NCBI GenBank assembly: GCA_003024175.1
Contig: MDYQ01000001.1
Span: forward strand, 248,001-312,000
Length of the DNA stretch: 64,000 nucleotides
Source: Planoprotostelium fungivorum
Lineage: Eukaryota; Evosea; Variosea; Cavosteliida; Cavosteliaceae
Direction of reading: 5' to 3'
Under the pieces are notes generated by a model that made no database searches, was not told where the DNA came from, and saw nothing but the letters and a program-made list of their open reading frames with translations. Position numbers and translations under genes: made by a program. Shown here piece after piece: positions 1-64,000 of the stretch (its first letter is position 1; the number at the start of each line of letters is the position of its first letter).

Positions 1-1726
1 TCGTGGATATGGTCTACCAGATCTGGCAATGTTCTTCTTATTTATTCCATCATAGAGGTAGTATCGAGGCCGGAATCTCCACTCACACAGCATCAGATCT
101 ACTTCTATTACTACTACAACAGAAGATTAGAACGCCTTCAGCGGGCGGCAACATCTCCCACATACACTCGCGAAGAGAGGAGCACACTGTTCGACAGGTC
201 TGATCGTCTGGCCATCGCATACCTCCTCATCCTTCACCAGGTGCACGGCTACGATAGACAATCCGAACGAGTTCTGGTCAGGTTGGTTCCTGGGAGCTCC
301 ACCCCAGCAGGTACATTACCAGTGTCACCTTCATCTCATGTTCTTCAGCCCAAGATCGAAAACGCCAGAGAATGGATCCTGTGGTGCCTCTTCAACGCCA
401 CACCCGATCAGTTTAGACAATGGTCATCGAGAGATCCCTCATTAGAGTCCGAGCTCGAAGATTACACCCGACGCGCGGAGAAGATCCTCCAACACAAGTG
501 AGAGGATTTTTCGTGACCAGATCATCATCATGTCTCATGGCGATCAGATTCGATGAAGGCTACGACAAGAACGTTCGGTGCATTCGCCTCAACATCGATC
601 CAGTCAAGCCAACACACAGACCATTCATCTTCTACGCGGTGAGCTCATGTGCACGCGTGCATTCTGGGAGATGACTAAAGACATGAAGGCTACCGGGCTG
701 CTCGATGTGTCGTCTCAATTGTGGCTGTTGAAGAGGGGATACCACAGGTACCTTCCCTCTGCTGCCTCCGGCTACAGAACGAAATTTCCGTGGGATTTCG
801 CCCACATTCCCGGCCTATCGCACCCTTCCGGCTCCGCCGTCTCGTACTGGCATCGTCCATCTACAACTCGCCAGACGAAGAGCAAGCCCATCGTCTTCGT
901 TCACGGTATCGGCACGGGTCTGCACACGTACGGCTGGTTACTCGACGTCCTCGACAGATCGAACCCTCACTCTGACATCTTCTTGGTCGAAATCCTCCAC
1001 GTCAGGTGATCTCTACTACCATCATCTCTATGGTGGCTGACGAATGGTGCAGTATGAGGATCGTGGATCGAGTTCCAAATCGTGAGGAGACGGTGGAAGG
1101 CATCGATCGGATGTTGAGAGATCACGGTCAGGGTAGTGCCGTCTTCTGTGGACACAGCCTGGGAACCACTGTGGCCGCTTGGGTCGTCCGTGCAAAGTGA
1201 GTCTCGAAGAGAAATGTGGACTGACGCGTTGTAGACCGCAATTGGTATCTCACTTGGTCTTGGTCGATCCGGTCTGTTTCATGCTGCACCTGCCCGATGT
1301 GGCTTACAATTTTTTGTACAGAATACCACGTCACGCCAACGAGACGATGATGAACTTCTACGTCAGCAGTGAGGCTGGAATCGCATGGGCACTGGGTAGA
1401 CATTTCTTCTGGTGAGACAGAGTCAAACTGCAAACGTGAAGCTCAAACTTCAAAGGGAACAGAACATCTTGTGGTCGGATCAGTTGCCGAATGAGACGAC
1501 GGTGATCATCTCGGAAGACGACATCATCGTACCAGCAGCAAAGATATGGAAGTACCTCACTGGAGATGTTCCACCGAGAAGGAAGAACGGGCAGGAGAGA
1601 TTAGTTGTGGAGGAGAAGGGAACGAGATTGATTTGGAATTACGGTTTGGATCACGGGCATGCCATATTATTTCCAGAGCCACAGAGAATCACTGTGGAAT
1701 CAATCACGAGGTATGCACGAGAATAA
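1..1726 (+). CDS. Alpha/beta-hydrolase (5' partial)
   Basis: The 5' end lies outside the window. Several exons separated by 35-50-base introns encode an alpha/beta-hydrolase-fold enzyme, probably a lipase or esterase. A strand-3/oxyanion region reads IVFVHGIGTG (about 892-921), followed by the nucleophile elbow CGHSLGT (about 1147-1167). The acid is likely in SEDDIIVPA (about 1510-1536) and the histidine in DHGHAILF (about 1648-1671), so the Ser-Asp-His triad looks complete. Introns include about 1199-1233, ending in GCGTTGTAG, and about 1410-1453. The stop TAA (1724-1726) sits inside an AATAAA (1722-1727), so the poly(A) signal appears to overlap the coding end. The substrate cannot be told from sequence. 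The N-terminal half before the hydrolase fold has no feature I recognise. Confidence 0.75.
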
Positions 1727-1893
1727 AGACTGGGTCCAGTCGAGGTCTTTGTGTTTGTCTTGGGAGGAAAACTTGAATGATTTGAGCTTTAGACGTCTTC
1801 CTGTTTCAAAATCTCCTCGACAGCTCAAAATTATACATTCCATCAGCATTAAAACGATGGTATATAGACACAGTGATGTTGCCTCTTTCATTC

Positions 1894-1966
1894 GGGGGCA
1901 TAGCTCATATGGTAGGGCACTCGCTTTGCATGCGAGGGGTAGGGGGATCGATACCCCCTGTCTCCA
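1894..1966 (+). tRNA. tRNA-Ala (TGC)
   Basis: A 73-base cloverleaf can be drawn. The acceptor strands are GGGGGCA and TGTCTCC with discriminator A. The anticodon arm is CTCGC-TTTGCAT-GCGAG, giving anticodon TGC for alanine. The T arm is GGGGG-ATCGATA-CCCCC. There is no intron. A second copy on the minus strand at 44611-44683 differs by one base in the D stem: here GCTC faces GGGC with a G-U pair, there it faces GAGC. The rest of 1727-2191 shows nothing else I can identify. Confidence 0.95.
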
Positions 1967-2191
1967 TCTTTTGCTATCACCTGGTGTTTTTACCATCACC
2001 CACCGAAATTGATGATCTGCCTAGCTCGTGTGGATATGTATGTATGCAACACTCCAGCTGTGATTGGTAAGAATTGCGTTTGAATGGTGAAGTCTAATTT
2101 TCCACAAAATAAGGTTGCACAAACAACGCACCAGAGGGAGGCAGAACAGCAACCTCATCTAGAATTTCATCATCTACTAACACGCTACATC

Positions 2192-3151
2192 ATGGGTAAG
2201 AGTCGTTTCGAATTCACAATAGAGATAATTTTGATGCATCTTGGAAGACTTTCATACCACCTCCTTTCTCATCTTCGACAGGTAACTTATTCTCGTCCTT
2301 ATTTGGACGTTTATTTGGGAACAAAGACATGCGAATCCTCATTCTTGGTCTAGACGGTGAGCGATATGACGTTGCATTTTTGTAATAGCTGTGTGACATA
2401 CAACAGGAGCAGGAAAGACGACGATATTATACAAACTACAGTGTGGCGAGGTAGTCACGACCATACCAAGTGGGTATCAGATTATTTTATCCTCCATTGA
2501 CCCTGTAAAGCCATTGGATTCAATGTGGAGAGTGTCACCTATAAAAACATCAAGTTTCAAGGTGATCATTACATCCATAGAATCATTTCCATCGATGTAG
2601 ACGTGAAAATGTACTGACGACACATGCAGTGTGGGATCTGGGAGGCCAGACGAGTATTCGGTGAGCCTCCTTTTCTTTTCGCTTTGCATCTCATCACATT
2701 ATCAGTCCATACTGGAGGTGCTACTACGCAAACACGAACGCCATCATCTACGTTATAGACAGTGCCGATACGGAACGACTCGGTATATCAAAAGAGGAAC
2801 TGATGGGCATGTTGGAGGTGAACTAATCATCTCCGCCTCTTCACAAACTGACCTCGATCAGGAGGAAGAGCTGAAGGATGCATGCCTTCTCATCTTTGCC
2901 AACAAACAAGATCTTCCAGGTGCAGCCACCGAAGCTCAGGTACTACCTCTAAATGTTCTCATGGATAATGACCTCTCTAGATCACCGAGCTGCTGGGATT
3001 GACCTCTCTGAAGAGCCGACAGTGGGCCATCTTTAAAACATCCGCCATCAAGGGAGACGGTATCTATGAGGGACTGGACTGGTGAGTCTCTATCACTCTC
3101 TTTGAGAGGTAACATGTCCACAGGTTGGTCAATGCACTCAAGGGGGTATGA
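2192..3151 (+). CDS. arl1: Arf-family GTPase ARL1
   Basis: Small GTPase of the Arf family that recruits golgins and other effectors to the trans-Golgi. Exon 1 is only four bases (ATGG, 2192-2195) and splices to 2282, giving [14 protein letters not shown] with Gly2 for N-myristoylation. The P loop is GLDGAGKT, split by the intron at 2357-2406. Switch regions read IPTIGFNVE and WDLGGQ, followed by NKQD and a C-terminal [11 protein letters not shown]. The phrases [15 protein letters not shown] and QWAIFKTSA are closer to ARL1 than to ARF1 or other ARLs. The length of about 180 residues is normal and no residue is missing. The four-base first exon recalls other compact genes here. It is followed 270 bases later by the next plus-strand gene. 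Confidence 0.93.
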
Positions 3152-3420
3152 TTCGGAGACCAACACACGAACCATGCTTCCATCTCCTCTCTCGCTCGAT
3201 CGAAATATACAACTACGTTTCTCTCGTGTTCTCGTGTCTGTGTAGATTTGCATGCCGCGTAGACTTGTGCATGTTGTGTAGAGGCGCGTTGTCTCTGTGA
3301 GACGTCGCAGAAAAAATCTTGTGCTTTCATCACACACCCGCCCGTCGTCGGAGATCCTACACAGCCCATTGGAGGTCTTAAGAAGGTCCATTATTCAGCT
3401 CTCCATTTATAGAGAGCAGA

Positions 3421-6400
3421 ATGAGCCTGACGGTCAAAGGTGAATATCTCCATGTCGAATGATGATGGAAGAGATGTGTCAATGGAGTTGGTCTATTCGA
3501 TAGGAGTAGTTTCTGATTCCACTATCAGTCAAAGAGGGGAGGAATCTCATACCAGATAAGAATGGAAATGCAGACCCCTACGTCGTGGTCTCTTTGGGAA
3601 GTTATACGAAAAAGACAAAACCACGAAAGAAGACGTTATGTCCAGACTGGTCAGACACAGAAGCATTCGTATTGTGAGATATCAATTCGTCGGATCTTGC
3701 ATCTCGCATCACCCCACACTATACTCTTATAGAATCTATCGGGCATCGTCCTTACGTGTCTTCAATCTTTAAACACTTTTCCATCACAAAAAGTTTAGAA
3801 AAAACATCATATCACATAATGTCGTCTGACTCCATCTCAGTCCCGTAGACAACAACAGCAGTGACGTAACGTTTGAAGTCTACGATAGTTCGGCGAAGAC
3901 TTTCCTCTCTTCACACAAGCGAATGGGGCGAGCCAAAATCAACATTCGAGATGTGTGTCCATCTTTCCCTTTCTTCCCTCTCACTCTGTTTCCAGCTCGA
4001 TGGCAACGGAGAGCAGCACAAGTGGCTCCAACTGACACCTCTCAAAGAGAAAGATGAAGTCAGCGGAGACATCCACTTCACCATACAACTCTCTCGAACC
4101 GGTGAAGACTCGACGTCCAATTTAGCCACCAGCAACCGCAGCAACACCCTCCCAAGAGCTTCTCTACCTACCGAAGTTGAGCATCCCTTGTTCACTTACA
4201 TCCGTAATTCGAATCTGGATAAGGTGAGAAGAAGACGGAGGGAATGGGGATTGAAAGGGGTAGGTAAGAGAGGCATGTAATGATAGCAAAATGGACATCA
4301 ACATGAAAGACAAATACGGATACACACCTCTCCACGCCGCCTGTTGTGTCTTTTCGGAAAACGATGACGAGGTCCTCTCCCTCCTTTTGAACCAAAAGGG
4401 TGAGCTAAAAATAGCCCCGGCGCGTTGTAGATTGACACCGCCAGGTGTCGACGTGAACGCGAGGAACAACGACGACAACGTCCCACTCCACTACTTTTGC
4501 GCGAAATTTCTGTCGCCCAATTGTGCCGACGCCTTCGAGCTGTTCGTTGCCAAGGGAGCGAACGTCAACGCACAGAACAACATCGGAGAGACACCTCTAC
4601 ACAAGGCCATCTTCAATAACCAAGTTCGAATCCTCATGACCGGTCTCCTCATCAAGGCGGGTGCAGACACGAACAAGGCGAATTCAAAGAGGGAGATTCC
4701 ACTGCATTATGCAGTTCGTTTGGGAAGAGAAGATCTCGTGTTGATCTTGCTGAAGGGAGGATCTGAGATCAACGTGAAGGGACAGATGGACGTGAGTGGC
4801 TGGTTGTAGATGAACCTGACCTCCGCAGAAATCTCCCTTGGATCTCGCGGTGGAAGCGAAGCACGAGAAGATGGTGCACATTCTACAACGCGCCATGGAA
4901 TTGTTCAATTGGCTGGCCGATCCCAGCTTGCAGATGGAAAAATATTACACTGAATTTCTCAACGAGGACATGTACAAAGATGTCATGCCCGAATTAGACG
5001 AAGCCATACTCGACCGAATGGACATCAAGACAACGGGACACCGACTCCGCCTTCTCAAGGCCGCAAAGACACTGAGAGAAGAGATGGCATCCATCAAGGT
5101 GGACGTTCTTGATGATATCGACGTCGACCGACCCCTCACAGCTGTCCCCTCCCATGGGCCACGATTCCGCGGAGACTTCCGTATTAACCCTCGGAACTCC
5201 CGGCAGTCACGAAGATGAACTGGGAAAATCTCAGCAGCCGTCGGCGGCCGATATAGAGGCACAATTGGAGGCACTCAAGTACATCAACAAGGGGTCGTGG
5301 GTGTTGGTCAACAGCGAGTGCGAATTTACCGTTAAATTGGGAGCGGGAGCGTCTGGTACAGTGTACAAAGGTTTATTCAGGGGGGGTGAGGTGGCCATCA
5401 AGGTGAGTGGCGGGTTGTAGATGGATGGAATGTGATAGGATCAGGTGTTGAAGACCGAGCAATCCCAGAAGGAGTTGGAGGAATTCAAGAAGGAATTTCA
5501 GATCATGAGGTGAGTCCCGATTCCAGATTTATTTCATTTTATTGTTCTGACTTTGGGACAGTACAATCAAATCTCCCTACATCGTCTTCTTCTTCGGTGC
5601 CGTTTTAGAGCCCAAGCTGTGCATGGTCATGGAGCTCTGTGAATTAGGCTCCCTGTACCACGTCATGAACGATCCAAAAATAGAACTCGACTGGAACAGA
5701 ACACTTCAGATGTGCAAGCAGATGACGAAGGGTATCGATTGCCTCCACACGCACAATCCACAGATCCTCCATCGTGATTTCAAATCACTCAACATCATGG
5801 TGATGACGTCACACATCATCATGGAAGCTGATGACGTGGCAGGTCAACTCGAAGTTGATGTGTAAAGTGGGAGATTTCGGTTTGTCCAGATTCAACACGG
5901 ACACACAAAAGGAGACGCTCGCCAAGATGAGAGGAACCTTTGCCTACTGCGCACCAGGTACAGCATCATCATCATCATCATCCGACAGCGACACCATGCT
6001 GACTCATTCTCTATAGAAGTCTACCGCGGCGAGCCGTTCTCGACCAAGGCCGACGTCTTCTCCCTCGGCATCGTCCTCTGGGAGATCGTCGTCCGTTGCA
6101 TGAGAAGAGAGTACCAGAGACCCTACCAGGAATATCCCAACCTCTGCTTCGACTTCCAGATCATCATCCAGACGGCCAAGAAGGGTCTACGTCCCACCGT
6201 TCCAGCCAACTGTCCCCAGGTCTTTACGGACTTGATCAAGGCATGCTGGGCGCCCGATGCTGCGGCCAGACCCGATTGTGCTGAGGTCATTGCAAAGTGA
6301 GATGATGGGATGATTCGATGATGATTACATGATGATAATGTGAGACTGATGGATGAAATAGGTTGGACCAATTGGAGGAGGATTACAAGAGTAATACGGC

Positions 6401-6437
6401 ACAATGGAAGTCGTTGATCGATCCCCCGAAGGAGTGA
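3421..6437 (+). CDS. C2-ankyrin-SAM-TKL protein kinase
   Basis: Multidomain kinase of the tyrosine-kinase-like group. The N-terminus MSLTVKVKEGRNLIPDKNG begins a C2 domain (calcium/lipid binding; GNADPYVVVSLG). It is followed by about four ankyrin repeats (YGYTPLHAACC, ETPLHKAIFNNQ, EIPLHYAVRLGREDL, SPLDLAVEAKHEK; about 4290-4880). Next comes a SAM-like domain (LQMEKYYTEFLNEDMYKDV to GHRLRLLKAA; about 4925-5070), then a kinase domain from about 5330. The kinase has GAGASGTVYKG, VAIK, HRDFKSLN, DFGLSR, a TFAYCAPE split by an intron, ADVFSLGIVLWE and a C-lobe CW..RPDC. All catalytic residues are present, so it should be active. The layout suggests membrane recruitment by C2 and scaffold binding by ankyrin/SAM. 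It ends with a short tail at TGA 6435-6437. Confidence 0.88.
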
Positions 6438-7216
6438 AGATGAAGGGTTCTCGTGGAGATAAAGAGAGATTCGTGTTTGTTTCCTCTTGTCCTTTGAGAG
6501 GATCTACATCATCGGGATGATTAGCTGACGGTGAAATGTTTGAGATGGCTTCGCAAAGATCATGATGAGAAGGTGGAGCCCACTGTATGGAGGATGCGTG
6601 GAGGATTGGAAGATGTCTATAGATAGAACGTCTCTGTTTCCACACGATGGAAGAGAAGCTGGAATCGGGGATGATCTGTGCATACACATAAACAGCCTGC
6701 AACAAACGCTCCACACCACCCGCGTGAGACCCACCTATAAGAATGACCTTTGCAGACCTTGCCTAAGCCGATGAACCTGCCAGCATTGTCAGAGATCATC
6801 ACACAACCGATCTTTAATGATTGCACTCCCGACGGCGAGCCTCCACAACCACATACCCCTGAACGGGCTGAGGTGCGGGTGTGAAATGGGAACTCATTCA
6901 AATAGGTAGAACACGAAAAGCATCAGAACCGGCCCTTCTGAAGAAAGCAACTATATTGGGGATTCATCGCCTTTGCAGCCATGGCTTCTCCATTCATTTC
7001 TGGAACAACGGCACGCGGCCGCTATGATTCTGCTCATCGATCGAATATTCACGATAGAACGATCACCTTGATGACAGTCATAGGTCAATCAGGAGCTGAA
7101 GTGTATTTAGAATCTTCGTGTGGCCTCTCTTTCTCGCGGGTTGGTGTCAATCTTCCACAACGACGCGATGCGACCGAAATATCCATTCTCAAGTCTGTAC
7201 CAACTCGACCAGCAGC
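6438..7216. other. Intergenic, 779 bases, nothing recognised
   Basis: Short open frames occur on both strands but none shows a domain, a convincing splice chain or a signal peptide. It should contain the 3' UTR of the C2-ankyrin kinase and the promoter of the GMC oxidoreductase. Confidence 0.5.
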
Positions 7217-9395
7217 ATGAAGTGCGCTGTACTCCTTCTCCTACTCTGTACTTTATCTCTGGCCGTGGCCCTCTTTGAAGACGTCGAAGTCTTTGACTAT
7301 GTCATCGTGGGTGGAGGTGCAGCCGGCTCCATGATGGCCTCTCGTCTATCGGAAGATCCCACCAAGACCGTTCTCGTTCTCCACAGAGGCTCTGACGAGG
7401 TATTTACTCCCATCGTCTGTTCCATTTCTGATCCGATGTGTAGGCCTGCCCCGCTTGTGATGATTCCATCCTCCCCTCTGGTCTAACAGAGATGGGACTC
7501 TCTGGACAGAATGGTGCTGACTACTTCAGCACCACTCAGCTCTTCACTCAGAGAAACATCCGAGAAGTGAGGACGAACCTGCCAGGAGGTGGCACTCGTA
7601 TCTACGGAGGCATCAACATTCCATCTTCTAAGAACCTCATCGACAAGTAAGATCAAGAACATGATGAGCTCAGGAATCTCATTGTCTCCACGAGATGTTC
7701 CAGCTTCTCACGCAACTAACAGGACATGGCCCGCCGGACTCAAATACGATGTCATGCTGCCTTATCTCAACAAGTTACAAGATCACTTCTGTCATTATCT
7801 TCCATTCTCCCAGACCAACATCACGGCGGAAGACTGTGCAACTTATCACGGCAGACCCGGCCCCATCGGTATGACGATCTCTCCCCCCACCCCAGGTCCA
7901 GACTACGATATCACCTTGGACCTCTTCCGAGCCGCCCCTCAGGTGTCTATACGTCCACTTTCATTCTCAACTCATCATCGATCAGTACAACATCAGCGTG
8001 GTGCCCGACCCTTGGAACCCCAAATATCAATCGAAGGCGAACTACGTCTGGCCCACTCATTCGTTCCACAATCGCCAAGTTCCAAGCGACATCTACTCCA
8101 AGAGGACTAGAGAATCGACCTGGGCGGGCTACTTACCTCTGTCTTTGAGACAAGCGAGGAGCAATCTCGTGTTTCGCACTGAATCGGAAGCGAGAGAATT
8201 TGTCTACGCGAAGGATTTAACTTTGTTTCCTGGAATTCTGGCCAGGCTCGGGCTCAGCCTCCTCAGTGGCCTCTTCGGTGCCAAATCGACTCCCCGCGTG
8301 GTCGGTGTGAAGTACGAGAAGGTGACGCGGATTGACGTAATATGACGTCATCCAACTCATCTGTACAGGAGGGACAGTTTCACGTGGCCTTCGCAAAGAA
8401 GCAAGTGGTCGTGTGTGCCGGTGTAGAAGGTACCCCTCACCTCCTGCAAGCCAACGGTATCGGCCCGGCAGATCTGTTGACCCGACACGGTATTCCGGTA
8501 GTTGCCGACAATGCCGCCGTGGGACAGAATCTGGCAGCGCATCAAGCCGTCGCCATGGTGATACGTACGATCTACGTACGATCTGAAATTTCGTCAGGTT
8601 TTCTCCGCCAAGCAGATCATCCCGTTACGTCCCAACAATCAGGTGAGATCCATCCTCTGTCGTTCACTGAACGATTCGCAGGGCATGCAGACGAGGATGT
8701 TGCTGTCCAGCCCCTTCAATCAAGGCTATCCCGACTTAGAGATCGAAGTTGTCTTAGGTTTGGCAGTCACCGACTTAGACGCCGCGTTCCCCGGTGTGGA
8801 TCCTATCTACTTCACATCTGCAAGCGAGAACGGCTCTTACCCATTCGGTTCAGTGATCGTCGAGGTGCGATGACGTGTCATGACGTCATCTGACGTCATC
8901 CGATAGGTGGTTGATCCTCAGTGGAGGGGTTCCGTCAATGTCACCAGCAAGAAATTTCAGTCCAATTCGCAAGTGGAATATGGATGGCCGAAAGATGCAG
9001 TGTCTTATGTCACTTCTGTCGACTACCAGAAACTGCAACACGGTTTCACCAAGATGCGTGACCTCTTCCTGGGAAACAACTCGTTCTCCAGGAAATACTT
9101 TCAATCCGAGATCTACCCCGGCAGCCCAGCGAACGACCTCTTCCACTCTGCCAGAATCCAAGTGAGTCGAGGGAGCTAAAAATAGAACTGAGAGGTTGTA
9201 CAGCACGAGATCTATCATCTCACCGGAGGCATGAACATCGGCACGGCGACGGACCTGAACGGAGCCGTGAAGGGCGTCAGTGGATTGTCCGTCTGTGACA
9301 ACGGATTGCTACCTCATCCTCCCAACGGTAACCCCACTACGACCATGCTGGCTCTGTGCGAGTACGTCGCGGACAAGATCAAGCAGAGGACTTGA
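7217..9395 (+). CDS. Secreted GMC-family oxidoreductase
   Basis: FAD-dependent glucose-methanol-choline oxidoreductase. The start [18 protein letters not shown] is a signal peptide, so the enzyme is probably secreted or in the endomembrane system. It is followed at once by the dinucleotide-binding segment [18 protein letters not shown]. The typical [10 protein letters not shown] region lies near 7585-7620. The C-terminal domain has [10 protein letters not shown] (the place of the first catalytic His) and then [18 protein letters not shown], with Asn at the second catalytic position. The usual H-P-x-G-T-x-x-M is altered to HLTGGMNIG, a conservative oddity. About eight short introns are seen; those at about 8322-8369, 8560-8597 and 8864-8907 carry palindromes. 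The alcohol, sugar or choline substrate cannot be assigned. Confidence 0.88.
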
Positions 9396-9760
9396 TCTAT
9401 CCTATAAACCAGTGTATTCTCGTTGTTTTCAAATTCGGATTCTCAACTGCGCGGTGATCGCGGAGCATGACGATCGCGACGCCTCGGGGAGGGGCATGTC
9501 TTTAGCTTCCCCTCGGGAGTTCAATGAAGGCGTTGCAGGTGTCATATCGTGCTGCTCAAGCGATTATCTACCTTTTTAAAAAGCGCGTTAAGAAGACGAG
9601 TATCCATGGTGATTTTGCGTTATCGTACCGCGTGCTGAAGAAAGGTAAATATTCGCATGGGACGTGCAATACCTAGGAACGCAATTTTCGACCATCTCGT
9701 GGATGATCAAGAACTTGAGAACACACACCGAATCACACAAATAGAGGCAAACGTTATCAG
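9396..9760. other. Intergenic, 365 bases
   Basis: No gene found. A GC-rich stretch at about 9470-9520 has a possible hairpin (GAGGGG facing CCCCTC around a loop of about a dozen bases), but no known RNA family is recognised. Confidence 0.4.
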
Positions 9761-10757
9761 ATGGATCGAGAGCCTTTAGTAGCAGAAGGCCTTCAACTGT
9801 CTATCTTAGAAAAGGAGCAGGTGCTCCAGACGATCATCGATCAGTGAGCATTTCAACTCGGCTCACCTTAGCATTGATTCACAACAGCTGGACGCGCGTC
9901 AGATATACGAAGCCCGTCCTCTTTTCCACGATCGTATGTGGTGTCATAGCTTTGAAGGTTGTGGCCGTCTTATGCGAAGACGTGCATCTCTTGATCTTCC
10001 TCTCCGTGCCCGTCTTAGCGTTGACGATATTCGAATTCTTCAGTTTGGGAGATGCTTCAATTGCTTCCGAGTGAGAATTCACCGTAACGAAATGTGTTGA
10101 CCCACATGCAGACGTCAAATGGAGGCAGGTCAACTGTTGGAAGATCAATACATCGGCTCGTGGAAGTTTCAAAAAGACGCGTGGAATGATGCTGTCCGTT
10201 ACCTATTTGGCTGGAAGAGGATACTATGGGCCTGGACTGTCTTCGCCATCGGGTTACTCTTTGTCGGGCTCACCTCATACGGTGAGTCCAATAGGTTATA
10301 ATCAAGCCGATCTCGCTAATGCATCTCCCTAGTCGTCTTTGTGGTAAACCTTCACACTTTGAGCAGCGACGTGATCACATTCGCGACAGCGATCGGTCCT
10401 CTTCTTGTCATCTCGTTATTCTCGTCGTTTCTTATCTTGGTACGCATCTACCCTCGTAATATAAGGTGAAGTTGTTCGCGGTGTGACTCGATGATGACAA
10501 TCTCGACGCAGATATTCGTCGACCATCCATTGCTGCGTGTTGGGAAGAGGTAGTGTCTACACCCTGGGTACCATGTACACACTACGACCAGCCACGGCTC
10601 CCTCCACCTCACAATCTCACAATTTATTGTCCGTCGTTCTTCAGGAGAAGACGATAGAGAAGATGACAATGACCCTACTCTGTTTGGAGATGAAGAAGGG
10701 AGAGCAAGACAGAGAAACGGTGGAGACATTAGAGGTGAGACGAGAGGAGAGGAGTGA
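9761..10757 (+). CDS. Small multi-pass membrane protein, possibly reticulon-like
   Basis: Exons give MDREPLVAEGLQLSILEKEQ, then two hydrophobic blocks. The first is about 9895-10050 (PVLFSTIVCGVIALKVVAVL and LLIFLSVPVLALTIFEFF). A polar linker follows (QLLEDQYIGSWKFQKDAWND). The second is about 10210-10440 (ILWAWTVFAIGLLFVGLTSY and ATAIGPLLVISLFSSFLIL). Two long hairpin-like hydrophobic pairs around a polar loop, with GWKR before the second, recall reticulon-homology or ARL6IP1-type ER-shaping proteins, but there is no diagnostic motif and the assignment is a guess. The last exon (about 10648-10757) encodes an acidic, Arg-rich tail ending EETRGEE-like at TGA 10755. The junction near 10540-10650 is uncertain. 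Confidence 0.55.
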
Positions 10758-11178
10758 TCTACAACGATCACAGATGCCCGTTCCAGACCCCATGGTGCAG
10801 GATGTGAGCCGTTGGATGATTGCAATGGCGAGAGATTACACGGATGACGTGAGAGATACGCGAAGTTGGACAGAAGAGGTGTAGAGGTGCAGAGAGAAGA
10901 AGGAAGAGATAGAGTGATGGGAGATCGTGCTCACGATAGGATACATCATGAAGACGTCTGAGAATAGATGATGGATGTGAACGAATCCATCCAGTTGCTA
11001 TCGTCGATGGACCTGTCTACCACTCTCTTGTGAAGAGGAATCCTCTGTGATTGAGACGATTTGTACGATGTCTTCACATCGTCGATGATACAAATCGAGC
11101 TGCGAATACATCTACCGATGTACACATCACATCGTCGATACACACACGAGAGTGAATGAAATGGATGGTCACAGTGTA
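10758..11178. other. Convergent intergenic region, 421 bases
   Basis: Lies between the 3' ends of the membrane-protein gene (plus) and the SR-protein gene (minus). It contains short inverted ATCGTCGAT-type words but no gene. Confidence 0.4.
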
Positions 11179-12175
11179 TTATAGAGGTAGAGGTTCCGTC
11201 CTCAATAGTTTGGGTGATCCCAACCTCATCGGACTTCTGCTGTACCGACGTATCGGACTTCGACTGTACCGACGTCCGAACGGCGATCCCGATCTACGTA
11301 ACGGAGAGGGGGACCTCCGCATCGGGGATCGGGGTCTACGTATCGGGCTTCGGGATCTACGGATCGGGCTTCGGCTGAATCTCCTCCTGGGTGGCGATCT
11401 TCTCCTCGGACTTCGACTGAACCTCCGAGGGGGTGGTGAGCTGATTGTACGGTCAGTTCGGCGCATTCGCAGGTTCCAGTTCACCGCGATCGACGGGGAC
11501 CTGGTGGTCTCTTGTTGTCTATACCCAGATCGAAATTGACGCGGAGGTTTCTTCCTTCTACTGGGAAGTTATTCATGCTTCCAATGAGTCAGATGGAGGA
11601 TGGGACGTGATCGCATCACCCTTCAGCTGCCTTCTGCGCACTCTCTTTCTCTAAGAACTCGACGAAAGCGTAGCCTCGGCTCATGCCGGTGCGACGATCG
11701 AGACCGATGGTGACATTGGTGACCTTTCCAAATTTGATGAAGATCTCCTCACATTCCTTCTCTCTCATTTGGTACGGCAGATTACCTACGAAGAGTGTAC
11801 GACTCTCCCCCTGTTCTTTCTCGGTGAGTCTGAGATGAATCAGACATGGTCAAATGTGAGAATGATAATGGAAAAGAAGAATACCTAGGAGGAGAGCGGC
11901 CTCTTCTCTGTGGAGGTCTGTCATATCCTCCTGCGTGATCTCAGTCTTTTCCTCTCCCCTTCACGGATTCCAAACATTTCCAATCATTGAGTCCGTTTCA
12001 CCGACCTCTATATCCTCCGAAATCTCTTCTATCGTATGGCCCTCCTCTGAACTCATCTCGATCTCTTCGTGGTCCGTAACGATCTGGGCTGGGTGATCTT
12101 CCCCTTGGACTATATCTACTTCTATAAGACTGTAGAGGGTGAGTCACTGATCTGATCAGCATGACATCGCACCAT
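11179..12175 (-). CDS. SR-type splicing factor (RS-RRM-RS)
   Basis: Read on the minus strand, the protein begins with an Arg/Ser/Pro-rich segment (SYRSRYSPRGRSPSPDRYG, about 12126-12085) and GGPYDRRDFGGYRG. After an intron comes GYDRPPQRRGRSPPR, then one RNA-recognition motif at about 11810-11640: RNP2 LFVGNLP and RNP1 RGYAFVEF. The C-terminus (about 11480-11182) is a long RS domain of RRSRSPIRRPRSP-type repeats. The RS-RRM-RS order is that of TRA2-like regulators of splice-site choice in the nucleus, but the RRM is not specifically TRA2-like. The start is either an ATG alone in exon 1 (12175) or an in-frame ATG at 12162. In such an intron-rich genome an exon-definition factor is no surprise. 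Confidence 0.78.
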
Positions 12176-12447
12176 CTTGTTTCTCGATCACTGATCGGAA
12201 GGACAACAATCTCCGTTGTAGATGATATCTATCCTCTGCCGTCCACAGACGTCACGAAACGACACACGTTGAGCTCGTAGCACAGTCCTCACAGCAGAGA
12301 ACACATTCTTCTCGATAGAAATCAGTGTGTGGAGCGATCATCGTGCTTGCGCTCAAGGAACATGACTCTGACGTGCCAAAGGTCGTTTTTTCTTTGTTTT
12401 TGGTTGAAGCCTCAATTTCACAATAACCCGACACGCACAGTCCCATC
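12176..12447. promoter_or_regulatory. Divergent promoter region, SR factor / Rab7
   Basis: 272 bases separate the divergent start codons and must hold both 5' UTRs and promoters. No specific site is identified. Confidence 0.4.
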
Positions 12448-13351
12448 ATGGACAGACAGAATTCTACGTTGTCACGAAAGACCATCTTCAAGATTGTAGT
12501 TCTGGGAGAATCAGGGTGAGAAGATACATCGTAGCATCGTAACTACGTCGCAGTCTTGACCTTTGAATAGAGTTGGCAAGACGTCATTGTTAGAACGGTA
12601 TGTTACCGATCGCTTCTCCATGTTGTATAAAGCAACCATCGGTGAGTCCATCATGTTCGAATCGACCCTGAAATCCACAGGTGCCGATGTGATGACCAAA
12701 AACATAGAGCTAGAGAACCACAGGGTGGTCACATTACAGGTGGAGATCCATCACAGATTTAATTCGACGACTCATCACAGTCAGTTGTGGGACACAGCTG
12801 GCCAGGAGAGGTTTCAATCTCTGGGCACTTGTTTCTATCGCGGTGCCGACTGCTGCATCCTCGTCTACGATGGTGATCACGTGTCCATTCCCATTCTCCT
12901 CTCATGTATCGTCATCAGTTGGTATTCCTCAGACCTTCGAGAATTTGGACGTTTGGAGAAGAGAATTCTTGTTACAGGCTGGCATAGAACCCACGCAGAT
13001 CGAACACTTCCCATTCATCGTCTTAGGTAACAAAGTCGATAAGGAAGACAGAGCGGTGAGTCTATTCCTCTCCTTCATCATCTACAAATGCATCCATGTT
13101 CGATCACCTCCATTCATGCCTGATTTCCATCACAGGTCACGAGAAAGATGGGAGAGACGTGGTGTCAACAACACGGCAACTTACCTTATCTGGAGTGCTC
13201 TGCGAAAGACGACAAGAACGTGAAGACGGCTTTCTTAATGGCGGCCGAGCTGATCGACTCGCGGCGGAAAGAGACAGAAGTGAATCAAGTGGACTATGGA
13301 AAGATTGATCTGAGGAAGAATGCACCGACGAATGGAAGTGGTTGTTGTTAA
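12448..13351 (+). CDS. rab7: Rab7-like small GTPase
   Basis: Late-endosome/lysosome Rab. It starts [20 protein letters not shown]. The P loop [15 protein letters not shown] is split by an intron at about 12517-12570. The effector region [38 protein letters not shown] and VWRREFL all follow the Rab7 signature; NKVD and CSAKDDKNV complete the guanine site. The C-terminus GSGCC provides the double-cysteine geranylgeranylation signal. The length of about 200 residues is normal. Five introns of 40-70 bases are seen. It probably controls endosome-to-lysosome or phagosome maturation, which suits a phagotrophic amoeba. Confidence 0.92.
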
Positions 13352-13656
13352 TAGAACCAGGAATGGAGCCTGCGTCTCATCATGTCACACTCGAAGATGG
13401 CGAGTGATGGTGGATTGAGGAACCATCGTATAGGCAGTGTCTTTCGTTTCGGAGCTGATTTCTGATTCTCCTGCGGTCTTTCAAAGATGATCGAATCCCT
13501 ATGAGATGATCATCTGGAGGACATTATCCCCGCTCTGGATGATCTATGCCGAGCACGAGTTCAAGCACAGTGGATTCTTCCTTCCACCTTGCAGTTGGAG
13601 GACAAAGATGATTCACTTTTGACACCACGAGATAGAAAAGACCACGTTTCATTCCA
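13352..13656. other. Intergenic, 305 bases
   Basis: Between Rab7 and the following kinase, both on plus. No gene or recognisable site. Confidence 0.4.
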
Positions 13657-15586
13657 ATGAGCTACGTCGGGTCATTTGGACAAAGACAGACCACACCGGC
13701 AGACATGAGTAACACCCTCTCTCTTCGAGCCAGATATGAGCAGATGTCTCAGGCTGCCGCCTCTGACTCTTCTAACAAGCCTGCGGTGAAGGCATCTTAC
13801 AGTCAGGCAGCTGTGAATCGGAGGACCACTCTGAACACAAACGGGCAACCTGCTGAGCGTACTCAACACCCGCCTGTTGTGTCCAGTTTCTCGAGAGGTG
13901 AGATAGAGGATGTTATGATATAAATGCCAATTCGTGCAGGCCCAGTCAATTCCAATGCGAACAGTAGCGTGGCGAAGGCAGCTGCCGCATTCAATTCTAT
14001 TGCCAAAGAGGACGAAGGTGCCAACCGATCTAGACCCATCCAAAAACCAAAGGTGAGCACATCACATAATGCAACGCTCATTCCATCTCTAAATCCATCC
14101 AGGTCAATCCGACGAGAGCGACTGCAGTCTTTCAACCCCAACAAGTTCAGAAGGCATTCAACACGATGAGCCTCAATGAACAAGGAAAGAACACGTATGG
14201 AACGAAGGGAACCTACGGAACGCAGTCGAACAACTCTGCCCCAAAGACAACAGCGCCTCCCCCTCCCACTCCCAAATACTCAGCAGGTACACATCCTCCA
14301 CATCTCCTCGTTGTAGATTGACACCCACAGCAGCTCCCGTCAAAGTGGCACCCCCTCCACCCTCCACACCGCCCCCCGCCCCCACACCTGCCCCAGCCCC
14401 AGTAGCCGCCCCGGTACCGTGAGTGGATGATGACATCATGATTCGTCATCCACTGAATGTCCACCAGCCGTGCACCCACGGTCAGTCAACCTTCTGCGGC
14501 TTATGCCAATTTGGAGATCGCAGACAAATGGAAGATCGACTACGACAATTTAGAGTTTGATGAGATGGTGTCTGAAGGCAGTGCTGGCTCCGTCTATCTT
14601 GGATATTACTTTGGTACCCCCGTGGCCATCAAGAGTGAGTCTACAACGTTGTAGATGGTGTCTGACGCATTTCATCAGAATTATTCGCCCTGGCGGACAA
14701 TCAGAAGCATCTCGTGGCCAGAGAGTTTGCCATGCTGACGTGATCGATCTACAACGCTCCAATCGACTCACGTTTACAGCGGTGTAAATCACCCCAATAT
14801 CGTACAATTTTTGGGCATCTGCGATCACTCCACCGGCATCTACCTCATCACGGAATACATCGAGCACGGTGACCTCTTTGATCTCCTTGTCTTCAGTGGA
14901 CAGCCCCTCGATTGGAAGACGAAGGGAAAGATCAGTCTGCAGATCGCCCAAGCTTGCTATTATCTTCACGGAAAGAACATCATCCACAGAGATCTGAAGA
15001 GCCAGAATGTTTTGGTGAAAAGATGGAAAAATCGAATTATTCCTGATGCGTTGTAGATCGGAGAGGGACAGAAGGTTAAGCTGTGTGATTTGGGTGGGAG
15101 ATGATGGAGGAGTAATGTCTAAAAAGTCTCGCAGGTCTCGCCACTGTCGTAGAGAACAACAAGAGAATGACAATCTGTGGAACGAACGTGAGAATCCACC
15201 TCTTCCATCATCAAACACCATCTGATGTCATCCAGGAATGGATGGCACCCGAGATCACCATGGAGGACGTCTATGACGAGAAAGTGGACGTTTTTTCGTT
15301 CGGTATCGTCATGGTCGAGCTCATCAACCAGCGACCACCTCCCAGAAGAAGAATCGATGAGAGACTGGCTTTTGATGTGAAGGGCTTCTTGTCCACAATA
15401 CCAGAGGACACCCCCAGAGAACTCGCTCAGTTGGTCGTGGACTGCTGCAAGTTCAGCTCTAAAGAGAGACCGAGCTTCAAGGGTGAGAAAAGATTGAAGA
15501 TGGACGACGGTGAGCTGATAGAAGATGCAGAGATCGTCCCCAGACTGAGAAACTTGGTCAACAACCTCCCAGACCCTGATGAATAG
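13657..15586 (+). CDS. TKL-type protein kinase with Pro/Ala-rich N-terminus
   Basis: The N-terminal about 230 residues are low-complexity, rich in Ser, Gln, Pro and Ala. A kinase domain follows from about 14510 (WKIDYDNLEFDEMVSEGSAG). Motifs: SEGSAGSVYLG glycine loop, VAIK split by an intron, HPNIVQFLG, YLITEYIEHGDLFDLL, HRDLKSQNVLV, LCDLGLAT, MAPEI, DVFSFGIVMVELI and ERPSF. The magnesium loop is DLG instead of DFG, a tolerated change, so activity is likely. The intron at about 14636-14679 carries a perfect 16-base palindrome (14640-14655), and the one at about 15017-15057 ends in GTTGTAG. It ends LVNNLPDPDE at TAG 15586. The family is TKL (MLK/Raf-like); no pathway can be assigned. Confidence 0.85.
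14640..14655. repeat. Intronic perfect palindrome, TCTACAAC type
   Basis: TCTACAACGTTGTAGA, its own reverse complement, four bases inside a 44-base intron of the TKL kinase gene. The same 16-mer recurs at 26255, 26800 and 45927 in other introns. Confidence 0.9.
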
Positions 15587-15860
15587 ACGTGTATTTGAAA
15601 CGCTACAACTTTTGTAATTTTATAAAATTGCATTGGATATGTATGGTTTGATTGGATGAGAAATGGAGGAGAAAGAGAAGAGGAGGGATCGACTTTCATT
15701 ATATACGTGTATTAAGGCATACGTTGGTGTATTGTGGCAAAATCGTTCTATATATATGGTCTGTCTATGGAAGTCTCCGCTCTGTGTTCGTGTTCGAAAG
15801 CGAGATCTATGTGTCAAGTCCTTGAGTCGTTTCCTCTGGACCTTTCTTCCATTTCCAGCT

Positions 15861-16084
15861 CTATTGCGCCTCCAACATCAAGAAGCCGATAATGGCCGTT
15901 AAGATGTCGCTCTCTTGGCTCTCGTTGAGGTCAGGGGTAACCGATAGCTATATCCCATGTCAGTCCTCTGCTCTTCCACCTTCTAATTCAAAAAGACACT
16001 CACCGATTCTTCTGCCTTGACTTCTTCCACGTCGGTCAACATGGAGATGTTGCTGATAAACTCTTGTAATGCGGAGAAGGCCAT
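15861..16084 (-). CDS. Small uncharacterised protein (about 56 residues)
   Basis: The minus strand gives MAFSALQEFISNISMLTD then VEEVKAEES. After a 58-base intron (about 15932-15989) the second exon is LSVTPDLNESQESD, ILTAIIGFLMLEAQ and TAG (15861-15863). The start was chosen because the sequence just upstream (AACATCAAAGCAACACAGAAAG) resembles the A/C-rich leaders before other starts here. The protein is acidic, probably helical, with no motif I recognise. An extended model with upstream exons to about 16300 is possible. It lies tail to tail with the kinase before it and head to head with the acetyltransferase. Confidence 0.5.
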
Positions 16085-16595
16085 GTCTTTCTGTGTTGCT
16101 TTGATGTTCTTTGTTCGGTCGGTGTTGCAAGTTTGTAAGGGAATGCTCTTTTTCCCTCGCTGCGGAACGCGGTGGAAAAATCAGGGAGATGAAGTCGGAA
16201 GTTGCGCATAACTTGCGAACCCGCTCACACCTGTCCACAGCTGACACTTTCATCCTCATCTTTGCAGACAGAGAAGCTGTAGACGATGGCATCTGCATTA
16301 GAGGTCAGTCGATCGAGTCACTGAAGCGCGAGATGAAAAGGAGGAGGGAGGAGAACGAGATGTGTTTTCATTGGGGCTGTGAAAAGCTGGAATTGATGGT
16401 GTTGAATCGTTTCATTCTTTGAGTTTTGCGGTAGTTTCACTCAACACGGTGAACCGATGGAGTGCATGTATCTTCAGTGGATTTGTACACGAAAGAGGAT
16501 CTCCTCTTATGACCACCTGGATCTGTCTCTCCGATGGACATCATCGTCTTTTATTCTGATCACATCGATGACATGTCAGTTTCAAATTTACAAGG
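16085..16595. promoter_or_regulatory. Divergent intergenic region, 511 bases
   Basis: Between the small minus-strand gene and the plus-strand acetyltransferase. Short open frames are present but none forms a convincing gene; it may hold extra 5' exons of the small gene. Confidence 0.35.
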
Positions 16596-17417
16596 ATGAG
16601 TCACCATCCGTTGAGCACCACAGGATACCCCACTCCTAAGCCAGTCACATTGGAAGGTAAATATGTTCGTCTAGAGATATTGGAGGATCGTCACCTTCAG
16701 CAACTCTTTGATGCTGGTGTGGGAGATGAAGAGAGGTGATACCACCTCGTCTGTGCCAATGTTCACCGATACATCAGGTTCCGTTACATGTGGGATTCAC
16801 CACCGAAAGACGTGGAGGACATCAAGAAATGGGCTGTGAGTGGCAAGGTGAATGGATGTTATCTCATCCAATTGACAGCAAGCAATCTGGAACAAGGGAG
16901 AGGTCCCTTACGCCGTCGTAGATAAGAGTACAGGGCGTGTCGAGGGTAGACAAGTGAATGATCTTACATTATTTCCCTCTGATTTATGAATCAGACTCTG
17001 ATGTCCATCTTCCCCGAGCACGGTCGCATCGAGATCGGCCGCATCTTCTGGGGAAAGAAGATCATGCGATCTCGCGTGACGACAGAATCCATCTTCCTCA
17101 TCGCTCGTCACGTGTTTGAGGATCTTGGCTACCGACGTTTAGAGTGGACATGCAACGCGGAGAATGAGGCATCTCGTCGCGCCGCAGCCCGTTTCGGTTT
17201 CGAGTTTGAGGGCAAGCTGCGTCAGTGGATGGTCTGTAAGGGAGTCAATCGCGACAACATGTGGTTCAGCATCTTAGACCACGAGTGGAAAGACATCAAG
17301 GCGGGTTATGAACAATGGCTCCAGGAGAACAACTTTGACGATGCTGGAAATCAAAAGGAAAAATTGGTGACGAGAGGAAGGAAATCGGAAGAGAAGGTCA
17401 TCATGCTGAGCCAATGA
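16596..17417 (+). CDS. GNAT-family N-acetyltransferase
   Basis: Exons give MSHHPLSTTGYPTPKPVTLE, then GKYVRLEILEDRHLQQLFDA. Further exons are RYMWDSPPKDVEDIKKWA (about 16781-16836) and WNKGEVPYAVVDKSTGRVEG. The large last exon (16995-17417) has EIGRIFWGKKIMRSRVTTE, EDLGYRRLEWTCNAENEASR and AARFGFEFEGKLRQWMV. This is the RimJ/RimL-like GNAT layout: the motif after WGKK takes the place of the acetyl-CoA loop, and N-x-x-S-R-x-A-A-x-x-x-G-F-x-x-E-G is the family's C-terminal hallmark. It probably acetylates an amino group of a protein or small molecule using acetyl-CoA. A basic tail (LVTRGRKSEEKVIML) follows. Three short introns are seen and the frame is intact. Confidence 0.85.
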
Positions 17418-17549
17418 GATCATCGAATAATAGACTTATTTCATATCACGGTTGCTATCATCTAGTCGAGTTTAGAAGAGCACGAAGCAGGTCCGCGATC
17501 ATCAGAATAGAAGATCAAGCAATATCGAATAAAACAGACTCAATACAAT

Positions 17550-18870
17550 TTATTGTTCATTTTGTGATGGAGATATCCTCTCCACAGACCGACATATCTC
17601 AACAAAACTCGGTCGATTTTCAGATTCGTGCTCCCAACACCCTGCAACGATTCATTTTTCTCCCCCTCCTCCCGCTCACCTCTCATCAGAAGTTGGAGAA
17701 TCTCTGGAGCATCTATGGGAACGTTCAGTCGCCTTTTCGCCGTCACGACCATGTCACAGACGGACGTGTGGGAGAAACTGTCCCACGGAACACCCTTCGT
17801 CCATACCTCCCACATCAAGACCCTATCAGGTGTGTCAGGTGACATCATCATCAGAAGTCGCACCCGAATGAAAAAACTGAAGAGGTCAGTGTGAATCATT
17901 AGATGTCTTTTGCTCACCATCCGTTTTTCCGTGGTACACTTGCCGTGATATCGCTGCAGTATCTCAGTCTCCATGGTGAATGTGATGTACAAGACAGTCT
18001 TCACCTTCTGGAGCAGAATATTGGGGGAGACCAAAGGGTGAGTCAGATAACATCTCATCAAGGATGGATGGCACTCTCCTCGACATGGCAAAATCAGACA
18101 ACTTGGGTTGCAAGTCATCACTGATGCTCAGTGAGAAAGGAAGAGGAGATAAGATCGATCACCTCAGCATGATGTTGAACGAATTGATGTTTCGATGGAT
18201 GATCTGGATGGTTCAGAGATGCGACGCGGTTGTTTGTACGGCTCACCTTCTCTTCGTGAAGGTGGTTGATGCCTTGTGCGATGCCAATGATGATCTTGAT
18301 CTTCTCTTCTAATTTTAATTCGTGTCTTGCCAGGTAATTTCGAAGGGACACCGGGCAGAACTCGCTGTGACATCGATTAAGAGGATGAGGGCGATGGATG
18401 ATGCACACGTGATGATTCCGAGAGGTTGCGGGATGAAAGTGAGACCACAGAAGAAGACAACGTTCTGTGAGGTGTAAGAAAGACGTGATGCTATTGAATG
18501 TTACCGGATGGCGGATCCTCTGTATGACATCGACTTCTGTCTGTGTCGGATAAATTAAGAGGGGTGGTGATGTGAGTGACTTACCATGAAATCTTGCAGC
18601 TGTTGACTGGTAACATTCGGATCTCCTTTCGTCTGCGATGGTCGGTGTCACATCGAGATGGATGGCTCACCTGTCGGAACACCACGGGAGTTGATCTCCA
18701 TTCAGCTCTGAGTGTGACCTTGTTGCCTCCATATTCCGTCCGATGATTGGCCATCATTGTCTTCTTGTGGATGCTCACAGGTGATAAGAACTTGAGATCA
18801 TCGTAATTGACCTACCTCCGTGTCAGACAGGGTGCCACGCAAACGACAGACTCACCACTGCGTCGACCAT
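17550..18870 (-). CDS. TKL-like pseudokinase
   Basis: About nine minus-strand exons give a kinase fold: MVDAVVNYDDLKFLSP, GNKVTLRAEWRSTPVVFRQ, EVDVIQRIRHPNVVFFCGL, TEFCPVSLRNYLARHEL, IAQGINHLHEEKIIHRNIN, SFNIMLSDDLQPKLSDFAMS, YSAPE, DVFSFGVLMWEVWTKGVPW and GCWEHESENRPSFVEI. Three catalytic positions are changed: the VAIK lysine is Arg (VVFR), the HRD aspartate is Asn (HRN), and DFG is DFA, so it should not phosphorylate. A 13-base micro-exon (17864-17876) is needed to join KTDV to VLMWE as the conserved DVFSFG. The stop TAA overlaps an AATAAA. There is no other domain, so the whole protein (about 270 residues) is kinase fold; it probably acts as a scaffold or allosteric partner. Confidence 0.82.
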
Positions 18871-19498
18871 GTCTTTATCTCTGTCAACTCCTGAGTCTAT
18901 TGGGTTTTATATTGTGATATGGATAGGGAGTTCCCGATATTCTTCTGTAGGGGAACCACTGAGTGTCCCGTCGCAGACTTCTCTGAAAGACGTCAGACAC
19001 AAACAATTATTTTGTGATTCAGGTTGTTTTCTTCTGGAGAGCGACTGACGCCCCACGGCCTTTCTCCTCAATGTCGTGCGAGCGTTCTGTCCATCGATAT
19101 AATTACCATCACGTAGGCTTTGTGTGTTGGAGACCACATCGATGGGGTTCGAACTCTTCAATGATAATCTTGCAAGAATGATCGAGCACGATGAATAGGA
19201 TGACATTGCCTGACAATCACGATCGAAGAATGGGTCAGCGCGTACATTACAGGCATTCTCAGACCAAATGGCTTACCATCTATTGTGCGGCCCATGCGAC
19301 TATAAGATGTTGCTCGCCGTCAATCAGCCAGGTGCTCGTGAGAAGTGAATTCTCCCAGAAAGAGCAGTGGGGGTGGTTTCGCTCTCTTGTTGCCCCATGC
19401 ATTCGGCTAATTTCCTCCCATAGAGTAATCAATGCGTAGTCGCTAATCTGGCTAAGGCGCGATGAATGACAGATGAAAGTACGGCATTTACTCTGATT
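18871..19498. other. Intergenic, 628 bases
   Basis: A minus-strand open frame at 18907-19206 and a plus-strand one at 19191-19439 exist, but neither has a motif or a plausible splice chain. Promoters of the flanking divergent genes should be here. Confidence 0.35.
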
Positions 19499-20075
19499 AT
19501 GATGTTTCGTAGAGGTTTACACGTTTTTCGGGGCACCTTGAGGCTGTGTCTTCGCGGAGTGCGAGTCCGAGGGCCATTTAAGTCAAGCTGGGTGCGATGA
19601 AGAGGTGGATCAATCATGTTGAGCGTCTTGTCTAATGGTGTCTTGAAGGTCGAGGGACGAACAATCGGAGCCCAGTTGGGTGCAACTTCACGAGCAACTG
19701 CGATCGCACTGGAAAGAGTCACCTCCTCTACCTACTTCAGACCCAACACTTCCTCACTTGGAAGAACCATCACCGGTCGTATCACCAACGAACGACAAGA
19801 GAGGAAAAACGCATGAGAAATTGCCCACGATAGAAGAGGTGAACAGTAGTCCACCATCACAGCTGAAGGTACACAGGAAGAAGGTGATTGAACGAAACGC
19901 ATGCCATCTCATTTTCCATCGGCCACATCATTTCGCGAAAGACGCGATCTTCACAGAGACCATCACGAATCGAACCACCCCTCCGTCTTCACTGCATAAA
20001 CCCTTCGAACCGTTTTATTTCTCTATCTTCGGGGCGGGAGCCAGAGAATGCTTCACGGCAAAGACGCCCGAGTGA
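19499..20075 (+). CDS. Putative small mitochondrial protein, unknown
   Basis: Exon 1 gives MMFRRGLHVFRGTLRLCLRG then VRVRGPFK: Arg-rich, no acidic residue, amphipathic, like a mitochondrial presequence. An intron (about 19589-19646) joins in phase to SRDEQSEPSWVQLHEQLRSH, then a Pro/Ser-rich stretch (TSDPTLPHLEEPSPVV) and KLPTIEEVNSSPPSQLK. After this the frame stays open to TGA 20075, or a further intron may start at the GTACAC after QLK. No family is recognised. The 3' end overlaps the last 60 bases of the opposite-strand UV endonuclease gene, which is odd and makes the end uncertain. Confidence 0.42.
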
Positions 20076-22468
20076 TGTTGTTTCCCATCGTCTCCCATCA
20101 CTTCCTTCTTCACTTCCCCGTCCGATTTAGAGGAGTAGCCGTCCTCTGAATAGTCTGCGTCTGTCTCGCTCGAGTCGGTCTCGTGAGATCCTCCCTTTCT
20201 CCTTCTAGAAGTCAAGCTCTTACGAGATGGAGTGATGGTGGCGGCGGTGCGCGCCTGACACGAGTCAATCGGAGTTCCATCACGTCCGTCTACCTCATCT
20301 TCGATGATCTCTTCGGCCGAGCTGTCTTGACTCGACATGTTCTCCTTGTAATTCGGTTTCTTCGCTCGGCTAGCCCTCTTCGGTCTCTCGCTGTGTCGGT
20401 GTCAGAGATGATGATGATGATGGTGATGAGGTACCTGGCATCTTCTTCGGATGATTCGGAGACGCTTGCCTGGGCCTTCTTAGCCCTGACAGTCTTCGGT
20501 TTCTTGGCTGGACTCTCCTTCTTCACCCTGCTCTTCCTCTTTCCGGGAATTTTCTCGACGATCTCGACCGAGTCCTTCAGTACCTCTCTACGTAAGTCGG
20601 AGGAAATTTCGACGAGATCTCACCACTTCTCCCTTCTCTTGTGACATCTGGGAACCATCGACCAGTTCAGCCATGTCTTCACCGTACACTTCTCCTTCTT
20701 CTCCTTCTTTCACGATGACCTGTACAAGTCAGGCGGGAAATTTCCATGAATTTTCGCACCTTCTTTCTGTGAATCTTCTTCTTCCCCTTCTTCGGTTCGT
20801 CGTCATCCGTTTCAATCTGTGGAATGTTGGTATAATTTCCATCGAAATTTCCTCACTTCATCTACAACGACCTTCTTCTTCTTGGGTTGTCTCACTTTAA
20901 CCCCGATTTTCGTATCGGGAGTCATGATGGATGCATCGACAGGGTACAGATCGTAAATCTGATACAACTGCAACACCGCCATCTCTTTGTCTCTGAGTCA
21001 TCATCAGAGACATGAGATGATGAGACACAAGATGAGACACAAGATGATGAGACACAAGATGATGAGACACTCACTTGGCTTCGATCATGAGATCGACATC
21101 ATCGGCACATGGAGGTAAGCTCATGACACGGCTGCTGTGGCCTCTGCGTTCTGCAACGGTGACGGCTCCAGGTCTGCCTTCGGAATAATGTTGCTTGGGG
21201 CGAATTCCTCTCTCTTTGAAGATCTACAACGAGCCAGTTAGAAGGGATGATGGATGACGTCACACCTCGTTGATGGCGGGAATATATTCTGGGAGGGGCT
21301 TAGAAGAGAGGTTGATGCTGTCGTGGTGCCAATCTACAACCTGCCATATCGATCAGCCTCACACGAGATATCTCCGTCACCATGGGGATCTTCAGCTTCT
21401 GACACAGAGGTAGGAGGTCCTGATCACGTGATCAGCCGGATCTATTTTTAGATCCCTCTCACCTCGACGTTGTAGCACAGCTCGTCGTTCTCGAGGACGA
21501 TCCTGTCTCTCACGTTCTTCGGTACTTTCTTCCAATTTTCTTCAAATCTGGCCATGGCTTTGTCTTTTCCGTCGTATTTCCCGCCCATGTGGATGATCAT
21601 GACGCTGTCCGGTCCCATTCCCATCAAGTCCAAAACCTACGATTCAAAATTCAAACGACCGAAATGGCGGGAAACATCCACCTCGCACTCTCGCTCGAGG
21701 GTTCGGATGGAGTTAACGATGACACTCTCCCTGGGAGAGCCCCTGATGACGTCATCACACGTCATCGCGTCGCAAATGATTGAGACTCACAGTTGATTGA
21801 ATTGACCGGGGTGGGCGGTTAATCTGTGGCCGTGCTCCCTGGCCCACTTTCCGGTCTCGGCCAACACCTACACATGTCGGCTCCATCTCATTATTTCATC
21901 TCACCTCGGGGACACCCGGAACGTCTTTTAAGAGGTAGCCCACCTCTTCATGACTGGCGAACGGAAACATCTCACTGCTGACTCGCATGAACTTGATGTT
22001 GTGTTCGTCATTCCATTTCAGCATGGGTAAGAGATCTTGTGCGTTCTTCAAGGCGAGACCGAAGATCTGATTGATGTGAGAATGACGATGGAGTGTTCTC
22101 GTTCACTTTGTCTTTACCGCCTTCTCGAGCGGTGGCGAGACGACAAGTTCGCGAGCAGAAGATGGGCTCTGGTTTCATTTTACGGAGGACGGTGTTCAGA
22201 CATGCATAACCCAATCGTCCTCTTTGTGGACGTCAACATTGGTGATGTCATCTGAGTGATCGACTCACTTGAAGGTGGTGGTTTTTTTTGGTAGTGGTTC
22301 GTCAGGTTTAGTCTCTGTCGGTTTCGATTTCTCTTCAGACATTTCCGCTGTGCTTCTGAATGTGTATGATCTAATTGGCGGTGTCACTCGATGAACATTT
22401 AATCGAAAAGGATTAGACATCATCTTATTCACACTGAGAGAGGATAATCCTCTACACAGCGATAACAT
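20015..22468 (-). CDS. uve1: UV-damage endonuclease (UVDE) with mitochondrial-type leader
   Basis: TIM-barrel metal-dependent nuclease that nicks 5' to UV photoproducts and other distortions (alternative excision repair). Minus-strand exons give FKGRLGYACLN, IFCSRTCRLAT, NAQDLLPMLKWN, HRLTAHPGQFNQL, LDLMGMGPDSVMIIHMGGKY, RIVLENDELCYNVE and RPKQHYSEGRP. These are the hallmark UVDE segments, including the metal-binding His/Glu residues. The N-terminus MLSLCRGLSSLSVNKMMSNP then FRLNVHRVTPPIRSYTFRS is basic, Ser-rich and lacks acidic residues for about 40 positions, suggesting import into mitochondria; alternative starts MMSN and MSEE could give a nuclear form. The C-terminus adds an unusual tail of alternating Lys-rich (PAKKPKTVRAKKA) and acidic/Ser-rich segments, possibly nuclear targeting or DNA binding. 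AATAAA overlaps the stop. Confidence 0.88.
21007..21073. repeat. Intronic minisatellite (GATGATGAGACACAA)
   Basis: Four imperfect tandem copies of a 12-15-base unit GATGATGAGACACAA lie in an intron of the UV endonuclease gene. The unit copies vary by loss of one GAT. Confidence 0.8.
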
Positions 22469-22978
22469 GATGCAAGATGGCTAATATAGTCAGGAGAGGG
22501 AGGAAGATGACAGCACCTACTTGGCGTGCGTGCGTGTTGGTTGAGGCGTGATTTGTGAGATTTTGGCTGGATGAGTCGAACCTCTGAATTGTGACGGAGA
22601 TTTCTCAAAATCACGTGCACACGGTGTGGGTCACGTGATACAAATGGAATGCACGTAGGGACACAACTCCAAACGATGATATCCAACAAGCACGCAAAGT
22701 CTTTATTCACGCAGACATACCGATGCAAGGTCCGACCAATGACAAATGGGAGCCGGTGCATTCCGCACCCTGTGCAATTCCGCCATCAATCGACACTAGC
22801 TCAGACACCAGTGAAGGTGATGTGACCGTCGGTGATTCCTACTGACGTCACATAGATCTCTGAAACAAACGAAACAGTCAAAGAGAAAGTGTATGAGCCC
22901 TCTTCGAAATCCATTGTTGGTCGGTGGGTCCTCCTCTCGTCGTCACACGTCTCAGTTCACCACAGAACGATCAAGAGA
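22469..22978. promoter_or_regulatory. Divergent promoter region, 510 bases
   Basis: Between the UV endonuclease and the next small plus-strand gene. A CTGACGTCAC word lies at about 22842. No gene is seen. Confidence 0.35.
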
Positions 22979-23506
22979 ATGCAAGGATCAGTCGCTGAAG
23001 ATTCGGTGCTGGGACAGAAGTTGAGAGACGCCAAGCATGATGTCACGAGCAGATTGGCTCACAGAGCTGACGACGCCTTCCATGCAGCATTGGACACTTC
23101 CGTTTCCAAATTGGCCGAAACTTTACAAACGACCGCTATCGCGTTGCACAAGTGAGACTCTCGTCCAACGTCTTAATCTGAACGTCAAAGGAATGGTTTC
23201 AGTCACGCTAATCTGAACGCTGGCATCAGCATATCGAAAGTTTCACTTCACGTCACCGCCTCTCTCAAGGACATCTTACCAGGAGTTCCAGCTGAAAAAC
23301 TCAAAGAACACGAATTGGATAAAGAACAGGTGATGATGCACATCAGACATCCTGCACGGTGTGACGTCTGACTTCGTAAAGGTGAAAGAGAACATGAAGA
23401 AGGAGAAACCAGGTGAGATGAGCTGATAAGACACAAAGAATGACAACAAACAGGAAACGAAGAGAAGGACAAGAAGAAGAAAACGAAGCACTCGAAAGAC
23501 GAATAA
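22979..23506 (+). CDS. Small uncharacterised protein with Lys-rich tail
   Basis: Four exons give about 130 residues: MQGSVAEDSVLGQKLRDAKH, HRADDAFHAALDTSVSKLAE, ANLNAGISISKVSLHVTASL, KDILPGVPAEKLKEHELDKE and a tail of Lys/Glu (EEKDKKKKTKHSKDE). The introns are 38-50 bases and all keep frame. The first part looks like a helical, possibly coiled or amphipathic domain; the end is strongly basic. I do not recognise a family. The stop TAA lies within GAATAAAATAG, so the poly(A) signal overlaps the last codons. Confidence 0.65.
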
Positions 23507-23839
23507 AATAGACAAATCGAATTTCATCTTTCATTTCGCACCTGTTGCCCTCAGACTTTGAGAAAATTGCACAAGCGTATCTCAAATTCGGAACACTTCC
23601 ACATGATGATTCTGTCTCCCACCGATTACCTCCAATCCTCTCAAATGCGTTCAAAATGAGGACGCCGTGTGTTCACTAGGAGACGAATCTGTGCTAACTT
23701 TCGAAATCTGCGTATTTTCTTCCATCAATCGTGTTCGAGGTCAACCTCAACGCGGCAAGATGTGGATGATGGCTGCACTGCGTACGTTGTTCAGGGAGTG
23801 TCTATAGAGGTGCGTCTTCACACGAGTGGACCTGTCTAA
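23507..23839. other. Intergenic, 333 bases
   Basis: Between two plus-strand genes; nothing recognised. Confidence 0.4.
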
Positions 23840-26800
23840 ATGAGTGTCCGATCTAAGATTGTCTCTATCAGAGATGGAGTCTACGACGAAATTTCTCCGC
23901 ATTCGCGAAACGCAAACACGCCGGCAGGAGCTCTTAGAGGGGTTGGAAGACAAAGGAAAGAGACAGAACAACACATACGCACGCTTAGAAACGACGAAAG
24001 AGGAAGGGAATGAGACATGATAAGTCACGAAGATGTGAGAGTGATGAAGAGAGAGAGACTGTTCGAGTGTTGGGGTCGTTTGTTCCAGCTGTTGCACTCG
24101 ATATCATCATGAACAGGCTAGAGGTGATGGGATGTCCAATCACATACACTGACGTCAGTATTGGATCTGATATGATGTACAGAAGGAGGGAAATTCTCAG
24201 AAGGAGAAAGAGGATCTCGGAGTACTGGCTCCTTTTGCTGAGGAGCTCCAATTGACTCACATGTGGATCGACATCACCGGCTTCACATCTTTAGCTGAGA
24301 GATTAAACCAAAAATATTCAGCTGCAGAGGGAGAAGAGATACTCACGAACGTTCTCAACGAATACTTCACCGCCATCAATTCCATAATCGAATCACATCA
24401 TGGATGCATATTTAAAATAGCCGGAGGTGAATCATCCTCCATCCCTAAACTTCTCACCCCATCACAGACGCCGTCTCTGTCGTATGGAACGACTCTGCAT
24501 GCAGTCAGTATCCCCTGCCTCACGCCAACTTCCTGGCAGCTCTCGACTGCGCCTGTTCCATACAGAAGAGACTCCACAACTACCGCCCTCTCTGCGCTCA
24601 GAACATCGAGTTGTCATGTAGAATCTCTGTCGGTGTCGGCATGGGAGACTTTCTACTGGTCGGTGGGGTCTCTCACAAGTACGAGACTGTCTTACACGGT
24701 GATCCATTGCGTCAGACGACAGAAGGATCGAAAGTCGGGGTATCGGGAGAGATCATCTTGTCGCCCGAAAGCTTCCGACTCATCAAGGTGAAGACGATCG
24801 TCATGTCTGCGAGGATCATCACCGACGCGGATGCAGGAGATGGAGATGAACGCCGAGGGAATCTTCTCGGAAAAATCAGAGGGCTACGTCCAGTTCCACT
24901 ACGGTCGAGTACCCATCCACCACAGGTGAGAACGAGAAATAAAACATTCACATATCACTTTTATTCTTTTTCACCCTCCGACTCGTTGTAGATTCCAGAG
25001 GACGAAACATCCGATCCGCAATCTCAGCCGCACGTTGATCATCCCCGAAGACAATCCGTACGGCACTCACCGTACAAAGAAGGTCCTCGAGCAGTTGGTA
25101 CCCCAATTCGTCTGCGATCGTCTCAAATCGACGACCTCTTACTGGCACTCGGAATTGAGACAGGTGATGATGACGTCATTCATTGGGACTGATCCGGGGA
25201 GGTGTCGGTGGTCTTCATCCTCTTGGATGGCATCGTGAAGGCCTCCGAAAACGATCACGACCGAGCCAGGTGGTCCAGGTGACCATACGAATTCGTGAGG
25301 CCATTCGGACGACTCTGACTCGTTGTAGAACGATGACTACGGACAGTCTGCTGGGAGAATACGTACACGAACCCATCACGGATGATTCGGAATTGTTGGG
25401 GAAAATTCAAGACGTTTTCCTCGAAATCCAACGCACCGTCCTGGACGCCGGCGGTACCATCCGTCAGTTCATCTTGGACGACAAGGGTGAGTCATCTACA
25501 ACCCGCCAGTTTCATTCGATTGAAACCCATCAGGCCCGGTCTGCATCGCCGTATTCGGCATGCCAGCGCAGGGAGACGACACACACAGGAGTGTAGTCTC
25601 TTCCATGAGAATCCACCAGTGGCTGACACGTCACGACGTGGATCATTCGATCGGGATCACTACCGGCAGGTGAACGATCACGTCATCACACGTCATCACA
25701 CTGTGCAGGGCGTTCTGTGGTTACGTGGGAACGAAAAACCGGCGGGAATTGGGTATAGTGGGGGACATTGTAAACTTGTCGGCCAGATTGATGGAAGCGG
25801 CACGATCTGAAGGCAGCGGCACGATATTTTGCGACGCCCAGACGTGTCACGTGAGTGGGAAGGTGTGACGTAGGATGACGTCATTGCAGAATTCCCGGGA
25901 ATTGATTCATTTCCGGGAAACGGAGGCCATTCGTGTGAAAGGAAAGGCGAGAATGATCCGAGTCTTTATACCCACGAACGTTGTCAGCCCGGGACAGGTA
26001 CACATCCTCTACACTCCATATACTCCATCTTGGCTCGTTGTAGATGGAAGATGACACCGCCCAGATTCTCAGCACGAAAAAACCTTCCGTGGGTAGACGG
26101 AAAGAGACGGAGAAGATTCAGAGAATGTTCAAAGAATACGTAGAAGAAGGACAGAGGGGAACGTTAGTCATTCGGGGTGACAAAGGAATGGGAAAGACAC
26201 ACCTCATACAAGAATTCCTCCAATTCTCCAGGGAATACACGTCATCGGTGATCATCTACAACGTTGTAGACGGATGATCTGAACGCCACGACAGATGCCC
26301 GCGGGATCGTTGAGGCCCATCATACTGAACGGCACGGCTCACTCGTTTGAGCAGAACAGTCACTTGTTTGGAATGAGACAGATCGTTCGTTCGATGTTGG
26401 ATCAATTCTTCCCCCGAGTCTACGCTTTCCTCAAGGTCAGCCGTGGGACAGAAATTTCCGAGAAAATTGACGGAAGTTTCAGGTGCATTTCCCCGCCCTG
26501 GGTACATCGCCCGACCCCCGCAGGAGGAGCGTGCCGCTCTCTCTCCTCTACCAGAAGACGGGATCTCAATTGGTAAATATCCATCTACACCGTTGTAGAT
26601 GACCGAATTCCAGGAAATGACGGCGGAATACGGAGAAGCCGTCACGAAGAGCTTGCATTCGATGAACAATATTTTGGGAGACGAAGAGAAGGTGGAAGAC
26701 ATGACGGAAGACATCACGAACCAACTGGTCACCGTCTTCTATGAGCTATTCGAGAGGCTGTCTCAGACTCGAAAGATCATAGTCATCGTGGAAGGTGAAT

Positions 26801-27772
26801 CTACAACGTTGTAGACGGAGAAAATTGACCAGAGTAGACGTGCAGTGGATGGATCGCAGCTCGTGGTCTCTCTTGACCAAGATGAATAAGAAGCTGAAGC
26901 TAATGATCGTCATGAGCGTCCGCAGTGTGCCGAAACAGATGGACCATATTCCCTCTCTCCACTCCTGCCACGTTCTACAACTCGCCAAACTGTCACCGGA
27001 AGAACTCGGAGAAATTCTCGCCGATATCTTCGACGTCAACGACATCTCGGATGACGTCACCCAGGTGAATGATGACGTCACGTGACATCACGTGACCGTT
27101 GTAGACGATCTGGCAACGTTCGGAGGGTAACCCTTATTTCGCCGTGGAGCTATTCAAGAATATGGTGGAGAGGAGACAGATCGTCATCTTTGATAAGCTG
27201 CTGTCACCTCTCCAGCATCCAAATGGTAATGCCCTGACAGTCTGCCGATTCAGTATCACTACAACGAGCCAGAACTCGCCGTCCCAAAATCCGGAACTTC
27301 CCGCCACTTTGGAGGGAGCCGTAACGGCTAGAATCGATCATTTGGCGCCAAATCAACTGGAGGTGAGACGATCATACGTAACACTCCGTGGGACCCCGAT
27401 ACGTACGCACGAGAGGAAAAGGAGACTCAATCGTGACAGGTTCTGAAGGCAGCATCCATCATTGGAAACACGTTCACAGTGGACATGCTGAGAGGAATGC
27501 TGCCTCAATCGAACACGGTCAACGAAGAGATCGAGAAGATGAAGGATCAGGACATCATCGTCGCTTCACCATCTCTGAAGAACGGAGAGCAGACTTACTC
27601 TTTCCGTCACATGACGGTACAGGAGGTGCGTCAAGATGAAGATGGGATGGATGGCTGATGTGATTAGGTGGTCTACCGGATGACGTCCTTTTCTCAGAAG
27701 AGGAATCTGAAAGAAAAGTTGAAATCGGTGAAAAATCGAATGTGGGGCAGTAGTAACCCTTCTGTACAATGA
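23840..27772 (+). CDS. Soluble adenylyl cyclase-like, tandem cyclase plus AAA ATPase
   Basis: Large class III nucleotide cyclase of the ADCY10 (soluble, bicarbonate-responsive) type. An N-terminal region ends with GSFVPAVALDI. Cyclase domain 1 (about 24255-24790) has MWIDITGFTSLAERLNQ, with the first metal Asp, GCIFKIAGDAVSVVW, with the second, and RISVGVGMGDFLLVGG. Cyclase domain 2 (about 25190-25860) has VSVVFILLDG, IGITTGRAFCGYVG and FGIVGDIVNLSARLMEAA; its first metal site is less clear. Next comes an AAA-type ATPase with a Walker A-like GDKGMGKTHLIQEFL (about 26170-26215) and a Walker B region joined across an intron as VEDVQWMDRSSW. The protein ends soon after, so it is shorter than mammalian ADCY10. 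Several introns (26240, 26573, 26795) carry the TCTACAAC palindrome or its one-mismatch form. The exon chain is partly tentative. In animals this family signals in cilia and sperm flagella. Confidence 0.82.
26255..26270. repeat. Intronic perfect palindrome, TCTACAAC type
   Basis: The same 16-base palindrome as at 14640, inside a 47-base intron of the cyclase gene. Confidence 0.9.
26800..26815. repeat. Intronic perfect palindrome, TCTACAAC type
   Basis: Third perfect copy, in the 43-base intron that splits the cyclase Walker B region. A one-mismatch copy lies at 26584-26599 in the previous intron. Confidence 0.9.
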
Positions 27773-28007
27773 GATCGATACGATAAAGTTTTTTATTCTG
27801 AATTGATTTCGTTTTATTCTCTTCCCTCTCTTAACAGGTCAGATCAAGCTAACCGTGACTCTCGTTAAGCTTGACGTGAAGAGTGCTTCTCATGGCATAC
27901 TAAAGGTGCTTTCGTGGGTTGTTGGGATGCAATTTCCAGGAAGAATCATTATTGACCGCTACTGACAGGCGGGAGCAGAACACAACCACAGCAACCCCAC
28001 ACAGCCG

Positions 28008-28951
28008 ATGAGCGGCCCATCTTCATACAGCTCACTCATCTCCGAGTATGATGGTCCAATGAGTCCATATCAGAAACCGATGCACGGTGAGAGAGATAAT
28101 GAATGACTCGAATGTAGATCTTTCCAAGCTGAACAGGATGCAGGATACCTCGTCGTGAAAGTCATCGAAGCTGAAGGTCTCAGCGGTCGGGTCCAGAATC
28201 CGTATGTGAAAGTTGGATTTAGCGTTTATGTGAGGACAAAATCGGTGAAGACAGAGTCACCCAATCCTGTTTGGAATGAGATCATGGAATGTGAGAGATC
28301 TTCTTTAGATTCGAATGAATGCCAACCATGTATCAGGGAGAGATATCACAGTCGAACCAGGCTATCAACTCAAATTCAGCATCTATAACAAAGGTGATAC
28401 ATAAATCCACACCTTCATCCACATAGAAGCACGTGATGATATCGATACACAGCCATCATCGGAGGAGATGAACAGTTAGGAATCTGCCGAGTACCAACAG
28501 ATCACATTCTCGCTAACGAATTTATTGATCGAAAGATCGACATACAACCTGGAAAGAATGGTACACCGATCCGTGGACAATTACACATCCGCATCACCTT
28601 CCAAACTGAGAACGTGAGCCTCTCCTCATCACTCAATCCATCCTGATGAAGATCACTGATTGCAATCGACAGAGACCAGATCCAGATGTCATCAAGTCGA
28701 AGCAATTCCTGTCCTCTCCGATTCTGTCCTCTCCAGACGAGTCAGAAGAGGAGATTTCAGCATCTGCATATGCAACTGAAGAGGAGTGGCTGCAAGCAGA
28801 GAAGGAGAGAAAAGAGGCCAGGGCGAGACGAAAGGCAGAGAGAGCTACCATTAGACAGAAGAGAGCAGAAGATAGAGCGAAAAAGTTGACTTTATCTCAA
28901 TTGGAGACTGCCATCAACAATAGTTCAGAGGGCGCTGTAAGAAAAGAATAA
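28008..28951 (+). CDS. C2-domain protein with C-terminal coiled coil
   Basis: The start MSGPSSYSSLISEYDGPMSP is followed by a C2 domain: GYLVVKVIEAEGLSGRVQNP, YVKVGFSVYVRTKSVKTE, NPVWNE, YQLKFSIYNKA and GQLHIRITF (about 28138-28610). The calcium-binding loops are poor in Asp (GLSGRVQNPY in place of the usual D-x-x-x-x-D), so binding may be calcium-independent. The last exon (about 28674-28951) is a charged helix, rich in Glu, Lys and Arg (EERKEARARRKAERA-like), ending SEGAVRKE; it is probably a coiled coil. The stop TAA lies in GAATAAATG. Function is unknown; membrane tethering is plausible. Confidence 0.8.
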
Positions 28952-29164
28952 ATGTTTTGTGAGTTCATCCTTACACCTTTCATCATGATGATGACCGTGG
29001 AAGAATAAAGGAAGAGAATCACAGGCCAAGAATTTATCAACACCAATTACGTGTTGTCTTTTCATTTAGATTTGTAAGGGTCGGACTCTTATTGTCACCA
29101 ATGGAAAGACTGAACAGCTAAAGCCCAAGCTCATCAGCGTGCTGTCAAGTGGTGGGTGCACATC

Positions 29165-30995
29165 TCATCCTTCTTTATCTCGCGGTGAAGGTGCACTGGA
29201 ATGCATCTTTGAATTCATACCGCTGTGGTATCCTGCGCTCATGTTCGGTGTCTCTCTACCTGTACAATCGTCAGCATGCCCACGATATTTCAACGACTCA
29301 CCGCCTCTGGGAGTAAAATTGTTCACTCGCGGGCTGATGGGGGCAGGTGGTCGTTCGCTCTTCTGTGATCTCTCTCCATCCTTCTTTTTGTCTTTATCCC
29401 TGTCCTTGCTCTTTTCTTTTTCCTTCTCTGTACCCTTATCTTTCTCTTGCTCTTCCGTGTCAGACGCGACCTGGTCGATCGTCATCATCACCAACTCCAA
29501 AACTCAAAAGCACTCACCTTGATCTGTGTCTCTTGTGATGGCTCTTTGTCTTCCATTTCCATAGAGGAGTACCCCGCTGAATCTGGCTTCACCCTCGTCA
29601 GCATCGTCAGTGCATTCTGGTGAGATTCCAGGGAGGTCAGCAGGTATGCTATGATGCCCGTGAACAATCGAATACCATCGAAAACTCTCCATATCTTCAG
29701 ATCTCTCTGACGGGCGTCGGTGATGACGTCACGTGACGTCATCACTTCACCTCGAACCAATGGGGGATCTCTCCGTTATTGTACCAACCCGGTGAGGATT
29801 GATTCTGCCAATATATGAAATCGTCCGTCCTCGAGTTGGCCACGGTGGATACGTAGCATATGGTGTAGGCGACTAGAGTGCCCCACACTAGAATCTTCTG
29901 GCCTATACCGCCGAAGCACAACTTGTAACCTGATCTCTCGTCAGAGGGCCGGGGGACGGTCGAGTCTCACCCAGCATCCTCTGTCTGATGAGCTGATCGA
30001 TGGCTCCCAACAGACTCAAAGTGGTGAGAAGATAGAACGCTCGCTGAGAGATGGCAGCGATTGGTGAGTAAGCATCTAGTAACTGAGAATCGGACGTAAG
30101 TGATGAGAGGTGAATGTACTTGAAGAAGACTGAGCCGAGGCAGAGTCCACCTAACATGCCTTGAGAGTAGTGATAGATGACAGCGGATACGGCGGAAGCT
30201 CTCTTTTCGTCCATCAGAGGTGATCGTATGACGATGACAGACTCACATCTGTGAAGCGTTGGAAAGCCGTACCTTCTGTGATCTCTTCTTCCACTTTCTC
30301 AGCGCTCTCTTTCTTTTTCCTCATTTTGTCGGCTCTCGTAAATCCTCCAGTTATGGCGTCTGTGATCGTTGTTAATGATGACGGTGGCACGATCGTGATG
30401 TGGTGTACTCACTCTCTTGAAATGTCGTGTTGCGTCTTCGTGGTGTCTTCTTCTTTTTCGATTCTGTTGTCTTTGACTGATTCGACCTTGCCGTCAGGTC
30501 ACCACTTTCGTCGGTCACCAATTCGGATTCTGTGTCCTCATCTGATGTCATTTCAGCTTCAGACGCAACATGATTCAATCACCTTCATCTTCTTCACTTG
30601 CTGTTTCGGATTCGCTCTCTGGTGGTCTCTTCGATTTCTTCTTCTTGTCCCTTCGACTCATTTCTGATCGTGATTCTGCGGCTGTTTCTGATGATTCACT
30701 GACGACGATGCGATTCGATCTTGACTGACTTCTCTTCTTCTTTTTTCGCTGCACATCGGGTCGTGGAGAGTCTTCTGGTGTGGCATATCCCTCGTCTGCT
30801 GATCTGCGAAATAAGATGAGTGCAACGTCCATGATGCACTTTGTGCAGGATGTTTGCACTTGTAAAAGAAAAGAGAGGAGCTCACTGTGTGTTCGTCTGT
30901 CTCTGTCTTCTCAAAGGAGGCAACACTGTCCTCCCCGTTCGTGGTGTACCTACTGACCGTGCGTCATCAGCAGGATAGTCTCCTCTGGCGCTCAT
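29165..30995 (-). CDS. TMEM237: TMEM237-like tetraspan protein (ciliary transition zone)
   Basis: The minus-strand start MSARGDYPADDARSVGTPRT leads into a long charged N-terminus (RPDVQRKKKKRSQSRSNR; SESETASEEDEGD; KKKKTPRRRNTTFQE). Four hydrophobic segments follow: GMLGGLCLGSVFFKYIHL, AISQRAFYLLTTLSLLGAID, KILVWGTLVAYTICYVSTVA and GIRLFTGIIAYLLTSL. The pairing of a basic disordered N-terminus with four spans and a QRAFYLLTTLSLLGAIDQLI segment matches what I know of TMEM237, which sits at the transition zone of cilia. An Asp/Lys/Glu-rich tail of about 110 residues (DKGTEKEKEKSKDRDKDKKK) is an extension. The intron between the last spans contains a 26-base perfect palindrome (29720-29745). The assignment is by remembered family features, not alignment. 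Confidence 0.68.
29720..29745. repeat. 26-base perfect intronic palindrome
   Basis: Each half is GTGATGACGTCAC or its reverse complement, meeting at 29732/29733. It contains two TGACGTCA octamers around a CACGTG core and lies in an intron of the TMEM237-like gene. Confidence 0.92.
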
Positions 30996-31270
30996 AATGT
31001 GAGCTCGCGATGATCGTTGGTGCTTCGAAGCGGCAAATTTAAAAACGGCACCACCCAAACAACCACAAAAAAACACCGCAGGCTGAAAATTGTTGGTCTT
31101 AGAACTCCTTCAATTGGACGTCTTTGATGCTCTGGTCCAAAGAGGAAGTTGTGGCTGTTGACTATCGTCAAATTCATCATAGACGTGCGCAACCCACCGG
31201 TTTGCGACTGTCTTTTCTGTGAACAAAATAAATCGTTTCGTCATCCCGTTGAAACAGACAGAGGAGCATC
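30996..31270. promoter_or_regulatory. Divergent promoter, TMEM237-like / CaM kinase
   Basis: 275 bases between divergent start codons. No specific element identified. Confidence 0.35.
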
Positions 31271-32584
<1,314 letters not shown>

Positions 32585-32629
32585 TCGACAATAAAAATAA
32601 TTCTTCCTCTTCTTTATCGCACCATCGGC

Positions 32630-34310
32630 TCATGTGATGGATTCTGTGAGGGTCTGCTCGTGGTATATTCTCTGAAACCCTCCCATGATTTCTTTCGGTA
32701 TGTCTCTGGAGGCCCTCTCGTCTCTGAGATAATACACCATGGAGAATGCATCGGACAGTAATCTCGTCTTCACATCGAAGTCGGCTGCGTAAGACTTTCG
32801 TGCCTTCTTAGACCCTCCACTGAGATCTGGTAGTCCGTTTAACTGTCCACACATCACTCATCCATCTTACGATCTGATGATGCATCTTCACCTCTAAGAG
32901 CCAACACTTTCCGTTCTCATCAACTAGAACGTCGTATCCAAACAATTCGAAACAGTGTAATTTCTTCTCCATCGCACATCGTCTGTAGTCCTCCACCAAC
33001 TGATGCTTGATCTGCACGATCGGCCCAACCGCCAAGGTACACAGTTGTCTCCAGATGTCTTCGAAATCCAGTTCCGTCTTTTCATCGCTTAGAGAGTGCA
33101 AGTTGATGATGATGCCGATGTCACCTCATTACTGATCCACTCTCGGAATTGATTCAATGTCCAATTGCTCTCGTTGATGTCTCTGTCTGCGGCCCGGTTG
33201 ACTGCATTGTTACAAAGGTGGACGAAAGGGTTATTGATGTCCTTCTCATCGTAGTCCGCATAAGCGAAGCGTAGTAGACCATCCGTGTATATATAAATAT
33301 CTAACGTCTGTGTTGTGTTAGAGATCATCAGACGAATCGTTCGATGATGAAGATGAACTCACAGGATATACACTAGTCAGAAGGATGTATAGCCGTAAGT
33401 CCGTCTTTTTTCCAGTGACAGTTAGAGGTCGACTGATGTATTCCTGCATGATGTACATCTACCATCTGTCAACATCATCGTCTCATGTTCGCGGTCACTC
33501 ACTTGTGTCAACTCTTTGTAATCTTCTCTGTCGATTTGTTTCGTTATCTTCACGCCTCTTCCCTCTCCTTCAAGAACATCTTCAGAATCATCATCATCAG
33601 CGTCACTCACCCAATCCAACTGGCTTAACGATCCACAATTGATCATAAGTCGAGTCTTGCGCTGTGATCGCTTCGTCCATTTGTGTCGGTAAAACAAAAG
33701 ACCTCGGCACGAAACTGGCCCCTGCTGCCTTCATCATGTTCCTGATGGAAGAATCAACACCGGCCACATTGACATTCGTGCGATGAGTTCACCAGGCGAG
33801 ATTGTTCTTCTGTGTGATGAGGTGAGTTCCGGGAAAGTGATTGATGACCGAATGAGGTGGATAGATGTTGGTCGGTGTCGATGCAAAATGATTGGTCCAG
33901 ATGAGATTCGCTTTCAATACGCTGTCGCACATGACGCACCCATTGAGCTCTAAGAGTCTCCTAAGGATCTCATATTGTGGTCTCTCTCTCGGTGTTCTTA
34001 TCAAAGTCAATGTTGATACGAAAGAAACCATCACTTGAGCAGATGGTAAGTGACGGGCTGTACAGTAGTTTTGAGAGTGATCTACATCACGTCAATGTAT
34101 GATTCCCATTCGATCCCTCACAGTTGGATAGTGCCACAAAGCTCGATGACACTCATCACCGAATCCACATCGTCCAACATTCCAATGCCAACAGAATTGC
34201 CCTCCAGGTTCTCTTCCCTGATCGAGACGCGGGGGTAGCGCGAACCTCTGTATCAGCTCTCCGTGACCCTCTAAAAGGTCGTCCAGCGATCCAGCGATCG
34301 ATGTTTCCAT
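32630..34310 (-). CDS. Tubulin-tyrosine-ligase-like (TTLL) amino-acid ligase
   Basis: ATP-grasp enzyme that adds Glu, Gly or Tyr to tubulin tails. Minus-strand exons give PQYEILRRLLELNGCVMCDS, NLIWTNHFA, VINHFPGTHLITQKNNLAW, LWIVKPVGL, LRIFIYTDGLLRFA, PFVHLCNNAVNRAADRDINE, FELFGYDVLVDENGKCWLLE and VN...DLSGGSKKARKS. INHFPG, IVKP, FELFG-D and WLLEVN are TTLL landmarks, with the metal/ATP Glu-x-Asn at the end of the barrel. The first exon (METSIAGSLDDLLEGHGELI) holds FCWHWNVGRCGFGDECHRAL, a CX7CX5C pattern followed by His that recalls a CCCH zinc finger and is unusual for TTLLs. The middle junctions are uncertain. It supports the idea of modified axonemal microtubules. Its start codon is 76 bases from that of the next gene. 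Confidence 0.82.
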
Positions 34311-34386
34311 GTGATGTTGATCGGGTGCGATTAAAACCGTTTTAAATCTCTACAATGTAAGCCGTCCCATTTTTACAGCGCAACAA
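34311..34386. promoter_or_regulatory. 76-base divergent promoter
   Basis: Everything driving both TTLL (minus) and the F-box/JmjC gene (plus), including both 5' UTRs, must fit here or extend into the genes. The centre holds TTAAAACCGTTTTAA, a near-palindrome that could serve both directions. Confidence 0.5.
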
Positions 34387-36235
34387 ATGGGAGGGGACGT
34401 GATGGACCACGACACCTTCCCTCTTAACTATATGGACAATGCTATCGTCAAATATAAGAGGAGACAGCTCAATGGCTTCACTTATTTCGACCGTTATGAG
34501 ACGAGACGCCCAGAGTTCGACGACGATTCCATCTCGAACACCAACTCCGCTCGCATAGAAGGGCTGGGACCTTTCTGCCTATTGTCTGATGGTCTAATCA
34601 GAAGGATCTTGAGGTGATGTTCACATGATGCCCACCACCGACCCAATCAGGTGTCTGGATGAAGAGAGTCTCTGTCAGTGCTCGTTGATTAGTTCAGCCT
34701 TCCGAGTTTACGCGGACGATGAGGATATGTGGAAGACCATATGCATCAAGAAGAGGGGTGGTGATTGGTCTTATAGAGGATCATGGAGAAGAGCGGCTCT
34801 ATACGATCGATCTGTCTCCATTCCCTGCAAACCTCCCATCATCAAAGTCAATCGTGAGTCATCATCTGATATGATCCATCTGAAGATGAGACAGCCGCCA
34901 TTTCCGTAGATGCTTACGAAAGATGGTATCGATCCACTGTCCCCGTAGAGACGTGGAACCATCTTCCCATCCAACACGTCGATCGAAGGAGCTCTCTCTC
35001 ATTGGAAGACTTTATCCGTGAGTCTCATCCATATCCACCGACTCAATATCTCACAGAAGGATACGACTCAAAATGTCTCCCTGTCATCATTACCGATGTG
35101 ACCGAGAAATGGAAAGCTCATCACTGGACGAAACAGATGTTCTTAGACAAATACGCCAAATACGAATTCAAGACGGATGAGCCAGACCCTCGTAAAAGAA
35201 AGGTGAAGCTCCATCGAAAGACAAACCAAGTGATCCGTTCTTTCAGACGAAATTGTACGTGAAGATGGAGGACTACATGGAATACTTTGAATCGAACAAT
35301 GATGAAGATCCCATCTATCTATTTGACGATAAGTTGGAAGAGAGAGCTGAGGTGATGTAGTGATATGTTATATCAACTATTCACGTTATTCTTCAGGTCA
35401 GAGAGATCTTACGTGAATGGTCGGTGCCCAAATACTTTGAGGTGGATTCTCATGTCATCGCACTCGTCATCGCCATGATGATGGATGAACGGAACTCATT
35501 GTAGATCAGCAAGATTACTTCAATGCGTTGGAAGAAGAGAGACCTCCGTACAAATGGATCGTCATAGGACCACAGAGATCAGGCTCACCCTTTCACACTG
35601 ATCCATACAGGTGACATCTCACACTCCATGCGTCTCATCATCATGATGCAATCATCTGATCATCATCTCTGTGCATCATCACGATCACGTCAGCTGATCT
35701 AAATGTAGAACATCAGCTTGGAATGCCCTGTTGAAAGGTAGGAAGAGATGGGTCATGTGGCCCTACCACCTCATCCCCCCCGGTGAGTTTCCCGCCAGAA
35801 TCTCCCGCCAATTTTCCTGAATCCCGCAGGTGTCGACGTCGACTTCGACAAGAACGGAAATTTCGAGAGCGATTCACCGGAGCCCGTTAAATGGTTCTTG
35901 GAAAATTATCCGTTCCTTCCTGAAGACTGCAAACCAGTAGAGTGCATATTAGAAGAGGGAGAGATGATATTCGTTCCATCGGGCTGGTGGCACCTCGTCA
36001 TCAAGTGAGGAGTTCATCTACATCGTTGTAGACGACTGACGATGACGTCATCAGCCTGACCGAGACGATCGCGGTGACGCAGAACGTGTGCAATCGACAG
36101 AACTTTGACATCGTCTGTGCCGAGTTGGACTTTGATGATGAAGATCTCTACGAGGAATTTAGGAATCGATTGAAGGAGAAGGTGCCAGGTATCACCTTCC
36201 CCACTCAAATGGTCAAGTCTGGCTTCCGCATGTGA
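34387..36235 (+). CDS. F-box / JmjC oxygenase (JMJD6-like)
   Basis: An N-terminal F-box (GPFCLLSDGLIRRILRCLDE, then SLCQCSLISSAFRVYADDED) is followed from about 34915 by a cupin-like JmjC domain: LPVIITDVTEKWKAHHW, YLFDDKL, WIVIGPQRSGSPFHTDPY, TSAWNALLKGRKRWVMWP, EGEMIFVPSGWWHLVINL. HTD and the later His of WWHLVIN give the Fe(II) H-x-D...H triad, and the Lys/Thr pattern for 2-oxoglutarate resembles JMJD6. Predicted activity is protein hydroxylation or demethylation, with the F-box linking it to an SCF ubiquitin ligase. The last intron (about 36005-36052) has a one-mismatch TCTACAAC palindrome and a TGACGTCA. The protein ends FPTQMVKSGFRM. Confidence 0.87.
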
Positions 36236-36680
36236 TGGATTCACATGATGTTCGATAAAAGCCATCATCTCGTGATCAGATGCTTCTGATCTCGTGATCA
36301 GATGCTTCTGTGATGTTCCTCTTTGTCTGAATTATCTCTCCATCTTCCAAGCATCCATACATCTTCCAAGTATCTCTTCTCTTCCTCTGGAACTCCGTGG
36401 CTCATGTGTTCGTCATCATAAATCTTCCGGTGTTACGCCGTGCTCGGACTTCTATCGGAAACTTCACAACTACCAAACCATCTCCATAAAGACAACCACC
36501 CAACTCAGTTCCTCTTGTAGAAGGTAGTAAGACACCTTCCATCTGACGAGAAGGTTCTGATGTTTCGGTCGGGGTCTTCTGAAACCTCCGGCGGTTCGGG
36601 GAGTTCTGAAATCTGCGCGAAAGACGTCACCAGAGCAAAGATCACAAACGAGCAACACGCAAGAACAAGACATACACACA
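36236..36680. other. Intergenic, 445 bases, with a 22-base duplication
   Basis: No gene recognised. Contains the direct repeat listed at 36267-36310. Confidence 0.4.
36267..36310. repeat. Tandem duplication, 2 x 22 bases
   Basis: Two identical adjacent copies (36267-36288 and 36289-36310), each containing TGATCA, downstream of the JmjC gene. They look recent because they are identical. Confidence 0.9.
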
Positions 36681-38355
36681 ATGAGTGCAGATATCGGACT
36701 GATCGGTGAGATACCGTCGAGTTATGAGAGAAACGGTTGACTGACGATCGATTCAGGACTCGCCGTTATGGGTGAGAATCTCGTCCTGAACATGGAGAGC
36801 AAGGGATTCACTGTGGCCGTGACCAACAGAACCACCTCGAAAGTCGACGATTTCATTAATGGACGTGCCAAGGGAAAGAAGATTAACGGACATCACACTG
36901 TGGAGGCTCTCTGCAAGGACTTGAAGAAGCCCAGAAAGGTCATGATCATGGTTCGTGCCGGTTCAGCTGTGGACCAGCAGATCGATCAGATCACCCCCTT
37001 TTTGGAGAAGGGTGACATCATCATCGATGGTGGAAACTCTCTCTATTTGGACACCACTGAGCGTCAGAAGAAGTTGGAGGCCAAGGGATTCTATTACCTC
37101 GGCACTGGTGTCTCTGGAGGAGAGGAAGGAGCTCTCAAGGGTCCTTCCATGATGCCAGGAGGCTCTCACCCCGTGAGGAATTTAATCACGAACATGATTG
37201 TCCATATCTGATGGAGGACGACAGGCTTGGGAACATCTGAAGCCCATCTTCCAGTCTATCGCCGCCAAGGTGGAGGACGGATCTCCATGCTGCGACTGGG
37301 TCGGAGAGCAGGGAGCTGGCCATTTCGTCAAGATGGTACACAACGGAATCGAGTACGGAGACATGCAGCTCATCTCTGAGGCCTACCACCTCTTGAAATC
37401 ACTTCTCGGCTTCGACAACGAGAAGATCGCCCAGACATTCGAGGAATGGAACAAGGGAGACCTCGACTCTTACCTCATCGAGATCACTCGCGACATCTTC
37501 AGAAAGAAGGACGACGAACAGAAGGACAAGTACGTCGTCGATCTCATCTTGGACTCTGCTGGACAAAAGGGAACCGGAAAGTGGACCGTCAATGCCGCCC
37601 TCGAGTTTGGCATGCCTCTTACCACCATTGGTGAGGCCGTCTTCGCCAGATGTCTCTCTGCTCAGAAGGACGAGAGGTGATTCATCTCATTTTCCATCAT
37701 CACATTCGGGATGCATATTGACGATGGACAGAGTCACCGCCTCTAAGATCCTCCCCGGACCCAAGCCTGGACTCCTCCACGGTCTGTCTGAGGAAGAGAA
37801 GCAAAAGCACGTCGACTCTATCCGTGACGCTGTCTTAGCCGCCAAGATCGTCTCTTACACCCAAGGATACGTCCTCATGAGAGCTGCTGCCAAGGAATAC
37901 GGATGGAAGCTCAACTATGGAGGTGTCGCTCTCATGTGGAGAGGAGGTGAGAATCATTCCATTGTTTCGTATTTTATTCCTCACCTCCATCAGGTTGCAT
38001 CATCCGTTCCAAGTTTTTGGGCAAGATCAAGGACGCCTTCGACAACAAGGCCGAGTTGGAGAACCTCTTATTCGACAAGTACTTCCAGGATCTCATCGGT
38101 AATGCACAGGAGGGATGGAGAAGAACCGTCATCTCCGCCACCACCAACGGTGTCCCTGCACCTGGTATCTCCTCTTCTCTCGCCTACTACGATGGTCTGA
38201 GAGCCGAGATTCTTCCGGCCAACCTCATCCAGGCACAGAGAGATTACTTTGGAGCCCACACGTACCAGAGACTCGACAAGCCAAAGGGAGAGGCCTTCCA
38301 CACCAACTGGACGGGACACGGAGGAACCACTTCCGCCAGCTCTTACAACGTTTAG
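36681..38355 (+). CDS. gnd: 6-phosphogluconate dehydrogenase, decarboxylating
   Basis: Oxidative pentose-phosphate enzyme (6-phosphogluconate + NADP+ to ribulose-5-phosphate + CO2 + NADPH), cytosolic. [20 protein letters not shown] is the dinucleotide-binding start, split by an intron. [22 protein letters not shown] and [15 protein letters not shown] follow. [20 protein letters not shown] is the family signature. [20 protein letters not shown] carries the catalytic Lys and HNGIE. The C-terminal half has [23 protein letters not shown]-equivalent regions and [10 protein letters not shown]. The C-terminal tail [18 protein letters not shown] is typical. The length of about 490 residues is full, with four or five short introns. 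The codon pattern looks like a highly expressed gene (many C-ending codons and AAG). Confidence 0.97.
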
Positions 38356-38492
38356 AGATAAAGAGGTCTGAGATCGTGGATGTTCATGATGTGATGTCGG
38401 CCCCGAGGGGTTTCTCTGAATGAGTTTCATTGAAATGAGAATCGGCGTCTGATGTGTTCACCCGACACGCGCCAATTCTCAGACGCATCATC

Positions 38493-39460
38493 ATGCTGAA
38501 GGTCAACACGGTTCTCTGTATATCGGCTATCACTCTGTGCTACGTTCTCTCCGTATCGGCGCAGGCAGCATCAAATGAGAGCATACCCGATGCATATTAT
38601 CCAAAGATGTTCACACGAACGGGAAATGTTCTCGGCGGTTTGAGCAGAAAGACATCATACAAGAAGGGAGACGATAGTCTCATCATTATGAACATCTACA
38701 CGGATCAAGACGCCCCGAATTGGAGACAAGTTGCTTTCATCCCCACCGTAGATAAATTCACTCTCTTAGAGGCCAACGGAAGTGAGTCTCTACCAAACAA
38801 AATGCATCCCCGTTGAAGATGATGCAGCTGGAACCGACATCACACTGAACTATGATACCTTCGATAACGTTTGGGTCTCTCTCAGTTTCGGTGGTCAGCA
38901 GTTTGAATCACCCAACCGATATTTCCGTAAACCCAGTGGTGTCGACTATAAACAGGGAACAGACATGAGCCAATACTTTGTGGGTGGGTCACCATCCCAA
39001 ATCACCTCACCATCCTCGTACATCACATGGCTGATTCACACAAGGTTCATTCTCCGCCATCATCCAATTGAACCGAGGAGTCATCGACAACATCTATTGG
39101 GACGACGGTTGCAAAGAGTGCTCTGACACAGCTTGCTTCGATGGACAGACTTGTGCCATCACGATGACAGATGCGAACAACTGTGTGAACGCCAACACGA
39201 CCAGCACTTGTAATATCAAGGTGAAGTCGATTGATACACGATGAGATGTGAGTCTGACGGATGGAAGGTTTACATCGTGTGGTCTGGAACCGATGCCGAC
39301 GGTTTCAACATGGGAAGTATATGTGAGGATGATGAGACGTGATCGACGACATCATGTTGACGTTCAAATAGCAAATTTGCCCAGTCACTTTGCCGCCTTC
39401 TCGCTGAAGAAGATATACCTGCAGACATCCGGTGTGGTGGGCACTAGAATCGTAGGTTAA
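38493..39460 (+). CDS. Secreted protein of unknown function
   Basis: MLKVNTVLCISAITLCYVLS then VSAQA is a signal peptide. The mature part is DAYYPKMFTRTGNVLGGLSR, SLIIMNIYTDQDAPNWRQVA, a middle exon with a beta-rich stretch (VWVSLSFGGQQFESPN), then SAIIQLNRGVIDNIYWDDG. A Cys-rich segment (CKECSDTACFDGQTCAIT) with six cysteines within about 45 residues follows, then VYIVWSGTDADG. No membrane span or known domain is recognised. It is probably an extracellular or cell-wall/stalk protein stabilised by disulphides. The splice before the last exon (about 39372) gives an end AAFSLKKIYLQTSGVVGTRI-like at TAA 39458-39460. Confidence 0.7.
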
Positions 39461-39617
39461 ATGAACAGAAGAGAAATAAATAGAAAGACAAATTCATTCA
39501 TCATCAGTGGAACTTTTTCACATGACGGTAACGGTGCACAGTGGATAATCGATACAAATGACATGTGTTTGTAGACGGATTCGAACACAAGATGTGACGC
39601 AGATCGAACAGGAGATC

Positions 39618-40249
39618 ATGACAGAGGAGCAGAAGAGAGTCCGCGTGGGTGTGGGAGTCTTTGTCACGAGAGCTTCGGATAACAAGGTCCGATTCCTCAT
39701 TGGAAAAAGGAAGGGATCGCATGGTGAGGGTGCATGGGCTCTACCTGGTGGACATCTCGAGTTTGGAGAAGATTTCGAGTCTTGTGCTAAACGTAAGAGG
39801 TGGTAAATGCACCATCGGATCTGATGCATGTAACAGGCGAAGTCTTTGAAGAGACAGGACTCACACTGCCAGCGCACGTCAGTTTTCTCACCGCTACGAA
39901 TGATCTGATGGAAGCAGAAGGTAAACATTACGTAACCATCTTCATGCATGGAGTAGTCGCCAGCGATGCCGAGGCGGTGGTGAGCCAGCTGTTCGTCATC
40001 TCTTCTGTAGATAATCTGATCTCGAATGGATGTCAAAGGATACACGATGATGATCGACAGGTAAAGGAACCGAATAAATGTGAAGGATGGTTGTGGGTCA
40101 CGTGGGAGGAGGTGAGACTCATCACGAGCGTGTATCTCTTTTCGTCTGATGCATACCTCTAGTTGTTTGGAGAACAACAGTACTATCAACCACTCTTTAG
40201 TCCTCTCTTAGATCTGCGTCGACAGCATCCCAGTATCTCATTGAAGTAA
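39618..40249 (+). CDS. Nudix hydrolase, NUDT15/MTH2-like
   Basis: MTEEQKRVRVGVGVFVTRAS, then FLIGKRKGSHGEGAWALPGG and HLEFGEDFESCAKR. After an intron comes EVFEETGLTLPAHVSFLTAT. Together these give a full Nudix box (G-x5-E-x7-R-E-x-x-E-E-x-G) for Mg2+-dependent pyrophosphate cleavage. GKRKGSHGEGAWALPGGHLE and HYVTIFMHGVV followed by KCEGWLWVTWEEL are like NUDT15/MTH2, so a (d)NTP-sanitising role is likely. An in-frame ATG at 39558 could add 20 residues; I chose 39618 because the domain begins soon after. The C-terminus is SPLLDLRRQHPSISLK, and TAA overlaps TAAATAAA. Confidence 0.87.
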
Positions 40250-41154
40250 ATAAATGTATATTTCAACTCGTCTCGGATCGCGATCGTGATGATGTCCAAC
40301 GTGGCAGTATGACTGTAACATGCAGCAGAAGAATTTCGTTGTCTATCACATGTGTACACAGATCATCGTTGAGTCGATTTGTGTGCTATCACAGATCACT
40401 AGTCAGAATTGGAGGACACAGCCATGATCAGATGGCTCCAGTGCTGTGTTGGAAGAAAAGGGGGATAAACAATAAAATACTTTATTTGATTTCTGTTCCC
40501 CACATCTGATTGTGATCAAAATCAGGAAGAGAAGAATGCAAAGGCTTACCTCTCACTGCATCCAAAGGACTAGCTCCAGCATAAAGAATGCCAGCCGTTT
40601 GGCTGTTCAATCACCGACAGCGTCCTCCTTCTCCACTTTCTCATGTATGGGGGGAGTGGCAGCATCTCCTGTTTTCTCGACCTCTGGATCAGGAAACGGT
40701 GGCAGCGCTAGCACATCCAACACGAGATCACCTCACTCCGAGCCGGGGAGGTATGAATCAGGTCCATTTGTGTGACTCAAGTTGTTGCAGTAGCACAAGA
40801 ACAGGCCTCAAGGGGATACCCATTCCAGGAGCCACGAATCTGCTCGGAATCGCTGCCGCACACCTGATAATGTGGATAATGGGTGAGCTCCTCCTCTCAT
40901 CCATATTTCTCTGTGTGGAATCCAGATTGTTTATTGACATCTCGATTTTAGACGATGGTACCTAACATGAATCTCTTCTAGATGATGGTGGCTGAGAACT
41001 TTGACTTGGTCGCATTGAATCAGACGGAATATAAATTGAGTATTTGCAGAAGAGTCACATTTTATCGTGAATTGTTCCTTTAGTGGATGACTTGTTGTGT
41101 GAGGCATGATGCCCCATCCTATCTTACACGCTGACAGTACCATATGTATCTGTC
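40250..41154. other. 905-base region without a firm gene
   Basis: On the minus strand some stretches look exon-like: PSRFVAPGMGIPLRPVLVLL (about 40895-40810), LALPPFPDPEVEKTGDAATP (about 40712-40650) and ILYAGASPLDAVR with a GTAAG donor (about 40597-40548). I could not join them in one frame with a start and stop. A small uncharacterised or decayed minus-strand gene is possible. Confidence 0.3.
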
Positions 41155-44100
41155 TCAATCTCTTTCACTCTGTTCTTCTGAGGTATAGGCACGTTCATCC
41201 TCCTTCCCACGATTCTCATCGACTTTCTCTCTGCTGCCACTTCTTTCGTGCTGTTCCCTTTCAGTCGTGATCGTCTCAGGTGATGATGTAAGGAAGGCTC
41301 TTCACCATGACTGTATGACCTCTCTCCAACGTTGCACTGGCTCGCCGAGCGTATCTGCCTCTAAACAGCCCAAGATCTCTTCATAGATGACGCCGCAAGA
41401 GTAGCTGTCGATCGTGAATCATGCATCATGAGGAGAAGGTGATGCTCACATGTCTCCTTCGATCGTCAGCTGTCTGCTCTTCTTCACCTCTGGCGCCTGT
41501 TCGATGTCACTAGATGTCAAGAGATGTTAGTCTAGAGCAGAACTTACAAGATACTTTTCCATGTACTGAGGCAGCTGATCGATCGATTGACAGCCATAAG
41601 CTGAGATCTTGACGTGCATAGATGATGTCATGTACACTTTCTGTGGACACATTCTTCCGTGTATCACTCTGTTCTCGTGCAGATAGCTCATTCCTGCCGC
41701 GATCTCCTTCATTCTACAACTACGCTTCAGCTTCTTGGATTCAATCTATATCATTCCCTCACATGTTCTGAGCTTGTTCACCATCGCTGATCATCCCCTT
41801 CCTCATCACCTAACAGTCTTTCAGTCTCATGATCATCTGTCGCGATCGCAAAAGGCGCTGACGTTCATGGAATGAAAGATCATCAACACACGTGATCAAG
41901 AGTGTTGCCATCCATATAGTCTGTCACTAGGCACGTCATTCCTTCCTCTCTGTACATGCCGAGATACAGTAAGATGTTAGGATGATGCATGTCCTGTCCT
42001 CTCATTAGCCATCGCTTCTCCAGGAGATGACGTCATCATCCTTCACCTTCAACATGTTGGCTTCGATGATCAGCGTCTTTGTTCTCTCTCTGTCTCCTGA
42101 CTTCTTCACTGCCACTGCTGTCGTTCCTGACTTCTTGCCGAGATAGACAGTGCTCTGTCTGCCTCTTCCTATCTCTCTCTCGATCTGTACGTCCTACTCC
42201 ATCGTCAGTCTTCACACTTGATCATCTTTATCGCTCACGGTGTTCGATTCTAGAGGGATATCGGATGGATTAGAATAGATCGACTTCCTTCTCTTCTTAA
42301 TGATCACGGCGATGATCACGATGACTGTCACCGTTCACGTCCCTTTCAGACGGCAATGATCGAAAACTCACCGAGAATCACAGGAACGATTCCAGCTATG
42401 GCGATGAGATACAGCTTGTCGAATCCTCCCTCTTCGCGGTTGACTGGCGATCCCACATCTTCGATCGTCGGATTGACTATCACAGGAGGGTTGTATCTTC
42501 CGATGGTAAAGTTGGTCAGGTGATTGCACAGACAAGTGACTGTGTCCACTCCCAGCTCTGTGTCACATCCATCTTGACTCCATCCTCTCATCTTCTCTTC
42601 CCAGTATACACATACCATATCTGTCCTCCTGTGAGTTTCTATCGTGTAACGTTTCTGATTTCACCTGCTGTGACATTGGTGTTAGAGGGTAAATACATCG
42701 TGATCTTGATGATTCTCTCGTCTCCACTTACGTTGGCGTACGTACCATTTACGTACAAACTGAGTCCGACCGTATCACCCAATCTAATCGATCTTCATTA
42801 TTCTGATATCACACCATGACGTCATCTCACATCGTCCAATTGATGTCCCTCGGGAACACAGTGAACGGAATTCGACTCAGTATCACTGTTGCTCTCGTGC
42901 TGTTGTTCCCTCTCGACAGACTCTCCATGACAGAAGAAGGAATGGAGAAGCTAGTGGTCGCAGTTCCATTCAGTCTTCCTTCAATTGACGCGTTTCCGTT
43001 CTGAATCGTTCTTCAGTATTCGTATCGATTTCGAGATCATCACACAAACGATCATGATGTCTTCCACGATGAGATCACCTTTTGTACGATAGCGGCATAG
43101 ATGGACAAGCCGTCTGCACTCGTCCTCTCATAGACATCGGATGATATCAGTGCTTCTTGTGCTGCGATCTCGATCGTCTCGAAAATCTTATCGACAGTCA
43201 TCCCGCTGTTCATAGATAGGGATGCATCTAAGGGGCTCGTGTAGTTGATTGTGGTCAAGTTGAAGATATCTCCCGTCTCAATCCATTGTAGAGAGAGGTA
43301 GAGGAGAGAAGTGGGGACGTGTATGGGCACCGGGATGGATGTGGAGTAATTACCACCGCTGACGTTGACACACGAGAGTGAGACGGTGGAGGAATTGATG
43401 CAGAGAGAAGAGTTGGTGCCTGCGTTTGTTCCTGCTCGAGTGAGTATCATCGCGATGGGATCGGATCAGATTCCATGTGAAAGATCACCATTCACGAAGA
43501 TGATGGTGGAAGATTGAGCTCGGGAGAACAGACGAACCGTGGTGCGTTGTTTAGTGGGTGGTGGATAACTGAGAAGGACCGGGATGCGAGCGCTACACGT
43601 GTATAATAGCAGAGTGAGATTGGATCCGACACCCTTTGGTACGGTGACTAACACGTAAGAGCTGTAGAGCGCGATCCTGATGGCTACACCTTCGAGGGTG
43701 GCTGATGCTGACATAACAGAGAAGTTTCCGCTCACACGAATGACTTCTCCGTTGGTAGATGTGAGAGAGATGTGAGTCACTGAGATCATGGATGACCTCC
43801 ATATGAGAGCCTGAGTGCTCCGATAATATTCGAAGAGTACACCGTCGTCACTGAGGATCATCGCAGAGGATTGGCCAAACATGGAAGTGTTTAGATTATT
43901 GCAAGGATTAGCTGCCCACACGCTTTTACCCGCATCATCGCGATAGACGAAATTGGCATCTAACTTCTTCTCAGGACGAGATGAATCAGGTGACTCACCA
44001 CTTCCTTGTATAACAAGTCCATATTGTCTCGATACGTTGAGGGAGAGGTAGGTTGTCCATCTCGGTGTTGTTGGATCTAGATAATGAACGATCTGTAGCT

Positions 44101-44298
44101 GTTTGTTACTTGGTATCTGCGAAACTTCAGCAACTGATCATCTTTCAGACTGACCCCGAATTTCCATTGGCCATTAGAAGACACCAAGGTAGTATCCTTG
44201 AGGTACCCGGAGCTGCTGTTCAGAACCGTATTTCCTACAAAGAGGGTTTGGGCATAGACCAGTGCGGTGAGAATAAGAGTGATGAGCACTGTCTTCAT
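41155..44298 (-). CDS. GPS-motif receptor with cytoplasmic pseudokinase
   Basis: The minus-strand start MKTVLITLILTALVYAQTLF is a signal peptide. A long beta-rich, N-glycosylatable ectodomain follows (SVWAANPCNNLNTSMFG; SVSLSCVNVSGGNYSTSIPV; MTVDKIFETIEIAAQEALIS). A GPS motif follows at about 42620-42490: MCVYWEEKMRGWSQDGC then VTCLCNHLTNFTIG, with the HL/T cleavage triplet. Then comes one membrane span (LYLIAIAGIVPVILVIVIIA, stop-transfer KKRRK). The cytoplasmic kinase-like domain starts VQIEREIGRGRQSTVYLG with VAVKK kept, and HPNILLYLGM. However HRD is HGR, the Mg-binding Asn is Lys (CPQKVYM) and DFG is AYG, followed by KYLAPEV and DIYSCGVIYEEIL. The C-lobe is short. So this is a predicted self-cleaving receptor with a catalytically dead kinase. 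The end at 41155 relies on a tentative last splice. Confidence 0.75.
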
Positions 44299-44610
44299 CC
44301 TTCTCGGATGGCTTTCGTCTGATCATTGGAAGACGACAAAGTTCCTCAGCATTGTTCTTCTGGTGTCAAAAGACCCGTGGTATGGAATATGCCTTTCCAA
44401 CTTCTCAATCAACAAGACGAATTTGCTGTCCCAGGATCCGATCGAATTCAGGATTGTACCAAAGTGTGCTCTACCATAGTAGGCCGTCATCTTGAAAAAT
44501 TTGATGTCACTGTGAGAACCTGTCTAACATGATCATAGCACTCGTACATTGATCCTTCCTTTCGTATGTCGATTTGTGTGATAAAATGTCTCAAGTCGAG
44601 AAAGAAAAGA

Positions 44611-44683
44611 TGGAGACAGGGGGTATCGATCCCCCTACCCCTCGCATGCAAAGCGAGTGCTCTACCATATGAGCTATGCCCCC
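44611..44683 (-). tRNA. tRNA-Ala (TGC), second copy
   Basis: Reverse complement gives a complete cloverleaf with anticodon TGC and no intron. It is identical to 1894-1966 except for A instead of G in the D stem, which here gives a fully Watson-Crick GCTC/GAGC. The remainder of 44299-44783 shows nothing else. Confidence 0.95.
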
Positions 44684-44783
44684 GAGTGAAAGTGGCGAAC
44701 GGTGCGTGGATATGTATGGAATGACCATGGTAATATATATCGATATGCAAGTGTTCCTCGGTCGGGAACTATCTCATCTCTCT

Positions 44784-47700
44784 TTAACGACCCACTTTCA
44801 ATTTATTGTACTGTGCTTCCAACTGTGCGTACTTGTCCTTCCACTCTTGCAACTGCCACCTTCAGTCTCCTCCCTTCTCCTCCTTCTCACCTCCTTCTTC
44901 AGGGCGTCCTTCTCTGCGTTGCTGATCCTGAGCATGTCTTTGAGGATACTCGTGTGGGAGTCCACTCCCTGCTCTTGCGTCGTCGTTTTCTTCGGTGCAG
45001 AGACCACAGAGTTGGGCATCACCGACACCGACGCACTGTACGGCCGATTGACCGTCGGAGCTACGTCGGAGTTACGTCGGGGTTACGTCGGAGACTCACA
45101 TGAAGTGGAACCACCGGAGTCACTGTGAACGAGAGATCTCGATCCATCGACCAATGGCGTGGATGATCGTGTCGGTGGGGGAGGCACGCTGGGAGATTGA
45201 ATGAAGCTCGAATTCGAGCCGACTGAACCACTGCTCTTGACCAGCACTGAATCCATCAGAGGAGATATCGCATTGGCGGCGGCGACTGCGGCCGCCTCTG
45301 CCGCTTTCTTCGCCTTCTTGACGGAGTACAAGATCTTGATTTCCCTCAGATTCTCCACGGATTCTCCACGAATGATATCTCACGTCGGCCGTGGTGGGTT
45401 TCGATTCGAGGGCTTCCGGGTAATAAGGCGCCAGCATCTCTCGCAGTGACTTCCTGTGATCTTGCGATGCGTAGGCGGAGATGAGAGAGTGGTTCAGTAG
45501 CTCCGCGGCAGATTTTCTACCGCTGGGTTCTTTCACGCAAGCCTCGTCCACGAAGGAATGCAGAGATGGAGACCATTTCCCAGTGGGATCGTCTAATTTT
45601 GGCGCGGGTCCGGATACGATGAGGCCGATGGCCTAGCGTACATCAGTACACGTTGTCGACGTCGACACTCACCCTCAGCATGTTCTCCGAGGCGAACGGA
45701 ATTTTCCCTGTGGCCAATTCGATGACTGTGATACCAGTGCTCCATATGTCTGCTTTGAAATCGTACGAGTTACCTTCTATGACTTCTGGACTCATGTATA
45801 GAGCTGTGGGACGATCAGTCGCGTGGATTGAAGGTGGAGGTCACGTGTTCCGATGGTGGTGGCGGCTTTGGCCATGGTGTTGGAGAGTTGGGTGGATACA
45901 CCGAAATCGGCTGAAAGGGTTCAGGATCTACAACGTTGTAGAAGGATGATTGGTTCACCTAATTTGGCTTCTCCGGCGGCATTGAGAAGGATATTGGCTA
46001 AAATTAGGTCAATATCTCCTCTCCTCATCTACATCGATGTAGATTCTCATCTCGTCATTTCGAAATAATATAAATATGTTGATGACCTATTTACGTAGGA
46101 TATCACGGTGGATGATATCTTATTCACCTGGCTTGAGATCACGGTGAATGATACCAGAATCATGCAGATACATGAGACCATTGAGAACAAAGACCAACAG
46201 AGCCGCCAGCTGCCGCTCCGTCATCAGTCGATTGTCCTTATTCAATTTTTTAAAGATATCCTGTCGTCTTCAGCGATTCCTTCATCTACAACGCGCACGA
46301 ACCTGCATGGAACCGCAACCACAAAACTCCATCAGAATCTGTCGAACGTCAGTGAGATTTCACGTTACGTATGGAGGTACGCACCCACAGACGTGACTCT
46401 CTCGTGAAACAACCAAGGTAAGAGACGATGTTGGTGTCCTTACATCTCTTCAAAACGGTGATCTCCTTCTCAATGTCCTCCGGTTTGTCTCCAGCGGGTA
46501 CCTGCTTGATGGCTAACACATAATTCGTCTCCTTCTGCAGAGCTCGATACACCGACCCGTACGCTCTGATTTTCGTTGAGTTTTCATCCGAATTTCTCGT
46601 ATCGCCCGCGGGCGTCGTAGTATGATATCGTGATGACGTGTCACCCTTGTCCTATGCATTCGGCCAGATCGAATGCGTCTCCAGAATTCATCTCCCATTG
46701 ATAATCTGTGGTCACGTGGACCACTCTTCTCATATGAGATGGTCCTGAGATCTCTAGATCTCCACCCATTCTTTCCGCTGGGAACGAGTCAATCTACGAC
46801 GTTGTAGATGGGACTCACATTTGCTTTTGTGTTTCCTCTCTTCCTTCTTCATCTTTCGGTCCGTCTTTTTTACCTCGGCTGGTGGTGTTGAGTTTTCATC
46901 GAATTTCTCACGAATTCTCACCCCTCATTCTCTTGGGTAGTCCGAATTCGTCCTGCATCCGTCAGTTTTCGTTCGATTTTCTTCGACTTTTCACCTTCGC
47001 TGCATCTGTGATATCATACAAGTTCTTTCCCTCGTCTGGATTGGCCGATCTCTCTAGTAAGAGTCTGATGATGTCTCGGCTCTGTGATATCGTAGCATAA
47101 TACAATGGTGTCTCGTCAAGGCTAAGAGGTGTGAATATCAACAAAAATCCGCGGAAAACTCCTCACTTGTTCGTGACGTTCAGTGGTACATTGTTCTCGA
47201 GGAGAAAGCGGGCAAATTGTGTGTGGCCTAGTAATGCGGCTGACCACATCAGTATGTGAAGTCTCGCAGAAAACTCACCGAAATGCAGTGGAGTATCCCC
47301 ACTGTTATTCCCCTTCTCCAAGAGAGCTGATCCTCCTGCAGTCTGTCAGTACCATACACTCATCTACAGCGATGTAGACTCACCCCTCTTGGCGAGAGTG
47401 CTCAATATCTGCGCGTCGATGTCGTTGGGCAGATAAGCGAGATAATGCATGAGAGTCCAATTGTTGTTGTCGACGTTAGATAAGAATGTAGACAGTGGTG
47501 GGTCGTTCGTGGAGGGTGCCCCCGGTGGTTTCAGTGTGGTCACCTTAGATAATCTGAAATTTCGCGTGCTATTCGCCGAATCGTCCGTCGTTGTTTTCAG
47601 TAGAGTGTCCATCACCTATCACATCCGTGTCAATTCTGACGTCAGACAAGCTTCAGCTCTCCACTTATCAACAGTGAAAATATTCGCCAGAGAAGGGGAT

Positions 47701-48838
47701 GTGATGACACGCGAACAGAAGGTGTGATTCGGCGAAAATATATTCGATATAAGATGAGAATCGTTCACCTCGAAGGTGGAGAGAGTGGCAGCGTGCATGA
47801 AGGCCGTTCGTCCGTCACCATCTCGAAGAGAAGCACCGTCGTTATTCGATTTACAGAACATGGAGACCGAGCTGGGCTTATTCGATCTGACCGACCGAAA
47901 AAGCGCGGGAAATTTGACGTCTTTGTACGGTTCAATTTTCGTTCGAATTTCTGTACGATCACCTCCCAGTAGCTCGTTGATCTCCGCCTTATTTGTTCTC
48001 TTACCCAAATCCAGTGCGGTCTCGCCCTTGTTGTTCAATGCGTATTTGTTGGCTCCATATTCTAATAGCATGCGTGCGATCTCAGTGCTACCGAAACCTG
48101 CGGCATAGTGGAGAGCTGTTTCTTTGTTTCTGACATAAATTGAGCGATGCAGATGATGGATTGTGATATGGACATCACGTGATGATGGATTAGAATGACT
48201 TACGAGTTTCTCATATCTGGCTTGGATCCATTTTCCAAGAGAAATTTGACGATGGCTTTGTTCCCTCGCATTGCGGCGATGTGAAGAGGATATTCGTGAT
48301 TCTTTTTCGTCGGCAGGTGAATGAAAGGTGCTCTCTCTAACATCTGCAAGAGGATCTATCTGCGGGTGAATACATTCGATAGACAAAATGCATCTGATGA
48401 CTTACGGCGACGAGAAACGGTTCCTCGGCTGGTGATAGATTCTGTCGAACGAGATAATGGAATCCATTCGAACCATCTTCTGTCTGTGCCGTGACGTCCA
48501 CAGGTGTTTCTCTTAAGATATAACCCAACATTTCGAGGGAGAAGCTCGATGAATTACAAGCACAATGAAAGGGTGTCCAACCTTTACAGAACATAAGAAT
48601 ATTTGTCTCATATTCCTCTTACCATTGTCGTCTGGTTCATTGATGTTTCCCTTCTTCTTCATCAGTTTCTTCACGAGATCCAGATTTCCATCGGTACATG
48701 CCCCATGCAATAGAGTCTGATATCTTGAGTCGACCGACTTATGGATACCATCACCTGTCCTCCGTCGTCCTTCATGGAGTTCTTCAAAGACTTATTCCTG
48801 ATCGAGCCAAATCGATCCGAAGGGTATGGACTTGCCAT
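44784..48838 (-). CDS. Ankyrin-CRIB-STE20 protein kinase
   Basis: Minus-strand exons start [21 protein letters not shown] long ankyrin array follows ([93 protein letters not shown]). A linker ([28 protein letters not shown]) leads to a CRIB motif [13 protein letters not shown] (about 46750-46710), which binds GTP-loaded Rac/Cdc42. The kinase domain then reads [71 protein letters not shown] and [17 protein letters not shown]. The kinase is intact and STE20-like, closer to MST/Hippo in the activation segment. A C-terminal coiled coil ([20 protein letters not shown]) ends at TAA 44784-44786. I read Ank and kinase as one gene because exons join in phase without a stop across 46900-46980. Confidence 0.78.
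45927..45942. repeat. Intronic perfect palindrome, TCTACAAC type
   Basis: Fourth perfect copy, in the intron just before the DFG exon of the STE20 kinase. Near copies are at 46793-46808 (one mismatch) and palindromic relatives at 46028-46043 and 47363-47378, all in introns of the same gene. Confidence 0.9.
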
Positions 48839-49245
48839 CACAACAACTAACGCCTATCCGTTGTTGCTCCGAGTGACAGCTGTGTCCCGTAACTTTTGTT
48901 CCTGTCAGCCTAATCTACAACCTACATGGATTGACAATATTTCACGGAGGCGTCTCTGCCTATGCACACAGTATCGCTGGAGCATAGAGGATACTCGTCC
49001 TCTCCTGTACATGAAAGATACTTCTACTCTCTCCATTGACATAGGAAGTCATCAGTGAAAAAGAGATGAGGTGATGAAAGGATTCAGAGCGCTTCTCTCG
49101 AGTAATAAAGTACGACAGCGTCTATCCCGAGGTTGTCACGATAAAGTGTCGGGGGTTCGCCTCATTCTTTGAATAAAACTGATATCACACCGACCACATG
49201 AACATCTTAAGAGACGATCGATTTCTTCAGTCTCATTGAATTTAT
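48839..49245. other. Intergenic, 407 bases
   Basis: Between the start of the Ank-CRIB kinase gene and the 3' end of the metacaspase gene, both on minus. No gene recognised. Confidence 0.4.
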
Positions 49246-50797
49246 TTAAATAGAGAAGGGCTGGTTCATATCCATCTCCCTTCCAGTGGACAGCTGCGGG
49301 ATCTGTCTGAACTTTCCTTGCATGATCTCACGGGTCGTCTTGAGAAGGTCCGCGTAAGAGATACGTCTGCCTTGCCCCTTCGAAAGAGCCTCCATGAGAG
49401 AGAATGACATGGCACCCGTTGGAAGTCCGTTCATGTTGGCATCCATCGACGTCTGATCATCGCGGCAGCCGGAAAACATGACGATGTCGGCCACGTTGTT
49501 TCTCTCAATACCCTCAATGTTACGAGTGTGTTTACCGCTCTTTTTCTTAGAATAGAGGTTGATGCCTTCGATGACGGCACGACCGATGGAGAGGGAGTTG
49601 CCTGATGAGATGAGTCCCATATGGATGGATTAAAAGGAAATAAATACCTCCGAAGAAAGCTCCGGCCAGACCACCGATCATGTTCATGGGCTTGGCGGGA
49701 CCAGATGACTGGGTTCTACCTCCTGCATCGTAGACGACTGGTAAGTCTAAAGCAGTTCCAGAGTGGCATGAGTCGAAGATGACCGTGAGGCGAACACCTG
49801 GGGCCAGAGGTTTGACGAGAATGTTGTGGAGTTCCTGAGATGGATCAACATGGCGCCATCACGATGTCTTCTCTTACATCGTCTACGATCTGTCCGGCTT
49901 GATTGTAATCCACGGGGAAGATGGTCTCATCGTATCCATCATCTTCGTCACCATCTACACCTCGTTAGAGTCAGATAAAGATGCAGATGTTCGATCGATT
50001 ATCTAATGGAGAAACCCACTGGTGTCGGGTGTCTGTCCTCCGTGTCCAGAATAGTGGAGGAAAAGAGAGTCGCCGCTCACGGCTCCTTGGACTAGCCATT
50101 GCATGGCGGCAAGCATGTTCCTCTTGGTGGGTCTTCGCTTGTTGTCTGTCTGGTCGTCGGTGAGAACGACCATGGTGTTGGGTGATTCTACGAAACCGTT
50201 CGCCTGTTCATGTACATTAGACACCATCCCAATGTGACGTCACGATGATAAAGTGTCTCTCATTCACCTTCAGAAACTCTTTCATGCGGACGACGTCGTT
50301 GATGCAACCTCTGAGGGCTGCATTCGTACCAGTGTAGTTGATACCGATCAGAAGAGCCTTCTTTCTTCCATTCAACTGTGCAAATCGTGCTCCAGTGCCG
50401 CCGTCTACAGGTTGAGCGCCTGTGAAGCCTGGTTCTGGTGGAGGACCTCCGGGTTGGGGTGCATCATACTGAGGAGCACCACCATACTGAGGAGCGCCAC
50501 CATACTGAGGGGCACCACCGTATTGGGGTGGCATTCCACCCTGAGGTGGAAATTGAGGAGGAGCACCGTATGCCTGCTGTGGAGGAGGCATGCCGTAGCC
50601 CGGAGGAGGAGCACCATATGGTTGAGCTGGTTGTCCGTAAGGTTGAGCTGGTGGTGCTCCGTAACCTCCTTGAGCGTAGGGGTCGTAGCCTGGCATGGGA
50701 GCTCCGTATCCTTCTCTGAGATCAGATGTTGTGAAATCGAGGAAGGATGGAAATGATGGTACGAACATGCAGATCAATTACCTGGATATCCGTTCAT
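49246..50797 (-). CDS. Type I metacaspase
   Basis: Cysteine protease of the caspase fold that cleaves after Arg/Lys. Minus-strand start MNGYPG, then a Pro/Gln/Gly/Tyr-rich prodomain of about 120 residues with repeats ([35 protein letters not shown]). The catalytic domain follows: [50 protein letters not shown] with the catalytic His, and [15 protein letters not shown] with the catalytic Cys. The small subunit region is [20 protein letters not shown]. The length (about 400 residues) and the Pro-rich prodomain are typical of type I enzymes in fungi and protists. It is probably calcium-activated and involved in stress or encystment. The last codons FSI-TAA run into TAAATAAA. Confidence 0.93.
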
Positions 50798-51194
50798 GTT
50801 CGAATCGTCTTGATGATGTTGTTTGCGTGTGAAGATGATGGTTTGGTGTTTGAGAGGTACCTTGCAAACTCGTAGAAAAGTCGTCTCAGTTTCAAACTCG
50901 CTTTTACAATAAAATCAGATTCCGACTACCACGGTTCGGCTGAACCACATCATTCACACCAGAATTCACACAACAAAACACGAACAGCCATGACCTCTCA
51001 GATTCCATGAATTGTTTCTTCATTGATACGTGTTATTGTTATCGCATTGGTTTAAGTTTCCTATTGGTTTACCACAGGGATGGTCACCTACCACCACGTC
51101 AACATCACGATGCAGACCACGATGTTCAACGCACCTCTCCCCAGTTGACCATAGACGATCCATCATAGTCAAATCCTCCAATACCTGTCGTCTG
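50798..51194. other. Intergenic, 397 bases
   Basis: Upstream of the metacaspase and downstream of the first ferritin-like gene. No gene is seen; a CAATAAAATC word lies at about 50910. Confidence 0.4.
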
Positions 51195-54100
51195 TCACAC
51201 CCATTCGAATGTAAAGTCATCACCTCCACGGAACAGCCATCTCTTGCTGTCATCAGGTCTCACGTGAATGTTCTCCTGATATCGTGGTCAAAAGACAATC
51301 GAGAGAGTGTAGCTCACTCGGTTCAGTTCAGAGAAGAAGGGGAGATCGGTGGACTTGTGGTTCTCGTTGTAGAACAAGTGTCCTCGTACGGAGTGGTCGA
51401 AATATCCTGTGAATCGCTGTGGATGTGAGATGAGAGGATGAAGTGATGTCGAACCTGGTTGGTGGTGGCTGATCTCGTGGGACAGTTGAACTGCCAGATT
51501 CTGCGTGCCTGGTGAGATGGTTTCGATGATGACGATGAAGATGTGATGATCGTGTGACAATGAAGAGATGATCCACACCTCCACATGGTGCTGATGAGTT
51601 CATCGGGAGTGTGTGTTCCCGTCTTAGCTGGCAGCATCTCTTCGAAGAATTTCTTGTTCACGGAGGCTTGCAGTTTCGCCACCCACTGGTTCGTCTGTCT
51701 ATGATCAATCTCCATCCATTTACAAGTCTCCTCACCATCTCCTGTGCCTTCTTGCCATCCGTGTCCCCGTTCGGTAATTTAGGAGCGTGAGTCAAAAGCT
51801 CTCGGTCCGCTTGGCTGAGACTCTCTAGCACCCAATCTGGCATGTTCTATCTCATCATCAGATGACCCTCGATGATCATCACCATCGTCATCACCTGCGA
51901 GTCAGAATCACCGAATCCGTTGCGACACTGTCTAGAGGTGAAGGCTCTCTGCTGGGGCGTCATGTCCATGAACTTTCGATTGTCCGCAGTGCCTGATCGA
52001 ATGAGTGGCGAGTTGTAGACGTGCAGTCACCTCTGCCGAACCATGTGTCAGCCCTCCTGAAGTTCAAGTTGAAATTCTCGAAGGGAGTGGCATCTCCCCA
52101 CACCATGTGGTTATCTCCGATCATGTAAGCTCGTTCGTCTGAATCTGGTTTATTCAGAGAAGGAGTGATCTGCACGTGTCAGCTCGATAGAAGAAGGTCA
52201 CATTTCACATCTTTGAGGTCGTCTGGCTTCAATTCGAGAGGCTGTTTTCCATCCTCGTGGTACGTGCAGCTGAGGATCTTCATGCCGGGTTCGGTCTGCC
52301 GCGTCATCAGGGCAGTCAATGACGTCATCACTCACCAGGGTACCTGGCCGCACGACAAATCCCTCTCCTTGTTCCTTCGAACGATAGACCATGCTTCTGT
52401 CGAAACTGAAGAGAGTTATTTTTAGATGAGGATTGTATCATACAGTTGAGCGTCTGACGCGTAAGCTCGAGTGCTTCCGGTGACACCGATCTCATCTGCA
52501 GATGGATCTGGATCGGTAGAGAGTAACGCATTGCACCTTCCCACGTATCTACAACGATCAGATTCTGTGACGATGATGTCTCTGCGTGGAATCGAATCTT
52601 ACCTCACGACGATGTAACGGTCTGCCTTCTCCACTTCGCAGGATTTCTCTTCGTATTTCTCATCCTCCTCCTGTTTCATATTTCAATCGATTTTCATCTC
52701 AATCTCCTCACCATGTGGGGAGCAGCAGATTCACCGAATCCTCCCTTAAGGCGGAACGTCACTTGAGCTCGCGTGTCTCTCAGCTGTCTCAGTATGGTCA
52801 ATCGACTCTTCATCATGGAATGATAGACTTTGTTCTCCTTCTCTGGGTGTTGCAGGTGAGGCGTGCAGCTGATGTCGACTCGATCCTGTCGCAGTGTGAG
52901 TGTACCGTATGTCGACGTCGACATTCACCAGTAGGTGTAGGCCCTCTTCGGCCCAGTGAGCGGCGCCTTCGAGCAGAGTGAGGATGGCATCGTTGATTTC
53001 GTCTGAATCGACGATGTCGATTTCCTTCTTGTGAACATTCAGGACCAATTCCAAAGCTTTCTTGTGTGCAGGCGACGATGGCAATTCACAGAAATCGAAG
53101 AACTTCCACTTTTCATCTGCATGGTAGAGTGGGATGGTCAACTGGTACACGATCAGAATTGGCGGGAGATTTGAAATTCGAATGTAGTACCTCCAACATG
53201 GGACGAATGCACATGGACATGAGAGGCCAGGTTACGATGGATTCCACAGTCTTCCTCATCTGCTTCTCTTTCATCTGTATCATTCAGTCGACGAGATTCC
53301 ATTTCACCTCGTAAATTCGGTGCAGCCACACGAGCATACCCAGGTAACAAGCGTTGAACCACTTGACTCCCTCACTCACCCACTCTTTCACCCTCTCCTG
53401 CTCTTCTCCACTTTTACCTGAAATTTCGTCGGAATCTCCCCACCGACATCTATCATCTCTCACTCGACAGCAAGATCTGGGGTCTGAAGGCGGTGTACCT
53501 CTTTCCCTTCTGATCGAGAGGTAGATCCTCCAGCTCGTTTTTCATGAGGATGAAACGGTACAAGTGAGCATCTCTCAGCATCCAAGAGTCGTACCACTCG
53601 TCGTCCTTTGAAGGCTCCTGATAAGTAGAAAGACGTCGATGGGCCTCGATCAGCTTAGCGATCGGAACGTCGGCGGGGTCGACGATATCTTTGCCTTTCT
53701 TCACTCCCAACTGATAGAGGTGATGAGATGATGAGATGAGATCGTGGAGCACCTTCTCCAGAAAGGCTTCAATTCGAACGATGAATGCGTCGTCTAATCC
53801 TTCTCCTTCCGATTTGATCGTGTCGATAACTCCTTTCACCTTCACAATGTGAGTCCATCTACAACCAACCACGTCTTACCTTGTCAAACGAATCGAGCTT
53901 GACTGTTACCCTGGTGAAATTACGGTTGCCAGGGGTAGTCTGTTTGTTGACAATACCCTCTTGGTTCAGTACATTGTCCGTACTGTCGTCGTTCATCGAC
54001 TCCACCAATTCTCCATTGTCGTCGAACTCTCTGTCGGACAATTTCTGCCAATGATCCGATATTCTTCCGTACAAATCTCCGATACTGTGGAAGCCTCCCT

Positions 54101-54908
54101 CGATGGGGGCGGGGTGGACCGGTCCCTGTAACAGACGAGGGTAGAGAATTCTCGTGGAAAATTAGACTCGAACGTAAGGTCGTACGTACTTCCTGACTTG
54201 TTTGCGCAGCTCCTCCAGTTTCTCAGTTGGAACATCGTAACTGCTGAGAATGCCGGCTATGAAGAGTTCCCTCTCTGTATTGCGGAATAAGATCTTGGAT
54301 TTGTTCCTGATGATGTCATGAGGGTGTGATGAGATGGACTCACAGGAACTCGTGGAATTCCTTTTGAACGGGGACGGTCGATTCGTAGAGGATGAAATCG
54401 ATCGCGGCTTCGATGGTGAGATCACGCATTCCGACGCTGACCTGAATGATGCGTCATAAGATGAGGTGAGTGTGGATCGATCACCTCCCTGACGCCCCCT
54501 TTGTCGGTATAAGGTACCCAGTTCTTAAAGTAAAACTGGTGATTGTGATTTCTCTCGGGTAATCCAAAGTAGGGTTGAGATCTCGCGCTGGTGAGCAGAA
54601 GTTGGACACCGTGAAGGTGAGTCATCTCCTCCTTTGCAACATCAAGGAGCGTCGCCTTCCATCTGCATATGGTTTCATACGGTGTATTATCATTCGGAAT
54701 CATCACACCTCCTGGCTCGCTCGAAGAATAGGGAGCGATAGTTTGGGTTCGTGTTGTCTGGAAAATCCCATTCGTCAGGGAGACTCTTGACCGAGCACGC
54801 TGCAAACAGATAGGCATTGAGAAGACAGTGCTCCAATTGAGAGCCCGTTCGAAGGTCCTGAATCAGTTGTTTCAGGATCTCACTGTGTTCCTCCGCCTTG
54901 GGATTCAT
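51195..54908 (-). CDS. Large protein with VioB-type ferritin-like domain (paralogue A)
   Basis: Minus-strand start MNPKAEEHSEILKQLIQDLR. The N-terminal di-iron-like domain has QLEHCLLNAYLFAACSVKSL and DVAKEEMTHLHGVQLLLTSA with the E-E-x-x-H motif, then PYFGLPERN. Further along is SIGDLYGRISDHW and, after an intron, VKGVIDTIKSEGEGLDDAFI, the EGEG element typical of the ferritin-like domain of iminophenylpyruvate dimer synthases (VioB/RebD). A C-terminal half of several hundred residues (DNHMVWGDATPFENFNLNF; TQNLAVQLSHEISHHQP; SKRWLFRGGDDFTFEWV) is of unknown fold but has a counterpart in paralogue B. In bacteria such proteins couple oxidised tryptophan imines. The biochemical role here is inference only. 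About 15 introns; the exon chain is partly tentative. Confidence 0.68.
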
Positions 54909-55172
54909 GCTGCTGTTGTTCCTTCTCTGTCTATTTTTTTATGAAACCACGACTGTAAGACCGTTCAGTTTAACAGGGGATGATGTGACAGCCTGGAAGC
55001 AATGAATCACCCTGACTTACCGTGTAAGCAGCACGTGAATTTACGCAAATCTGTCGGCTCACACGCGAAGTTGTGAAGGTCACGTGATTGTTTCTCAGTA
55101 ACCTCCCAATGGAGCGTTCCAATTCGCGGGGCTCAATCATCACTTTTAACCGAACACCAAAACAGCAGCAAC
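54909..55172. promoter_or_regulatory. Divergent promoter of the paralogue pair
   Basis: 264 bases separate the start codons of two related, oppositely transcribed genes. A shared promoter would allow co-expression. It includes CACGTGAATT and CACGTGATTG words (about 55030 and 55081) spaced about 50 bases apart. Confidence 0.5.
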
Positions 55173-58100
55173 ATGCGACACCCGCAACTGAAACTGGGCG
55201 TGAGTCCGTCAGAAGATGATCAAGTAGTCCGCTGACTCATTCGTTCAGGTCAGATGGACAGGACACAAGAGAGAACAACCGAGCACTCCAAAAGAGATGG
55301 AAGCGGTAGACGCGTACCTCAAGACGGCGTCGAGTCTGGAACATGCCCTTCTCAACTCGTACCTGATTGCGGCCTGCTCTCTCAAATGCACTCCCGAAGA
55401 GTTCAAGGATCAACCACACCCAGCAGCAGCTTTTGAGACCGTCAGAGCCTGGAAGACAGACATCATAACGGTGATCTAATCATCCGACACACCAAGATAT
55501 GGTACATTTCATCTCTCATCTGAACGCTACGCAGGTTGCCAAAGAGGAGATGATCCACCTCCACTACGTCCAAGTCTTACGACGAGGTGTTCAGCTACCA
55601 CCTTATTTTGGGCTGCCCAATCGAGATGAGCGAGGATCCGTCGAATTTGAAAAATGGACACCCAAATGGCTGCCATCCGATGCACCGAAGAACACACACG
55701 TGGCGGTAGAACAGACCTGCTTTTCGGCGAAGAACATCGAGCGCTTTGTAGCCTACGAGTCCACCGGCGAGTTTCAGGAGGCCATGATGACCAAAGAAGA
55801 ACACCAACAGCTGTTGGACTTCTCGATTCGTTACTTCCAATTCGAGGTGACGATTATGTCCCATCACATTCTGAATGACCTGATTATCAGACGGCACTCC
55901 GCATCGCCTTCGCCACCGATCCGAAACCACCCCAATTGACGAAAGAAGATGCCACCGGAGACATCGACCCCGAAATCATCCAGCGTGCCATCTCCATCTC
56001 GACCAGTTACCCCATGCACTATTCCACTCCAGGTCTTCTCAAGAACGACGGCCCCATCAAGCCTTTCGGTTCCATCGCAGCCCTCTACGACACGCTCGAA
56101 GAGACCTTCCATGAGGACATGTTCAAAGAGGACAACAGCGACCTCTTAACGGAGATCGCTCCCAACACGAACGCATCGAGAGGATTAGACACGAGCATCT
56201 TCTATGTGGCATCTGACAAGGCCGAGGAGAGAGACCAAGCTGCGGCGGCGAGAGCAGCGGAGAATTGGACGAGAAAGATGACAGACAAACAATCGGTGGG
56301 TGTCGACACGTGTCGACACAGAGTCAGCTGATGACGTCACGCAGGTACATCAGATTATCCAAGAGATCAAAGAAGAGGGTGAAGGATTCTCCGGTTGGCT
56401 ACAATGCTGCAAGGATTTTGCGGAGAAGTTAGTTCCAGACTATCTCAGGAAGGATTCGGACGAGAAGACCGTACAAGCCTACTGGCAGCAGATCTTCAGA
56501 GTGAGTGGTGCGTTGTAGATGGGACACTCATTATCATCAGACCAAGAGACTCATTGACGTCGACATCCACAGGGCCAAAGAGAAGGAGAAGGAAGAGAAG
56601 GAGAAAGAGAAGGAGAGAGAGAAGAAGAGACAGAGGATGATTGAAGAGAAAGCTGAACAGCTCAAACGAGAGGGAAACTTTGGATATCACGTGATGGAAG
56701 AGCCGCGAGAGGAAAAGAAGGAGGAAGAAGTACCGAGGGGTAGTGTCGGTACGTACCGTGTGATACGTATGTACGTACGTACTGACCGTACCAGCTGCCT
56801 TGAGGAGATTTAAGACGGCCCACTTGTACAGGTTCTTTGTCATGATGGGAGGAAACCAACAGTGGACCTTGTGGAACAATCAAATCCGGGCGAAATCTCA
56901 ATCTACAACTCCCCCCGCCCCTTTCATTCCCAGGAGAACTTTCAAAGAAATCCAGGAGAATTCTCCGGTGATGCTGATCTCCTGTCCAGTGAATCTAAAT
57001 AAAGATCAGGCGAAACAGCTTCAGAAGGAGGTGGCAGAATGGTTCAACGTGTGCTATTACAGCATCATCGTATGGCTGGCCAGAATCTACGAGGGAAAAG
57101 CAGACTGGGAGACAGACAGAACTCGTCGACAGTCCATCGAGCAGGTACCGCACACGATTCGATGTGACGTCAGATGACGTCATACAGTTGGCCACTTGGC
57201 CCTTGATGTCCATGTGCATCCGTCCATTCCTGGAATTGGCCAGTTTCTTCACCGAGGACACTCCTTCAGCGAACGGCTGGGGTCGGTTCTTCAGAACCGA
57301 TAAGAACAATTACGTCTTCCCTAGTGAACACATCATCCCAGAGGCCTACAAGTTGCTTCTGCAAGACTTATCGAAGCCGTGAGTCCATTCATCCGTTGAA
57401 ACTGGATTGACTCGATGTAGAGAGCAAGACGAGACGATCTTCAGCATCCTGACGAAAGCTTCTGATTGGGCGAGAACATGGCTCGAAACTTCACAGAAGG
57501 AGTCTGCCTTCTCTCACCTCGAATCCCATCAAGTCAAGATCGTGCAGAACAGACTCTACTGCCTCATCAACCTCAAGGACGTACACAAGCAGTTTCAATT
57601 CAGAATGGATGGTTTCTACTCGAGCGACATCAAGGGAGAGGCACCAAAGGATAACACGTACCGCGAGCAGGTGGTCACGGGACACAACAAGCAAGATCCA
57701 AAGTACAACTACATCCCCGTACAGGTGATGATGTCATGATGATGATGAGATGATGATGGATGACATTCGATCAGAATGGCATCGACGATGAATGGAAGGA
57801 TGTGGAGAAGGTTCTCAGAGTTCGATTCTGCGGTCGATCGAATATCTTCCTCGCGACGGATCCAGATCACAACACGGACGAGGCCGGTGTGACGGGCACC
57901 GCTCGCATTCACTTTTCGGACAAGAGAGACGACCCTGAGGTACATCATCTACACACACATACAGACATCTACACACACAAACATCTATATGGATAGCGAT
58001 CGTCTACATACAGACTCATTTCTGAATCACACGCAGCATCCATGGCATATGCTCAATCGTGAGATTGTCACCAATCCGAATGTGAAAGAGGGAAAGCACA

Positions 58101-59353
58101 TCATGCAGAGAGCACCTCAAGGCCAAGTCGGTCCAAAGAACACCGACCCCGGCACCGTAGAGCCTGTGGGTGTCAGAGTAAGTACCCTACGCACGCTCAC
58201 TCCCGCTGACGTAATCTCCCCGCAGGTCGTTTCCATCGATGTATTCGAGACGAAAGGTCAACCGAAGGTATCATTAGATCTTCCACATCCAGAGAAAGCT
58301 CCCATAGCCGGTCTGACAAATCTGGGCGAGCCAGTCTACCAATTGAATGGAGACAACGACACACTTGGAGTCTTGAAGGACTTGACGGTCGATTTGGATC
58401 GCATTTCGGGAGAGAGCAAGTACCACGTGCCTAATTTCTTCGGGCTGAATCACATGGCGTGGTGGGACGGAGAGCCGATCGACCACTTTTACATCTCTCT
58501 CACTTCGAAGAAGAATGGAGACCTCCGTGTGGCCAGAATGGTGCATAATCCTTCTCTCAAAATCCATCATCTGACTATCCTCATCATCATCGATCTCATC
58601 ATCATCATCGTCTACACGGACATCATCAGGTGTTGACACAGAGACAGGTCAAGAGAGGAACGGAAGAATTATTGGACGTGCCGCCCGTGACCAGAGCATG
58701 GTCAGGCAGGGGACCCATATTCATCGATGCCGTTCCCAACAGCTACGGCACTTACCCTCCTTGGGTTCTGTCCGAACTATCAGCGAGAGACATGCAATTG
58801 CAGAAGGGCAAAGATAGTGAGACAGCCCTCTTATTTGAAGCAAGAGCCCTTCGAATGTGCAAGGAGTGAGTTCATCATCATCATCGTGGCATCATCATTG
58901 TGGCATCATCATCGTGGCATCATCTGAGTGATTTATAGGATCGACGAGATTGCGAAGAAGAAAGAACAGACTGCAGAGGATGAGGCACAGAAGGTCTCGT
59001 TAGTCGAGAGGTGTTTCCGCGTCAGGTGATGATGTTCATGATTCCACACGATCGTGACGTCGAACAAGGTACCCCCACACCATTTCACCCATGGTAGCTC
59101 AGACTCGATTCCCATACGTACACACCGTATCTGAGCCTGTGTCAGAGCAAGACAGAAAGGACACCTTCTTGACCCATCTCATCAAGGGTGAGATGCCACC
59201 TCGAGAATGATGATTGAAAGATGAACAGATGAGATCGATTACGAGAAACCGTGGTTGACTGCGTATGACTGTGGTATCATGGACTATGATGCTCTGACCA
59301 TGCTGTTCAACGGAGAGATCTACATTCCAATCAAGAGAAACGGATCCGTTTAG
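55173..59353 (+). CDS. Large protein with VioB-type ferritin-like domain (paralogue B)
   Basis: MRHPQLKLG splices in frame (intron about 55200-55248) to VRWTGHKREQPSTPKEMEAV. The ferritin-like domain follows: SLEHALLNSYLIAACSLK, VAKEEMIHLHYVQVLRRGVQ (E-E-x-x-H), LPPYFGLPNRDERG, FGSIAALYDTLEETFHED, then IIQEIKEEGEGFSGWLQCC. Unlike paralogue A it has a Lys/Glu-rich helix of about 45 residues (AKEKEKEEKEKEKEREKK) near 56570-56690, probably a coiled coil. The C-terminal half includes NHMAWWDGEPIDHFYISLTS, matching DNHMVWGDATPFENF in paralogue A, and ends TAYDCGIMDYDALTMLFNGE, IYIPIKRNGSV at TAG 59351. Introns contain GTCGAC, TACGTA and TGACGTCA palindromes. The family's known reaction is oxidative dimerisation, but the substrate here is unknown. 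Confidence 0.7.
56300..56319. repeat. 20-base perfect intronic palindrome
   Basis: GTGTCGACAC twice in a row; because the unit is itself palindromic the block is both a tandem and an inverted repeat. It is in an intron of paralogue B, followed 12 bases later by TGACGTCA (56332-56339). Confidence 0.92.
58872..58927. repeat. Intronic ATCATCATCGTGGC minisatellite
   Basis: Three imperfect copies of a 16-17-base unit built from CATCATCATCGTGG in an intron of paralogue B. A second CAT-rich intron lies at about 58556-58629. Confidence 0.75.
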
Positions 59354-59587
59354 CTCGATATGTATTATTATAAAGAGAATTCGTAGAATCATGAAACGCT
59401 GAGATCAAATGAGAACCGATGGAAGATCGCCGATCATTATGAGACAAGGTCATTAAGCGATCGTTTGCGACTCGGGTATCTCCTTTGTTGAAAATTCGCG
59501 TGGAACTATCAATTGGGGTTAAGTAGAATTCTTGAAGGGTTGTCATACAGCGGGCCTGGGCCAAACGGCAGAGAACTCTTGATCATC

Positions 59588-62500
59588 ATGCCCGGTCGAT
59601 TAGCTCTCCTCGCTATTCTATGGTTGACGGCACTAGTCCATTCTTTCGAGATATCACCACGCCAGGAACTCATAGATCTGTACAAGAGCACGAATGGAGA
59701 TGATTGGTATGAACATACAGGATGGGATGCACCAGATGGAGACGTGTGTGATTTCTACGGAGTGACTTGTGACTCTATGGGTCAAGTGGTTTCACTGGTG
59801 TTGAGAGACAATCGCTTAGAGGGAACACTACCCGAAGGATTCGGCCAGAGACTCCTGTCTCTGGAGACTCTGATTCTCACTGGAAACGAAGGTGAGATGA
59901 TCATCTGAATCATTAAACGGTATCGCTAAGGAGAACAGGGCTCAGCGGATCTCTTCCTCGTTCTCTCAATAAGTTGGTCCATCTTGACCTTCTCGACCTC
60001 TCCTCCAACCACTTCAGCGGATCCATCCCCGATCTCTCTGCTTTGATCCATCTTCGCACGGTATTTCTAATCATGAGATACAGACTCTGATCACCCTCAG
60101 CTCGATCTCAGTGGTAACCTCTACACCAAGTACCCCACCTTGGAGTGCCCCAACATCAACATCGAATGCGTCTGCCCTCCCCTTCGCTTCATCATCTCCA
60201 CTCGTTCTGAAGATCTCGTCGTTCTCACTGGTCGAGGTTGGGGGTGAGACTTTTCATCCTCTAACTTTGATAAACTCCCTCATCTTCACAGAGATGCACC
60301 CGTCGTGACAATCGATGGACAGATGATGCCCATCCACTCCATCAACCAAACGATGATCACAATCAAGGACACAACCTCGAAGGGAAGCGTGCTGAGAGTC
60401 ACCTCTGGCTGTGGAAAGCACTGGGCCGCGGTGATCGACGGGTCCAACACCATCTTGGAAGAGGGACAGGACGGACACAAGAGAGCCTATGGGGGACGTC
60501 CGAGAGGCAACGGTAACGGAAACCAAGGCAGCGGTTACGGTAATCAAAGCAGTGGTAACCAAGGCAACGGTAACCAAGGGACTGGTAACCAGAGTGGAAA
60601 CGGAGGCAGCAGCAGCAACCAGGGCGGTAACAATATTAATGGCGGGAACAATAATCAAGGAGGGAAGGGTAACCAAGGCGGGAATGGAGGCGGCAACAGC
60701 ACTTCAAGTACCACCAGTAGTGAAAGTAGCACCTCAAGTAGCACCAGTAGTGAGAATAGCATCCCAAGTAGCTCCGACTACCAAGAAGGAGACAGCAACC
60801 AGGGCGGTAACAATGGCAAGGGAGGCGGCAGTGACCACGGTGGTTACAGCAGCAGTAGTCAAGGCGGGAATAATGGAACAGGAAATGGTAACAACGGTGG
60901 GAATAATGGGCAAGGAGGTAACGGCAGCAACGGCGGAAACAATGGTACAGGAGGCTATGGCAACAACGCCGGGAATAATGACCAAGGAGGTAACAACGCC
61001 GGGAACAACGGCAATGGTGGGAATAACGGGCAAGGGGGCAACGGCAACAACGGCGGGAACAATGGTACAGGAGGCAACGGCTATGGTGGGAACAACAGCA
61101 ATGACGGAAACAACGGAAATGGCGGGAATAATGGAAATGGCGGGAATAATGGAAACGGCGGGAATAATGGCAACGGCGGGAATAACGGCCATGGTGGAAA
61201 CAATGGCAACGGCGGGAATAACGATCAAGGAGGGAACCAAGGAGGAAACGGCACCCAGAGCAGCAGCGGAAACAAAAATGGAAACGGCGGCGACAACGGC
61301 GACCATGGTAACGGTGGAAACAGTGGTCAAGGTGACAACGGAAATCACGGGGGAAACAGTGATCAAGGCCGCAATACCACACAAGGCGAAGACGGTAACA
61401 GCAACGGAGGATACAACGGTCAAGGAGGCTACCACGGTGGAAGTGGCAACGGCGGCGGCAGTGGTCAAGATAACAGCGGTAACCATGGGAGCAGCAATAA
61501 CGGCGGGAACGGGGGTAACAGCAACAAGGGCGGGAACAGTAACAATGGCGGGAATAGTAACAACGGAGGGGAAGGTCACCACGGTGGAAATTCCTCTAGT
61601 TCATCAGATAAGACACCAGCTTCCACCTTCACGAGTACAACATCCGTGGATTGTAACAGTTACGCCTGGAATACGTCTACAGTGAATTCCAATCTACTCG
61701 AGAGATGACTCAGTTTGTTCAGGTCCAAGAGGTACCACGAGTGTACGCCCAACAGTGTCCTTCGTATTTCGACATCTTGGTCTTGCGAATCGCATCTGCG
61801 AACCTGCAGAAGGGTGAAAATTTCACCGTAGAATCTGCGAACGTCTCCGTCGCCGCCAATAAGGTTCACCTACAACTCGCCATTTAATACTGATAAAATT
61901 TCAGGTCAAGGGACAGCAGCAAGTTCTTCTCGTCTTCCAGAACAACACGGCCAGCGGTTTTATTCCTTTAGATGTTACGAGCAGCCTGCCGAACAACAGC
62001 ATCGTCGTATTGTCACTCTACACTTTCAATCCTTTTATTTCCTCGGGTCAAGACAGTTACACGTGTGATTTCGATGAAATTTCGTCTCTTAATGAAGAGT
62101 AGATACACCAGTGTAGTGTCGCTCTCGGTCCTCGATGGAAATTCCACAGAAATTTCAGTCTACAACACGTCATCTTCCATCGAAATCGGAATGAACTACA
62201 ACGCTGTAGATTCGGAGGATCTCACTTGTGTGTGGTGGGACAAGACGGTGTCGTCATGGAAACCAGACGGCTGCCAGACTGATGTCACTAGCAAGCCCGT
62301 AAAATGTCTCTGCAACCATTTGACCAGCTTCTCCCTGCAAATTGCACAGAAGAACAGCGTAGTCGGCGATACACCATCGCAAGCCTCCACATTTCCCGGG
62401 AAATGTGAGGGAGAATTCGTGGGACAGACGTAACGTACGCAGGGATCGGCATCGGGATCGGAGGTTTCATCTTCGCCGCGGTGGTCGTCACGGTGATCAT

Positions 62501-63647
62501 CCTCATCATCATGAAGAGGAGAGGCAAGAAGATCGAATTTCACGAGATCGATCTGGTCGAATCGTCGTCCCACTCCATTCCCACCAACCAGATTCATCTG
62601 GCAAGTGAGTGACGTTTCCCACCGATTCTCCACCCTAATCTCATCGTTCAGGTGAACACCTGTCATCTAGATGTAAGATGGCCAAATATCAGGTGAGTTG
62701 TAATCACGTGATATAAACTGATAAAATCAAGTTAGTCGATGTCGTATTGACCAAGAAGGAAGCCGATGGACAGAGTGACCTCCTCCTTCAGGTGGGTCTC
62801 GTAGAGAGTGTCATCTACAACGGGTCTGAACCGCATCCAGCGAATCAGGCACGTCAACATCGCACAATATTTGGGATGCTGGATCAATACCATCGGAGAA
62901 GCTTACCACGTGACCAGTTACGTACCCGGTGATCATCTCTCTCAGTGGATCAAATTAGGAGGGTACACGGATGATATGGCCAGACAGACGTGCGTAACCA
63001 CCACCTCTATATATGACATCATCTGACATCTTACGCAGAGTGCTGCAGCTGGCCAATGTGATGGCTCACTTGGTTCAGCAGGGGGTCAGAGATATCGATC
63101 TCACTGCGGAGAAGATCATCATGCAGCCTGACGAGAGAGGTTCTTATTCAGTCAAGCTGTGGGATTTTCGCTCGGTGTCCAATCTGCCTCCTCTGTACAC
63201 GGTGGGAACAGATGACGTCATCGTACGTCATGCTGACGGCTGTAGGCTCCAGAGAAGAAGAGCGGGGGAGTGGTCACAGAGGCATCGTTAGTGTGGGCGT
63301 TCGGAATCTTGGCATTACAGATTGCGGAGAGGAGATTGTATTTGAGAGGTGGGTGCCTCATGTCTTCGCAGGCTGATGATGCGACAGAGTCGACTTACAT
63401 TAGATACACGGACGGTGATGAATCGACGATCACAAGTATTGAATCATTCATCGCCGTGAGGTGAGAAGAAGATGAGAAGATGTGCTGTTGATCTGGTTAC
63501 AGCTTGCAGAAGAGTCCGAAGAGCAGAGCTTCGTTCATGGAGTTGTGTCAGAGGGGAAAGGAATGGTCGATCAGACCGAAACATGTATCATCAGACTTTG
63601 ATGATGACTTTGACGAAGAGCGTCAGTATAATACCAAAATGGCTTAA
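59588..63647 (+). CDS. LRR / Asn-Gly stalk / GPS receptor pseudokinase
   Basis: MPGRLALLAILWLTALVHSF is a signal peptide. A plant-like LRR N-cap follows (ELIDLYKSTNGDDWYEHTGW; CDFYGVTCDSMGQVVSL), then leucine-rich repeats (LDLLDLSSNHFSGSIPDLSA). An Asn/Gly/Gln/Ser-rich stalk of about 370 residues (60495-61610) is next, then a beta-rich region (YFDILVLRIASANLQKGENF) and a GPS motif at about 62208-62340: LTCVWWDKTVSSWKPDGC then VKCLCNHLTSFSLQI, with the HL/T triplet. One membrane span (GIGIGGFIFAAVVVTVIILI) ends in MKRRGKK. The cytoplasmic domain is kinase-like but degenerate: HVNIAQYLGCW, GVRDIDLTAEKIIM (Mg-binding Asn replaced by Lys), LWDFRSV in place of DFG, WAFGILALQIAE and SRASFMELC. It is probably a surface receptor or adhesion molecule with a non-catalytic signalling end. 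Confidence 0.78.
60495..61610 (+). repeat. Coding repeat: Asn/Gly-rich (NNGNGG) stalk
   Basis: About 370 residues of GN, NGG, GNQ and SSS words. A regular core of NNGNGG hexapeptides lies at about 61096-61230, and a Ser/Thr-rich break (STTSSESSTSSSTSSE) at about 60700-60770. The DNA repeats in 18-base steps, so slippage should change its length. Long open frames on the other strand here are by-products of the composition. Confidence 0.88.
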
Positions 63648-63782
63648 ATCTACGATAATGTGTACCACCAATAAAATGGATGTGTAGATTGACTTGAGAT
63701 CTACGGAAGAAAAATGCATTCTAGCGAGCCACCTGACCGCAAGATCATAACACATCGCGAGATGCAAAGAAGGTCTATTCGG

Positions 63783-64000
63783 ATGGAGGTATGGAGGAGA
63801 GGATGGCTCTCATCGATCTTCGCCTTGATGTCGATCCGAATGGCTGTCTCTCTGCCAACACAAGCACAACAGACGCAAGACCTCAACGATCTGTATACCA
63901 GCGCTGGAGGTACTATCCATCTTTGGTCTGTCACGCCTGATCGAGAATAGGAAGCTCCTGGTCAGGTAACAATGGGAACGGCTGGGGTGGCACCAATGCC
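63783..64000 (+). CDS. Start of a second LRR-type receptor (3' partial)
   Basis: MEVWRRGWLSSIFALMSIRM then AVSLPTQAQQ is a signal peptide. QDLNDLYTSAGG follows, and after a 60-base intron (about 63907-63969) GNNGNGWGGTNA, running off the window. The pattern L-x-x-L-Y-x-x-x-G-G-N-N-G-N-x-W resembles the LRR N-cap of the gene just upstream (LIDLYKSTNGDDW), so this is probably a tandem paralogue. An upstream in-frame ATG at 63714 is possible, but the signal peptide favours 63783. Confidence 0.6.

Follow-up and report, generated by a model that had tools for sequence, protein, structure and literature searches.

Two GPS-bearing genes of Planoprotostelium fungivorum come from a large family of predicted single-pass receptor pseudokinases

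GAIN-type cleavage has mostly been studied ahead of multi-span proteins. Receptor pseudokinases, for their part, include HER3, CCK4 and many plant LRR receptor kinases. CCK4 is named as a pseudokinase in published work (PMC8662651), a single-pass (1TM) form of Cirl has been described (PMC13197933), and fusions of seven-transmembrane (7TM) receptors to kinase domains (GPCR-TKL/K and GPCR-TK) are reported from choanoflagellates, oomycetes and amoebozoans (PMC12716839). Here we describe a window of 64,000 nucleotides from Planoprotostelium fungivorum in which two genes combine a GPS motif, a single membrane span and a kinase-like domain. Both come from a large family of predicted receptor pseudokinases of the single-pass type. 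The original prediction recognized this fusion in these two genes; the combination of a GPS, a single span and a kinase domain mostly predicted to be non-catalytic extends to far more than two.

Family members in the window

The features of the three genes are as follows.

41124–44298, minus strand: gene 1, with ectodomain, GPS, transmembrane span (TM) and pseudokinase (spliced model and Pfam)
42502–42615, minus strand: gene 1 GPS, CNHLTNF, cleavage expected between L and T (PF01825, E = 2.9e-12)
42285–42420, minus strand: gene 1 membrane span with basic stop-transfer KKRRK (sequence, model)
41170–42200, minus strand: gene 1 kinase-like domain, with introns (Pkinase, E = 3.3e-30)
41629–41661, minus strand: gene 1 catalytic-loop equivalent HGRMCPQKVYM (Asp to Arg, Asn to Lys)
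41593–41601, minus strand: gene 1 DFG equivalent AYG (context SAYG)
41127–41150, minus strand: gene 1 tail DTYGTVSV with C-terminal Tyr
59588–63647, plus strand: gene 2, with LRR, TIG-like stretch, Gly/Asn-rich stretch, GPS, TM and degenerate pseudokinase
62224–62337, plus strand: gene 2 GPS, CNHLTSF (PF01825, E = 4.8e-11)
62443–62530, plus strand: gene 2 membrane span with MKRRGKK (sequence, model; hydropathy test passed)
62700–63545, plus strand: gene 2 kinase-like domain, with introns (Pkinase, E = 6.2e-10)
63085–63123, plus strand: gene 2 catalytic-loop equivalent VRDIDLTAEKIIM (Asp kept, Asn to Lys)
63163–63171, plus strand: gene 2 DFG equivalent DFR
63612–63644, plus strand: gene 2 tail DEERQYNTKMA with C-terminal Tyr
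63840–64000, plus strand: start of a third family member, which runs past the window to C1:315496

The spliced model of gene 1 has about 811 residues and about 15 introns and, like the other splice models used here, is predicted from sequence. Against Pfam, the 811-residue model matches GPS (E = 5.1e-12) and Pkinase (E = 3.3e-30; 105.8 bits, curated cut-off 31.7). The architecture first proposed for 41155–44298 is retained, but the gene ends further on, at a stop codon occupying 41126–41124. One intron (42371–42325) falls inside the segment modelled as the membrane span, which passes a 21-residue hydropathy test. A further predicted intron, 43842–43780, was discarded because the paralogues L015 and L038 read through at this point. 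Assignment of gene 1 as a bulb-lectin was also dropped: no Pfam match was found at E 5, and L038 gave only E = 0.11.

Gene 2, searched with its Gly/Asn-rich stretch left out, matches GPS (E = 8.1e-11) and Pkinase (E = 6.2e-10; 39.3 bits, cut-off as above). Four predicted introns (62235–62291, 62493–62531, 63040–63081 and 63085–63126) were rejected because they cut the open GPS, TM and kinase exons. Both genes start with a signal-peptide-like segment (judged by eye), followed by the proposed order of ectodomain, GPS with HL/T, one span and kinase-like domain, and the Pfam GPS and kinase are found in the spliced models of both. A third relative had been suspected near 63783; it is real and extends from about 63840. 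In its model Pfam detects a GPS (E = 3.6e-11) but no kinase at E 0.01, although the kinase of gene 2 matches this third gene with E = 1.5e-31.

The GPS and the region ahead of it

PF01825 gives 150 scored GPS matches in the genome among 176 candidates, redundant contigs included. Two such contigs are C196, where match scores equal those of gene 2 in every exon, and C120, with the same match scores as C5. The GPS of gene 1 (52.8 bits) has the lowest E among the 150 matches listed and that of gene 2 reaches 48.9 bits, against a cut-off of 22.5, and a chance motif was discarded on these scores.

The presence of a GAIN domain upstream, also anticipated, is partly supported by sequence comparison. 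When the GPS is included, 23 of the 24 PDB sequences recovered by a GAIN/GPS profile are adhesion-GPCR chains; once it is removed from that alignment, no GAIN protein is recovered at E 10. Foldseek matches the gene 2 GPS exon to BAI3 weakly (E = 0.015 and 0.042), and the AlphaFold model used for this is poor (pLDDT 55). A genome search with PF16489, which had no positive control, returned no match.

Some GPS-bearing adhesion GPCRs are not cleaved. The GPS could likewise be an uncleaved structural module here, with the kinase-like domain binding partners directly, and the dependence of GAIN detection on the GPS fits such an arrangement. We regard it as rather unlikely, since the HLT triad is present in 46 of 47 GPS loci, beyond what structure alone would need, and the GPS cysteines and tryptophan are invariant in an 11-sequence alignment.

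Kinase-like domains, family layout and tails

Most kinase-like domains of the family are predicted pseudokinases. Across 45 GPS loci with kinase exons, the catalytic Asp is kept in 3 of 44 readable domains, the Mg-binding Asn in 7 of 44 and the DFG Asp in 9 of 44; R, A, Q, I, N and others stand in for the catalytic Asp. The β3 Lys (36/41) and αC Glu (36/40) are largely kept. Controls for these residues, few in number, read correctly in 3/3. The catalytic Asp occurs in two of the three loci L049–L051, which were chosen for a Pfam kinase match behind the GPS, and in none of nine readable domains among ten other added loci. Elsewhere in the window, another kinase-like model, which has no GPS, reads HRN.

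The motifs originally quoted are present, HGRMCPQKVYM with SAYG in gene 1 and RDIDLTAEKIIM with DFR in gene 2. Gene 1 has no catalytic Asp, Mg-binding Asn or DFG Asp, and its AYG bears out the reported loss of DFG. For gene 2 that claim holds only for the Gly: by profile alignment it retains Asp both at the HRD position (RDID) and in DFR, so the case for its loss of function lies in the Lys replacing Asn, the Arg replacing Gly and a degraded N-lobe. The two Asp of gene 2, together with the Lys–Glu pair retained in most of the family, could suit ordinary receptor kinases of unusual chemistry, active through an altered active site. So could C33 and C109, which retain Lys, Asp, Asn and Asp (C109 being the most intact kinase of the family), and C149, which reads HGDLCAAN with DFS. 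The rarity of the catalytic Asp and the lack of any alternative base conserved across the family make this improbable for the family as a whole.

The Lys shared in place of Asn had been taken to indicate common descent of the dead state. The kinase tree places the two genes in separate clades (support 0.98 for that of gene 1 and 1.00 for that of gene 2), and the gene 2 clade joins C75, C42 and C79, all with Asn, at support 0.88; the Asn-to-Lys change therefore most likely arose twice, and its common descent is rejected in part. Common descent of the architecture itself is supported by shared introns at about positions 55 and 102 of the kinase profile. Src, Abl and EGFR are the best matches of two members, L023 and L038; for L038, PAK follows closely.

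Selection on the non-catalytic domain, also proposed at the outset, is evident among closely related paralogues: omega over the kinase domain is 0.21–0.42 in the 13 pairs whose dS is below 0.7, which belong without exception to the C58/C66 and C3 groups; these pairs come from the 30 most similar pairs and from sites in profile-matched open frames, a choice favouring low values. Gene 2 is saturated in dS. Lost catalytic residues, tandem arrays, two loci that end where the kinase would start (C99:259892 and C36:60513) and a stop inside the C61 GPS match would all be expected of arrays made up mostly of decaying duplicates. Plain pseudogenes were nevertheless rejected on the omega values, and the retained Lys, Glu and tail Tyr also count against them; we hold this explanation to be very improbable.

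Family ectodomains are varied (LRR, TIG, β-helix-like and other modules), whereas the order behind them is constant. With a kinase profile built from 31 of the models it later scored, kinase exons lie directly behind the GPS in 45 of 47 GPS loci on contigs C1–C109; they do so too in 10/10 further loci chosen because earlier searches showed none. Of the 150 GPS matches, 85 have a kinase match within 1.6 kb behind on the same strand, three have one behind on the other strand, and none has one ahead on the same strand. (A first count of 88/150 came from partial match lists and four hand-picked Pfam matches; full lists give 85.) As an independent test, Pfam was applied to the spliced models of six loci, namely gene 1, gene 2 and four more. 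That GPS–TM and kinase exons are separate adjoining genes, as some gene-finder runs that split gene 1 and gene 2 might suggest, is scarcely credible and was rejected on this association and on the shared order, strand and short spacing, the joins in gene 1 also being open.

An acidic-Tyr motif ends 21 of 25 readable tails versus 2 of 28 control genes, the count covering the single-exon tails of the 45 loci and ignoring relatedness. The other four tails, that of C109 among them, have no Tyr in the last 12 residues. The genome contains 79 SH2 matches. Tail motif and SH2 repertoire are both additions to the original prediction.

Proposed mechanism and comparison with known receptors

The reading we favour, with slightly better than even confidence, is that these receptors undergo GAIN-type cleavage and that their pseudokinase acts as a scaffold, its tail being a docking site once the Tyr is phosphorylated. 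The varied ectodomains would bind a partner. Within a GAIN-type domain, the chain would be cut at HL/T during maturation and the two fragments would stay together; binding or pulling could then move or remove the outer fragment, causing the membrane fragment to cluster or change shape. Most kinase-like domains, having kept the Lys–Glu pair of the nucleotide pocket, would not phosphorylate and may instead be a scaffold or allosteric partner. The Tyr near the C terminus would recruit SH2 proteins after phosphorylation in trans; the active tyrosine kinase responsible might be one of the few family members whose site is intact. More speculatively, the family might be a lineage-specific recognition system of dozens to more than 100 self-cleaving receptors. 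GAIN-type cleavage would gate their single-pass pseudokinases, whose sole output would be a C-terminal phosphotyrosine and which would share a handful of intact family kinases. The family would then be an independent counterpart of the enzyme-less animal immune receptors that borrow a kinase.

Adhesion GPCRs share with these receptors the Pfam family of the GPS, its HL/T and the large modular ectodomain ahead of it, but have seven helices where gene 1 and gene 2 have one span and a kinase fold; a genome search with PF00002, which had no positive control, gave no match. Polycystin-1 and the single-pass Cirl variant carry GAIN/GPS outside a standard adhesion GPCR, as is proposed for the present family, and to our knowledge neither has a kinase-like domain. 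GPCR-TKL/K and GPCR-TK are likewise protist receptors with a C-terminal kinase domain, but have seven spans, and the part of the source available to us does not mention a GPS-1TM-kinase form (PMC12716839). HER3, CCK4 and the plant LRR types likewise have an ectodomain, one span and a kinase fold that lacks catalytic residues, but they have no GPS, and here the dead state spans most of a large family. The family places dozens of predicted receptor pseudokinases alongside a few intact relatives built on the same plan, and it can show how catalysis is lost repeatedly in receptors still under selection. In this genome the GPS joint stands, many times over, before a single span followed by a kinase fold; if it is cleaved, GAIN would be a portable release joint that needs neither a seven-helix bundle nor G proteins.

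Gene models in the window

The window covers C1:248001-312000 in an assembly of 36.9 Mb and 471 contigs. Gene models were built with a small, self-written splice-aware gene finder trained on DNA from this genome; 1123 of its 1345 predicted introns are 30–59 nt long. Because the finder inserts false introns within open exons, key joins were compared with paralogues. Three genes concern us here:

44298-41124, minus strand: gene 1, predicted splice model of ~811 aa
59588-63647, plus strand: gene 2, with LRRs, a TIG-like stretch, a long Gly/Asn-rich stretch, GPS and Pkinase, in that order
~63840 to C1:315496 on the contig, plus strand: third family member

Genes 1 and 2 were predicted to carry both a GPS autoproteolysis motif (PF01825) and a kinase-like domain, and Pfam profiles match both domains in the spliced models (gene 1: GPS E 5.1e-12, Pkinase E 3.3e-30; gene 2: 8.1e-11 and 6.2e-10). 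The TIG-like stretch of gene 2 (E 0.024) lies under the Pfam cut-off. A difficult join in the gene 1 kinase domain is resolved by a 47-nt exon (41809-41763), whose counterpart in a paralogue, L038, is of equal length as counted from the sequence. The third gene, suspected from position 63783, is matched by the gene 2 kinase region (E 1.5e-31) and by the family kinase profile, but has no Pfam kinase match at E 0.01.

The Gly/Asn/Gln/Ser-rich stretch of gene 2 spans 60455-61600 (+); other members have Ser/Thr-rich stretches there. tRNA-Ala(TGC) genes lie at 1894-1966 (+) and 44611-44683 (-), the second adjoining gene 1 on its upstream side.

A family of GPS–kinase receptors

The GPS–kinase receptors form a family that extends beyond these two genes. 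Of 176 PF01825 candidates in the genome, 150 are scored matches, and the sampled set comprises all 47 on contigs C1–C109, two of them in the window. Same-strand kinase exons follow ~0.3–1.5 kb behind the GPS start at 45 of these 47 loci. The exceptions, C99:259892 (L046) and C36:60513 (L025), encode GPS and TM but end with a stop codon at the expected kinase start; they may be decoys, co-receptors or truncated copies. Their short tails read EGIELSEKSPQ and EGIELAEKSAQ. By coordinates only, with three family kinase queries, 85 of the 150 GPS matches have a same-strand kinase match within 1.6 kb downstream, compared with 0/150 upstream and 3/150 downstream on the other strand. This test recovers 34 of the 47 sampled loci and hence misses many; ten missed loci, read directly, all have kinase fragments behind GPS, one ended by the contig end.

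Some contigs are redundant, so there are fewer than 150 distinct genes. A second gene 2 copy on C196 equals C1 (from 310 kb) in match score in every exon, and C5/C120 are likewise a duplicated pair, so the assembly contains redundant or allelic contigs. Two GPS–TM–pseudokinase genes on C47 (L027, 116688; L028, 124932) have a repeat-rich region upstream; one stretch of L027 matches the Chlamydia PMP repeat in Pfam (E 1.1e-4).

The GPS motif is present throughout the sample: the cleavage triad is HLT in 46/47 loci, the remaining one having an intron within the motif. A 21-residue hydrophobic span lies within 330 nt behind GPS in 43/47, by a plain hydropathy test that disregards introns. A GAIN fold is likely. 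Searched against the PDB at E 1, a profile built from eleven GAIN-plus-GPS regions yields 24 sequences, of which 23 are adhesion GPCRs (top match ADGRG1, E 5e-14, columns 55-189), although the same alignment minus GPS finds no GAIN protein at E 10. An AlphaFold model predicted for the gene 2 GPS exon from its sequence alone has pLDDT 55; its best two Foldseek matches are BAI3 GAIN chains, at E 0.015 and 0.042.

Catalytic residues and descent of the kinase-like domain

In the two members compared with the PDB, L023 and L038, the Src, Abl and EGFR tyrosine kinases match best, with PAK close for L038. Among readable positions at the 45 loci, the N-lobe residues are mostly kept (β3 Lys 36/41, αC Glu 36/40), as is the HRD His (36/44). 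The catalytic Asp is found in 3/44, the Asn in 7/44 and the DFG Asp in 9/44, and all three together in 2/43 (C33:10946, C109:175681). Of 13 further loci, 12 have a readable loop, and two of these carry the Asp: C394 (HCDVRARN, EFG) and C149 (HGDLCAAN, DFS), both from a subset of three picked for a Pfam kinase match. HxD..N is present in 3/3 non-GPS kinase fragments with a readable HRD loop from the same DNA. Another non-GPS kinase-like model, at 17543-18870 (-), reads IIHRNINSFNIML (HRN at the HRD loop) and LSDFAMS, and looks like a pseudokinase too.

The original prediction that the kinase domains of genes 1 and 2 are dead holds better for gene 1. Asn is replaced by Lys in both, and gene 1 also lacks both Asp residues (Arg, Lys, Ala at the catalytic Asp, Asn and DFG Asp positions), but gene 2 keeps them (Asp, Lys, Asp); its N-lobe is unreadable at the Lys and Glu positions.

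Introns near kinase profile positions 55 and 102 recur through the family, at 53/54 and between 88 and 103 in gene 1 and at 104/105 in gene 2. Two non-GPS window kinases (fragments 57-136 and 49-132) are uninterrupted at 102, one of them also at 55. In a FastTree phylogeny that combines 45 kinases of the family with two controls from the window, gene 1 falls within a clade of seven (support 0.98) and gene 2 within a clade of six (1.00), which joins C75, C42 and C79 at 0.88; these three keep Asn. The shared introns support common descent of the receptor architecture. The shared Lys had been taken as common descent of the dead state; because the tree separates the genes and groups the gene 2 clade with Asn-keeping members, the change is probably convergent. 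Kinase-domain ω is 0.21–0.42 in the 13 pairs with dS <0.7 among the 30 most similar pairs. Between gene 1 and C70:22552, dN is 0.27 and dS is 0.84; in the gene 2 comparisons dS has reached saturation.

Tyrosine tails and a proposed mechanism

In 21 of 25 family tails that reach the stop without an intron (e.g. FENVYQLSSS, RDAYGVVEI, DPYSQVNMME), a Tyr among the last 16 residues has an acidic residue 1–4 positions ahead of it, compared with 2/28 other gene models from the same DNA. The tails of gene 1 (ending ETDTYGTVSV) and gene 2 (DEERQYNTKMA) lie outside this count. The motif is absent from the tail of C109, whose active site is the most complete among the members. SH2 matches in this genome number 79; 48 SH2 proteins have been reported from Acanthamoeba (PMC4053784) and 18 from Physarum (PMC4758236), a loose comparison, as ours are exon-wise matches and theirs proteins.

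The architecture, the loss of catalytic residues, the constraint and the tail motif are computed. The reading with the best support is an adhesion receptor in two fragments. GPS cleavage would yield these, and the inner one would serve as a pseudokinase scaffold whose tail offers a phosphotyrosine docking site; we infer that ligands, trans-phosphorylation and SH2 recruitment would be involved.

Among the matches listed for GPS or GAIN joined with kinase terms, titles and abstract openings of open-licence papers describe no GPS–single-span–kinase protein. The term GPS is absent from the main text of an amoebozoan GPCR paper (PMC10445921). Related known systems include the GAIN-bearing adhesion GPCRs of choanoflagellates and the 7TM–kinase fusions of protists (PMC12716839), together with a single-pass Cirl variant and polycystin-1 (PMC13197933).
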